Shown here: positions 1 through 44,997 of the stretch, piece by piece
Numbering within the stretch: position 1 is the first letter of the stretch
Layout: the number at the start of each line of letters is the position of its first letter
NCBI RefSeq assembly: GCF_001982615.1
Contig: NZ_MLCO01000188.1
Span: 1 to 44,997 of the forward strand
Origin: Teichococcus deserti
GTDB lineage: Bacteria > Pseudomonadota > Alphaproteobacteria > Acetobacterales > Acetobacteraceae
Reading direction: 5' to 3'
DNA: 44,997 nt
Program-made: the position numbers and the translations under genes
The notes under the pieces: model-generated
What the model saw: only the letters and a program-made list of their open reading frames with translations
The model's database searches: none
Told to the model about the DNA's origin: nothing

Positions 1-24
1 CCCCCTGCCCGCCCGCCGCCCCTG

Positions 25-56
25 CAAAAACGGCCGGGGTGCCGCCACCCCGGCCG
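25..56 (-). terminator. Intrinsic terminator of hsp20
   Basis: An 11-bp perfect stem (31-41 pairing with 46-56) with a 4-nt loop is followed on the minus strand by five T residues (plus-strand AAAAA at 26-30). It lies 29 bp past the hsp20 stop codon. This is a classical rho-independent terminator for the minus-strand gene. Confidence 0.85.
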
Positions 57-84
57 CCTCATCCAGACACGTCTTGCGTGTTGT

Positions 85-561
85 TTACGCGGCGATCGGC
101 TGCTGGCTGCTGCCCTCGAGCACCGGCTGGCGCGGGGCCGCGCTGGCGATCTCGATGCGGCGGGGCTTCAGCGCCTCGGGCACCTCGCGCTTCAGCGCCA
201 CATGCAGCAGGCCGTTGGACAGGTCGGCGCCCTGGATCTGGATATGGTCGGCCAGGACGAAGCGACGCTCGAAGGCCCGGCCGGCGATGCCGCGATAGAG
301 GAAGCGGCGGTCCTGGCCCTCGTTCTGCGCGGCCTTGCCGGTCACCACCAGGACATTGTCCTGGGCGTTGATCTCGAGATCCTCGGGACCGAAGCCGGCG
401 ACGGCCATGGTCAGGACATAGGCGTCCTCGGCGGTGCGCTCGATGTTGTAGGGCGGGTAGGAATTGCTGTCCGCCGCGCTGCGCACCTGATCAAGCAGGC
501 GGGTCATGCGGTCGAAACCGATGGCGGAGCGGAACAGGGGGGCGGTGTCGAAACTGGTCAT
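85..561 (-). CDS. Hsp20/IbpA-type small heat-shock chaperone
   Basis: The 158-aa product is an ATP-independent holdase that should bind unfolding proteins in the cytoplasm and pass them to DnaK or ClpB. The N-terminus (FDTAPLFRSAIGFDRMTRLLD) and the following YPPYNIE are typical of the IbpA/HspD class of alpha-crystallin proteins. The alpha-crystallin domain spans about residues 35-130, and residues 67-77 (DNVLVVTGKAA) form its central strand. The start is supported by an AGGAGG ribosome site 8 nt upstream of ATG. The gene is monocistronic, with its own terminator. Many alphaproteobacterial hsp20 genes are under RpoH or ROSE-type RNA control. I could not identify either with certainty in the 218-bp upstream region. 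The family assignment is sure; the exact paralogue name is not. Confidence 0.92.
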   Translation of the reverse strand: MTSFDTAPLFRSAIGFDRMTRLLDQVRSAADSNSYPPYNIERTAEDAYVLTMAVAGFGPEDLEINAQDNVLVVTGKAAQNEGQDRRFLYRGIAGRAFERRFVLADHIQIQGADLSNGLLHVALKREVPEALKPRRIEIASAAPRQPVLEGSSQQPIAA

Positions 562-698
562 GATGGAGCCTCCTCAAAAGCAAGGGTCCGTTGCGTTGCG
601 ATCCCCGGCCAAGTTCGGACCCCCGATCGGGCAGCCCAGGGCCTCTGGATCACGCCGGCGGCCCCGCAACCGGGCGCCGTCGACAGAGCTCCAAATGG

Positions 699-738
699 AA
701 AACGCCGCCCCCCGCTTCAAGCGAGGGACGGCGTTTTT
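699..738 (-). terminator. Bidirectional terminator after rpmE
   Basis: An A-tract, a GC-rich hairpin (arms about 699-715 and 721-737, with a few mismatches) and a T-tract lie between rpmE and hsp20. On the plus strand the hairpin is followed by nine T residues, on the minus strand by four. It ends the rpmE transcript and insulates hsp20. The rest of 562-779 holds the hsp20 upstream region and no gene. Confidence 0.75.
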
Positions 739-779
739 TTTCAGATCCCCCGCCGAGGCGGGGAAGCCTGCCGCAGGCC

Positions 780-1007
780 TCAGGCCTTGCGGGTGCCGAT
801 GCCGGCGAAACGCTTGTTGAACTTGGCGATCTGGCCGCCGGTGTCGATCACGCGCTGCACGCCGGTCCAGGCCGGGTGGGACTTCGGGTCGATGTCCAGA
901 CGCAGCGTATCGCCTTCCTTGCCCATGCAGGACTTCGTCTTGTACGTCGTCCCGTCGGTCATGATGATGGTGATCTCGTGGTAGTCGGGATGGATATCGG
1001 GCTTCAT
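780..1007 (-). CDS. rpmE: 50S ribosomal protein L31 (bL31)
   Basis: The 75-aa protein is a large-subunit ribosomal protein that helps bridge the 50S and 30S subunits. It opens with [12 protein letters not shown] and contains the family signature HPAWTGVQR, followed by a KFNKRFAG tail, as in alphaproteobacterial L31. Only one cysteine is present (SCMGKEG). The paired CxxC zinc knuckle of the C+ type is therefore absent, and this is a C-minus, zinc-independent form. The gene is monocistronic and is followed by a strong terminator. It diverges from pdxY, leaving a 176-bp shared intergenic region. Confidence 0.95.
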
Positions 1008-1123
1008 GGCGATTGCTTCTCTGTCTGGAGCAGCCGATGCCGACCGGCCGCACGGAAGCGCCGCTTCTACAGGCGCCCCAGGGCCTTGGCAACCGAAACC
1101 GCCACCCCGCCGCCCACCCTGGA

Positions 1124-1152
1124 TTGACCCTGTCCCACGCCGATCCTAGAGC
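1124..1152 (+). promoter_or_regulatory. Candidate sigma-70 promoter of pdxY
   Basis: TTGACC (1124-1129) is separated by 17 bp from TAGAGC (1147-1152), and the pdxY start codon follows 31 bp later. The -35 match is good and the -10 match is weak, so this is a plausible but unproven promoter. Confidence 0.35.
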
Positions 1153-1183
1153 GAAATACCGCCCCGCTGAGGAAGATCGGCGC

Positions 1184-2044
1184 ATGAACATCCTGTCCAT
1201 CCAGTCCTGGGTCGCCTACGGCCATGTCGGCAACGCCTCGGCCGTCTTCCCGCTGCAGCGCCTGGGGGCCGAGGTCTGGGCGGTGAACACCGTCCAGTTC
1301 TCCAACCACACCGGCTATGGCAGCTGGCGCGGCCAGGTCTTCGGGGCGGATCTGGTCAGCGACCTGGTGCAGGGAATCGAGGATCGCGGCGCCCTGCCCC
1401 GCTGCGACGCGACGCTGTCGGGCTACATGGGGGACGCGGCCATCGGCGAGGCCATCCTCGACGCCAGCGTCCGGGTGAAGGCGGCCAACCCCCGCGCGCT
1501 CTACTGCTGCGACCCTGTGATCGGCGATGTCGGGCGCGGCGTCTTCGTCCGCCCGGGCATCCCCGAATTCATGCGCGACCGCGCCATCCCGGCGGCCGAC
1601 ATCATCACGCCGAACCAGTTCGAGCTGGAATGGATGACCGGCCAGCCCGTCACCACCCTGGCCGAAGCCAAGGCCGCCGCCCGCGCCCTGCAATCCCGCA
1701 TGGCGCCGGGCGGCCCGCGCTGCGTGCTGGTGACCTCGCTGAAGGTCGCCGAGACCCCCGACGACCAGATCGAGATGCTGGCCGCCGAGGGCGAGCAGTT
1801 CCATCGCATCCGCACGCCGATGCTGCCGCTCTCGGTGAACGGCGCCGGCGACGCCATCGCCGCGCTGTTCCTGTTCCACCGGCTGAAGACCGGCTCGGCC
1901 AGCGCGGCGCTCGGGGCGGCCGCATCCTCCATCTACGGGCTGCTGCGGCGGACATCGGAGGCGGCGTCGCGCGAGATCCTCACCGTGGCGGCGCAGGACG
2001 AATTCGTCTCGCCTTCCCGGGTTTTCCTGCCGGAAGTTTGTTGA
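1184..2044 (+). CDS. pdxY: Pyridoxal kinase PdxY
   Basis: The 286-aa enzyme phosphorylates pyridoxal with ATP in the PLP salvage pathway. It is a ribokinase-fold protein. It opens with ILSIQSWVAYGHVGNASAVFPLQ, which forms the vitamer pocket. The middle carries CDPVIGD and then IITPNQFELEWMTG. The C-terminal anion hole and catalytic base lie in SVNGAGDAIAALF, where the GAGD aspartate is catalytic. Length is normal for the family. The frame stays open far upstream, but the ATG at 1184 is preceded by GAGGAAG at 8-nt spacing, and homology starts there. The gene is monocistronic and ends in a 3' repeat/terminator element. Confidence 0.95.
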   Translation: MNILSIQSWVAYGHVGNASAVFPLQRLGAEVWAVNTVQFSNHTGYGSWRGQVFGADLVSDLVQGIEDRGALPRCDATLSGYMGDAAIGEAILDASVRVKAANPRALYCCDPVIGDVGRGVFVRPGIPEFMRDRAIPAADIITPNQFELEWMTGQPVTTLAEAKAAARALQSRMAPGGPRCVLVTSLKVAETPDDQIEMLAAEGEQFHRIRTPMLPLSVNGAGDAIAALFLFHRLKTGSASAALGAAASSIYGLLRRTSEAASREILTVAAQDEFVSPSRVFLPEVC

Positions 2045-2060
2045 AGCGAAGACAGGGTGA

Positions 2061-2107
2061 AAGGCCAGGGGAATGAATTCCCCTGGACCCCTTCTTCTTT
2101 CTGTCAG
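2061..2107 (+). terminator. 3' repeat/terminator element, copy A (after pdxY)
   Basis: The hairpin has 10-bp arms (2065-2074 and 2077-2086) centred on GAATTC and is followed by the pyrimidine tail ACCCCTTCTTCTTTCTGTCAG. It begins 17 bp after the pdxY stop and is oriented with pdxY. It belongs to the dispersed family described in the findings. Homology to copy B continues to about 2188. No gene is seen in 2108-2249. Confidence 0.65.
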
Positions 2108-2249
2108 ACTGCCGTGTCCACGTGGCAACAGGACGTGAAACGGCCCCGCCACAGCGCGACCTTTCAGCGAGCGCCGTTTCGAGACCAGTGTTCCAACGTG
2201 AAACCCTGGTGTCGTAGCCATCGAAGCGCAGGTCACTTCATGGCCGGTG

Positions 2250-2318
2250 ACAAAAAAGAATGATGGGTTCGGACGAATACGTCCGAAGGGGGAAGAATTC
2301 ATTCTTCCCCCAACCTTC
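2250..2318 (-). terminator. 3' repeat/terminator element, copy G (double hairpin)
   Basis: Read on the minus strand from the stop of the small membrane protein: AAGGTT, then an 11-bp-arm hairpin GGGGGAAGAAT..ATTCTTCCCCC (2288-2311), then a second 8-bp hairpin (2268-2287), then CATTCTTTTTTGTC. It has the same architecture as the other copies, with an extra hairpin between the core and the T-tract. Confidence 0.6.
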
Positions 2319-2321
2319 AGT

Positions 2322-2723
2322 CTACTTCCCTGCCTTCAGAGCCTTCCTTCCCTTCAACCACTTCGCCGTCAGCCACAGGCTCAAGACAGCCCAGGCCAGG
2401 ACCAGAAGCGGGTGGAGGTAGATCGCCAGCAGCTTCATGAAGAGCATCGGGTTGATCAGCCCGGCCAGGAAGATGCCGATGGCGTAGCCGTTGACGATCT
2501 CGGCCACGTCTTCGCCCCAGAGCCAGCAATGGGTGAAGGTGCCGGCCTGCTGGCTGCATTCGGCCACCTTCGGCAGGGTCAGCAGCCCGACCAGGTTGCC
2601 CAGCAGCGGCAGCGCGAAGAGGATGATCAGCAGCAGCAGCGGCCCGCCCACCACCAGCAGGGTCCAGCCCAGGCGCCGGACCCGCGCCGGGCTGATGGGG
2701 GTCGGGTCGGGCGTGGCGGCCAT
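2322..2723 (-). CDS. Small three-helix membrane protein, function unknown
   Basis: The 133-aa protein has predicted membrane segments at about 20-48, 76-98 and 100-121, a short cytoplasmic-looking N-terminus rich in proline, and a lysine-rich C-terminal tail (KWLKGRKALKAGK). Two cysteines (AECSQQ and THCWLW) lie in the loop after the first helix and could form a disulfide. I do not recognise a domain. It resembles conserved hypothetical proteins. The ATG at 2723 is preferred over a GTG two codons upstream because AGGAG lies 5 nt before the ATG and overlaps that GTG. It is downstream of and co-oriented with a Bug receptor gene, with a 55-bp gap. Confidence 0.7.
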   Translation of the reverse strand: MAATPDPTPISPARVRRLGWTLLVVGGPLLLLIILFALPLLGNLVGLLTLPKVAECSQQAGTFTHCWLWGEDVAEIVNGYAIGIFLAGLINPMLFMKLLAIYLHPLLVLAWAVLSLWLTAKWLKGRKALKAGK

Positions 2724-2778
2724 GGGCACTCCTGGGCAGGAAAGACGAGGGCGGGGTGAGCTCCCCGCCCCTTCTTTC

Positions 2779-3774
2779 TTAATCCGCCGTGGCGCCGGAG
2801 GCTTTGACCAAGGGCACCCAGAGCGCCAGCTCCGCCTTCAAGAATGTGGCAAAATCGGCGGGCGAGCCCTTCTCGATCGGCGGCAGCTCCAGCTCGCGCA
2901 GCTTGCGGGCGGTCTCCGGCTCCTCCACCGCGGCGCGCACGGCGGCGTTCATCTTCTGCACGATCGGCGCCGGCGTGCCGGCGGGGGCGAAGACGCCGAA
3001 CCAGCTATAGGCGCGGTAATTGGGCAGGCCGGCCTGGGCGGCGGTGGGCACCTCGGGCATCAGGGTGGAATGCTCGTCGGTGGCGATGGCCAGGCAGCGC
3101 AGCGCGCCGGTCTTGTGGTAGGGCGCGATCAGCGCGGGGGTGTCGAAGCCGACCGCCACCTGGCCGGCCAGCAGGTCGGATAGCATCGGCGCGCTGCCGC
3201 GATAGGGGATGTGCTCGGCCTGCGCGCCAATGGCGTTGAGGAAACTGACGGCGGCGATATGCGCCGAGCCGCCGGCGCCGCCGGTGCCGTAGCTGTACTT
3301 GCCCGGATTGGCCTTCAGCAGCGCGATGAACTCCGCCAGCGTCGTCACGCCGAGCGAGGGATGCACGGTGATGCAGATCGGCACCAGCACGGTGGGAGCG
3401 ACGGCCACGAAGTCACGCTCCGGGTCGTAGGGCAGCCGCGCGCCGTAGAGGCCGACCGCCAGCACATGGGTGGAGATGGTGCCCATCAGGAAGGTGCTGC
3501 CGTCGGGCGCCGACTTGGCCACCGCGTCGGAGCCGACGGTGCCGCCGGCGCCGGCGCGGTTCTCGATGACGACGCTCTGGCCGAGGATCTCCGACATCTT
3601 CGGCGTGATCATGCGGGCCGAGACATCGGTGCTGCCGCCGGCGGCGAAGGGCACGATCATGCGGACCGGGCGGGTCGGCCAGGCGGCACCCTGCGCCCGG
3701 GCGCGGCTGCCGAGGCTGAGCGCGGGCAGCAGGGCAGGCGTCGCCAGGAGGCTGCGGCGGCGGAGAATCATCAT
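2779..3774 (-). CDS. Bug-family (TctC-like) tripartite tricarboxylate receptor
   Basis: The 331-aa protein is a periplasmic solute receptor of the Bug/TctC family, which binds carboxylates and related small molecules. It has a twin-arginine-like signal (RRRSLLATPALLPALSLGSRARAQ, cut after about residue 28). The mature part begins with WPTRPVRMIVPFAAGGSTDVSAR, the family's ligand-binding P-loop-like signature. ENRAGAGGTVGSDAVAK and IPYRGSAPMLSDLLAGQV follow at the usual places. No TctA or TctB membrane partner is nearby, so it is one of the many solo Bug receptors and its substrate cannot be predicted. It lies 65 bp downstream of an oligopeptide-type binding protein and may share its transcript. 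Confidence 0.9.
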   Translation of the reverse strand: MMILRRRSLLATPALLPALSLGSRARAQGAAWPTRPVRMIVPFAAGGSTDVSARMITPKMSEILGQSVVIENRAGAGGTVGSDAVAKSAPDGSTFLMGTISTHVLAVGLYGARLPYDPERDFVAVAPTVLVPICITVHPSLGVTTLAEFIALLKANPGKYSYGTGGAGGSAHIAAVSFLNAIGAQAEHIPYRGSAPMLSDLLAGQVAVGFDTPALIAPYHKTGALRCLAIATDEHSTLMPEVPTAAQAGLPNYRAYSWFGVFAPAGTPAPIVQKMNAAVRAAVEEPETARKLRELELPPIEKGSPADFATFLKAELALWVPLVKASGATAD

Positions 3775-3839
3775 CGTGATCCGATCAACAGGATCGCACG
3801 ATGCTGCGGTGCAAGAACGTCGCGGTCAACCGCGTCGGG

Positions 3840-5426
3840 TCAGACCCGCTTGACGTTCAGCGGCAGCACCATCCCGCGCCGCGGTGCCGAGAGCGACGAG
3901 CGCCAGGCGCTGTCGTTCAGGTACTGGCCGAGCGGGTAGTAGGGCAGATCCTGGAAGAACTGCCGCTGGATCTCGCGCCCCAGCTTCTGCTGCGCCGCCA
4001 GGTCGCCCGTGTCGAACCAGCGGTCGCGCAGCGCCTCCAGCTTCGGGCTGTCGGGCCAGCCGAACCAGGCGCGCTCGCCATTGGCGCGCAGCAGGGGGTG
4101 GCCGGCCGGCGTCGCCAGGTCCATGCCGCCGAACAGCACGACCAGCGCGCTCCAGCCGCCCTCGGCCACCGGGGCGCGGCTGGCGCGGCGCTGCAGGAAG
4201 CCGGCCCAGTCGCAGCTGACCGTCTCGGCGTTCAGCCCGACGCGCTGGAACAGGTCGGTGGCCACGGCGGTCAGGTTGCTGTTGTTCACCACGTCGGTCG
4301 GGTGCAGCACCGCGACCTTCTCGCCCTTGTAGCCGGCGGCGCGGACGGCACGCTGCGCGGCCTCGACGTCGCGCGGGCCGGTGATGGCCTCGAGCCCGGC
4401 TTCGGAGGCGATCGGGCTGCCTTCCGGGAAGCAGCCGACATTCTCCCGCCACAACTCGCGGTTGTCGCCCATGATGGCGGTCATGAAGTCGCCCTGGCGC
4501 AGCGCCGGCAGCAGCGCGCGGCGCAGCGCCGGATTGTCGAAGGGCGGGTGCAGCTGGTTGACCCGCAGCATGGCGACGGTGCCGCCCATGTCCAGCCGGT
4601 CCATGGTCAGGTTGCGGTCGTGCTTCAGCACCGGGCGCAGGTCGGGCGCCACCTGCTCCCACCAGTCGACCTGGCCGGATTGCAGCGCCTCGGCCGCGAC
4701 GGTCGCGTCAGGGGTGTGGCGGAGCTCCAGCCGGTCGAACAGCGCCAGCTTCGGGCCGGCGGTCAGGCTGACCGGGCCGCGCGGGGCGGGGCTGTAGTTC
4801 TCGAAGCGGCGATAGGCCACCAGGCTGCCCGGCGCCCGCTCCTCGGCGAGGTAGCGATAGGGGCCGCTGCCGACCACCTCGGTGAAGGCGCGCGACGGGT
4901 CCTGCCGGGCGAAGCGCTCGGGATAGATGAAGCAGGGATAGGTCGAGGCCTTGCCCAGCGCGTCCAGCATCAGCCCGAAGGGGCGCGACAGCCGCAGCAC
5001 GAAGCGGCGGTCGTCCAGCGCGCGGATGTCTTCCAATCGGGTCGCCAGGGTCTGGCCATGCAGGTCGCGCAGCATCCAGCGGCGGATCGAGGCCACGGCG
5101 TCCTGCGCCCGCACCGGCTCGCCATCATGGAAGCGCGGGCCCTGGCGGAGGGTGAAGGTCCAGAGGCGGCCATCCTCCTCGACGACATGGCCCTCGGCCA
5201 GCTGCGGCTGGGGCTTCAGCTCGGCATCCAGCCCGTAGAGCGTGTCCCAGCAGAGATGCCCGTGGTTGCGCGTCGCATAGGCGGTGGTGGCCATCGGGTC
5301 GAGCACGCGCAGGTCCGACTGCGGCACGAAGCGCAGCACCCGCCGGGCCTCGCCGGCCGCCAGGGCCGGGCGGGCCAGGCCGATGCCGAGGCCGGCGGCC
5401 CCGGCCAGGAAACTGCGACGCTGCAC
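3840..5426 (-). CDS. ABC transporter substrate-binding protein, family 5 (DppA/OppA type)
   Basis: The product (about 528 aa) is a periplasmic peptide/nickel-type binding protein (SBP_bac_5). The Tat-like leader is QRRSFLAGAAGLGIGLARPALA. The fold shows LRFVPQSDLRVLDPMATTAY, the SBP_bac_5 core FTLRQGPRFHDGEPVRAQDAV, VGSGPYR, and the closing YYPLGQYLND segment. I chose the GTG at 5426 because GGAG lies 6 nt upstream and it places the signal peptide directly at the N-terminus. An ATG at 5459 in the same frame has no clear ribosome site. No permease or ATPase genes adjoin it, so transport partners must lie elsewhere or it serves as a chemosensory binding protein; the next gene upstream (5601-7562) is a chemoreceptor. 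Family sure, ligand unknown. Confidence 0.88.
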   Translation of the reverse strand: MQRRSFLAGAAGLGIGLARPALAAGEARRVLRFVPQSDLRVLDPMATTAYATRNHGHLCWDTLYGLDAELKPQPQLAEGHVVEEDGRLWTFTLRQGPRFHDGEPVRAQDAVASIRRWMLRDLHGQTLATRLEDIRALDDRRFVLRLSRPFGLMLDALGKASTYPCFIYPERFARQDPSRAFTEVVGSGPYRYLAEERAPGSLVAYRRFENYSPAPRGPVSLTAGPKLALFDRLELRHTPDATVAAEALQSGQVDWWEQVAPDLRPVLKHDRNLTMDRLDMGGTVAMLRVNQLHPPFDNPALRRALLPALRQGDFMTAIMGDNRELWRENVGCFPEGSPIASEAGLEAITGPRDVEAAQRAVRAAGYKGEKVAVLHPTDVVNNSNLTAVATDLFQRVGLNAETVSCDWAGFLQRRASRAPVAEGGWSALVVLFGGMDLATPAGHPLLRANGERAWFGWPDSPKLEALRDRWFDTGDLAAQQKLGREIQRQFFQDLPYYPLGQYLNDSAWRSSLSAPRRGMVLPLNVKRV

Positions 5427-5600
5427 GGGGTGCTCCACACTCACGAAAGAGGGAGGCATTCTGCACATCGCGCGGCCGACATGAAGGGCCAGGGCGCCTG
5501 CAGGTCCAATGGCCGCGCCGCTATGGCCGCCGCGCCACATCTTCCCGCGGTCCGGCGGTGGTTTTCCGCGCTGCGGCGGACGTGGCTCCGCCCGGCGCCC

Positions 5601-7562
5601 TCAGGCCGCCCGCATCTGCGCCAGCAGCGCCTGCAGCTCGCTGCGCAGTGCGCCGCCCTGCTCGCCGAGATCCCGGCCCAGCCGGTCCAGCCCGGCCGCC
5701 GCCTCGGCGGCGCCGGCGGCGGCGCTGCTCACCCCCTCCACCTCCCGCGTCACGCGGGTGGTCCCGTCGGCAGCCTCCTGCACGTTGCGGGCGATCTCCT
5801 TGGTGGCGGCGCCCTGCTGCTCCACCGCGGCGGCGATGCTGCCGGCGATATGGTCGACCTCGGCGATCACCCCGGCGATGCCGCCGATGGCGCTGGCCGC
5901 CTGCTGCGCCGCCTGCTGCATGCCGGCGATCTGCGCGCTGATCTCCTCCGTCGCCTTCGCGGTCTGCGCGGCCAGGTTCTTCACCTCGGAGGCCACCACG
6001 GCAAAGCCCTTCCCCGCCTCCCCCGCCCGCGCCGCCTCGATGGTGGCGTTCAGCGCCAGCAGGTTGGTCTGGCCGGCGATGTCGCCGATCAGCTGCACCA
6101 CCTCGCCGATCCGCTCCGAGCTCGAGGACAATTGCCGCACCGTGCCATCGGCCGCCTCGCTGCGCTCCAGCGCACGGCGGGCGACGCTGGCGGCCTCGGC
6201 CACCTGGCGGGTGATCTCGGCGATGGCGGCGTTCAGCTCCTCGGCCGCGGCGGCCACCGTCTGCACGTTGCTCGAGGCCAGCTCCGCGCCCTGGGCCGCG
6301 CCGGCGCCGCGGCTGCCCACCGTCTCGATGCTGGCCAGCAGGGCGGTGGCGCTGCGCTGCAGCCGGGTGGCGCTCTGCGCCAGCTCCTCGCTGACGGCGC
6401 CGATCCGCGCCTCCACCTGCCCGGCCAGATCCAGCGTCGCCTGCCGCCGCTCGGCCTCGGCCTGCTGCCGCTGCCGCGCCTGGTCGGCCCGCATCGTCTC
6501 GGCCTCCGCCGTGCCCTGGCGCAGCACCTCCATCGCCTGGGCGACGGCGCCGATCTCGTCGCGCCGGGCGCGGCCCGGCACCTCCAGCGCGGTCTGCCCG
6601 TTGGCCAGCCGTCGCGCCGTCTCGGCCAGCGCCACCAGCGGCCGCGCCAGCCGCGCCGCCAGCCACAGCCCGAGCAGCAGCGCCATCAGCGCCGTGCCCG
6701 CGGTGATCAGCAGCGCGTCACGGTCGGTGCGGTCGCCGGCGGCCAGCCGCGCCTCGATGTTGATGCCATATTCGATCAGCCCGAGCGGCTGGCCGTCGAT
6801 GCCGCGCAGCGCCTCGGTCGCGACCCGCATCCGCGCGCCGCGCCAGGCCACCGTCTCCGCCTGCGCCGCCTGCAGCCCGGCCCGCAGCTGCGCCTCCGGC
6901 AGCAGCCCCTGCCCGCCGGTGGTCGAGCCGATGCGCGTCAGGCTGCCCGCCGCCAGCCGGTAGACCGCGACCTCGGCCCCGCTCAGCGCCTTCATCCGCT
7001 CCGCCAGGCTGTCGCCGATCGCCATGCCCAGATCGACCACGCCGACCACCCGGCCGCCCTCGGTCACCGGGGCCACGGCGAAGACGCTGACATTGTCCCG
7101 CCCCGGCTCCAGCCCGGTCACCAGCGCGGCGCGCGACAGCGCCTCCCGCACCGTGGTGCGGCGGTCGCGGTAGTTGTCGCCCGAGGCCGCCGGGTCATGC
7201 GCCCGCAGCATCACCGTGCCCTGGCCGTCGGCGAAGGTCAGGATCACCCGGCCGAAGCGCTGCGCCATGTCCTGGAACAGCGCCGCCGTCCCGGCCCGCA
7301 GCGCCGCCTTGTCGCCGTCGCGCACCGCCGCCGCCACCGCAGGGACCCGTGCCACCGCGCTGCCGATCGAGGCGGCCAGCCGCTCCTCCTCCGCCAGGGA
7401 CAGCATCAGGCTCTGCCGCAGCTGCACCATGCGCCGGGCCAGGTCCTGCTCCTCCGACGCGTCGCGCTGCAGTGCGCCGACCAGCGTCAGCAGCAGCGAC
7501 GCCCCCAGGCTCGCGCCCAGGATCGCCAGCACCATCCGCGCGCGGAGCGATTGAAAGGGCAT
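5601..7562 (-). CDS. Methyl-accepting chemotaxis protein with periplasmic Cache domain
   Basis: This 653-aa transmembrane chemoreceptor signals to CheA/CheW. Transmembrane helices lie at about 10-31 and 284-304. The roughly 250-residue periplasmic region between them looks like a dCache_3-type sensor ([46 protein letters not shown]). A HAMP domain follows (about 305-355, ending [16 protein letters not shown]), then the cytoplasmic coiled coil. The conserved hairpin tip is [24 protein letters not shown] with [16 protein letters not shown] see no C-terminal CheR-tethering pentapeptide; the end is ALLAQMRAA. No che genes are in the window, so this is an orphan receptor. Its ligand is unknown. 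Confidence 0.93.
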
Positions 7563-7618
7563 GTCGGGGATTCTTCCTTGTCAGAACAAGGAAGATAGGA
7601 AAAGCAGCTTAAGGAAAG

Positions 7619-7661
7619 CAGAAGAGCGGGGGAATTGGATTCCCCCGCGCCCCCTCATCCT
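7619..7661 (-). terminator. 3' repeat/terminator element, copy F
   Basis: A 10-bp-arm hairpin GCGGGGGAAT..ATTCCCCCGC (7626-7648) starts a few bases after the lipoprotein stop at 7664. On the minus strand it is followed by TCTTCTGCTTTCC. It is a more divergent member of the family, with the same hairpin core and orientation. Confidence 0.5.
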
Positions 7662-7663
7662 CG

Positions 7664-8266
7664 TCAGCGCAAAGGATCAGTGTCGCGCGCGCCGCCCCAG
7701 CCATCCACGCTGTCCAGCGCCGCGATCGCCTCCTGCGTGCGGCCGGTGGCGATCGCCGCCTCCGGCAGCGGGCCGGGCTGGCCCAGGCGCTGCAGGGTCA
7801 GGGCCGGGCCGGCCTGGAACATGGATGCGGGCAGCGCGGCCGCCGTGTCGCCCTTGGTCTCGATGACGCGGGCGGCATTCGCCAGGGCGGGGATCACCTG
7901 CTCGGGCAGCGCGGTGGCCGAGATGCCGATGGCCTGGCGCACCTCGCGCACCGCGCCGCGCAGCGACATCGACAGGCCCGGCGGCAGCGCGGCGAAGCGG
8001 GCATCGGTGGTCAGCACCTGCGCCAGATATTCCAGCCGGGCGGCGGCGCGGGCGGTCTCGGCAGGGCGGCCGTCCAGCCCGGCGCCCTGGTTGTCGAAGG
8101 CGGCGGCGGTCAGCCGGGCCGAGTTGCGCACCGGGTCCTCGGGGCCCTGCACCAGCTCCAGCGGCAGCTCGACGCGCGGCCGCGGGGTGCGCAGCTCGGC
8201 GCAGCCGGGCAGCAGCAGCGCCCCCGCCAAGAGCGCCGGAAGGACCGAGATTCGGGCAAGACGCAT
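7664..8266 (-). CDS. Predicted outer-membrane lipoprotein, paralogue of its upstream neighbour
   Basis: The 200-aa protein has a lipoprotein signal peptide ending in a good lipobox (LLLPGC, cysteine near residue 22). The rest is alanine-rich and probably helical, with no recognised enzymatic motif. Its middle (ARLEYLAQVL, GAVREVRQAIGI, LPEQVIPALANAARV) matches the adjacent lipoprotein (QLEYLAVEL, ARSEVRTWLGI, PPQQVIDAMAAAA), so the two arose by tandem duplication. The ATG at 8266 has GGAG at 8-nt spacing; the frame is open upstream but lacks a signal peptide there. It is last in a gamma-carbonic anhydrase / lipoprotein / lipoprotein unit, 59 bp after the previous gene. Function unknown. Confidence 0.8.
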   Translation of the reverse strand: MRLARISVLPALLAGALLLPGCAELRTPRPRVELPLELVQGPEDPVRNSARLTAAAFDNQGAGLDGRPAETARAAARLEYLAQVLTTDARFAALPPGLSMSLRGAVREVRQAIGISATALPEQVIPALANAARVIETKGDTAAALPASMFQAGPALTLQRLGQPGPLPEAAIATGRTQEAIAALDSVDGWGGARDTDPLR

Positions 8267-8325
8267 GGCGGGCACTCCGTCGGGGTTCCCCCCCATTCTG
8301 CCGCAGCCCCGCCGCTTCGCCAAAC

Positions 8326-8886
8326 TCAGCGGCGCAGGAAGCCGATGTCGAAGTCTTCCAGCGGGCCGAATTCCCAATAGCGCAGCGCCATCCGCGTCGC
8401 CGCATTGGCCTGGGGCAGCCGCGGCATCGCGCCCAGCCGGCGCCACATCTCCACAGCACCCGCCGAGGACAGGCCCGCCGGGATCTGGCCAGGCGCGGCA
8501 GGCTCGCCGCCGGGGGCGGCAGCGGCGGCGGCCATGGCATCGATCACCTGCTGCGGCGGCACCGCCTCGTCGATGCCGAGCCAGGTCCGCACCTCGCTGC
8601 GGGCGGCCTGCAGCATCGGCGCGATCATGCCGATATCGCCGGAGACCCGGCCGGAGGGCAGCTCGACCGCCAGGTATTCCAGCTGCGCCACGGCCAGCGC
8701 CGCCAGCGACGGCCGGCCCTGCAGCTTGCCGGGCGCCGAGAAGGCGGCTGCCGCCGCGCGCAGCGCGGCGGTGGTGGTGTTGGGCGCCGCCGTCACCGCC
8801 ACCGAAGGCAGCGAGACGGGCGGCGGCGGGGCGACGCAGGCCGCCAGGAGGATCCCGGACAGCAGCAGCGCGCCCCGGCGGGTCAT
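8326..8886 (-). CDS. Predicted lipoprotein, first copy of a tandem pair
   Basis: The 186-aa protein begins MTRRGALLLSGILLAACVAPPPP, a lipoprotein signal with lipobox LAAC at about 14-17 followed by a proline-rich tether. The body shows the same pattern as the following gene: LEYLA near residue 70, SEVRTWLGI, then PPQQVIDAMAAA. Its C-terminus (RMALRYWEFGPLEDFDIGFLRR) is specific to this copy. Its ATG overlaps the stop of the gamma-carbonic anhydrase gene (ATGA), so the two are translationally coupled. No domain is recognised. A structural or assembly role in the envelope is possible but cannot be shown from sequence. Confidence 0.8.
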   Translation of the reverse strand: MTRRGALLLSGILLAACVAPPPPVSLPSVAVTAAPNTTTAALRAAAAAFSAPGKLQGRPSLAALAVAQLEYLAVELPSGRVSGDIGMIAPMLQAARSEVRTWLGIDEAVPPQQVIDAMAAAAAAPGGEPAAPGQIPAGLSSAGAVEMWRRLGAMPRLPQANAATRMALRYWEFGPLEDFDIGFLRR

Positions 8887-9407
8887 GTCGCCAGCGAGGT
8901 GCGGTGGCGCTTGGCGAGCTCGACGTAGTGGACGGCGGTCTTGTCCCATCCGGCGCGTTCCTCGGCGGTCATGACGCGCGCCAGCCGGGCGGGCGAGCCG
9001 AGCCACAGCTCGTTGGGGCCGATGCGCTTGTTAGGGGCCAGCAGCCCGCCGGCACCCAGCATGCCACCTTCCTCGATGACCGCGCCGTCGAGCACGGTCG
9101 CGCCCATGCCGACGAAGGCACGGTCCTTGAGGGTGCAGGCATGGATGATGCAGGCATGGCCGACGGTGACGTCATTGCCGATCAACGCGGGAAACTTGCC
9201 GGCGTTGACATGGACGATGGTGCCGTCCTGGATATTCGTGCGGGCGCCGATGCGGATGATGTTGGTGTCGCCGCGCAGCACGCAATGGTACCAGACCGAG
9301 GCGTCCTCGCCGAGCTCGACGTCGCCGACGACGGCGGCGGAGAGGGCGACGAAGGCGGAGGGGTCGATGGCCGGCATGCGGCCTTCAAACGGGTAGAGCG
9401 GAGCCAT
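8883..9407 (-). CDS. Gamma-class carbonic anhydrase family protein (left-handed beta-helix)
   Basis: The 174-aa protein belongs to the gamma-CA/YrdA hexapeptide-repeat family. The beta-helix spans about 12-145, with repeats such as SVWYHCVLRGDTNIIRIGARTNIQDGTIVHV. The likely metal-binding histidines are in HVNAG and in VGHACIIHAC. It ends with the usual C-terminal helix (MTAEERAGWDKTAVHYVELAKRH). Many members lack CO2 hydratase activity and act as acyl- or cofactor-binding proteins, so activity is uncertain. Two lipoprotein genes follow, the first with a 4-bp overlap. Confidence 0.9.
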   Translation of the reverse strand: MAPLYPFEGRMPAIDPSAFVALSAAVVGDVELGEDASVWYHCVLRGDTNIIRIGARTNIQDGTIVHVNAGKFPALIGNDVTVGHACIIHACTLKDRAFVGMGATVLDGAVIEEGGMLGAGGLLAPNKRIGPNELWLGSPARLARVMTAEERAGWDKTAVHYVELAKRHRTSLAT

Positions 9408-9453
9408 GGTTCGGACGCGTTCCCTTCTGGTTTGGTGCTGATTTTTCGAGAAT

Positions 9454-9505
9454 AGAAATAGATGAGGGGTCCGGGGAGAATACTTTCTCCCCGGCTTGCT
9501 TGCGT
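9454..9505 (-). terminator. 3' repeat/terminator element, copy E (after argC)
   Basis: Directly after the argC stop, the minus strand reads GCAAGCAAGCC, then a 10-bp-arm hairpin CCGGGGAGAA..TTCTCCCCGG (9471-9494), then ACCCCTCATCTATTTCTATTC. It belongs to the dispersed family, with a pyrimidine-rich tail rather than a pure T-run. Confidence 0.6.
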
Positions 9506-10456
9506 CTATGCCGCCGCAGCCTGATGCGCCTGCAGGTTGAGCATGATCCTGATGTTCTGGACGGCGGCGCCCGAAGCCCCCTTCCCCAGATTGTCCAGCC
9601 GGGCGACGAGCACCGCCTGGTGCCGGTCGTCATTGCCGAAGACGCGCAGCTCCATGGCGTTGGTGTCGTTCAGCGCCTCGGGCTCGAGCTTGGCGTTGCC
9701 GGCGGTGGGGACGACCTTCACCCATTCCGACCCGGCGTAATGGGCGGCCAGCGCCGCCTCGAGCTGCGAAGCCTTGGGCGTGCCCGGCAGGGTGTCGAGA
9801 TGCAGCGGAATGGAGACCAGCATGCCCTGGCGGTAGTTGCCGACGGAGGGCACGAAGATCGGGCGCCGGGTCAGGGTGGAATAGAGCTGCAGCTCGGGCA
9901 GGTGCTTGTGCTCGAGGCCGAGGCCATAGAGCTCGAAGGCGGGCGAGGTGCCGGCCTCGTAGCCTTCGATCATGGCCTTGCCGCCGCCGGAATAGCCGGA
10001 GACGGCGTTGACCGTGATCGGGTGATCGGCGGGGATCAGCCCGGCATCGACCAGCGGCCGCAGCAGGGCGATGCCGCCGGTGGGGTAGCAGCCCGGATTC
10101 GCCACGTTCTGGGCGGCCGCGATCTTCGCCGCCTGGGCCGGGTTCAGCTCGGGGAAGCCGAAGGCCCAGTCCGGGTCGACGCGGTGCGCGGTGGAGGCGT
10201 CGAGCAGCTTGGGCGCATCCTTGCCGAGCGAGGCGGCCATGGCCGCGGCCTCCTTGGCGGCGGCGTCGGGCAGGCAGAGCACCACCAGGTCGACGTCCGC
10301 CATCAGGGCACGCTTGGCCTCGGGGTCCTTGCGGCGCTCCGGATCGATCGAGCGGAGCTGGATGCCCGGCAGGGCCTCGAGGCGCTGGCGGATGCCGAGC
10401 CCCGTGGTGCCGGCTTCGCCGTCGATGAAGATGGCAGGCAGTGAACCCTTGGCCAT
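9506..10456 (-). CDS. argC: N-acetyl-gamma-glutamyl-phosphate reductase (type 2 ArgC)
   Basis: The 316-aa enzyme makes N-acetylglutamate semialdehyde from N-acetylglutamyl phosphate with NADPH, the third step of arginine synthesis. The NAD-binding N-terminus reads AIFIDGEAGTTGLGIRQRL. The catalytic cysteine is in NVANPGCYPTGGIALL, and the substrate loop is VSGYSGGGKAMIEGYE. The short length and the FIDGEAGTTG start mark the type 2 subgroup (AGPR_dimer). AAGGAGG lies 5 nt before the ATG. It follows rpsI on the same strand, separated by a terminator. The rpsI-argC neighbourhood is common in alphaproteobacteria. Confidence 0.95.
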   Translation of the reverse strand: MAKGSLPAIFIDGEAGTTGLGIRQRLEALPGIQLRSIDPERRKDPEAKRALMADVDLVVLCLPDAAAKEAAAMAASLGKDAPKLLDASTAHRVDPDWAFGFPELNPAQAAKIAAAQNVANPGCYPTGGIALLRPLVDAGLIPADHPITVNAVSGYSGGGKAMIEGYEAGTSPAFELYGLGLEHKHLPELQLYSTLTRRPIFVPSVGNYRQGMLVSIPLHLDTLPGTPKASQLEAALAAHYAGSEWVKVVPTAGNAKLEPEALNDTNAMELRVFGNDDRHQAVLVARLDNLGKGASGAAVQNIRIMLNLQAHQAAAA

Positions 10457-10499
10457 GAGGCCCTCCTTCAGGGTCGGAGACGGTGTCAGAGCATACAGA

Positions 10500-10527
10500 A
10501 AGGGCGGGTCCTTGCGGACCCGCCCTT
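10500..10527 (-). terminator. Terminator-like hairpin after rpsI
   Basis: A perfect 12-bp stem (10500-10511 with 10516-10527), loop TTGC, is followed on the minus strand by TTTCTG. A second hairpin (GGACCGGC..GCCGGTCC, about 10549-10568) lies between it and the rpsI stop. Together they probably end the rplM-rpsI transcript. The T-tract is short, so some read-through into argC is possible. Confidence 0.6.
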
Positions 10528-10577
10528 GCCGATAAACAGTCCTCGAACGGACCGGCGCAACGCCGGTCCGCCCAGCG

Positions 10578-11072
10578 TCAGCGCTTGCTGAACTGGAAGG
10601 AGCGTCGCGCCTTCGCCTTGCCGTACTTCTTCCGCTCGACGACGCGCGGGTCGCGGGTCAGGAAGCCGGCCTTCTTGAGGATGCCGCGCAGGGCAGGCTC
10701 ATAGTTGACCAGGGCGCGGCTGAGGCCGTGGCGCACCGCGCCGGCCTGGCCGGAGAGGCCGCCGCCGGCGACGGTCGCGTAGACGTCGAACTGCTGGTAG
10801 CGGTCAGCAACCAGGAAGGGCTGAGCGATCAGCATGCGCAGCACGGGGCGCGCGAAATACTGGCTCTGCTTCTTGCCGTTGATGACGATCTCGCCCTTGC
10901 CGGGCTTGACCCAGACGCGGGCGACCGCGTCCTTGCGGCGGCCCGTGCCATAGGCGCGGCCGAACTGGTCGCGCTTCGGCTCCCGCGGGGCGGAGGACTC
11001 GCCGGCGGCCGGGGTGCCGGCGACCAGGTTCTTCAGCTCGGAGAGGGAGGAGGCGGTGGTCTGCTCGCTCAT
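10578..11072 (-). CDS. rpsI: 30S ribosomal protein S9 (uS9)
   Basis: The 164-aa small-subunit protein has a C-terminal tail that reaches the P-site tRNA. The conserved core starts at [26 protein letters not shown], continues with [22 protein letters not shown], and ends in the family-defining RRSFQFSKR, close to the usual SKR end. A 38-residue N-terminal extension is typical of alphaproteobacterial S9. The ATG at 11072 is preferred over a TTG two codons upstream that lies inside the rplM stop region. It follows rplM by 2 bp in the universal rplM-rpsI pair. Confidence 0.97.
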
Positions 11073-11074
11073 TT

Positions 11075-11545
11075 TCAAGCCACCTTGTTCTTGCGGTTCA
11101 GGGCGGCGACGTCGAGCGACTGGGGCTGCGCGCCGGCATGCGGGTGCTCGGCACCGGCATAGACGTGCAGGTTCTTCATCTGCTTCCGGCCGAGCGGACC
11201 GCGCGTGATCATGCGCTCCACGGCCTTCTCGATGACGCGCTCCGGGAAGCGGCCTTCGAGGCGCTGCCGCATGGTGCGCTCCTTGATGCCGCCGGCATAG
11301 CCGGTGTGCCAGTAGAAGACCGACTGCTCGGCCTTGTTACCGGTCACGCGGACCTTCTCGGCGTTGACGATGACGACATGGTCGCCACAGTCGACATGCG
11401 GGGTGAATTGCGGCTTGTGCTTGCCGCGGAGGCGATTGGCAACGATGGTGGCGAGGCGGCCGAGCACGAGGCCCTCCGCATCGATCAACACCCAGCCCTT
11501 CTTGACCTCCGCCGGCTTCAGCGAGCGGGTCTGCGTGGTCAGCAT
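11075..11545 (-). CDS. rplM: 50S ribosomal protein L13 (uL13)
   Basis: The 156-aa protein is an early 50S assembly component. It shows [26 protein letters not shown], then [39 protein letters not shown], and [30 protein letters not shown], all in family order. The longer reading frame upstream is non-coding. The ATG at 11545 begins [18 protein letters not shown], as in relatives. It is first in the rplM-rpsI operon, with a good promoter about 35 bp upstream. Confidence 0.97.
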
Positions 11546-11579
11546 GATCGGCTTCTGCTTAGTCCTGAAAGAGGCGCGC

Positions 11580-11608
11580 CTTATCCCTGCTGGGCGGCGG
11601 AGGGTCAA
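11580..11608 (-). promoter_or_regulatory. Probable sigma-70 promoter of rplM-rpsI
   Basis: On the minus strand, TTGACC (plus 11603-11608) and GATAAG (plus 11580-11585) are separated by 17 bp, ending 34 bp before the rplM ATG. Matches are 5/6 and 4/6. This is a reasonable housekeeping promoter for a ribosomal-protein operon. Confidence 0.5.
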
Positions 11609-11753
11609 GGGAAAAACTTGTGGTATTGAGATACCGTATTCCTGTTGGCGTGTCGCGACAGGGGCCAGGATGCTGATTTCGCTGTGTTTCTGGACAGAAT
11701 CTTTGGCGGGGTGATGCCCGCGCGGCGTCGCCGGCGCGCGATTTCCCGACGAA

Positions 11754-12404
11754 TCACGGCTGCTGGCCGATTCCCAGGCTGCCGCGCAGGCTGGCCAGCA
11801 GGCCGATCGCCAGCAGCAGCATGACGGCGGCCACCGCCCCGTCCAGCACCCGCCAGGCGCCCGGCCGGGCGAAGAGCGGCGCCAGCAGCCGGGCGCCATA
11901 GCCCAGCCCCGCGAACCAGATCAGGCTGGCCGAGCCGGCGCCGGCCAGGAAGAGCGGTCGCGCCTCGGCCGCCAGCGCAGAGCCAGCGACGCCGACCAGC
12001 AGGACCGTGTCCAGATAGACATGCGGGTTCAGCAGGGTGATGGCCGCGGCCTGCAGCAGGGTCGCGGCTAGCGGGGTACCGGCTGCGCGGGCCGCCGCGG
12101 CCCCCGCCCCACCGCGCCAGGCGCGTTGCGCAGCGCCATAGCCGTACCAGGCCAGGAAGGCCGCGCCGCCGAGCGTCAGCCAGGCAGCCAGGCCCGGCAC
12201 CGCCTGCAGCAGCCGGCCGATGCCGGCGACCCCGGCGGCCATCAGCAGGATATCGGCCAGGATGCAGAAGGCGACGACCGCGCCGACATGCTCCCGCCGC
12301 AGCCCCTGGCGGAGCAGGAAAAGGTTCTGGGCGCCAAGCGAGACGATCAGCGAGAAGGTCAGGGCGAAGCCGCCGAGGAAGGCCGAAGCCGGAAGCGTTG
12401 TCAT
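11754..12404 (-). CDS. LysE/ArgO-family amino acid exporter
   Basis: The 216-aa inner-membrane protein has about six predicted helices and belongs to the LysE superfamily that exports basic amino acids. Characteristic parts are [43 protein letters not shown] at the N-terminus and [17 protein letters not shown] in the middle, where the NPH motif is diagnostic. The ATG at 12404 is followed by a hydrophobic helix; upstream codons in frame are not conserved-looking. It diverges from an ArgP/LysG-type LysR regulator across 75 bp, the standard arrangement of this export switch. Substrate (Arg or Lys) cannot be told from sequence. Confidence 0.9.
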
Positions 12405-12441
12405 GCCCGCTGGCTTGCAGCACCGCGGCGCTTCAGGAAAA

Positions 12442-12464
12442 TTCATTCCCCTAAGCCGAATGAA
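12442..12464. promoter_or_regulatory. Candidate LysR-type operator between exporter and regulator
   Basis: A perfect 6-bp inverted repeat, TTCATT (12442-12447) and AATGAA (12459-12464), with an 11-bp spacer lies 15 bp before the regulator start and 38 bp from the exporter start. It fits the T-N11-A layout of LysR recognition sites. It is AT-rich compared with its surroundings. Confidence 0.45.
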
Positions 12465-12479
12465 GCAGAGCTAAACCAG

Positions 12480-13373
12480 ATGATCGACTATCCGGCGCTG
12501 GCGGCGCTCGCCGCCGTGCTCCGCACCGGCAGCTTCGAGGGCGCCGCCCGGGCGCTGGGGGTCACGCCCTCGGCCGTGTCGCAGCGGGTGCGCATGCTGG
12601 AGGAGCGCAGCGGCGCCATCCTCGTCGTCCGCGGCCAGCCCTGCCGCGCGACGCCGCCGGGCGCCCGGCTCTGCGCCCATCTGGAGCAGGTGCGGCTGCT
12701 GGAGGCGGAGATGGCGCCCGACCTGCCCGGGCTGCTGCCGCAGCCGGCCGGCCCGACCACGCTGCGCATCGCCGTCAATGCCGACAGCCTGGCCAGCTGG
12801 TTCCTGCCCGCCGCCGCCCGCTTCGCCGCGGCCGAGGGCGTGCTGCTCGACCTGATCACCGAGGATGAAGGCCAGACCGCCGCCCGGCTGCGCAGCGGCG
12901 AGGTGCTGGCCGCCGTCACCGCCGAGGCCACCCCCCTGCCCGGCTGCCGCCTTCGCCGCCTGGGTGTCCTTTCGTATGTCGCGACCGCTTCCCCCGACTT
13001 CGCACGGCGCTGGTTCCCGCAGGGGCCGACGGCCGCGGCGCTGGCGGCCGCGCCGGTGGTGCAGTTCGACCGGCACGACCGGCTGCAGGCGCGCTGGGCG
13101 GAGCAGGCCGCCGGGATCGCGCTGGCGGCGCCGGCCCATTGGGTGCCGACGACGCAGGGCTGCCTGGAAGCGACGCTCCTGGGGATGGGCTGGGCCATGG
13201 CGCCGGCCGGCCTGGCGGCGCCGCTGCTGGAGAGTGGCCGGCTGGTGGCGCTGGCGCCTGGCCGGGACCTGGCGGTGCCGCTGTTCTGGCAGCATGCGCG
13301 GCTGGGCGGCCGGCTGCTGGAGCAGCTGACGCTGGCCGTGCAGCACGCCGCCCGCGACCATCTGTCACCCTAG
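12480..13373 (+). CDS. argP: LysR-family regulator of ArgP/LysG type
   Basis: The 297-aa transcription factor has an N-terminal winged HTH (about 1-60; FEGAARALGVTPSAVSQRVRMLEE) and a LysR substrate domain (about 90-290). The start MIDYPALAALAAVLRTGSFEGAARAL and the inducer-domain phrase RIAVNADSLASWFLPA are typical of ArgP/LysG, which activates its divergent exporter gene in response to arginine or lysine. The ATG at 12480 gives the standard N-terminus. Its stop shares CTAG with the stop of the convergent extensin-like gene. Confidence 0.87.
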   Translation: MIDYPALAALAAVLRTGSFEGAARALGVTPSAVSQRVRMLEERSGAILVVRGQPCRATPPGARLCAHLEQVRLLEAEMAPDLPGLLPQPAGPTTLRIAVNADSLASWFLPAAARFAAAEGVLLDLITEDEGQTAARLRSGEVLAAVTAEATPLPGCRLRRLGVLSYVATASPDFARRWFPQGPTAAALAAAPVVQFDRHDRLQARWAEQAAGIALAAPAHWVPTTQGCLEATLLGMGWAMAPAGLAAPLLESGRLVALAPGRDLAVPLFWQHARLGGRLLEQLTLAVQHAARDHLSP

Positions 13374-14071
13374 GAGCAGCGCCCCCAGGGCCCGCGGTCG
13401 AGATGGAAATGGTCGCGATGGGCGGCGTTGTAGTCCGGCCCCAGCACCGCGCGGAAGCTGCGGCAGGCGCCGTCGCGCACGGCGCGCAGGAAGGCGCCGC
13501 GGCCATCGGCGGCCTCCCAGTCGCGGGGCAGCATCACGCTGCGGCCATCGGCCAAAGTGAAGCCAGCGATGTCCAGCGCATTGGCCGTGGCGTGCTGGCT
13601 GCGGCGGCCCTGCGCTCGACCATAGACGTTGCGGCAGTTGTAGCTGCCGAGATGGCGCACCACGGTCACCGTGGTGCCGAGATGCTGCCGCGCCGCCTGC
13701 TGCAGCGCGTGGCGCTCGAACAGCGCCCAGGCGGCGGCCAGCGGGCAGGTCACCACCGGGCGGTTGGGCGAGAACTCGACCTGCGAACCCTGCAGCCGCA
13801 GCGCGGCGCGGATCGGGCAGCCCTGGTCGGATTCGCGGTCGGGGACGCGGGCCACCGGCATCTCGGAGGCCTCAAAGGCAGCAAAGCAGCTGTCCGGCTG
13901 CATCTGCATCCGGGCCAGCTTCAGGCCGGTCAGGAAATTCGGCTCGGCGCGGAAGTCGAGCGGCGCCGCCGGGTCCCAGCGCGGCGGCGGCCGCCAGACC
14001 CCCTGCCAATAGGCGATGCCCGCCAGCAGCGGGAGCAGGAGCAGCAGCCAGGCCAGCAGGCGTCGGATCAT
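13370..14071 (-). CDS. Extensin-like C-terminal domain protein
   Basis: The 233-aa protein has one N-terminal membrane anchor or signal (IRRLLAWLLLLLPLLAGIAYWQG) and an Extensin_C-type domain (about 55-230). Family features include C-rich spacing (DSCFAAF, QGCPIRAA, VVTCPLAAAW), SYNCRNVYGR, SQHATANALDIAGF, and a C-terminal HRDHFHLDRGPWGRC. The H/D pattern (SQHATANALDIAGF, HxDHFH) resembles the metal site of D-Ala-D-Ala peptidases of the M15 type, so a peptidoglycan-hydrolase-like role in the envelope is likely but unproven. The ATG at 14071 is chosen because it starts the membrane anchor; the ribosome site is weak. Confidence 0.85.
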   Translation of the reverse strand: MIRRLLAWLLLLLPLLAGIAYWQGVWRPPPRWDPAAPLDFRAEPNFLTGLKLARMQMQPDSCFAAFEASEMPVARVPDRESDQGCPIRAALRLQGSQVEFSPNRPVVTCPLAAAWALFERHALQQAARQHLGTTVTVVRHLGSYNCRNVYGRAQGRRSQHATANALDIAGFTLADGRSVMLPRDWEAADGRGAFLRAVRDGACRSFRAVLGPDYNAAHRDHFHLDRGPWGRCS

Positions 14072-14181
14072 CCCCGTGGATATGGGGCCGGCGCGGGCTT
14101 TGCCGAGGGGTGGGCTTGCCGGCCGCGCCCCATGGCGCAAAGCTGTCAGCCACCTGATCCAGAACCGCCGGAACACCGCCC

Positions 14182-15351
14182 ATGCCCGTGCTGAACCGCA
14201 TCGCCGCCTTCCACGACGAGATGACCGCCTGGCGCCAGGACTTCCACCGCCATCCGGAGCTGGCCTTCGAGGAGGTGCGCACCAGCGGCATCGTCGCCGA
14301 GAAACTGAAGAGCTTCGGCGTCGACGAGGTGGTGACCGGCATCGCCAGGACCGGCGTGGTCGGCGTGATCCGCGGCAGCGCGCCGGGTGGCGCCATCGGG
14401 CTCCGCGCCGACATGGACGCCCTGCCGATCCTGGAGGAGAGCGGCGTCGCCTACAGCTCGACCATCCCGGGCAAGATGCATGCCTGCGGCCATGACGGCC
14501 ATACCTCGATGCTGCTGGGCGCCGCCAAGTACCTGGCCGAGACCCGCAACTTCGCCGGCACCGTCTATGTCTTCTTCCAGCCGGCCGAGGAATCCGGCGG
14601 CGGCGCCGAGGTGATGGTGAAGGAAGGCCTGTTCGACCGCTTCCCCGTCGACCGCGTCTTCGGCATCCACAACTGGCCGTCGCTGCCGGCCGGCGAATTC
14701 GCCTGGCGCGTCGGGCCGCTGATGGCCGCGGTCGCCGATATCGACATCACGGTGACCGGCAAGGGCGCGCATGGCGCCATGCCGCACCAGGGCAACGACC
14801 CGGTGGTGATCGCGGCGCAGATCGTCACCGCCTTCCAGTCGATCGTGGCGCGCAACATCGAGCCGGTCGAGGCCGGCGTGGTCACCATCGGCAGCATCAC
14901 CGGCGGCCATGCCTTCAACGTCATCCCCGAGAGCGTCCGCCTGCACGGCACCGCCCGCTGGTTCAAGCCGGAGATCGGCGACGTCCTGGAGAGCAAGGTG
15001 ACCGAGCTTGCCACCGGCATCGCCGCCGCCTATGGCGCGAAGGCGGACGTCAAGTTCACCCGCATGTATCCGGCGACGATCAACGAGGAGGCGTCCACCA
15101 GGCTCGCCATCCGCGCCGCCGGCAGCGTCTCGGGCGAGGCCAAGGTGGCCGAGCTGCCGAAACCCACCATGGGCGGCGAGGACTTCGCCTTCATGCTGAA
15201 CGAGCGCCCGGGCGCCTATCTGTTCCTGGGCGGCGGCAGGTCGGCCGGCGACCCGCAGGTGCACCACCCGAAGTATGACTTCAACGACTCCATCCTGCCG
15301 GTCGGCGCCAGCTTCTTCGCGACGCTGGCCGAGCAGCTGCTGCCGAAGTAG
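14182..15351 (+). CDS. M20-family amidohydrolase (hippurate hydrolase / HipO-like)
   Basis: The 389-aa cytoplasmic metallohydrolase belongs to the M20D group, which removes acyl groups from N-acyl amino acids. Metal and catalytic motifs in order: DFHRHPELAFEE, GLRADMDALPI, KMHACGHDGHTSMLLGAA (Cys and His metal ligands), FFQPAEESGGGAEVM (catalytic Glu), IHNWPSLPAG, and MGGEDFAFM near the end. The dimerisation lid (about 175-290) carries GKGAHGAMPHQGNDPV. Length is normal. It is followed 13 bp later by a SRAP gene. Substrate unknown. Confidence 0.93.
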   Translation: MPVLNRIAAFHDEMTAWRQDFHRHPELAFEEVRTSGIVAEKLKSFGVDEVVTGIARTGVVGVIRGSAPGGAIGLRADMDALPILEESGVAYSSTIPGKMHACGHDGHTSMLLGAAKYLAETRNFAGTVYVFFQPAEESGGGAEVMVKEGLFDRFPVDRVFGIHNWPSLPAGEFAWRVGPLMAAVADIDITVTGKGAHGAMPHQGNDPVVIAAQIVTAFQSIVARNIEPVEAGVVTIGSITGGHAFNVIPESVRLHGTARWFKPEIGDVLESKVTELATGIAAAYGAKADVKFTRMYPATINEEASTRLAIRAAGSVSGEAKVAELPKPTMGGEDFAFMLNERPGAYLFLGGGRSAGDPQVHHPKYDFNDSILPVGASFFATLAEQLLPK

Positions 15352-15364
15352 GGCACGCCGCCGG

Positions 15365-16084
15365 ATGTGCGGGCGCTACTTCCGGCAGCGGGAGATCGTG
15401 GACCTCGGGGCCTATTTCGAGGTCCACACCCCGCTGCCGAATGACGCGGCGCCGTCCTGGAACGTGGCGCCGACGCAGCATGCGCCGGTGCTGCGGCGCA
15501 ACCCGCAGAGCGGCGCGCGGCATCTCGACATCCTGCGCTGGGGGCTGGTGCCGCGCTGGGCCAAGGATGCCTCCGGCGCGGCCAGGCTGATGAACGCCCG
15601 CGCCGAGGGCATCGCCGAGAAGCCCTCCTTCCGCGAGGCTTTCGCGAAGCGCCGCTGCCTGGTGCCTGCCGACGGCTTCTACGAATGGCGGCAGGAAGGC
15701 AAGGCGAAGCAGCCCTATGCGGTGGCGCTGCGCTCGGGGGCGCCGATGGCGCTGGCGGGGCTGTGGGAAGGCTGGCAGCAGCCGGACGGTTCCTGGCTGA
15801 AGACCTTCTCCATCGTCACCACCGAGGCCAATGCCAAGCAGGCGCTGGTGCATCACCGCATGCCGGTGATCCTGGCGCGCCAGGACTGGCCGCTCTGGCT
15901 CGGCGAGGCGGAGGGCGATCCGCAGGCTCTGCTGCGGCCGAGCCCGGCCGGGGACCTCGCCTGCTGGCCAGTTGGCGCGCGTGTCGGAAAATTCACCGAG
16001 AACGATGCCGGGCTGATCGCCCGCGACACGGCGGCGCGGCCGCCGCCCGAGCTCGACGATCCCTCGCCCTACGCGCCACCCTGA
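15365..16084 (+). CDS. SRAP/YedK (HMCES-type) abasic-site-binding protein
   Basis: The 239-aa protein belongs to the SOS-response-associated peptidase family, which protects abasic sites in single-stranded DNA through a thiazolidine crosslink. The catalytic Cys2 is intact (MCGRYF), so the initiator Met must be removed. Other family residues are WNVAPTQ, LRWGLVPRW, LMNARAEGIAEKPSFREAF (Asn), PADGFYEW (Glu) and LVHHRMPVIL (His). The ATG at 15365 is fixed by the need for Cys at position 2. A GHKL ATPase gene starts 52 bp downstream on the same strand. Confidence 0.93.
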   Translation: MCGRYFRQREIVDLGAYFEVHTPLPNDAAPSWNVAPTQHAPVLRRNPQSGARHLDILRWGLVPRWAKDASGAARLMNARAEGIAEKPSFREAFAKRRCLVPADGFYEWRQEGKAKQPYAVALRSGAPMALAGLWEGWQQPDGSWLKTFSIVTTEANAKQALVHHRMPVILARQDWPLWLGEAEGDPQALLRPSPAGDLACWPVGARVGKFTENDAGLIARDTAARPPPELDDPSPYAPP

Positions 16085-16136
16085 CGGCAGGGCGCCCGGC
16101 TGCTAGGCTGGCCGTCCCGCCGGGAAAGGAGATGCC

Positions 16137-17879
16137 GTGCGCAGCGACGACGCCAAGGTCACCCGCCTCAAGGTGCAGGACGAGGATTTCCTCGTCGCCT
16201 CGATGATCGAGCGCTGCCCGAGGACGATGATGATCCGCGAGCTGCTGCAGAACGCGCTGGAGGCGGCGGCGACCGCGCCCGCCGGCCAGCGGCGGGTCGA
16301 GTTCTCGGCGCTGCCGGTGGAGGGCGCGCGCAAGCTGGCGATCTGGAACAGCGGCCGCGGCCTGACCGGGCCGGAGCTGTTCGCCATGTGCGACATCGCC
16401 GCCTCGATCCGCAAGGAGACCGGGCTCGACCGCAATTTCGGCATGGGGGCGAAGGTGGCGGCGCTGCCCTCCAACCCGCGGGGCCTGCGCTACCGCTCGG
16501 CGCATCAAGGGGCCGTGCAGGAGGTGGTGATCGGCAGGTTCGGCGGCGTCTATGGCCGGCTGCGCCGCCCCGGGCCGGACGGGTCGCCCACCGAGGTCAT
16601 CCCGGCGACAGAGGCGGCGCGCGCCGAAGGCCGCGACCCGGTTCCCGACTGGACCGAGGCGGTGCTGCTCGGCCAGGCACCGGCGCAGGACACCACGGCC
16701 GATCCCTATCTGGGCCAGCCCCGCGTCTCGCCGCGCTGGCTGCCGCACACCATCACCCACCGCTTCTTCCGCTTCCCCGACGGAATCGAAGTCGTGCTGC
16801 AGCCGGGCGTGGCCGGCAACAAGGCGCCGGTCGCGCTGCAGAGCCTGGCGGCGCGGCTGGCCGCCCTGACCCAGGAGGCGGGCGCCGGCTACGAGGCGGT
16901 GCGGCTGCCGGACGGCACGGTGCTGCACTACGCCTTCGACCCCGAGGCCAGCCTGGCCGAGGCGCGCAAGAGCCTGGGCGCGGTGGTGCATCGCGACGAG
17001 ATCTACGGCCTGCTCTGGGCCGCCGCCTGGCGGCGCGAGGCGCCGAGCTTCGGCATCCCCTTCCTGTCGCGCCACGTCACCCTGCTGGTCGAGCTGCCGG
17101 AGACCTATCCGGTGCAGCCCGAGGCTTACCGCGAATTCCTGCGCTATCGCGGCGGCAGCCAGGCGCAGGTGAAGCTGCTCGACTTCGCCGGGCTGCTGGC
17201 GAAGCACCTGCCGCGCTGGCTGTCGAAGAAGCTGGCCGAGGCGCAGCCCGAGGCGCTCTATGCCGAGGAAGCCCGGCAGACCATGCAGGAGCTGCTGGAA
17301 CGGCTAGAGGTGGCGAGGATGCGGCCGCGCGGGCAACCGGTCGTGGCTGCCGCCGCCCCGGCCGCGCCGGCGTCGAAGCCGTCCGCTCCGTCAGCGACGC
17401 CGGCCGCGGCGCGCGCGGCGACCGAGGCCGCCTCGCCGCCAGGTCCGCCGCCAGGGCCGGCCTTCGAGGTGCCGCCGGCGCTGGTGCTGCTGCGCGATGC
17501 GCAGGAGATCGCCGATCGCGATCTGACCGAGCGGGCCGCCGCTTACTACGCCGAGACGCACCAGCTGCATGTGAACCTGGCCTATCCGGCCGTGGCGCTG
17601 CTGGCGGAGCGTCTTCGCGCCCTGGCGCCGCCGGAGGCCGAGCCCGAGGTCGTGGCCGAGGCCGCCCAGCTGGTGGCCGAGCGGGCGATGGTGCTGCGGC
17701 TGGTGCGCGCCCTGGCCCACGGGCTGGCGAAGCGCGGCCAGAAGGCCTGGCGCGACGCCCAGGTGAAGCATGTGCTGTCGCCGGAGGGGCTGACGCTGGC
17801 CGCCGACGACAACGAGACGGGCTGGCTGGATTCCGAGCAGGCGATGCGCACCGCCTTGCTGATGGCGCCTGCCAACTGA
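16137..17879 (+). CDS. Stand-alone GHKL (Hsp90/MORC/MutL-like) ATPase of unknown role
   Basis: The 580-aa protein has an N-terminal GHKL ATP-binding fold. The N-box is MIRELLQNALEAA (Glu35, Asn39), the G1 box is WNSGRGL (about 70-76), and the G2 box is RNFGMGAKVAAL (about 99-110) with the lid lysine. The usual G1 aspartate that contacts adenine is Asn71. A middle beta region (about 110-390) is followed by an Ala/Pro-rich linker (about 395-440) and a helical C-terminal domain (about 440-580; AAAYYAETHQLHVNLAYPAVALL). No membrane segment, kinase H-box or endonuclease motif is visible. The GTG start is supported by AAAGGAG at 5-nt spacing. The neighbour upstream is a DNA-damage SRAP gene. I do not recognise the full architecture. 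Confidence 0.8.
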   Translation: MRSDDAKVTRLKVQDEDFLVASMIERCPRTMMIRELLQNALEAAATAPAGQRRVEFSALPVEGARKLAIWNSGRGLTGPELFAMCDIAASIRKETGLDRNFGMGAKVAALPSNPRGLRYRSAHQGAVQEVVIGRFGGVYGRLRRPGPDGSPTEVIPATEAARAEGRDPVPDWTEAVLLGQAPAQDTTADPYLGQPRVSPRWLPHTITHRFFRFPDGIEVVLQPGVAGNKAPVALQSLAARLAALTQEAGAGYEAVRLPDGTVLHYAFDPEASLAEARKSLGAVVHRDEIYGLLWAAAWRREAPSFGIPFLSRHVTLLVELPETYPVQPEAYREFLRYRGGSQAQVKLLDFAGLLAKHLPRWLSKKLAEAQPEALYAEEARQTMQELLERLEVARMRPRGQPVVAAAAPAAPASKPSAPSATPAAARAATEAASPPGPPPGPAFEVPPALVLLRDAQEIADRDLTERAAAYYAETHQLHVNLAYPAVALLAERLRALAPPEAEPEVVAEAAQLVAERAMVLRLVRALAHGLAKRGQKAWRDAQVKHVLSPEGLTLAADDNETGWLDSEQAMRTALLMAPAN

Positions 17880-17924
17880 CAAAAATAGAAGGGGGCTCGG
17901 GGGAATACTGTCCCCCGGCCTTGC
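17880..17924 (-). terminator. 3' repeat/terminator element, copy D
   Basis: From the stop of the second Bug gene the minus strand reads GTAAGCAAGGC, the hairpin CGGGGGA..TCCCCCG (17898-17917), then AGCCCCCTTCTATTTTTGTCAG. It lies in the 45-bp convergent gap after the GHKL ATPase gene and may stop transcripts from both sides. Confidence 0.65.
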
Positions 17925-18926
17925 TTACTCTATCCTGAGCCCGGTCTTCTCGACGACACCTTTGAACCTGGCGAATTCCTCCGCCAGGAAGGCCTTGGTG
18001 GTGTCCGGCGTGCTGTCGTCGCGGGGATCGGTGCCGCTGGTGGAGAGGCGCTCGCGCACGGCGGCCTCGCGCAGCGCCCCGTTGGCGGCGCGGTTGAGGA
18101 GGGCAACGACCTCGGCCGGCGTGTCCTTGGGCGCGACCAGCGCGGTCCAGGTGGAGAGCTCGTATTCCTTGACCCCGGCCTCGGCGAGGGTCGGGACGTT
18201 GGGGAAGCTGCGGTCGCGGGTGGTGGTGGTGACGGCCAGGAGCGTCAGCTGGCCATCGCGGATCTGGCCGACGATCGAGGCGATCTGGTCGACGGCGAAG
18301 AGCACCTCCTGCTTCAGCAGCGCCTCCGCCACGGAGCTGCCGCCGCGATAGGGGATGTGGTTGGCCGGCGCGTCGGCCAGCTTGCTGAACAGCGCCGAGG
18401 CCAGATGCGAGACGCCACCGACGCCGGAGCTGGCATAGCCGTGCTTGCCGCCATCGGCCCGCAGCCTCTGCACGAGCTCGGGGATCGACTTGATGCCGGA
18501 GGCGGCCGGGACCACCAGGCCGAGGGCGCTGGTGCCGACGATGGCGATCGGGGAAAAGTCCTCGGCCGGGTTGTAGCGGGCGACGGCAGGCTGCGCGGCG
18601 GGCGCCACCGCCAGGGTCGAGGCGGAGCCGACCAGCAGCGTGTAGCCGTCCGGCCGCGCCCGGCGGACATATTCGGCGCCCAGCGCCGAGCCGGCGCCGG
18701 GCTTGTTCTCCACCACCACGCGGCCCTGCGGGCCCATCAGCGGACCCATGCGGTCGGCCAGCACGCGGCCGGCCAGATCCGTGGCGCCGGCCGGGGCGAA
18801 GGGCACGACGATGGTGATGGTGCGGTCGGGAAATTCGGCAGCGCGGCCGGGCTTCGCCAGCAGCAGAGCGGGTGCGGCGAGCCAGGCGCGGCGGGACACG
18901 GGATGTCGCAACAGGGGATTGCGCAT
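17925..18926 (-). CDS. Bug-family (TctC-like) receptor of the GntR/IlvD locus
   Basis: The 333-aa periplasmic solute receptor has a twin-arginine-like signal (SRRAWLAAPALLLAKPGRAAE). It then shows the Bug signatures FPDRTITIVVPFAPAGATDLAGRVLAD, VVENKPGAGSALGAEYV, HIPYRGGSSVAEALL and FPNVPTLAEAGV. Length is normal. The ATG at 18926 follows GGAGGAAG at 5-nt spacing; the open frame further upstream is the antisense of the regulator gene. It diverges from a GntR regulator followed by an IlvD/Edd dehydratase, across an intergenic palindrome. This suggests it binds a sugar acid or related hydroxy acid consumed by that dehydratase. No TctAB genes are adjacent. Confidence 0.9.
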   Translation of the reverse strand: MRNPLLRHPVSRRAWLAAPALLLAKPGRAAEFPDRTITIVVPFAPAGATDLAGRVLADRMGPLMGPQGRVVVENKPGAGSALGAEYVRRARPDGYTLLVGSASTLAVAPAAQPAVARYNPAEDFSPIAIVGTSALGLVVPAASGIKSIPELVQRLRADGGKHGYASSGVGGVSHLASALFSKLADAPANHIPYRGGSSVAEALLKQEVLFAVDQIASIVGQIRDGQLTLLAVTTTTRDRSFPNVPTLAEAGVKEYELSTWTALVAPKDTPAEVVALLNRAANGALREAAVRERLSTSGTDPRDDSTPDTTKAFLAEEFARFKGVVEKTGLRIE

Positions 18927-18999
18927 GGGGACTTCCTCCACTGGTTCTTTTTCTGCGCGCCAGTTTCGAAGGCGGAACGCCACCGAGTCAACCGGGAGT

Positions 19000-19025
19000 C
19001 GACGGGATTGTCGACAATCCCGTCG
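19000..19025. promoter_or_regulatory. 26-bp perfect palindrome, probable GntR operator
   Basis: CGACGGGATTGT (19000-19011) and its complement meet without a spacer at 19012/19013, giving a perfect palindrome with centre ATTGTCGACAAT. It starts 73 bp upstream of the Bug start and ends 37 bp before the GntR start. FadR-subgroup GntR proteins bind palindromes of this TTGTnnACAA kind, so autoregulation and control of both directions is likely. Confidence 0.7.
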
Positions 19026-19062
19026 GCGTTTACGGTGGCGGTGACCGATCCCGGAGACTCCG

Positions 19063-19737
19063 ATGCCGCAGGCCATGCGCGCCGAGGCGCCTGCCCCGCT
19101 TCCCGCCGCCATCGCCGCGGCGCTGGAGGAGGACATCGTCTTCGGCCGGCTGCATCCGCGCGAGCGGCTGATCGAGGAGGAGCTGGCCGAGCGCTTCGCC
19201 GCCAGCCGGCACAACGTGCGGGCGGCGCTGGCGGTGCTGGAGGGGATGGGGCTGATCGAGCGCATCCCCCACCGCGGCGCGCTGGTGAAGGCCTATAGCC
19301 TGGCCGAGGTCGAGCAGCTCTGCGCGCTGCGCGACCTGCTGGAGACCCAGGCCGCGCAGCAGATGCCGCTGCCCCTGCCGGAGGCGGAGCTGGCCGTGCT
19401 GCGCGGGCTGCAGGCGGGGCATGACGCGGCGGTCGCGGCGGGCGATGCCCGGGCGGCGTTCCGGGCGAACCTCGCCTTCCATCGCGGCTTCTTCGCCCGC
19501 TGCGGCAATGCGTTTCTCGCCGAGGCGATCGAGCGGCTGGCGCAGCGGGCGCATGCCATCCGCTTCGCCGCCTTCCCTGATCCCGCGGCCCTGGCCCGGT
19601 CGCGGGAGGAGCACCATGCGATGCTGGCGGCGCTGGCCTCGGGCGACCGCGCCGGGCTGACGCGGCTCTGCGGCAACCACCTGGCGCCGTCCCGCCAGGC
19701 CTATCTGCGCGCCCAGTCTGCTTTCCTGTCCGCCTGA
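19063..19737 (+). CDS. GntR-family regulator (FadR/FCD subgroup)
   Basis: The 224-aa transcription factor has an N-terminal winged HTH (about 10-78; IVFGRLHPRERLIEEELAERFAASRHNVRAALAVLEGMGLIERIPHRGALV) and a helical FCD ligand domain (about 85-215). The FCD metal-ligand pattern is visible: D/E in ARAAFRANLAFHRGFF, and histidines in EEHHAML and CGNHLAPSR. It is 23 bp upstream of, and co-directional with, the dehydratase gene. It diverges from the Bug receptor. It most likely represses the locus until the substrate or an intermediate binds. Confidence 0.9.
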   Translation: MPQAMRAEAPAPLPAAIAAALEEDIVFGRLHPRERLIEEELAERFAASRHNVRAALAVLEGMGLIERIPHRGALVKAYSLAEVEQLCALRDLLETQAAQQMPLPLPEAELAVLRGLQAGHDAAVAAGDARAAFRANLAFHRGFFARCGNAFLAEAIERLAQRAHAIRFAAFPDPAALARSREEHHAMLAALASGDRAGLTRLCGNHLAPSRQAYLRAQSAFLSA

Positions 19738-19760
19738 CCTGCCCCTGAGGAACAACGTCC

Positions 19761-21479
19761 ATGAGCGATGAGAAGAAAGAAGCCGTCGGCCTGACCCGCG
19801 GCCTGACCAATTACGGCGACATGGATTTCGCCCGCTACCTGCGGCTCAGCATGGCCAGCGCCATGGGCTACTCGCGGGAGCTGATGAAGAAGCCGGTGAT
19901 CGGCATCGCCGCCACCTATTCGGAATTCAACAACTGCCACCGCTTGGTGCCGGAGCTGGTCACCGCGGTGAAGCGCGGCGTGCTGGCCGCCGGCGGGCTG
20001 CCGCTGGAATTTCCGACGATCTCGCTGGGCGAGGTCTTCCTGAATCCGACCAGCCTGTTCTTCCGCAACCTGATGGCCATGGACACCGAGGAGATGGTGC
20101 GCGGCCAGCCGATGGATGCGGTGGTCCTCGTCGGCGGCTGCGACAAGACGGTGCCGGCGCAGCTGATGGGCGCGGTCTCGGCCGACGTGCCGGCGATCCA
20201 GGTGGTGACGGGGCCGATGATGACCGGCCGGTGGCGCGGCGAGCGGCTCGGCGCCTGCACCGATTGCCGCCGCTTCTGGGCCAAGTTCCGCGCCGGCGAG
20301 ATCGACCAGGACACCATCGAGGAGGTGGAGGAGAACCTGGCCACCACCGCCGGCACCTGCGCGGTGATGGGCACGGCCAGCACCATGGCGTCGCTGACCG
20401 AGGCGCTGGGGATGATGCTGCCCGGGACCGCCGCGATCCCCGCCGTGCATGCCGACCGGATCCGCGCGGCGGAGGCCTCGGGCAAGGCCGCGATGATGCT
20501 GGCGGCCAGGAAGATCAGGCCCAGCCAGATCATCACCGAGAAATCGGTGGAGAATGCGCTGCGGGTGCTGCTGGCGATCGGCGGCTCGACCAATGCCATC
20601 ATCCACCTGACCGCCATCGCCGGGCGGGCCGGCATCAAGATCGACCTGAACCGGCTCAACGAGCTCTCCGACACCACGCCCGTGCTGGTCGACCTGAAGC
20701 CCACCGGCCCCTTCTACATGGAGGACCTGCATGTGGCGGGCGGCATCGGCGCGGTGCTGCGCGAGCTGAAGCCGCTGCTGCATCTGGACGCGCTGACCGT
20801 CACCGGCCAGACCTTGGGCGAGCGCCTCGACCAGCCGGCCGGCTTCGTCGACCGCACGGTGGTCCGCAGCCGGGAGGAGCCGCTGCAGCCGCAGGGCGGG
20901 CTGGTGGCGCTGTTCGGCAGCCTGGCGCCGCGCGGCGCCATCCTGAAGCGCGCCGCGGCCGATCCGACGCTGTTCGAGAAGGAGGCGCGGGCGGTGGTCT
21001 TCACCTCGCTCGAGGATCTGTCGAACCGCATCGACAGCCCGGATCTGGACGTCACCGCCGACGATGTCCTGGTGCTGCAGAATGCCGGGCCGCTGTCGCC
21101 GTCGGGCATGCCGGAGGCGGGCTACCTGCCGATCCCGTCGAAGCTGGCGCGGGCCGGGGTGAAGGACATGGTGCGGATTTCCGATGCGCGCATGTCGGGC
21201 ACCGCCTATGGCACCATCGTGCTGCATGTGACGCCGGACGCGGCCTCGGGCGGGCCGCTGGCGCTGGTGCGCAACGGCGACCGCATCCGCCTGTCGGTCA
21301 AGGAGCGCCGCATCGACCTGCTGGTCGACGAGGCCGAGCTGCAGCGCCGCCGCGACGCCCAGCCCGCGACGGCCGCCGAGCCGCCGCGCGGCTATGCAAG
21401 GCTGTATCGCCGCGAGGTGCTGCAGGCGGACGAGGGCTGCGACCTCGACTTCCTGCTGGCCAAGCCGAACAAGCCGTGA
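19761..21479 (+). CDS. IlvD/Edd-family dehydratase, sugar-acid type
   Basis: The 572-aa iron-sulfur dehydratase belongs to the family of dihydroxy-acid, 6-phosphogluconate and sugar-acid dehydratases. Cluster cysteines are expected in EFNNCH, VGGCDKTVPA and TTAGTCAVMGTAST, all present. The active-site region continues with IGGSTNAIIHLTAIAGRAG and the late DARMSGTAYGT. The opening LTNYGDMDFARYLRLSMASAMG resembles the aldonate (arabonate/xylonate-type) branch more than biosynthetic IlvD. Its GntR and Bug neighbours point the same way. It is therefore probably catabolic, giving a 2-keto-3-deoxy acid. The exact substrate is unknown, and no aldolase or dehydrogenase for the next step is adjacent. 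Confidence 0.88.
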   Translation: MSDEKKEAVGLTRGLTNYGDMDFARYLRLSMASAMGYSRELMKKPVIGIAATYSEFNNCHRLVPELVTAVKRGVLAAGGLPLEFPTISLGEVFLNPTSLFFRNLMAMDTEEMVRGQPMDAVVLVGGCDKTVPAQLMGAVSADVPAIQVVTGPMMTGRWRGERLGACTDCRRFWAKFRAGEIDQDTIEEVEENLATTAGTCAVMGTASTMASLTEALGMMLPGTAAIPAVHADRIRAAEASGKAAMMLAARKIRPSQIITEKSVENALRVLLAIGGSTNAIIHLTAIAGRAGIKIDLNRLNELSDTTPVLVDLKPTGPFYMEDLHVAGGIGAVLRELKPLLHLDALTVTGQTLGERLDQPAGFVDRTVVRSREEPLQPQGGLVALFGSLAPRGAILKRAAADPTLFEKEARAVVFTSLEDLSNRIDSPDLDVTADDVLVLQNAGPLSPSGMPEAGYLPIPSKLARAGVKDMVRISDARMSGTAYGTIVLHVTPDAASGGPLALVRNGDRIRLSVKERRIDLLVDEAELQRRRDAQPATAAEPPRGYARLYRREVLQADEGCDLDFLLAKPNKP

Positions 21480-21531
21480 TCTGAGCCCGTGGTTCACGCC
21501 TGTCCGTAAGGCCGCGTCGGGCGATCACAGA

Positions 21532-23421
21532 CTAGGCCGCGATCGTCCGGTTCCGCCCCTGGCGCTTGGCCTCGTAGAGGGCGGCGTCGGCGGCGGCCAG
21601 CAGCTGCTCCGGCCCCGGCGGCGCGGCGGTCGCCTCCTCCTCCGGGGCATCGGCGGCGGCGGCCAGTTGCGCTGCCGGCAGCAGCGCCGCGATGCCGATG
21701 CTGGCGGTGACATGGCCCAGCGGGTGGCGGGCATGCGGGATGGCCAGCGCCGCGATGGCCTTGCGCACCCGCTCGGCGACGCGGGCGGCGCCGGCGGCCT
21801 CGGCGCCCGGCAGGATGACGGCGAATTCCTCGCCCCCATAGCGCGCCGCCAGATCGTCCTTGTCGCGGATGCAGCGGCGGATGGCGCCGGCGACCGCGCG
21901 CAGCGCGGCATCGCCGCCCTGGTGGCCATACTGGTCGTTGAACAGCTTGAAGTGGTCGATGTCGAGCAGCAGCACGGCCAGCGGCGCGCCGCGCTCCACC
22001 GCCTGCTGCCAGGCGCGCGCCAGCGCCTCGTCCAGGTGGCGGCGATTGGCCAGGCCGGTCAGCCCGTCGGTGATGGCCAGGGCCGAGAGCTGCTCCTCCA
22101 TGACACGGCGGGCGGTGACATCGCGCGAGACGATGACGAAGCCGGCGCCCTCCCCGGTCTCCCGCACCCGCTGCAGCGTGGTCTCGATCCAGGCGGTGGC
22201 GCCGTCCTCGCGCGCGACGCGGAAGGCGACCTGGCCCTGGCAGCCGGGATGGTCGGCCTCCGCCAGGGCGAGCTGCAGCGCCGGGCGATCCTCCTCCAGC
22301 GCCACCTCGCCGATCGGGCGGCCGAGCAGCGCCTCGGGCGGCGCGCCCAGCAGCCGCTGCGACGCCGGCGAGACATAGCGGAAGCGCCCGTCCAGCCCGA
22401 GCCGCGCCACCATGTCCGAGGCATGCTCGGCCAGCAGGCGGAAATGCGCCTCGCTGGCCAGGCGGGCCTGCTCGGCGGCGCGGCGCCGCAGCACCTGGCG
22501 CATCAGGTGCAGCCCCAGCGTCAGCGAGCCCAGCAGCAGCGCCGCCACCACCGCCAGCCGGGCCCAGGCGCGCTGCGTCCAGGGCGCCAGCGCCTCGTGC
22601 AGCTCGCGCGCCGCGCCGACGCCGACGCCGTAGCGCGGGCTGATGTGATAGGCGCCGACCCGCCGCCGGCCGTCGATCGGCGAGACATAGTCGGTGCGGC
22701 CGGTCGGCCCGCCCTTGCCGGCCTCGTCCAGCGCGGTGAAGTCGAAGCGGCGGCCGAAGGCGCTTTCCATCGAGGGGAAGCGGCCGAGCAGCAGCCCGTC
22801 GGCGCGGATCAGCGCGATCGAGCCCAGCCGGCCGAGGTCGAAGCCGCCCAGCCGCCCTTCCAGCGCGCCGAGGTCGAGGGCGGCGACCACCAGCCCGGCC
22901 AGCCTTCCATCGGCATCCTCGAAGCGGCGCGACAGCGGGATGACCCAGCCATCGCCGTCGGGCGCGCGCTGCGGCGCGCCGACCTGCAGCTTCCAGCCGG
23001 GGCGGGTCAGGTGCTGCTCGATCTCGGAGCCGGGGGCGAGGAAGATCGGCGCCTCCGGCCGCACCGCGCCGTTGCGGGCGGCGAGGCCGGCCAGCGGCCT
23101 GCCCCCGGCATCCTGCAGCGCCAGGCTGCGCAGCAGCGGCTGGGTCTCCAGCTGGCTCCAGAGATGGCCCTGGGCCTGGTCCAGCGCCGCCTTGTCCGAC
23201 TGCATGGCCTGGGCGAAGCCGACCAGCGCGACATCGGCCATGGCGACGTTGCTCTCGGTCTCCTGCGCGACCGAGCGGGCCAGGTTGGCCATGCCCTCCT
23301 GGATCGAGACGATCTCGTGCCGGCGGCTGGCGGCATAGTTCCAGGCCTCCTCGGCCACCACCGCGAGGCCGAGGACGAACATCAGCAGCAGGGCCTGCCA
23401 GCGCAGGGCGGGAGGGTTCAT
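21532..23421 (-). CDS. Membrane-bound diguanylate cyclase with Cache and PAS domains
   Basis: The 629-aa sensor would make cyclic di-GMP from GTP. Order: TM helix at about 7-24, periplasmic dCache-like sensor (about 30-275), TM helix (about 286-308), PAS domain (about 325-440; ASDMVARLGLDGRFRYVSPASQRLLG) and GGDEF domain (about 445-627). The GGDEF domain carries DGLTGLANRR, DIDHFKLFNDQYGHQGGD and the intact active-site motif RYGGEEF. The canonical RxxD product-inhibition site five residues before GGEEF is off by one (RDKDD), so feedback inhibition may be weak or absent. There is no EAL domain. It is convergent with the dehydratase gene. Confidence 0.93.
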   Translation of the reverse strand: MNPPALRWQALLLMFVLGLAVVAEEAWNYAASRRHEIVSIQEGMANLARSVAQETESNVAMADVALVGFAQAMQSDKAALDQAQGHLWSQLETQPLLRSLALQDAGGRPLAGLAARNGAVRPEAPIFLAPGSEIEQHLTRPGWKLQVGAPQRAPDGDGWVIPLSRRFEDADGRLAGLVVAALDLGALEGRLGGFDLGRLGSIALIRADGLLLGRFPSMESAFGRRFDFTALDEAGKGGPTGRTDYVSPIDGRRRVGAYHISPRYGVGVGAARELHEALAPWTQRAWARLAVVAALLLGSLTLGLHLMRQVLRRRAAEQARLASEAHFRLLAEHASDMVARLGLDGRFRYVSPASQRLLGAPPEALLGRPIGEVALEEDRPALQLALAEADHPGCQGQVAFRVAREDGATAWIETTLQRVRETGEGAGFVIVSRDVTARRVMEEQLSALAITDGLTGLANRRHLDEALARAWQQAVERGAPLAVLLLDIDHFKLFNDQYGHQGGDAALRAVAGAIRRCIRDKDDLAARYGGEEFAVILPGAEAAGAARVAERVRKAIAALAIPHARHPLGHVTASIGIAALLPAAQLAAAADAPEEEATAAPPGPEQLLAAADAALYEAKRQGRNRTIAA

Positions 23422-23570
23422 CGCGGGGGCCGCAGCAAATGGCGCCGCAGGGTCGTCCGGGCGCGCTTAAGCAAGCGATAAAAGCCCCCGCGGATCGAAG
23501 CCGCCTTCCCGCCCGCCGCCGCCGGCGCTAGGCTGCCGCCACCGATCACCCCGCGCCTGAGGAGGGCCGC

Positions 23571-23660
23571 ATGACATCATACGGCCAGCACACCCCGCGC
23601 GGGCCCTTCCCCGCCCCATGGCAGGCTATCGTCATGGGGCAGGCCAGCGGACCGGGCTGA
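23571..23660 (+). CDS. Possible 29-codon leader ORF upstream of ABC-F gene
   Basis: An ATG at 23571 has a strong GAGGAGGG ribosome site at 5-nt spacing and is followed by 29 codons ending in TGA. The peptide begins MTSYGQHTPRGPF. It has no recognised homology. It lies 100 bp before the ABC-F start in a 339-bp gap that otherwise shows no gene. ABC-F resistance genes are often controlled by upstream leader peptides, so this is a candidate regulatory ORF, or else a chance ORF. Confidence 0.25.
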   Translation: MTSYGQHTPRGPFPAPWQAIVMGQASGPG

Positions 23661-23760
23661 CCCAGCCCCGCTTCCTGCCCTTCGGGGCCGCGTCCTTCGT
23701 TCCGACGGGATGCGGCGACGGCTGACCTTCCGGTTCGGCCGCTGATCGGACTGAAACAAG

Positions 23761-25248
23761 ATGATCCTTCAAGCCCAGGGGCTGGCGCTGGCGCCGCTCT
23801 TCGACGGGTTGAGCCTTTCGCTGGCCGCCGGCGACCGGCTGGGGCTGGTCGCCATCAACGGCGCCGGCAAGTCCTCCCTGCTGCGCTGCCTGGCCGGGCA
23901 GCAGGCGCCGACCGCCGGACGGCTGACGCTGGCCCGCGGCGCCACGGCGCTGCTGGTGCCGCAGGAGCTGCCTGAGATCCTGGCCGGGCTGACCCTGGCC
24001 GAGGCGCTGCGCCGCGCCATCCCGCCCGCCGAGCGCGCCGCCGGCGCCTGGCGCGCCGAGGCCATGCTGGAGGAGCTCGAGGCGCCCGCGGCGCTGCGCG
24101 AGACGGTGCTGGGCCAGCTCAGCGGCGGCTGGCAGCGGCTGGCGCTGCTGGGGCGCGGCTTCCTGGCCGACCCGGCGCTGCTGCTGCTGGACGAGCCGAC
24201 CAACCATCTGGACCTGGCGCGGATCGACCTGCTGGCGCGCTGGGCCACCGCCCCCGGCGCGCCGGCCCTGGTCGTCGCCAGCCATGACCGCTTCTTCCTC
24301 CATGAATGCTGTCCGCGGACCCTCTTCCTGCGGCCGGCCGATTCCTTCCTGGCCCCGGCGCCCTATGGCCGCGCCGTCGGGCTGCTGGCCGAACGCGAGG
24401 AGGCCCAGGCCGGCCGGGCGGCGCGCGCCGCCGGCGAGGCCGACCGCCTGCGCCGCTCCGCCGCCGAGCTGAAGAATGTCGGCGTCAACCGGCGCAGCGA
24501 CGCGGCGCTGCGGAAATCGGCGCAGCTCGGCAGGCGGGCCGCGGCCGTCGAGGCCTCGGCGCCGCCGCCCGCCGCGGCGCCGCGGGCCGGGACGATCCGC
24601 CTGGCCGCCGGCGCGCTGCATGCCAGGCGGCTGCTGACCGTCGAGGACCAGTGGGTCGCCGCCCCCGACGGAAGGCGCCTGTTCCGCAGCGGGACGCTGG
24701 CCATCGGCGCCGGCGAGCGGCTGGTGCTGCTCGGCGCCAATGGCAGCGGCAAGTCGAGCTTCCTGCGGCTGCTGCGCCAGGCCATCGCCACCCCGCTGCC
24801 CGGCATCACGGCGAGCGCGGCTCTGCGCCCGGGCTATCTGGACCAGGCGCTGGCGCATCTGCCGCCAGGCAGCAGTGCCGAGCGGCTGATCGCCGGCCTG
24901 ACGACGGGGGGCGACGCCGCGGCGCGGCGCCTGCTGGCCGGCGCCGGCATTCCCGTCCCGGACCAGAAGCGGGAACTGAAGACAATGTCGCCGGGGCAGC
25001 GGGCGCGGCTGGGGCTGCTGGCGCTGCGGCTGCAGCAGCCGAACTTCTTCATCCTGGACGAGCCGACCAACCACCTGGACATCCCCGGCCGCGAGGCGCT
25101 GGAGGAGGCGGTGCTGGAGGCATCGGTGCAGCAGGCCGGGGCCGCCTGCCTGATGGTCTCGCATGACCGGCACTGCATCGCGCGCCTCGGCACCCGCTTC
25201 CTGCGCATCGAGGCAGGCCGCCTTCGCGAGGTCGCCGGCCCGGACTGA
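23761..25248 (+). CDS. ABC-F family ATPase (ribosome-associated or resistance-type)
   Basis: The 495-aa soluble protein has two fused ABC domains and no membrane part. Domain 1 has Walker A INGAGKSS (about 34-41), signature LSGGW and Walker B LLLLDEPTNHLD. Domain 2 has Walker A GANGSGKSS (about 323-331), the degenerate signature MSPGQRARLGLL and Walker B FFILDEPTNHLD. Such proteins act on the ribosome as translation factors or protect it from antibiotics. The interdomain linker (about 205-275; ALRKSAQLGRRAAAVE) is Arg/Ala-rich. It is about 50 residues shorter overall than Uup/EttA proteins, closer to compact resistance-like or YheS-like forms. A possible leader ORF lies upstream, and a tandem repeat begins at its last codons. 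Confidence 0.9.
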   Translation: MILQAQGLALAPLFDGLSLSLAAGDRLGLVAINGAGKSSLLRCLAGQQAPTAGRLTLARGATALLVPQELPEILAGLTLAEALRRAIPPAERAAGAWRAEAMLEELEAPAALRETVLGQLSGGWQRLALLGRGFLADPALLLLDEPTNHLDLARIDLLARWATAPGAPALVVASHDRFFLHECCPRTLFLRPADSFLAPAPYGRAVGLLAEREEAQAGRAARAAGEADRLRRSAAELKNVGVNRRSDAALRKSAQLGRRAAAVEASAPPPAAAPRAGTIRLAAGALHARRLLTVEDQWVAAPDGRRLFRSGTLAIGAGERLVLLGANGSGKSSFLRLLRQAIATPLPGITASAALRPGYLDQALAHLPPGSSAERLIAGLTTGGDAAARRLLAGAGIPVPDQKRELKTMSPGQRARLGLLALRLQQPNFFILDEPTNHLDIPGREALEEAVLEASVQQAGAACLMVSHDRHCIARLGTRFLRIEAGRLREVAGPD

Positions 25249-25318
25249 CGGTCCCGGCTGACGGCCCAGATTGACGGGCCCGACTGACGGGCCCGACTGA
25301 AGGGCCCAACTGGCGAAG
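25241..25318. repeat. 13-bp tandem repeat, six degenerate units
   Basis: Units of consensus CCGACTGACGGGC start at 25241, 25254, 25267, 25280, 25293 and 25306. The first unit contains the ABC-F stop codon and the last ends 1 bp before the stop of the convergent SMR gene, so the array fills the whole intergenic gap. The period is not a multiple of three. Confidence 0.8.
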
Positions 25319-25319
25319 G

Positions 25320-25640
25320 TCACTGCGGGCTGGACAGCTTCATCAGCACCAGCCCGCCGACGATCAGGATCGCCGCCAGCACCCGCAGCGGCGTCAGCGC
25401 CTCGCCCAGGAACAGCACGCCGACGGTGAAGGCGCCGACCGCGCCGATGCCGGTCCAGATGGTGTAGGCGGTGCCCAGCGGCAGCACCCGCATCGACCAG
25501 GAGAGCAGGCCGAAGCTGACCAGCATGGCGGCGAAGGTGATGACGGTGGGCCACAGCCGGGTGAAGCCCTCGGACTGCTTCATGCTGAAGGCCCAGACGA
25601 CCTCGAACAACCCGGCGACGATCAACAGAAACCAGGCCAT
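25320..25640 (-). CDS. SMR-family exporter, Gdx/SugE-like (guanidinium type)
   Basis: The 106-aa protein has four membrane helices and forms antiparallel dimers in the inner membrane. The Gdx subgroup is indicated by WFLLIVAGLFEVVWAFSMKQSEGFTRLWPT, where Glu13 is the central proton/substrate residue, and by AYTIWTGIGAVGAFTVGVLFLGEALTPLR. Quaternary-ammonium-type EmrE proteins usually have AYAIWSGLG instead. It would export guanidinium in exchange for protons. AAGGAGG lies 5 nt before the ATG. A GC-rich hairpin with an ACGG loop lies just upstream and could be part of a guanidine-sensing leader. Confidence 0.9.
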   Translation of the reverse strand: MAWFLLIVAGLFEVVWAFSMKQSEGFTRLWPTVITFAAMLVSFGLLSWSMRVLPLGTAYTIWTGIGAVGAFTVGVLFLGEALTPLRVLAAILIVGGLVLMKLSSPQ

Positions 25641-25664
25641 GGCGGCCTCCTTGCAGAAGAACCG

Positions 25665-25678
25665 CCGGGCCGTCCCGG
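25665..25678 (-). promoter_or_regulatory. ACGG-loop hairpin in the SMR leader
   Basis: On the minus strand CCGGG-ACGG-CCCGG forms a perfect 5-bp stem with an ACGG loop, ending 24 nt before the ATG. Guanidine-II (mini-ykkC) riboswitches are built of two such hairpins with ACGR loops. The second expected hairpin is only approximate here (loop CCACGT at about 25702-25707). Tentative. Confidence 0.3.
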
Positions 25679-25819
25679 ACTTCGACCCTGATGGGGGGAG
25701 GACGTGGCCTCGCCCCTCCCTCTCAGCATGCGGGGGGTTCAGGGGTCAAGCCGCGTCCCCCGTTGCCTTTCGCGGGGCGCCTGTCAGGAATACCGCGGAG
25801 AAACGGCGAGGCGCGGATC

Positions 25820-27076
25820 ATGAGCGAGAGCGTGGCACCCAACCTGATCGCGGCGGTGGACGAGGCGCGGCAATGGGACCGGCTGATGCAGATGGCGAAG
25901 CTCGGCGCCATCCCCGGCGACGGCGTCAACCGCCCCTGCCTGTCGCCGCTGGACCGCGAAGCGCGCCGGCTGCTGATCGGCTGGGCCGAAGCCCTGGGCC
26001 TGGCCGTCGCCACCGACGAGCTGGGCAACCTCTTCCTGCGGCATGAGGGCAGCGACCCCGAGGCCGCTCCGGTGCTGACCGGCAGCCACATGGACAGCCA
26101 GCCCAATGGCGGCCGCTTCGACGGCATCTGGGGCGTGCTGGCGGGGCTGGAGGCGGTGCAGGCGATCCGCGAGGCCGGCCTCGCCACCCGCCGCCCGATC
26201 GAGGTCGTCGCCTGGACCAACGAGGAAGGCGGCCGCTACGCCCCTGGCTGCATGGGCAGCATGGCCTGGTCCGGCTTCGCGAAACCGGACAGCTGGGATG
26301 CGGTGGTCGATCCTGACGGCATCCCCTTCCGCGCGGCGCTGGACGAACACCTGGCGGCCGAGGCCGACCTGCCGCGCCGGCCGCTCGGCGCCTATCGCCC
26401 GCATGCCTATGTCGAGGCGCATATCGAGCAGGGGCCGCGCCTCGAATCCGGCGGGCTCGACATCGGCGTGGTCACCGGCATCCAGGGCAGCCGCTGGTTC
26501 CTGGTCGAGATCGAGGGCAAGACCGACCATGCCGGCACCACCCCCCTGTCGCAGCGGCAGGACGCCGTGCAGGACATGGTCCGCGCCATCACTGCGCTGA
26601 ACCGGCTGATGCAGGACCCGGCCGACGTGCTGCGCTTCACCGTGGGCAAGGTCGAGGTGTTTCCCAATTCCTCGAACACGGTGGCCGACCGCGCCCGCTT
26701 CACCATCGATTTCCGCCACCCGGACAAGGATGTGCTGCTGGCCCGCGGCGCCGCCATCCCCGGCGTCATCCAGGCGGCGCTGACCTCCTGCCGCGCCACC
26801 GTGACCGAGCGCTTCTTCGCCCTGCCCGTGGAGTTCCAGCCGGAGGTGCCCGGCGCCGTCGAGCGGGCGGCGCTGGCCCAGGGGCTGAAGCCGCTGCGCA
26901 TGCCCTCGGGCGCCTTCCACGACGCGCAGTTCCTGGTGCCGCTCTGCCCCAGCGGCATGATCTTCGTCCCCTGCCGCGACGGGGTCAGCCACCACCCGTC
27001 AGAATATTCGACGCCGGAGCAGCTGGCCAAGGGAACGCGGGTGCTGGCGGCGGCACTGCTCGAGCTGGCGGCCTGA
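25820..27076 (+). CDS. Zn-dependent hydantoinase/carbamoylase-type amidohydrolase (AmaB/HyuC family)
   Basis: The 418-aa M20-family dimeric enzyme hydrolyses N-carbamoyl-amino acids, ureidoglycolate-like compounds or related amides. Two-metal motifs in order: TGSHMDSQPNGGRFDGIWGVLAGLEA, WTNEEGGRYAPGCMGS, HIEQGPRLE, GKTDHAGTTPLSQRQDA (lid), SGAFHDAQFL and CRDGVSHHPSEY. All are intact. The ATG at 25820 begins a typical N-terminus; the open frame upstream has no family similarity. The gene stands alone between a divergent SMR exporter and a convergent envelope block, so its true substrate is not shown by context. Confidence 0.92.
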   Translation: MSESVAPNLIAAVDEARQWDRLMQMAKLGAIPGDGVNRPCLSPLDREARRLLIGWAEALGLAVATDELGNLFLRHEGSDPEAAPVLTGSHMDSQPNGGRFDGIWGVLAGLEAVQAIREAGLATRRPIEVVAWTNEEGGRYAPGCMGSMAWSGFAKPDSWDAVVDPDGIPFRAALDEHLAAEADLPRRPLGAYRPHAYVEAHIEQGPRLESGGLDIGVVTGIQGSRWFLVEIEGKTDHAGTTPLSQRQDAVQDMVRAITALNRLMQDPADVLRFTVGKVEVFPNSSNTVADRARFTIDFRHPDKDVLLARGAAIPGVIQAALTSCRATVTERFFALPVEFQPEVPGAVERAALAQGLKPLRMPSGAFHDAQFLVPLCPSGMIFVPCRDGVSHHPSEYSTPEQLAKGTRVLAAALLELAA

Positions 27077-27098
27077 AAAAGGGGCCTCGCGGCCCCTT
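27076..27098 (-). terminator. Terminator between amidohydrolase and DUF882 gene
   Basis: An 8-bp stem AAGGGGCC / GGCCCCTT (27079-27086 with 27091-27098), loop TCGC, is followed on the minus strand by TTTTTC. It ends the minus-strand DUF882 transcript 5 bp past its stop and may serve the plus-strand gene too. Confidence 0.75.
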
Positions 27099-27102
27099 CC
27101 CG

Positions 27103-27702
27103 TCACCAGCGCCGCGGCGGCCCGCAGTCGAGATGGACGAAACCCTCGCGGCGGTAGAGGCCGACACCGCCCACCTGCATCTGCGCCGCCGTCCGCGCCA
27201 CGCCATAGGGGTCGCGCCCGGGCAGGCGGAAATCGGCCGCCATGCCCGACATGTGCAGCGACACGGTGGAGGCGCCGCCGCGCCGCCGCACGTTGCGGGC
27301 ATTGTGCTCTGGCGTGCGGTAGCCGCTGGAGATGACGAAGGCCTCGGTGGTCTCGAGCCGCGTCGCCACCGCGCTCAGCACGTCGAACAGCCGCGGGTCC
27401 ATCGGCGTCACCTCGGAGGCCGAGAGATCGCGGAACACCAGGTCCAGCTTGTGCAGCGCCTCGCGGTCGTAGCGGCCGTCGCGGAAATAGACGCCGTCGA
27501 AGCTGTCCTCGGTGTAGCTGCGCTCCACCTTGATGCTGCGCACCGGCGGCAGGGTGACGGCGCGCGCCGATCCCGGCACGGCGGCGCAGGCCAGCAGGCC
27601 GAGGCCCGCCGCGATCACCTCCCGCCGCCCGGCCATGGCCGGGTCGCAGCAGGGGCAGTCGCCAGCGGTGTGGCGGGGAGCGGCGAAGCGTCGGAACAGC
27701 AT
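27103..27702 (-). CDS. DUF882 / YcbK-like M15-type peptidase
   Basis: The product (about 199 aa) is exported, with a twin-arginine-like signal (AGRREVIAAGLGLLACAAVPGSARA), and carries a Peptidase_M15-type domain (about 75-198). Zinc-site motifs are SGYRTPEHNARN, SLHMSGMAADFR and FVHLDCGPPRRW, matching YcbK-like D,D-peptidases that process peptidoglycan crosslinks. A Cys-rich stretch (GDCPCCDP) before the signal is unusual. The ATG at 27702 overlaps the stop of the L,D-transpeptidase (TGATG); a GTG one codon upstream is possible. Coupled translation suggests the two act on the same cell-wall substrate. Confidence 0.88.
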   Translation of the reverse strand: MLFRRFAAPRHTAGDCPCCDPAMAGRREVIAAGLGLLACAAVPGSARAVTLPPVRSIKVERSYTEDSFDGVYFRDGRYDREALHKLDLVFRDLSASEVTPMDPRLFDVLSAVATRLETTEAFVISSGYRTPEHNARNVRRRGGASTVSLHMSGMAADFRLPGRDPYGVARTAAQMQVGGVGLYRREGFVHLDCGPPRRW

Positions 27703-29426
27703 CACTCGATCGTCGTACCCGGTGTGGCGAGGGGGGCCGCCTGGGCGCGGGCCGAGGTGCCCTCGGCGCGCACGGGCGTGGGGTTGGCGGCCGGCGTCGC
27801 GGCGCGGGCCGGCTGCGGCGTGCGGGCGGCGTCGGGGCGGGACGTGCTGCGCGCCACCGGCGTGTTGCCGCTGGCGGGCGCGGCGGGCGCCATCGCCGGC
27901 ACCGGGCGGCGCTGGTCGAGCAGGCGCTGATAGGCCGCGTCCAGCCCGTAGATGTCCTGGTGGATACGGACCCTGCCCTGCTCCACCACGACGGAACTAT
28001 AGGCCAGCCGCACCGGGATGGTGCGCGGCAGGCCGACGAAGCTGGTCTGCCGGCTGTCCAGCGCGCGCTGTGCCCGCGCCCGGTCCCAGCCGGGGACGCC
28101 GTCCAGCACCAGCTCCAGCAGCTCCATCGGCTGGCTCAGCCGGATGCAGCCGGAGGACAGCGCGCGGTCGGCGCGGCCGAAGAGATGCCGGTCCGGCGTG
28201 TCGTGCAGATAGATGTCGTCGCCATTCGGCATGACGAATTTCAGCCGCCCCAGCGCGCTGACGTCGCTGGCATCCTGCCGGACGTAGTAAGGAAAATTGC
28301 GGGCGTTCAGGCTGGACCAGTCGATGGTGGTCGGATCGACCTCCACCCGCTCGCCGCCGACGGTGGTGAACAGGCGAAAGCCCTTCTCCATCATGGCGCG
28401 CGGGTCGCGGCGGAACTTCGGCAGCAGGTCCTCGCGCGCATTGCGCTCGGGCACGCCCCAAGGCGGGTTGAACTGCACCGCCGTCATGCGCACGGCCAGC
28501 GGCGGGGTGGCGCGGGCCTGCTTGCCCACCACCACCGCCATGCTCATGGTCTGGCGGCTGCCTTCCATCACCCGCAGGCGGAATTCGGGGATATTGACCT
28601 CGATGCGGCGGCCCGGGGCCGGGGCGCCCTGGCCGCGGCGCAGGTCCATCGCCACGCGGATCTGGCCCAGCCAGGCCTCGGCCGGGCGGTTCAGCAGGCG
28701 CTGGGTGGCCGGCCCGACGCGGCCATCCGACTCCAGCGCGTTCGCCATCTGCCAGCGGCGCACCGCGGCCTCCAGCGGCGCGTCGTAGAGCGGCGCCTGC
28801 GCCATCTCCGGCGCCGCGGCGATGGCGGCGGCGAGCTCCCGGTCGTCGGCGGCGATGCGGCCGCGCAGCGCGGGGATGCGGAGGGCATCCTCCATGCCGG
28901 GGTCCAGCGTGCCGACGCCGGCGGGAATGCTGGGCCAGCCGCCGGCTTCGACGCGGGCGCGGGCGGCCTGCAGCGCCAGGCGCAGCGCCGGCATGTCGGC
29001 CGGCAGCAGGGCGGCGCGCTCGATCACCTCGGCCGGCTCGGCGCTGCCATAGAGGGCGGCCTGCCACTGCGCGACCGGCTGGGCGGTCAGGTCGCGGCGG
29101 ATGTCGGGACGGCCTGCCACCTCCTGCACCCGGCCCTGCAGCAGGTCGGTCATCGCCGCCATCGCCGAGGCGTAGAGCGCGGCGACATAGCCGTTCGGAT
29201 CGGAAGCGGCCCGGGCATCCTCGGGGATATCGTAGTAGCGCGGCGTCAGCCCGTCCGCATCCAGCGCCCGCAGCCGGGCGGCCAGCCGCAGCAGCGCCTC
29301 CCAGTTCGGCTGGGCGGTCGTCGCCGGCACCGGCGCCGCGGCCAGGGCCCGCGAGCTCAGAGCTGGCAGGCCCAGCGCCGGCAGGCCAAGGGCGATCACC
29401 AAAGCGGACAGGTCTCTGCGGCGCAT
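27702..29426 (-). CDS. L,D-transpeptidase of YcbB/LdtD type
   Basis: The 574-aa periplasmic enzyme would form 3-3 peptidoglycan crosslinks or attach proteins to the wall. It has an N-terminal signal (RRRDLSALVIALGLPALGLPALSSRALA), a helical scaffold (about 40-200), a peptidoglycan-binding motif (AAVRRWQMANALESDGRVGPATQRLLN, about 230-255) and the catalytic YkuD domain (about 290-460). The catalytic cysteine sits in RALSSGCIRLSQP, with the histidine in YLHDTPDRHLFG. A low-complexity Ala/Pro/Thr tail of about 70 residues follows the catalytic domain, unlike E. coli LdtD. The start has GGAGG 4 nt upstream. It is coupled to the downstream DUF882 gene. Confidence 0.92.
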   Translation of the reverse strand: MRRRDLSALVIALGLPALGLPALSSRALAAAPVPATTAQPNWEALLRLAARLRALDADGLTPRYYDIPEDARAASDPNGYVAALYASAMAAMTDLLQGRVQEVAGRPDIRRDLTAQPVAQWQAALYGSAEPAEVIERAALLPADMPALRLALQAARARVEAGGWPSIPAGVGTLDPGMEDALRIPALRGRIAADDRELAAAIAAAPEMAQAPLYDAPLEAAVRRWQMANALESDGRVGPATQRLLNRPAEAWLGQIRVAMDLRRGQGAPAPGRRIEVNIPEFRLRVMEGSRQTMSMAVVVGKQARATPPLAVRMTAVQFNPPWGVPERNAREDLLPKFRRDPRAMMEKGFRLFTTVGGERVEVDPTTIDWSSLNARNFPYYVRQDASDVSALGRLKFVMPNGDDIYLHDTPDRHLFGRADRALSSGCIRLSQPMELLELVLDGVPGWDRARAQRALDSRQTSFVGLPRTIPVRLAYSSVVVEQGRVRIHQDIYGLDAAYQRLLDQRRPVPAMAPAAPASGNTPVARSTSRPDAARTPQPARAATPAANPTPVRAEGTSARAQAAPLATPGTTIE

Positions 29427-29570
29427 GACGCCTCCATAACAGGGGGCCGTCCGCCCCCGCCAGTCTTGATACACCGTTGTTACGCGCCGGTGGACAGGCT
29501 TGAAAGGGTTAACGTTGCCTTTCTGAGGCGGCCAACGGAGGCTTGACGAGAGGCTCATGCTGCGGCGCAC

Positions 29571-29602
29571 AAAAAAGCCCGGCCGGCGGAACCGGCCGGG
29601 CT
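29571..29602 (-). terminator. Intrinsic terminator after yceD-like gene
   Basis: An 11-bp perfect stem (29576-29586 with 29592-29602), loop CGGAA, is followed on the minus strand by six T residues (29571-29576). It lies 5 bp past the stop of the YceD-type gene and separates it from the L,D-transpeptidase. Confidence 0.9.
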
Positions 29603-29607
29603 GACGC

Positions 29608-30147
29608 CTACGGGTCCTTCCGGCCACCCTTCAGCACGGCGAAGGGATTGGGGCGGGCCGGCGCCTCCGCTTCGGGCGCCTCCTCATCCTCCTCGAGATC
29701 GGCCTCCGGCAGCACGGCGCCGGGGGCGCGCGGATACGGATCGAGCGCCAGCGAGAGCTGCTCGGCCAGCGGCTCGCCCAGCTCGATGCTGCCGCGCTCG
29801 GTCTCGATCTCGTCCGGACCCTCCGGATCGTCGGCCGGCAGGCGCCCGGGCGGCAGGATGCGCAGGTCGACCGCCTCCTCCACCGCCTGCTCCACCGGCT
29901 CCAGCGTGACCACGCAGCTCTGCACCACATGCGCCAACAGCCGGCCGCGGCAGCGGATGGTGCCGCCGCGCTCATGCTCCAGCTGCAGCTCGACGGCGAA
30001 GTCGTGGATCGCCGGGATGTCGAAGCGCCGGGCCAGGGCCGCGCATTCGGCGGCCGTCGCGGTCCAGGCCTGGCGGCGCCCCTCGGGGCCGATGGCGCCC
30101 CAGGGCAGGGTGCGGGAGAATTCCAGGACCGGATCAGGGGTCGTCAT
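29608..30147 (-). CDS. YceD/DUF177-family protein (23S rRNA accumulation protein)
   Basis: The 179-aa cytoplasmic protein belongs to DUF177, implicated in 23S rRNA processing or stability. Family signature: GRLLAHVVQSCVVTLEPVEQAVEEAVDLRILP, with conserved Cys and the following acidic stretch. A PFAVLKGGRK end is typical. The C-terminal region holds an extra acidic run (EADLEEDEEAPEAEAP). In most bacteria rpmF, plsX and fabH follow; here a terminator comes directly after. Its ATG overlaps the stop of the bc1 chaperone gene by 4 bp, the usual alphaproteobacterial arrangement. Confidence 0.9.
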   Translation of the reverse strand: MTTPDPVLEFSRTLPWGAIGPEGRRQAWTATAAECAALARRFDIPAIHDFAVELQLEHERGGTIRCRGRLLAHVVQSCVVTLEPVEQAVEEAVDLRILPPGRLPADDPEGPDEIETERGSIELGEPLAEQLSLALDPYPRAPGAVLPEADLEEDEEAPEAEAPARPNPFAVLKGGRKDP

Positions 30148-30698
30148 GACGAAGCGTCCTCGGGGGCGGCAAAGCGGGCCTCGCCAGCCAGGAATTGGGG
30201 CATCCCCTGCTGCGCCAGCAGGGCATCCGTGGAAAAGGCCAGCGCCGCCAGGGCGACCGGCTCGGCCGCCCCCTCCGGCAGCGCGCCGCGCCAGACGTTG
30301 CGGGCCAGGGCATCGGCCAGCGCCGCGCGGTCGCCCGCCGCGAGCGGCGCCTCATAGGCCTGGGCGCGGCCGTGGAACGCCTCCCACATGGTCTTCACCC
30401 GGCGGGCGATGGACATGTCGCCCACCCCCATCTCCCGCAGGTTGAAATCCATGTCGGCGAACATGGCGTCGAACACCGCCTGCGCCAGGGCCGCGCCGCG
30501 CGCATCCGGGTCGCGGTGCAGCCGGCGGATCAGCAGCGCCACATGCAGCCCGATCAGGTCGAAGCGCCCGTCGAGCGTGTCGGGCACGCCCAGCCGCGCG
30601 AAGAAGGCCGGGTGGCGGGCGGCGCGCACGGCGGCGCCATAAAGCTCGAAGCCCGTCCGTTCATGCGGCCGGCGGCGGAACAGGCCGAACAAGGCCAT
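30144..30698 (-). CDS. Ubiquinol-cytochrome c reductase chaperone (Cbp3/UQCC1-like)
   Basis: The 184-aa protein belongs to the Ubiq_cyt_C_chap family, homologous to mitochondrial Cbp3, which helps cytochrome b maturation. Family pattern: FELYGAAVRAARHPAFFARLGVPDTLDGRFDLIGLHVALLIRRL, then FDAMFADMDFNLREMGVGDMSIARRVKTMWEAFHGRAQAY. It starts with a short amphipathic FGLFRRRPHERTG. The ATG at 30698 is used because the longer open frame upstream runs through the promoter region shared with bamE. First in a two-gene unit with yceD. Function in this organism is inferred from the family. Confidence 0.9.
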   Translation of the reverse strand: MALFGLFRRRPHERTGFELYGAAVRAARHPAFFARLGVPDTLDGRFDLIGLHVALLIRRLHRDPDARGAALAQAVFDAMFADMDFNLREMGVGDMSIARRVKTMWEAFHGRAQAYEAPLAAGDRAALADALARNVWRGALPEGAAEPVALAALAFSTDALLAQQGMPQFLAGEARFAAPEDASS

Positions 30699-30846
30699 GG
30701 TCGGAACGGCTCCCCAATGGCGGCGCATGCAGGCGCCGGTTGACCCCGGTGCGGGGCGGTGGCAATCGGGCATGCAGATGGACTGCATCCCCGCGCCGGT
30801 CAATCCGACGGCGCGCGGGGCCTGGCCAAGAGGAATCAGGGCGCCC

Positions 30847-31383
30847 GTGACCAGCGACACCAACCGAGCCAAGCTGAACCGCCGGCCGACGCGCAGCCGC
30901 GCCCGGGCGGCGCTGCTCGCCCTCGCCCTGGCGCTGCCCGCCGCCGGCTGCTCGGTCTTCGAGGCGCCGCCGGTGCAGCGCGGCAACAAGGCCGATGCCG
31001 ACCTGCTCGCCCAGCTCTCGCCCGGCGTGCAGACCCAGGCCGACGTGCAGGCGCTGCTGGGCCCGCCCAGCGCCACCGGCACCTTCGACCGCAACCACTG
31101 GTACTATATCAGCTCGACCACCCGCCTGCGCCCCGGCAGCCACGGCGCGGTCGAGAACCAGCGCGTCGTGGTCATGACCTTCGACGACGGCGGCACCCTG
31201 CGCCAGGTGCGCGAGCTCGGCGAGGGCGACATGCGGACCGATGTCGGCATGGTCGACCGCACCACGCCGGTGCCGGGCACCGAGCGCACCGTGCTGCAGG
31301 CCCTGTTCGGCAATATCGGCCGCGTCGGCGCCGGCGGGCTCACCGCCCAGGATGCCGGTCCGGGCGGCGGTCCGGGGCGGTAA
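30847..31383 (+). CDS. bamE: Outer membrane assembly lipoprotein BamE (SmpA/OmlA)
   Basis: The 178-aa lipoprotein is a subunit of the beta-barrel assembly machinery. The lipobox is LPAAGC with the lipidated cysteine at about 39. The BamE domain follows: LAQLSPGVQTQADVQALLGPPSATGTFDRNHWYYIS, then RVVVMTFDDGGTLRQVRELGEGD. The C-terminus (PGTERTVLQALFGNIGRVGAGG) is the alphaproteobacterial extension. I propose the GTG at 30847, which gives a slightly long basic n-region; a ribosome site is not obvious, and an upstream ATG is possible. It diverges from the bc1 chaperone gene across about 150 bp and ends inside a 3' repeat element. Confidence 0.9.
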   Translation: MTSDTNRAKLNRRPTRSRARAALLALALALPAAGCSVFEAPPVQRGNKADADLLAQLSPGVQTQADVQALLGPPSATGTFDRNHWYYISSTTRLRPGSHGAVENQRVVVMTFDDGGTLRQVRELGEGDMRTDVGMVDRTTPVPGTERTVLQALFGNIGRVGAGGLTAQDAGPGGGPGR

Positions 31384-31427
31384 AGGCCAGGGAATGAATT
31401 CCCCTGGACCCCTTCTTTTTCCTGTCT
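31383..31427 (+). terminator. 3' repeat/terminator element, copy B (after bamE)
   Basis: The hairpin CCAGGGAAT..ATTCCCCTGG (31387-31407, one base bulged) is followed by ACCCCTTCTTTTTCCTGTC. It starts at the bamE stop codon. Homology with copy A continues without gaps to about 31508, next to the thiL stop. No gene is seen in 31428-31505. Confidence 0.65.
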
Positions 31428-31505
31428 GAATGCCGTGCCCAGGTAAGGACTGCACCCGAGCCAGCCCAGCCCCAGCGCGACCTTCCAGGGCGCGCTGTTT
31501 TCATA

Positions 31506-32474
31506 TCAGAAGTGGCTCCAGCCACCCGGCCCGGCCGGTCGCTCGACACCCGCCGCGTCCACCACCACGACCGCCGGCTCGCCCGCGGCGAAGCGGCCGA
31601 TGCGGGTGACCGCGACACCAGCCTCGAGGGCGCGCGCCTCGATGGCGGACCCGGCCTCCGGCGGCGCGGCGAACAGCAGCTCGTAATCGTCGCCGCCGGT
31701 GATCAGCTTCTGCCGGAGCGACACATCCGCCGCGACCAGCGCCGTGGCAGGGGCCGACAGCGGCACGGCCGCAGCCTCGATCCGCGCGGTGCAACCGCTA
31801 GCGCGGCAGAGATGGCCGAGGTCCTGCAGCAACCCGTCCGACACGTCCATCGCGGCGCGCGCCAGCCCGACCAGGCCGAGGCCCAGCGCCAGGCGCGGCT
31901 GCGGCAGCCGGTAGCGGTCGGCGAGATAGGCGTCCATCGGCAGCCGCCCCTGCAGCACGGCCAGGCCCAGATAGCCGTCGCCGATGCTGCCCGAGACCCA
32001 GATCTCGTCGCCCGGCCGGGCACCACCGCGCGTCAGCGCGGTGCCGGGGGCGACATGGCCCAGGATGGTCAGCGACAGGTGGATGGGGCCGGGCGTCGAG
32101 ACGGTGTCGCCGCCCAGCACGCCGAGGCCGAATTCCTGCTGGTCCAGCGCCAGGCCGGCGGCGAAGGCTGCAATCCAGGCGTCGGGGGTGCCGCGCGGCA
32201 GGCCGACGGTCAGGAGATAGGCAAGCGGGGTGGCGCCCATGGCGGCCAGGTCGGACAGGTTGCTGCGCAGCAGCTTGCGCCCGATGGTCTCGGCCGGGTC
32301 GTCCAGCAGGAAATGCACGCCCGCGACCATGGCGTCGGCCGCGAGGACCAGCTCACGCCCTGGGGGCGGCGTCAGCACCGCGGCGTCGTCAGTCAGCCCG
32401 AGGGAGCCTGGGGCGGCGAGTGGCGCGAAATGTCGTGCGATGAGGGAGAATTCGGCAGGAAGCGTCATGGCCAT
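31506..32474 (-). CDS. thiL: Thiamine-monophosphate kinase
   Basis: The 322-aa enzyme phosphorylates thiamine monophosphate to the active pyrophosphate cofactor. The PurM/ThiL fold is seen in LTDDAAVLTPPPGRELVLAADAMVAGVHFL (metal-binding aspartates), LRSNLSDLAAMGATPLAYLL, LGGDTVSTPGPIHLS, and AAMDVSDGLLQDLGHLC, and ends with GDDYELLFAAPPE. Length is normal. Two possible ATGs lie at 32474 and 32468; AAGGA precedes both. It follows nusB on the same strand, as in most alphaproteobacteria, but a repeat element with terminator character separates them. Confidence 0.95.
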   Translation of the reverse strand: MAMTLPAEFSLIARHFAPLAAPGSLGLTDDAAVLTPPPGRELVLAADAMVAGVHFLLDDPAETIGRKLLRSNLSDLAAMGATPLAYLLTVGLPRGTPDAWIAAFAAGLALDQQEFGLGVLGGDTVSTPGPIHLSLTILGHVAPGTALTRGGARPGDEIWVSGSIGDGYLGLAVLQGRLPMDAYLADRYRLPQPRLALGLGLVGLARAAMDVSDGLLQDLGHLCRASGCTARIEAAAVPLSAPATALVAADVSLRQKLITGGDDYELLFAAPPEAGSAIEARALEAGVAVTRIGRFAAGEPAVVVVDAAGVERPAGPGGWSHF

Positions 32475-32490
32475 CGCTTCCTTGCCCTTT

Positions 32491-32541
32491 CTGACAGAAA
32501 AAAGAAGGGGGTCTGGGGGAATTCATTCCCCCAGCCTTGCT
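32491..32541 (-). terminator. 3' repeat/terminator element, copy C (nusB-thiL gap)
   Basis: Minus strand from the nusB stop: GCAAGG, the 10-bp-arm hairpin CTGGGGGAAT..ATTCCCCCAG (32513-32534), then ACCCCCTTCTTTTTTCTGTCAG. This is the cleanest copy. It lies inside an otherwise continuous gene row, so thiL needs its own promoter or read-through. Confidence 0.75.
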
Positions 32542-33057
32542 TTACTTCTGGAACTCCGGCGCCCGCAGCGACCGCGCCATGGCGTCGAGCACGCCGTTGG
32601 CGAAGCGCGGCTCTTCCCCGGAGAAGAAGCCGTGGGCGATGTCCATGTATTCGTTGATGACGACGCGGGCCGGCGGCTCGCTGCCGGCGGACAGCTCATA
32701 AGCCGCAGCCCGCAGCAGCGCGCGCAGCACCGGGTCGAGCCGCGCCACCGTCCATTCGCCCTGCAGGTGGCCCTGCAGGATGGCGTCCAGGCTGTCGCCC
32801 TGGGTGGCCACGCCGCGGACGACCTTGGTGAAGAGCGGCACGTCGGCCTGGGGGACGCGGCCATCCTCGAAGCCGCCGGCATCGGGGCCGATGCGGTAGC
32901 GGATGAACTGGTCCAGCACGGTCTCGGCGGCCTCGCCGTTGATGTCGGACTGGAACAGCGCCTGGATGGCGGCGACGCGCGACCCGGTGCGCGGCCGGCC
33001 GGCCATGTTCTGCTTGGGGGCGGGCTTCTTCGGCGCGCCCTTCGGAGTGTCGCTCAT
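32542..33057 (-). CDS. nusB: Transcription antitermination factor NusB
   Basis: The 171-aa RNA-binding protein joins NusE (S10) in rRNA antitermination complexes. The all-helical core begins at RTGSRVAAIQALFQSDINGE, continues with FTKVVRGVATQGDSLDAILQGHL, LDPVLRALLRAAAYEL, and the diagnostic PARVVINEYMDIAHGFFSGEEPRFANGVLDAMA. A 22-residue basic, Pro/Lys-rich N-terminal extension precedes it. Its ATG overlaps the ribH stop (ATGA). The ribH-nusB pairing is classical. Confidence 0.96.
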   Translation of the reverse strand: MSDTPKGAPKKPAPKQNMAGRPRTGSRVAAIQALFQSDINGEAAETVLDQFIRYRIGPDAGGFEDGRVPQADVPLFTKVVRGVATQGDSLDAILQGHLQGEWTVARLDPVLRALLRAAAYELSAGSEPPARVVINEYMDIAHGFFSGEEPRFANGVLDAMARSLRAPEFQK

Positions 33058-33551
33058 GCCAGGCCCCAGCGGCGCGCGAGGATGATCTGCTGCAGCACGG
33101 CCTGCACCGCCTCGCCGCCCTTGTTGTGGTGGTCGTCGGCGCTGCGCGCCTCGGCCTGGGCCAGGTTCTCGACGGTCAGCAGGCCGAAGCCCAGCGGCAC
33201 GCCGGTCTCGCTGCTGATGTCCATGACGCCCTGGCAGACGGCGTCGCAGATGAACTGGTAGTGGTCGGTCTCGCCCTTCACCACGCAGCCGAGAAGGAGA
33301 AAACCGTCCCAGGTGATGGTGCCGGCCTCGGCCGAGCGGCGGATCGCCATGCGCAGGGCGGCCGGCAGCTCATAGGCGCCGGCGACGTCGACGACGTCCA
33401 TGCTGGCGCCGATCTGGGTCAGGATCTTCTCGGCGCCGCGGCGCATGCCGCCCACGACCGCCTCGTAATAGGGGGCCTGGATCAGCAGGATGCGCGGCGG
33501 GCGGCCGGGGATGGTGGGGATCGCGCGTTCCGGCGCGTCGGCGGTGCTCAT
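33054..33551 (-). CDS. ribH: 6,7-dimethyl-8-ribityllumazine synthase
   Basis: The 165-aa enzyme condenses the ribityl-pyrimidine with dihydroxybutanone phosphate to lumazine, the penultimate step of riboflavin synthesis. Motifs: ILLIQAPYYEAVVGGM, VDVAGAYELPAALRMAI, GCVVKGETDHYQFICDAV (catalytic His) and FGLLTVENLAQAEARS with HHNKGGEA. The first 20 residues are a non-conserved lead. Its ATG overlaps the ribB(X) stop, and its own stop overlaps nusB. Confidence 0.96.
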   Translation of the reverse strand: MSTADAPERAIPTIPGRPPRILLIQAPYYEAVVGGMRRGAEKILTQIGASMDVVDVAGAYELPAALRMAIRRSAEAGTITWDGFLLLGCVVKGETDHYQFICDAVCQGVMDISSETGVPLGFGLLTVENLAQAEARSADDHHNKGGEAVQAVLQQIILARRWGLA

Positions 33552-34672
33552 GCGGCGCCTTCCTCGATGGGGCGGGTCTCGGCCACGGTCAGCCCGTAGC
33601 CTTCCAGCCCGACAATGGCCTTGGGGTGGTTGGTCAGCAGCAGCATCTCGCGCACGCCGAGATCGGCCAGGATCTGCGCGCCGATGCCGTAGTCGCGCAG
33701 CTCCGCGCCCGGGCCGCGGGCCCGGCTGGCGCGCAGCCGCTCGGAGAGCGAGGTGGCCTTGACGTCGCGGATCAGCACGACGACGCCGCGGCCGAGGTCG
33801 TTGATCGCGTTCATGGCGCGGTGCAGCTCGCTGGAGCCGCTGGTGCCGACGATGTCGGTGAACAGGTTCACCGCATGCATGCGCACCGGCACGGGGCCGG
33901 GGCGGGCCAGGTCGCCCTTCACCAGCGCGACATGCTCGCCGTATTCGAGGGTGTTGGCATAGACGACGACGCGCCATTCGCCGCCCGGCAGGTCGCCCAG
34001 GCGCGAATCCTCGACGCGCTTGACCAGCCGCTCGGTGCGGCGGCGGTGGCCGATCAGGTCGGCGATGGTGCCGAGCTTCAGGCCGTGATGCTGGGCGAAG
34101 GCGACCAGGTCCGGCATGCGGGCCATGGTGCCGTCGTCGTTCATGATCTCGCAGATCACGCCGGCGGGGTTCAGCCCGGCCAGGCGCGAGAAGTCGACGG
34201 CGGCCTCGGTATGGCCGGCGCGGACCAGGGTGCCGCCCTCGCGCGCCACCAGCGGGAAGACATGGCCCGGGGTGACGATGTCGTCGCGGCGGCTTTCCGG
34301 GTTGATGGCGACGGCGACGGTGCGGGCGCGGTCGGCGGCGGAGATGCCGGTGGTCACCCCCTCCCGCGCCTCGATCGAGACGGTGAAGGCGGTCTGGTGC
34401 CGGGTGCCGTTGCTCTGCGCCATCAGTGGCAGGCCCAGCTGCTCGACACGCGGGCGGGCCATGGCCAGGCAGATCAGGCCGCGCGCGTGGCGGGCCATGA
34501 AGTTGATGGCGTCGGGCGTCGCGAACTGCGCCGGGATGACCAGGTCGCCCTCGTTCTCGCGGTCCTCGTCATCGACCAGGATGAACATGCGGCCGCGGCG
34601 GGCTTCTTCCAGCAGCTCCTCGGTGGGGCTGATGAAGTCGGCGAAGGAGGTCTGCTGCGTCTGGATGGTCAT
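33548..34672 (-). CDS. ribB: RibB fused to a degenerate GTP cyclohydrolase II domain (RibBX type)
   Basis: The 374-aa protein has an N-terminal 3,4-dihydroxy-2-butanone-4-phosphate synthase (about 12-210) with intact motifs LVDDEDRENEGDL, GLICLAMAR, TGISAADRARTV, TPGHVFPLVAREGG and RAGHTEAAVDFSRLAG. The C-terminal half aligns with GTP cyclohydrolase II. There the zinc-binding region that should read like SECLTGDVFGSLRCDC is instead NLFTDIVGTSGSSELH, with no cysteine. GTP cyclohydrolase activity is therefore not expected, as in the RibBX variant known from Proteobacteria. The ATG at 34672 overlaps the ribE stop. A functional ribA should exist elsewhere. Confidence 0.93.
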   Translation of the reverse strand: MTIQTQQTSFADFISPTEELLEEARRGRMFILVDDEDRENEGDLVIPAQFATPDAINFMARHARGLICLAMARPRVEQLGLPLMAQSNGTRHQTAFTVSIEAREGVTTGISAADRARTVAVAINPESRRDDIVTPGHVFPLVAREGGTLVRAGHTEAAVDFSRLAGLNPAGVICEIMNDDGTMARMPDLVAFAQHHGLKLGTIADLIGHRRRTERLVKRVEDSRLGDLPGGEWRVVVYANTLEYGEHVALVKGDLARPGPVPVRMHAVNLFTDIVGTSGSSELHRAMNAINDLGRGVVVLIRDVKATSLSERLRASRARGPGAELRDYGIGAQILADLGVREMLLLTNHPKAIVGLEGYGLTVAETRPIEEGAA

Positions 34673-35271
34673 GCCTGGAACTCCCGCAGCCGGGCGACGT
34701 AGCGCGCCAGCATGTCGATCTCGATATTCACCCGGTGGCCGGGGGCCAGCGCGCCGAGGGTGGTCACCGCGGCGGTATGGGGGATCAGGTTGACGCCGAA
34801 ATCCAGCCCTTCGACCTCGTTCACCGTCAGCGAGACGCCTTCGATGGTCACCGACCCCTTCTGCGCGACAAACCGCGCGAGCTCGGTCGGCAAGCGGAAG
34901 CGGCAGCGAAGCGAGCCGTTCTCGTGGGTGATCGACAGCACCTCCGCGACGCCGTCGACATGGCCGGAGACGACATGGCCGCCCATCTCGTCGCCCATCT
35001 TCAGCGCGCGCTCGAGGTTGATGGCGCTGCCCTGGCGCCACTGGTCGAGCGTGGTCTTGCTCAGCGTCTCGGCCGAGACCTCGACGGTGAAGCGGTTCTC
35101 CTCCAGCGTGACCACGGTCAGGCAGCAGCCGGAACAGGCGATGGAGGCGCCGATCTCGGCCCCGTGCAGCCAGCCCTGGGGGGTGGCCAGCGCCAGGCGC
35201 ATGTCATGGCCCTCGCCGATCGGTTCGATCGCGGCGACGGTGCCGGTGGCGGTGATGATCCCGGTGAACAT
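34669..35271 (-). CDS. ribE: Riboflavin synthase alpha subunit
   Basis: The 200-aa trimeric enzyme dismutates two lumazine molecules to riboflavin. It has two lumazine-binding barrel repeats: MFTGIITATGTVAAIE with IGASIACSGCCLTVV in the first (about 1-97), and GGHVVSGHVDGVAEV with GSVTIEGVSLTVNEVEG in the second (about 98-190). SAETLSKTTL links them. The motif ACSGCCLTV replaces the common AVNGVCLTV and adds a cysteine. It is 1 bp after ribD, and its stop overlaps ribB(X). Confidence 0.95.
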   Translation of the reverse strand: MFTGIITATGTVAAIEPIGEGHDMRLALATPQGWLHGAEIGASIACSGCCLTVVTLEENRFTVEVSAETLSKTTLDQWRQGSAINLERALKMGDEMGGHVVSGHVDGVAEVLSITHENGSLRCRFRLPTELARFVAQKGSVTIEGVSLTVNEVEGLDFGVNLIPHTAAVTTLGALAPGHRVNIEIDMLARYVARLREFQA

Positions 35272-35272
35272 G

Positions 35273-36400
35273 TCAGGCAGCCTCGAATTCGCTGAGCAGG
35301 TCGGGGCCCGGCTGCGCCAGGCTGGTGCGGCGATATCTGGGCATGGCGGACAAAAGCTCCAGCGGCAAGGCGTCCAGCGCCGGCCGGCCGTCGCCGCCGA
35401 TCACGGCGGGGGCGTGGAACCAGGCCAGCCGGTCGACCAGCCCTTCGCCGCGCAGCAGCGCGGCGGCCAGGCCCGCCCCGCCCTCGGCCAGGATCCGGGT
35501 CAGGCCGCGGGCGGCCAGCGCGCGCAGCAGGGCGCCGGCGTCGAGCCCCTGGCCAGAGGCGTCGGGCGCGACCTCGAAGACGGTGGCGCCGGCATCCTGC
35601 AGGGCGGCCAGGGCTTCCGGCGGATGGCCGGGGCGGGTCGCGATCCAGACCGGCCCCTGCCCTTCCCTGAGCATCCGGGCAGTGGCCGGCATGCGCAGCC
35701 GGGCATCGGCGACGACGCGCACCGTGGGGATGCGGGCGAAGCCGGGAATGCGGCAGGACAGCTCGGGATCGTCGGCCAGCACCGTGCCGCTGCCGACCAG
35801 CACCGCGTCATGCCGGCCGCGCAGCGCATGCGCCGCATGGCGGGCGGCAGGGCCGGTGATCCACTGGCTCTCGCCCGTCCGGGTGGCGATGCGGCCATCC
35901 AGCGTCGAGGCCAGCTTCAGCGTGACCAGCGGCAGGTTCCGTGTCGCCACCTTGACGAAGCCGGCATTGATCGCGCGCGCCTCGGCCTCCAGCAGGCCGA
36001 CGGTGACCTCGATTCCGGCGGCGCGCAGCTTCTCGATGCCGCCGCCATCGACCCGGGGGTCGGGGTCGCGCATAGCCACCACCACCCGGGTCACCCCGGC
36101 GGCGATCAGCGCATCGGTGCAGGGCGGCGTGCGGCCCCAATGACAGCAGGGCTCGAGGGTGACATAGGCGGTGGCGCCGCGAGCGGCATGGCCGGCGCGC
36201 TTCAGCGCCTCGGTCTCGGCATGCGGGCGGCCGCCGGGGGCGGTCCAGCCGCGGCCGACCACGGCGCCGTCGCGGGTGATGACGCAGCCGACCGAAGGGT
36301 TCGGCCAGGTGTTGCCCAGGCCCCGCGCGGCCAGCGCCAGGGCGGCGCGCATCAGCGCCGCGTCCTGGAGCGGGTCGTGGGTTCCGGGCGCCGCCGTCAT
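35273..36400 (-). CDS. ribD: Bifunctional pyrimidine deaminase/reductase RibD
   Basis: The 375-aa enzyme carries out the second and third steps of riboflavin synthesis. The N-terminal deaminase (about 10-150) has the zinc motifs GRPHAETEAL and TLEPCCHWGRTPPCTDALI. The C-terminal NADPH reductase (about 155-370) shows PLVTLKLASTLDGRIATRTGESQWITG and EGGAGLAAALL. Both halves look intact. Its ATG overlaps the stop of a GNAT gene, so the riboflavin genes are coupled to nrdR transcription. I saw no FMN riboswitch upstream. Confidence 0.95.
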   Translation of the reverse strand: MTAAPGTHDPLQDAALMRAALALAARGLGNTWPNPSVGCVITRDGAVVGRGWTAPGGRPHAETEALKRAGHAARGATAYVTLEPCCHWGRTPPCTDALIAAGVTRVVVAMRDPDPRVDGGGIEKLRAAGIEVTVGLLEAEARAINAGFVKVATRNLPLVTLKLASTLDGRIATRTGESQWITGPAARHAAHALRGRHDAVLVGSGTVLADDPELSCRIPGFARIPTVRVVADARLRMPATARMLREGQGPVWIATRPGHPPEALAALQDAGATVFEVAPDASGQGLDAGALLRALAARGLTRILAEGGAGLAAALLRGEGLVDRLAWFHAPAVIGGDGRPALDALPLELLSAMPRYRRTSLAQPGPDLLSEFEAA

Positions 36401-37002
36401 GCCGCGTCGAGGATCGGATGCGCCAGCAGCGGCTTGGCCAGCACGCTGTGCGGCAGGGTGACCTGCAGCACCGGCTCGGTGCGGCGGCCGGCGGCCTGCA
36501 TGGCATAGCCGCGGCGGCGGAACAGGCCGAGCGCGCGCAGATGCCCGCTGGGCACGCGGACGCGCAGCGAGCCCGCCCCGGCGGCCGTCATCCGGGTCTC
36601 CAACTCCCGCAGCAGCGCAGAACCGACGCCCTGGCCGGCGGCGCCCGGGAAGACCCAGAGGCCGGTCAGGCGGGCGGCGTCGCCGGGTGCGGCGGGGGGC
36701 GGCTCGGCCAGGATGCAGCCCAGGGCGCGGCCGTCGCGCTCGGCCAGCAGCAGGGTGGCGCCCTGCCCTTCCGCCTCGGCGAAGAGGGCGGCGAAGCGGG
36801 CCGGGTCGGCGGCGCGGCGCAGCCCGGCCGGCAGCAGCGCGGCCGCGCCCTGGGCGAAGGCGGCGGCCGACAGCTCGGCCAGGGCCGGGCGGTCGGCGAA
36901 GCCCGCGACACGGATGACGAGACCGGCCTCGGCCCGGACCGAGGCGAGCGCCACGGCAGAAACCCCGGCGGAGAGCGCCGCCGGATGGGAAAGCTTGACC
37001 AC
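36397..37002 (-). CDS. GNAT-family N-acetyltransferase inserted between nrdR and ribD
   Basis: The product (about 201 aa) has a GNAT domain (about 25-170). The acetyl-CoA loop is WVFPGAAGQGVGSALLRELETRM, a Q/RxxGxG/A-type motif, preceded by RALGCILAEPP and followed by LRALGLFRRRGYAMQAAGRRTEPVLQVTL. The substrate is unknown. I propose the GTG at 37002, 7 bp after the nrdR stop; the longer frame reading into nrdR is a shadow. Internal GTGs about 15 codons later are alternatives. The gene overlaps ribD by ATGA. Its place in the conserved nrdR-ribD junction is unusual. Confidence 0.8.
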   Translation of the reverse strand: MVKLSHPAALSAGVSAVALASVRAEAGLVIRVAGFADRPALAELSAAAFAQGAAALLPAGLRRAADPARFAALFAEAEGQGATLLLAERDGRALGCILAEPPPAAPGDAARLTGLWVFPGAAGQGVGSALLRELETRMTAAGAGSLRVRVPSGHLRALGLFRRRGYAMQAAGRRTEPVLQVTLPHSVLAKPLLAHPILDAA

Positions 37003-37009
37003 GCTGAGC

Positions 37010-37480
37010 TCAGCCTTTGTCCTGGTCGTTGCCGAAATCGAGGGAGCCCAGGAAAGCCTTGAAATCACTGGCTTCACCGAAGTTCCGATAGACCGAGGCG
37101 AAGCGCACATAGGCCACCTGGTCCAGTTCCTTCAAGGTATCCATCACCATCTCGCCGATGGTGCGGCTGGTGATCTCGCTCTCGCCCTCGGCTTCCAGGC
37201 GGCGCTGGATGCCGGTGACGATGCGCTCCACCCGGTCCTCGTCGACGGGGCGCTTGCGCAGCGCGATGCGGATCGAGCGGGACAGCTTGTCGCGGTCGAA
37301 GGGCACCCGGCGCTGGTCGGACTTGACCACCGTCAGCTCGCGCAGGGTGACCCGCTCGAAGGTGGTGAAGCGCGCGCCGCAGGAGGGGCAGGACCGCCGG
37401 CGGCGGATCGCCGCCCCGTCATCGGCGGGGCGGCTGTCCTTCACCTGGGTGTCCTCGCTGCCGCAGAAGGGACAGCGCAT
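37010..37480 (-). CDS. nrdR: Transcriptional repressor NrdR
   Basis: The 156-aa regulator represses ribonucleotide reductase genes according to ATP/dATP levels. It has an N-terminal zinc ribbon ([17 protein letters not shown] with SCPSCGARF) and an ATP-cone domain (about 48-138; [41 protein letters not shown]). The ATG at 37480 gives the invariant MRCPFC start. It lies 25 bp after glyA. No NrdR box was identified inside this window. Confidence 0.97.
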
Positions 37481-37505
37481 CCGGGGCTTCCCCGACCTGG
37501 CCCGT

Positions 37506-38810
37506 TCAGGCCCGGTAGACGGGGAAGCGGTCGCAGAGGGCATGCACCTCGGCGGCCACCTCGGCCTCCACGGCGGCATTGCCCTCGGGGTCGTTGGCGC
37601 GCGACAGGCCGAGCAGGACGCGGCCGATCATCCGGCCGATCTGGCCGAATTCTTCCTCGCCGAGGCCGCGGGTGGTGCCCGCCGGCGTGCCGAGCCGGAT
37701 GCCCGAGGTGACGAAGGGCTTGGCCGGGTCGAAGGGGATGGCGTTCTTGTTGCAGGTCAGGTGGGCCCGGCCCAGCGCCGCCTCGGCCGCCTTGCCGGTC
37801 AGGTTCAGCGGGCGCAGGTCGACCAGCATCAGGTGGTTGTCGGTGCCGCCGGTGACGATGCCCGCACCTTGGGCGATCAGCTCCTCGGCGAGCGCCTTGG
37901 CATTGGCCACGACCTGGTGGGCATAGGCGCGGAAGTCGGGGCGCAGCGCCTCGCCGAAGGCGACGGCCTTGGCGGCGATGACATGCTCCAGCGGACCGCC
38001 CTGCAGGCCGGGGAAGACCGCCGAGTTGATCTTCTTGGCCAGCGCCTCGTCGTTGGTGAGGATCATGCCGCCGCGGGGGCCGCGCAGCGTCTTGTGCGTG
38101 GTCGTGGTGGTGACGTGGGCGTGCGGGACGGGGCTCTCATGCGCGCCGCCCGCCACCAGGCCGGCGAAATGCGCCATGTCGACCATGAAGAAGGCGCCGA
38201 CCTCGTCCGCGATGGCGCGGAAGCGGGCAAAGTCCCAGGCGCGCGAGTAGGCAGAACCGCCGGCGACGATGACCTTGGGGCGGCTCTCGCGGGCGATGCG
38301 GGCCACTTCCTCCATGTCGATCACGCCGGTCTCGCGATCGACCGTGTAGGGGGCGACCTTGAACCACTTGCCCGACTGGTTGGCGGGCGAGCCATGCGTC
38401 AGGTGGCCGCCGGCGGCCAGGTCCAGGCCCATGAAGGTGTCGCCCGGCTGCATCAGCGCGAAGAACACCGCCTGGTTGGCCTGGGCGCCGGAATGCGGCT
38501 GCACATTGGCATAGGCCGCGCCGAACAGCGCCTTGGCGCGCTCGATGGCCAGCGTCTCGATCTCGTCGACGAACTCGCAGCCGCCGTAGTAGCGCTTGCC
38601 CGGCAGCCCCTCGGCATACTTGTTGGTCAGGATGGACCCTTGGGCCTCCAGCACCGCGCGGGAGACGATGTTCTCCGAGGCGATCAGCTCGATGCCGTCC
38701 TGCTGGCGGACCAGCTCCTGGCCGATCAGCTTCGCGATGTCGGCATCGGCCTCGTCCAGGGGGGCCGAGAAGAAACGGGTGGCGAGTTGCGCGGGGGACA
38801 GCTCGTTCAT
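37506..38810 (-). CDS. glyA: Serine hydroxymethyltransferase
   Basis: The 434-aa PLP enzyme interconverts serine and glycine and charges tetrahydrofolate with one-carbon units. Motifs: [66 protein letters not shown], and [19 protein letters not shown], where the lysine holds PLP. The end [14 protein letters not shown] is typical. Length is normal. It follows rpiB by 4 bp and precedes nrdR, the common alphaproteobacterial order. Confidence 0.97.
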
Positions 38811-38814
38811 CGGA

Positions 38815-39291
38815 TCAGACCTCCTGGGGCCGGGCGCCGGCCAGGGCGGGCGGCGTCATCTTGGCGATGCGGCGATCGTGCCGGCCGCCTTCATAAGGGG
38901 TCGCGAGGAAGGTGGACAGCGCGTCCAGCACGACCTCGGCGCCGATGGTGCGCGCGCCGAAGCAGGCGATGTTGGCGTCGTTGTGCGCGCGGGTCAGCCG
39001 GGCCTCGGTGGTGTTGTGGACCACCACGGCGCGGACCGCCGGATGCCGGTTGGCGGTGATCGCCATGCCGATGCCGCTGCCGCAGACCAGCACGCCGAAG
39101 CGGGCCTGGCCGGTGGTCACCGCCTCGGCCACCGGATGGGCGAAGTCGGCATAGTCGCAGCTGTCGCCGGCATGGGTGCCGAAATCGACGACGGGATGCC
39201 CGGCCGCCTCGAGCGCGGCGCGCAGGCTGTCCTTGAGGGCGACGCCGGCATGGTCGGCGCCGAGGGCGATGGGGGTTTCGGCCGGGTTCAT
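38815..39291 (-). CDS. rpiB: Ribose-5-phosphate isomerase B
   Basis: The 158-aa enzyme of the RpiB/LacAB family interconverts ribose- and ribulose-5-phosphate. Motifs: [60 protein letters not shown] (catalytic Cys) and [17 protein letters not shown]. The product feeds riboflavin synthesis through ribulose-5-phosphate, which fits its place at the head of the glyA-nrdR-rib row. The 156-bp region before it (39292-39447) holds its upstream region; I see no RNA gene there. Confidence 0.96.
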
Positions 39292-39447
39292 GGCGCCCCC
39301 GTTACCACGCCTTGTTGATCGGTGGAACTCGGACCCCCACGGCTTGGGCGCAACCCGGGCCCGCGAGGGCGGAATGGTTGCCGGTCAGGGCATTGAACTG
39401 AGCGTGACCTCGGCCACAGGTCGCGGCAGTCCGGCCGACGCCCGGCT

Positions 39448-40368
39448 TCAGCGTCGCGGCTTGAGCGTCTGGGCCAGAACGCCGCCGCCGATGACCAGCA
39501 GTGCGCCCAGCAGGCTGCCCGGCGCCGGCGTCACCTGCAGCAGCAGCGCATCCAGCGCCATCGCCCAGAGCAGGCCGGAGAACTGCCAGGGCGCCAGCCG
39601 CGAGGCCTCGCCCCGGCGCAGCGCCGCCGCGATGCTGGCCAGCGCCGCGGTCTGGATCGCCGTCACCAGCACCACCAGCCCGGCCTGCGCCAGGCCGAGC
39701 GGGCGCCAGTGCAGCGCCACCGGCACCGCCAGCAGCACGACGCCGACGAGCGCCACCTGCATGATGGTGTCGAGCGTGGTGGCCACGGCGCGCAGATGCC
39801 GGATCAGGATCTGGTAGCCGGCATAGGTCAGCGCGCCGGCGAAGGCGGCGGCGATGCCGGGCAGGCTGGCCTCGCCGCCCGGCCGCACGATCAGCAGCAT
39901 GCCGAGGAAGCCGGTCAGCGTGCCGAGCCAGCGGCCGAGCGAGACCCGCTCGCGCAGGAACAGCCCGCCGAGCAGGGCGAGCAGCAGCGGCGCGGTGAAG
40001 CCGAGCGCCGAGGCGGCGGTGACCGGCAGCAGGCTGTAGGCCAGCACCGCCAGCGCGTTGGAGACCACCAGCGTGGCCGCCGCCGCCCGCTGCTGCCAGG
40101 CCAGCGCCGGCCGCAGCAGGCGGTGCCAGCCCAGCCGGCCGCCCGGCCAGGCCGCCGCCGGCAGCACCACCGCCAGGATCACGCCGCAGCGCAGGAAGGT
40201 GACCTGCAGCGGGCTCAGGCCATGGTCCGAGACCAGGCTTTTCGACAGCGCATAGCCCAGGACATAGAGCAGCCCCGCCAGCACCGTCAGGCCGATGGCG
40301 GCCGCGGCGGTCGCGCCCTGCCGCGCCCGGTTTTCCGTGTTCAGCGCCTCCAAGCCGGCCTCTCCCAC
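39448..40368 (-). CDS. DMT-superfamily (EamA) transporter
   Basis: The 306-aa inner-membrane protein has about ten helices in two EamA repeats (about 22-150 and 165-300). Typical phrases are LSPLQVTFLRCGVILAVVLPAAAW, NALAVLAYSLLPVTAASALGFTAPLLLALLGGLFLRERVSLGRWLGTLTGFLGMLLIVRPG, and FAGALTYAGYQILIRHL. Likely a metabolite or drug exporter; the substrate cannot be told. The only start near the first helix is GTG at 40368. It is separated from both neighbours by about 90-160 bp and appears monocistronic. Confidence 0.88.
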   Translation of the reverse strand: MGEAGLEALNTENRARQGATAAAAIGLTVLAGLLYVLGYALSKSLVSDHGLSPLQVTFLRCGVILAVVLPAAAWPGGRLGWHRLLRPALAWQQRAAAATLVVSNALAVLAYSLLPVTAASALGFTAPLLLALLGGLFLRERVSLGRWLGTLTGFLGMLLIVRPGGEASLPGIAAAFAGALTYAGYQILIRHLRAVATTLDTIMQVALVGVVLLAVPVALHWRPLGLAQAGLVVLVTAIQTAALASIAAALRRGEASRLAPWQFSGLLWAMALDALLLQVTPAPGSLLGALLVIGGGVLAQTLKPRR

Positions 40369-40460
40369 CCCGCGGGGATCAGCCCGGTGCTGCGCCGCCC
40401 GGGCGGCATCCTAGACCCCGAACGTCGCGAAGGGGATCCCGCGAGAGCGGCCTGGCCGCA

Positions 40461-42499
<2,039 letters not shown>

Positions 42500-42603
42500 A
42501 CGGCGCGGCTTGCGGCGAAGACATCCGGCCTCCACTTGGCCTTGGCGGGGCGGCAGCCCAGCTTCAGGACCAGGTATTGCCCGCCTTGAGGAGGAGCTGC
42601 CCG

Positions 42604-42909
42604 ATGATCCGTCGCAAGCTGCTGCAGGGCCTGGCCGTGGCCGGGCTGACCGTCGCCACCGCCTGCGCCCAGCCGGTTCCGCCGCCCTATCCGCCGGTGC
42701 CGGAGCTGCGCCGCGAGGTGCCGCTGCCGCCGCCGCCGATGCCGGAGCGCTATGTCTGGCAGCCCGGCCACTGGCACTGGCATGGCGGCGCCTATGAATG
42801 GATCGGCGGCCGCTGGATCCTGCGCCCGGTGCGCGGCGAGGTCTGGGAGCATGGCCGCTGGGTCTGGGCCGAGGGCCGCTGGACCTGGATCGCCGGCCAC
42901 TGGCGCTGA
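42604..42909 (+). CDS. Small exported WxxGHW-repeat protein
   Basis: The 101-aa protein has a signal peptide (RRKLLQGLAVAGLTVATACAQP; the cysteine could be lipidated, though the lipobox is weak), a proline-rich spacer (about 24-48) and five Trp/Gly-rich repeats of the type WxxGxWxW (YVWQPGHWHW, YEWIGGRW, EVWEHGRWVW, AEGRWTW, IAGHWR). This matches YXWGQ/BcpO-type repeat proteins of unknown role, probably in the periplasm or outer membrane. A strong GGAGGAG site precedes the ATG. The stop codon lies inside a 12-bp tandem repeat. Confidence 0.8.
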   Translation: MIRRKLLQGLAVAGLTVATACAQPVPPPYPPVPELRREVPLPPPPMPERYVWQPGHWHWHGGAYEWIGGRWILRPVRGEVWEHGRWVWAEGRWTWIAGHWR

Positions 42910-42948
42910 CCCTGGCGCTGACCCTGGCGCCGACCCTGGCGCCGAACC
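42901..42948. repeat. 12-bp tandem repeat, four units, spanning a stop codon
   Basis: Units TGGCGCTGACCC (42901, 42913), TGGCGCCGACCC (42925) and TGGCGCCGAACC (42937). The WxxGHW-repeat gene ends in the first unit. Units 3 and 4 have CGA where units 1 and 2 have the TGA stop. Confidence 0.85.
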
Positions 42949-42971
42949 GCCGCTCGGGACAGCGCCGGGAC

Positions 42972-42995
42972 GCAGGGGGAACCGCTTCCCCCTGC
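42972..42995 (-). terminator. Hairpin after esterase gene, possible divergent member of the 3' family
   Basis: A 10-bp perfect stem GCAGGGGGAA / TTCCCCCTGC with a 4-nt loop lies 19 bp past the stop of the HSL-type esterase. It shares the GGGGGAA..TTCCCCC core, but on the minus strand it is followed by GTCCCGGCG rather than a T-rich tail, so terminator function is doubtful. Confidence 0.35.
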
Positions 42996-43014
42996 CCCCG
43001 CCTGCCGCCGGGGC

Positions 43015-44145
43015 TTAGCGCCCGCGCCGCGTCGCCACCGGCGCCACCACCGCCGGGGCCGGCAGGGCGAAGGCCGAGCGCAGCTCGCCCGCCATGAAGC
43101 GCTGCGCCGCGCCGGCGGTCGCCAGCAGGGTGGGATCGACGCCGAAGAACTCGTGCGTCACCGTCGGGTAGTCCTGCGCCACCACCGAGACGCCGCTGGC
43201 CTGCAGGCGCTGGGCCAGCAGCATGCCGTCCGACTGCAGCGGGTCGATGCCGGCGGTGATGATGATCGCCTTCGGCAGCCCGGTGAGCTCGGCGCGGCCG
43301 TAGACGTTCAGGCGGGTGTCCTGCGCCTCGGCCGGCAGGCTGGTGTAGTGGCCCATGAACCAGCGCATCATCGCCGCGTTCAGCGGCTTGGCGTTGGCGT
43401 TCGCCTGGTAGGAGGGCGTGGTCATGTCGGTGCCCGCCACCGGGTAGATCAGCCCCATGGCGACCGGCAGGGGGGCGCGGGATTCGCGCGCCGCCATGGC
43501 GACGTTGATCGCCAGGTTGCCGCCGGCGCTCTCGCCGACGACGGCGACGCGGGTCAGGTCGGCGCCGAACTGGGCGGCGTTCTGCAGCGCCCAGCGATAG
43601 GCGACATAGGCGTCCTCATGCGCCGCCGGGAACTTGTTCTCGGGGGCCTGGCGGTAGTGGACGGCGATGACCACCGCCTGGGATTCCATCGCCAGGGCGC
43701 GGGCCGAGGCGTCATAGGCGTCGAGCGAGCCGATGACGAAGCCGCCGCCGTGATAGTAGACGATCAGCGGCATCAGCGGGCGGGCGGGCTGGCCGGCGCG
43801 CGGCGGCTCGGCGGGGATGTAGACGCGGGCGGCGAGCGGGCCGCCATTGCCCGGGATCTCGATGTCCTGCACCACCGGCACCGGGCGCGGCGCGACCGGC
43901 CGGCCGAGCTGGCGCAGCCGCGCCTTCACCGCATCGGCCATGCCAGGCTGCAGGCGGGCCTCGGCGGGGCTCAGCGTCTCGATCGGCTTGCCGCGCAGCG
44001 ACTGCAGGCTGTCGAGGAGGGCGCGCATCTCCGGCTCGGCGCGGCCGGTCGGGTCGGCGGGCGGCAGCATCTCGGGCTGGGCGGCGCAGGCGGCCATCAG
44101 GCCGAGCGGCAGCATCAGGCCGGCGCGGCGGGTCAGCTTGATCAT
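43015..44145 (-). CDS. Exported HSL-family (class IV) esterase/lipase
   Basis: The 376-aa protein has a lipoprotein-like signal (LGLMAACAAQP, lipobox MAAC at about 17-20) and an alpha/beta hydrolase_3 domain (about 115-345). Motifs: IVYYHGGGFVIGSLDAYD (oxyanion hole HGGG), VVGESAGGNLAINVA (nucleophile serine in GESAG), AGIDPLQSDGMLLAQRL (acid) and VTHEFFGV (histidine). A helical leader of about 90 residues precedes the domain. The ATG at 44145 follows GAGGAG at 6-nt spacing. It probably acts on short-chain esters in the envelope; the true substrate is unknown. It lies 98 bp downstream of another alpha/beta hydrolase gene. Confidence 0.9.
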   Translation of the reverse strand: MIKLTRRAGLMLPLGLMAACAAQPEMLPPADPTGRAEPEMRALLDSLQSLRGKPIETLSPAEARLQPGMADAVKARLRQLGRPVAPRPVPVVQDIEIPGNGGPLAARVYIPAEPPRAGQPARPLMPLIVYYHGGGFVIGSLDAYDASARALAMESQAVVIAVHYRQAPENKFPAAHEDAYVAYRWALQNAAQFGADLTRVAVVGESAGGNLAINVAMAARESRAPLPVAMGLIYPVAGTDMTTPSYQANANAKPLNAAMMRWFMGHYTSLPAEAQDTRLNVYGRAELTGLPKAIIITAGIDPLQSDGMLLAQRLQASGVSVVAQDYPTVTHEFFGVDPTLLATAGAAQRFMAGELRSAFALPAPAVVAPVATRRGR

Positions 44146-44243
44146 GGAAATCTCCTCGGCCGGCCGCATCAGGCGGCGGGCGGTGCCGGGGAAACGTGCT
44201 CTTGGCGGTAAGGGTTTCCGGGTTTGCAGCGGGCGATCGCGCG

Positions 44244-44997
44244 CTACCGCAGGAACCGCGTCACGGTGGCGATCTGGTCTTCCGCCATCAGCGCCGGGGC
44301 ATGGCCGCAGCCGTCGAAGGTCACCAGGCGGGTGTCGGGACGCGTCGCCATGCGCGCCGCGGTCTCGGCGGTCAGCAGCGGGCTGTCGGCGCCGCGCAGC
44401 AGCAGGACCGGCGGGCGCAGCGCGGCCCAGAGCGGCCAGAGGCTGACATCGGCGATGGCCGGCCCCAGCGCGCGGCCGATGCCGGGGTCGTGGTGCAGGC
44501 CGAGCCGGCCGTCCGGCAGGGCGCGCGCGGAATGCGCCGCCAGGTGGCGCCATTGCGCGTCGGTCAGCGCGCCGAAGCCGGCATGGATGCGGCGCAGATG
44601 CGCCTCGACCGCGTCGAGCGACTCGAAATCCGGGGTGGCGGCCAGGTAGGCGCCGATATGGGCGAGCGCCGCGGCGGGGATGGCGGCGCCGACATCGTTC
44701 AGCACCAGGCGCCGCAGGCTGGCGCGGCGGCGCGACTGGCCGGGGAGGCTGGCCAGGCCCAGCCCGATCAGCCCGCCCATCGAGGTGCCGACCAGGTCAT
44801 AGGGCCGCCCCAGCCCGCGCAGCAGCGGCTGCAGCAGCGCCACATAGGTCGGCACGGCATAGAGCCGCGGATCGGCCAGCCAGGAGGACATCCCGCGGCC
44901 GGGCATGTCGGGGCAGAGGGCGCGGTGGCCCCCGGCGGCCAGCGCCCTGGCCAGCGGGTCGAAGCCGCGGCCGGTGCGGGGCAGGCCCGGCAAGGCG
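44244..44997 (-). CDS. Alpha/beta hydrolase (partial, N-terminus beyond window)
   Basis: The C-terminal 250 or so residues of an alpha/beta hydrolase_1 protein are present. Visible parts: LPRTGRGFDPLARALAAGGHRALCPDMPGRGMSSW (just after the expected HGLxR oxyanion strand), LVGTSMGGLIGLGLASLPGQ (nucleophile serine), LRGADSPLLTAETAARM (acid) and FDGCGHAPALMAEDQI (histidine). The usual first strand and the HG motif are missing, so the gene runs past the right edge of the window. Relatives act as esterases or C-C hydrolases; no substrate can be named. Confidence 0.85.
   Translation of the reverse strand, partial: ALPGLPRTGRGFDPLARALAAGGHRALCPDMPGRGMSSWLADPRLYAVPTYVALLQPLLRGLGRPYDLVGTSMGGLIGLGLASLPGQSRRRASLRRLVLNDVGAAIPAAALAHIGAYLAATPDFESLDAVEAHLRRIHAGFGALTDAQWRHLAAHSARALPDGRLGLHHDPGIGRALGPAIADVSLWPLWAALRPPVLLLRGADSPLLTAETAARMATRPDTRLVTFDGCGHAPALMAEDQIATVTRFLR

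Follow-up and report, generated by a model that had tools for sequence, protein, structure and literature searches.

How should the hairpins that recur at gene ends in this stretch of Teichococcus deserti DNA be read: as ordinary stop signals, as a spreading repeat, or as something in which a further strand takes part? A first-pass annotation of the window (the whole 44,997-nt stretch analysed) had described seven separate intergenic copies of one hairpin, each oriented with its upstream gene and each with a tail that was its most variable part. All seven hairpins are present (Table 1), with a stop codon within about 20 bp of every one by our own gene calls; the gene names pdxY, argC, bamE and nusB are the earlier reader's assignments. 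The sites are not all separate, however, as 2061-2107 and 2250-2318 form the inverted ends of a single 258-bp repeat, with the others being single or partial copies, and the agreement in orientation extends to six of the seven (7619-7661 is the exception, with its third run on the + strand and a - strand gene called on either side). Two features go beyond that description, namely the composite of ~250 bp with inverted ends, and a third strand beyond the hairpin that covaries with the stem in the parallel sense. We propose, with a probability of roughly 0.6, that the elements are gene-end ‘punctuation’ acting as intrinsic terminators, and that their triplex-forming potential is under selection; in this proposal we infer both termination and triplex formation. 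The layout is that of an intrastrand triple helix, such that three strands may be at work in a repeat that resembles an ordinary stop signal.

Table 1. Elements in the window and their parts
Feature	Position	Strand	Sequence parts and surroundings	Score
Left end of full element	2061..2107	+	stem CCAGGGGAA (2065-2073), loop TGAA, TTCCCCTGG (2078-2086), linker A; third run CCCCTT (2088-2093), then CTTCTTTCTG	nhmmer E 6e-20
Body of full element	2108..2249 (approx.)	+	contains ACTGCCGTGTCCACGTGG... and GGCCGGTGA; homologous across 30 aligned own-genome copies	
Right end of full element, inverted	2250..2318	-	stem GGGGGAAGAA (2311-2302) / TTCTTCCCCC (2297-2288); inserted linker hairpin (2287-2268); third run CCCATCAT (2267-2260), then TTCTTTTTT	E 0.005; fold z -4.2
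Weak single copy	7619..7661	+	third run CCCCCTCAT	E 0.023
Single copy	9454..9505	-	variant tract GGGGAGAA (9492-9485), loop AGTA; third run CCCCTCAT (9469-9462), varying along with the stem	E 0.026
Single copy	17880..17924	-	convergent junction of genes 16137-17879 (+) and 17925-18941 (-); tail TGTCAG includes the + gene's stop codon	
Left end, partial copy	31383..31427	+	between convergent genes 30847-31383 (+) and 31506-32378 (-)	
Single copy GGGGGAA / CCCCCTT	32491..32541	-	after gene 32542-33057 (-)	

Using a sequence profile (nhmmer) and direct pair counts in place of a covariance model, we found the copies at 2250, 7619 and 9454 to be divergent, with weak scores, and the other four sites to score at E <1e-6. 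The partial copy at 31383 shares ~120 bp of body with the full element, with similarity extending to about 31509. The core GGGGAATGAATTCCCC, allowing ≤2 mismatches, gives six matches at four places in the window versus 0.01 in shuffles; one of these places, 12436, is a degenerate outlier. Fold z-scores lie below -2 in six of eight window folds, with values of -1.6 for 7612-7665 (+) and -1.1 at 31381. A known RNA family was also considered, and Rfam gave no match above gathering score for the window or for four further loci (L166, L211, L054 and L214).

Beyond the window, the picture of a dispersed, sequence-conserved gene-end family is borne out: the genome holds 230 exact cores and 304 with ≤1 mismatch, with the reversed pattern found nowhere, and neither of the outcomes that would have told against such a family (few copies, random orientation) was encountered. 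In a 770-kb sample, elements occupy 43/113 convergent junctions, 26/467 tandem and 2/107 divergent ones (Fisher p 1.4e-19), and none of 110 hit centres lies >40 nt inside a called CDS. Context was taken from 105 profile matches at E<1e-5, 101 of which have called genes on both sides; in 81 of the 101 the hairpin has a called 3' end facing it, at a median stop distance of 10 bp, and with 20 that do not the orientation is not uniform. Twenty-six of 32 inverted pairs sit between convergent genes. Gene context in these bacteria comes from a home-made caller trained on third-position GC and not from annotation; a version trained on longest frames picked antisense frames and was dropped. The full-element body gives 86 matches at 40 scored places in the genome, and as the DNA search scored only these 40 of 211 first-look candidates, copy counts are taken from pattern searches. 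The elements appear to belong to Pseudoroseomonas and near kin, and in that genus they are present at hundreds of gene ends, chiefly convergent ones; the relatives named as carriers are those among the matches listed.

Synthesising the layout, a unit begins about 10 bp past the stop codon with a GC-rich hairpin, in which a 4-nt loop joins the purine arm to the pyrimidine arm; a linker of 1-4 nt, a pyrimidine-rich third run and a T-rich stretch follow. Some units stand alone, and others are paired in inverted orientation on either side of a body of ~150 bp, the whole filling the gap between two convergent genes. We suggest that the RNA hairpin and its U-rich tail most likely halt transcription, and that the third run may be retained by selection because it allows an intrastrand triple helix to form with the stem, which, whether formed in DNA or RNA, would serve to reinforce polymerase arrest or to shield the 3' end.

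The stem itself behaves as expected of an intrinsic terminator: GC-rich and stable, it sits at the 3' ends of genes and shows compensatory change. The two pairs outside the core are Watson-Crick in 312/323 and 302/323 copies, versus 113 and 182 expected if the positions were independent, and stems are thus maintained through compensatory change. The six nucleotides after the third run are 74% T and only 1.6% A, but the T run begins 5-6 nt beyond the stem, not directly after it, and is often interrupted by C.

Between stem and T tract lies a further feature. To call the tail the most variable part is too simple, as its first 6-10 letters follow the stem: in the order purine arm, pyrimidine arm, third run, the last is the parallel complement of the first, as in GGGGAA-CCCCTT, GGGGGAGAA-CCCCCTCTT and GGAGGGAGAA-CCTCCCTCAT. 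From a source set of 410 hairpins after stops we kept those whose loop has four nucleotides, the last being A (excluding loops TTCA, TTCC, TTCT, TACT and TTTA): 282 in all, 264 of them with a CC no more than 7 nt away. With the first two third-run letters left out of the table, C stands opposite G in 661/708 cells, and the 574 cells opposite A hold T in 428, A in 103, C in 33 and G in 10, although these cells are not independent events, the copies being related. A code match of ≥0.85 is reached by 234/264 units and by 14/20 distinct tracts, the six mismatching tracts each being found once or twice. When one unit is taken per tract, the mean match is 0.747 versus 0.632 shuffled, and none of 2000 paired draws reaches the observed value. 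The largest single shuffle value was also 0.747, equal to the mean observed value, with no paired draw reaching its own observed counterpart. Without the loop filter, the 410 hairpins after stops show C opposite G at 0.71 and T opposite A at 0.49, versus 0.49 and 0.30 for 330 hairpins on the other strand and 0.44 and 0.21 for 48 inside genes. The three-run signal is weaker before loop filtering.

Might hairpin and T tract nevertheless suffice, with the second C run a product of founder descent and of pairing with an upstream AGG? We regard this as unlikely, whilst giving it real weight. As the AGG can pair with the opening CC of the third run, those two letters have an ordinary explanation, and RNAfold lengthens the stem by two pairs through this first CC at 2057 and 17880; pair 4 outside the core is GC in 175/323 copies; most copies come from few founder types, for example CCCCTTC and CCCCCATC; and at two orthologous ends a lower-stem pair has changed with the third run unchanged. 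Against this, the rest of the third run still follows the stem once its first two letters are removed, the tract-level shuffles point the same way, and in GGAGGGAGAA-CCTCCCTCAT and GGAGAGAA-CCTCTCAT the third run mirrors arm 2, something that Watson-Crick pairing would not require. Orthologous ends show, in support of the code, one co-change, from GGGGGAA/CCCCCATC to GGGGGAAGAA/CCCCCATCATT, together with three T/A swaps opposite A; on the other side, two third-run changes lie opposite G, and in copy L113 the third run is lost and the hairpin retained.

The same relation between stem and third run recurs in an unrelated repeat family of these bacteria (‘class-2’), in which the third strand is not followed by a T run, and which likewise argues against ordinary terminators. 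Of 28 class-2 hairpins, the 23 with a purine linker of 1-2 nt were scored (16 unique pairs), giving 0.848 versus 0.640 shuffled (0/5000), with two of the 23 not matching (0 of 5 and 2 of 6 letters). At one class-2 place, a lax Rfam search returned only matches far under gathering scores. A 150-kb stretch of E. coli, taken as an outside control, gave only four purine-arm hairpin readings, none with a parallel third run, a number too small to carry much weight.

Returning to a triple helix under selection, the third-run alphabet (C where the purine arm has G, T or A where it has A) is best accommodated by a purine-motif triplex formed by the complementary DNA strand (G.G-C, A.A-T, T.A-T), which does not need acid pH. 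This is only suggestive as an argument for DNA over RNA, since among unique pairs A stands opposite A in 24/134 and is no commoner than C (26). The fixed orientation would be better explained by the alternative, in which the transcript itself forms a pyrimidine-motif triplex (U.A-U, C+.G-C).

A second way to account for the third run within Watson-Crick rules is a slipped hairpin, in which the G run alternates between the first and second C runs and so brings the hairpin beside the T tract; here G-run and second C-run lengths agree in 216/242 cases (shuffle mean 119), the set being 286 matches less 44 without a second C run in reach, some of which are opposite-strand readings. Slippage requires an antiparallel copy of arm 2, but asymmetric tracts carry its mirror (match ≥0.85, parallel versus antiparallel, in 83 versus 14 of 216 in this genome and 45 versus 1 of 124 in a second, G005), and it fails on these tracts, leaving it improbable.

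We have also weighed whether the elements are a MITE- or BIME-like selfish repeat, interspersed through the genome, with inverted hairpin ends on which a transposase acts and with a terminator role that is incidental. In favour of this, MITE-type terminal inverted repeats are found with many homologous non-coding copies, bodies of ~150 bp at many loci; species of a single genus range from 0 to 246 exact cores; and single units of the sister species (L250:3494, L253:3695) are missing at the corresponding places here, as are the inverted pairs of G014. Spread as a unit is indeed likely, judging from the bodies that are homologous between loci and from these two absent sister units. Yet the two full elements covered by sister stretches chosen independently of the motif are both at orthologous places, and the stop distance of ~10 bp and the preference for convergent junctions are unlike random insertion. 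Paired ends in G005 have different stems and bodies at two junctions, and at one junction in P. cervicalis the stems are the same and the body is different. Nor does the genome hold a match to the Y1/RAYT transposase family PF01797 at E≤0.001 (5/14 control genomes are positive), and the stem is preceded mostly by AAGGC or CAGGC (105 matches, read by eye) and not by the GTAG-type tetranucleotide of REP elements; the earlier ‘REP-like’ label, in the RAYT sense, is therefore one we would set aside. On balance we consider a purely selfish origin doubtful. The full elements look older: besides the two at orthologous places, that in the window is present in the sister genome with its left hairpin missing (a comparison at the pdxY ortholog that is read from L217 alone, some loci, e.g. 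L216, being mis-read). At 32491-32541, hairpin and third run are identical in the sister genome, and the hairpin is absent in 12/12 more distant relatives with alignable flanks.

DNA uptake signals number about 1000 or more per genome and also lie outside terminators. That the elements are terminators built from such signals is scarcely credible, as four half-motif words, for all that they outnumber their reversals outside elements (10 versus 1, 3 versus 0, 7 versus 0 and 16 versus 0), occur only 3 to 16 times in 770 kb.

What would follow if selection for triplex potential is the right reading? Hundreds of thousands of potential intrastrand triplexes have been catalogued across bacterial genomes, and one of them has been shown to fold in vitro; they have been tied to genome instability, with a role in gene expression and a structure in vivo unsupported (PMC4666352). 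The evidence offered here is evolutionary, in that stem change is accompanied by third-run change in the parallel sense of triplex geometry, in two repeat families and several species, and the association with gene ends gives triplex-capable elements a defined, testable role. We would tentatively go further and speculate that triple-helix-forming terminators stand at hundreds of genes in one genus and some kin, that the stem captures the third strand, and that two unrelated repeat families converged on this design; triplex formation would then be a selected function, rather than a curiosity. The findings also suggest that any account of terminators which leaves out a third strand overlooks some of what signals gene ends in these bacteria.

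Finally, the elements can be set beside known systems. With intrinsic (Rho-independent) terminators they share a GC-rich hairpin then a T-rich run, just past genes and enriched at convergent ends, but differ in being conserved in sequence across hundreds of copies and in having a stem-tracking third run before the T tract. As with REP/BIME repeats linked to RAYT transposases, they are extragenic palindromes, single or in inverted pairs, in hundreds of copies, but differ in the transposase and pre-stem letters discussed above. The terminators of Neisseria and Pasteurellaceae built from uptake signals (Kingsford et al. 2007, PMC1852404) arise from conserved complementary pairs and are likewise sequence-conserved and repeated genome-wide, although half motifs of the present elements are scarce elsewhere in our sample. 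The BoxC/PIT/TM motif of Escherichia coli and others (Hoyne and Maher 2000, 2002, via Holder et al. 2015, PMC4666352) is capable of forming an intrastrand triplex; its two types in E. coli occur together as inverted pairs in five cases, without strand bias or fixed gene distance and more often upstream of genes, with terminator activity and an in vivo footprint both reported absent. The present elements, by contrast, lie ~10 bp after stops, mostly oriented with genes, have a T-rich tail and, as pairs, fill convergent gaps. Their strand order also differs: the sense strand reads purine, pyrimidine, third pyrimidine, and the complement third purine, purine, pyrimidine, which corresponds to class III / class I and not to the class II order of E. 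coli TM (pyrimidine, purine, reverse-Hoogsteen purine). Even so, BoxC/PIT/TM is the closest known system, being likewise intergenic, multi-copy and GC-rich, with three runs that follow a triplex code and so have intrastrand triplex potential.

In the repeats found here at gene 3' ends, a hairpin (purine arm or 'tract', 4-nt loop, pyrimidine arm) is followed, after a short linker, by a third run that covaries with the stem, and we put the probability that this third strand is under selection at roughly 0.85. Stems such as GGGGGAGAA occur in other species of the genus, and the sequence after the stem changes accordingly: GGGGAA goes with CCCCTT, GGGGGAA with CCCCCTT or CCCCCAT, GGGAGAA with CCCTCTT, GGGGGAGAA with CCCCCTCTT or CCCCCACTT, GGAGGGAGAA with CCTCCCTCAT, GGAGAGAA with CCTCTCAT and GGGGGAAGAA with CCCCCATCATT. 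The third run complements the purine arm in the parallel sense and mirrors the pyrimidine arm, whereas base pairing would need an antiparallel complement.

Across 264 aligned units, G in the purine arm faces C in the third run in 661 of 708 cases, and A faces T in 428, A in 103, C in 33 and G in 10 of 574. Agreement with this code reaches ≥0.85 in 234 of the units and in 14 of the 20 distinct tracts, each of the six failing tracts being seen once or twice. When one unit was taken per tract and the third runs were reshuffled among them, not one of 2000 paired draws attained its own observed match (mean 0.747 vs 0.632 shuffled, largest shuffle value 0.747; 0.807 vs 0.668, largest 0.766, when A is also allowed opposite A). 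Removal of the loop filter weakens the signal and leaves its direction unchanged. A subfamily with loop AGTA and tail TCATCTATTT carries three different tracts, each with a matching third run.

Third-run matches at ≥0.85; both-strand readings are pooled, about half being the other strand, which serves as control
Set	Parallel	Antiparallel	Mean, shuffled tract order	Readings
Own genome	83	14	28.9	216
Named relatives	83	13	30.8	232
A further set of loci	20	0	3.3	56
Relative G005	45	1	9.3	124
Relative G014	15	4	4.0	44
Relative G010	5	0	1.1	22
Relative G001	14	2	2.8	32
Relative G003	2	0	0.7	4
Other genera	12	3	2.9	32

The stem itself is maintained by compensatory change. At junctions orthologous between our genome and its sister, Roseomonas sp. 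18066, one end reads GGGGGAA/CCCCCATC in the former and GGGGGAAGAA/CCCCCATCATT in the latter, although whole-end replacement by another subfamily could also be the source of this difference. The letter opposite the first A swaps between T and A at three ends and changes to C or G at none; two changes fall opposite G, the third run is lost in one copy, and it is unchanged at two ends whose lower-stem pair changed.

That the rule arose by accident in terminators or in a single founder is unlikely, since it holds also in an independent repeat family of the same bacteria. The hairpins of that family have loop CGYYG and a purine arm; a short linker, likewise of purines, leads to a third run and then GCC, no T run comes after it, and the copies are located in several kinds of junction. 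The family's tracts vary widely (GAGAGGGG, GAGGGGGA, GGGAAGG, GGGGAGG, GGAGG and others); nearly all are tracked by their third run in the same parallel relation (mean match 0.848 vs 0.640 shuffled, largest 0.766; 0 of 5000 shuffles reach it; 16 unique pairs). This family is intergenic, a second similar module often comes after GCC, and no Rfam match was obtained in the loci tested.

The first-pass annotation had read seven hairpin sites in the window as one family; all are present, but two of them prove to be the inverted ends of a single 258-bp element. With window 2055-2320 as query, a search of our genome (6.25 Mb, 597 contigs) turned up 211 candidates, and the 40 places that were scored yielded 86 matches. 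In 30 fetched and aligned copies the left end is a hairpin and tail reading inward, the body (~150 bp) holds a hairpin of its own, and the right end is the left end's hairpin and tail, inverted. The expectation of many copies was borne out: the genome has 230 exact copies of the core word, 304 copies when up to one mismatch is allowed, and none of the reversed word. A hairpin profile gave 105 hits at E<1e-5 in 770 kb (40 own-genome stretches plus the window) and 0 in reversed sequence even at E≤1; the sample holds 32 inward-facing pairs (18 of 245-248 bp, range 168-264) and 41 single units.

In some units the linker that separates the pyrimidine arm from the third run holds an extra hairpin, e.g. 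CGCAAACGTACACGTTTGCG. Flanks of pairs can contain, after the stop codon and ahead of the hairpin, a purine-rich unit like AGAGAAGRCAGG, at times doubled; two exact words of it were found nowhere outside elements in 770 kb. One locus has two ends facing inward with 718 bp between them, and a degenerate half core (GGGGAATGAATTTTCC) in the window is possibly a decayed copy.

Positions of the features discussed; further CGYYG members exist, and the flank units are examples
Feature	Locus	Position	Reading
Inverted end, 258-bp element	window	2061-2107
Inverted end, 258-bp element	window	2250-2318
Degenerate half core	window	12436-12451
Linker hairpin	window	2268-2287
Linker hairpin	L131
Linker hairpin	L044	4099
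Linker hairpin	L065	3824
Linker hairpin	L067	4543
Linker hairpin	L069	7691
Linker hairpin	L070	7324
Flank unit	L031	7718
Flank unit	L036	13509
Flank unit	L042	5895
Distant inward-facing end	L066	13646
Distant inward-facing end	L066	14364
AGTA subfamily	L214 (another genus)	19581
AGTA subfamily	window	9454
AGTA subfamily	L139
AGTA subfamily	L146
CGYYG family	L033	15790	-
CGYYG family	L052	17741	-
CGYYG family	L166	9733
CGYYG family	L211	14567
CGYYG family	L183	13077
Sister single unit	L250	3494
Sister single unit	L253	3695
Sister pair	L253	15011
Own single unit at that place	L040

None of 110 hit centres lies >40 nt inside a called gene. Hits occur at 43 of 113 convergent, 26 of 467 tandem and 2 of 107 divergent junctions, densities that are biased upward because most stretches were picked from contigs already known to hold a copy, the contexts being less biased; 26 of the 32 pairs sit between convergent genes. 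Proximity to stop codons, as first proposed, holds for the 81 of 101 units that have a called gene end facing them, at a median distance of 10 bp. The tail CTGTCAG of several single units at convergent junctions holds the opposite gene's stop codon (TCA). A content before the stem is 48% in single units vs 29% in pairs, and on the opposite strand this A-rich stretch reads as a T-rich run; we infer that single units can act in both directions, and that pairs divide the work.

The homologous bodies indicate that the full element spread by copying. Stretches of the sister not chosen for the motif contain 2 of 2 full elements, as well as the window element minus its left hairpin; relatives chosen by motif agree, but that selection is biased. 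Turnover is faster for single units: the sister has two that are absent at the corresponding places in our genome, and at one place a sister pair stands where our genome has a single unit. None of 12 more distant relatives with aligned flanks has a hairpin matching the 32491 unit. At two junctions G005 has paired ends with different stems and bodies; P. cervicalis has the same stems around a different body at one junction and a single hairpin in place of the pair at another; pairs of G014 are absent from our genome at two places.

The pattern matches at least 64 loci in named relatives, all of them Pseudoroseomonas or Roseomonas records among the matches listed. The exact core is present in 16 of 17 genomes of the genus (0 to 246 sites per genome), in 9 of 200 family genomes (among them three of the genus, ours included) and in 1 of 289 class genomes, namely our own.

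Titles and abstract openings on Roseomonas repeats and terminators, intrastrand triplexes, RNA triple helices in termination and mirror repeats, with few subscription journals among them, yielded no description of this repeat family, or of a third strand that covaries at the ends of genes; what Hoyne and Maher reportedly described in 2000 and 2002 reached us through the account in PMC4666352. We suggest that the units quite probably end transcription, and that the third strand may join the stem in a triplex, whose formation in the cell we propose tentatively, at a little under even odds. On the transcript, the third-run code is that of the pyrimidine motif, in which a protonated C is needed per G-C pair; the purine-motif triplex is stable at neutral pH. 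On the complementary DNA strand, C opposite G and T or A opposite A become G.G-C, A.A-T and T.A-T, the purine-motif code as set out in PMC4666352. Code and chemistry favour a DNA triplex, and the fixed orientation and T tract favour an RNA one.
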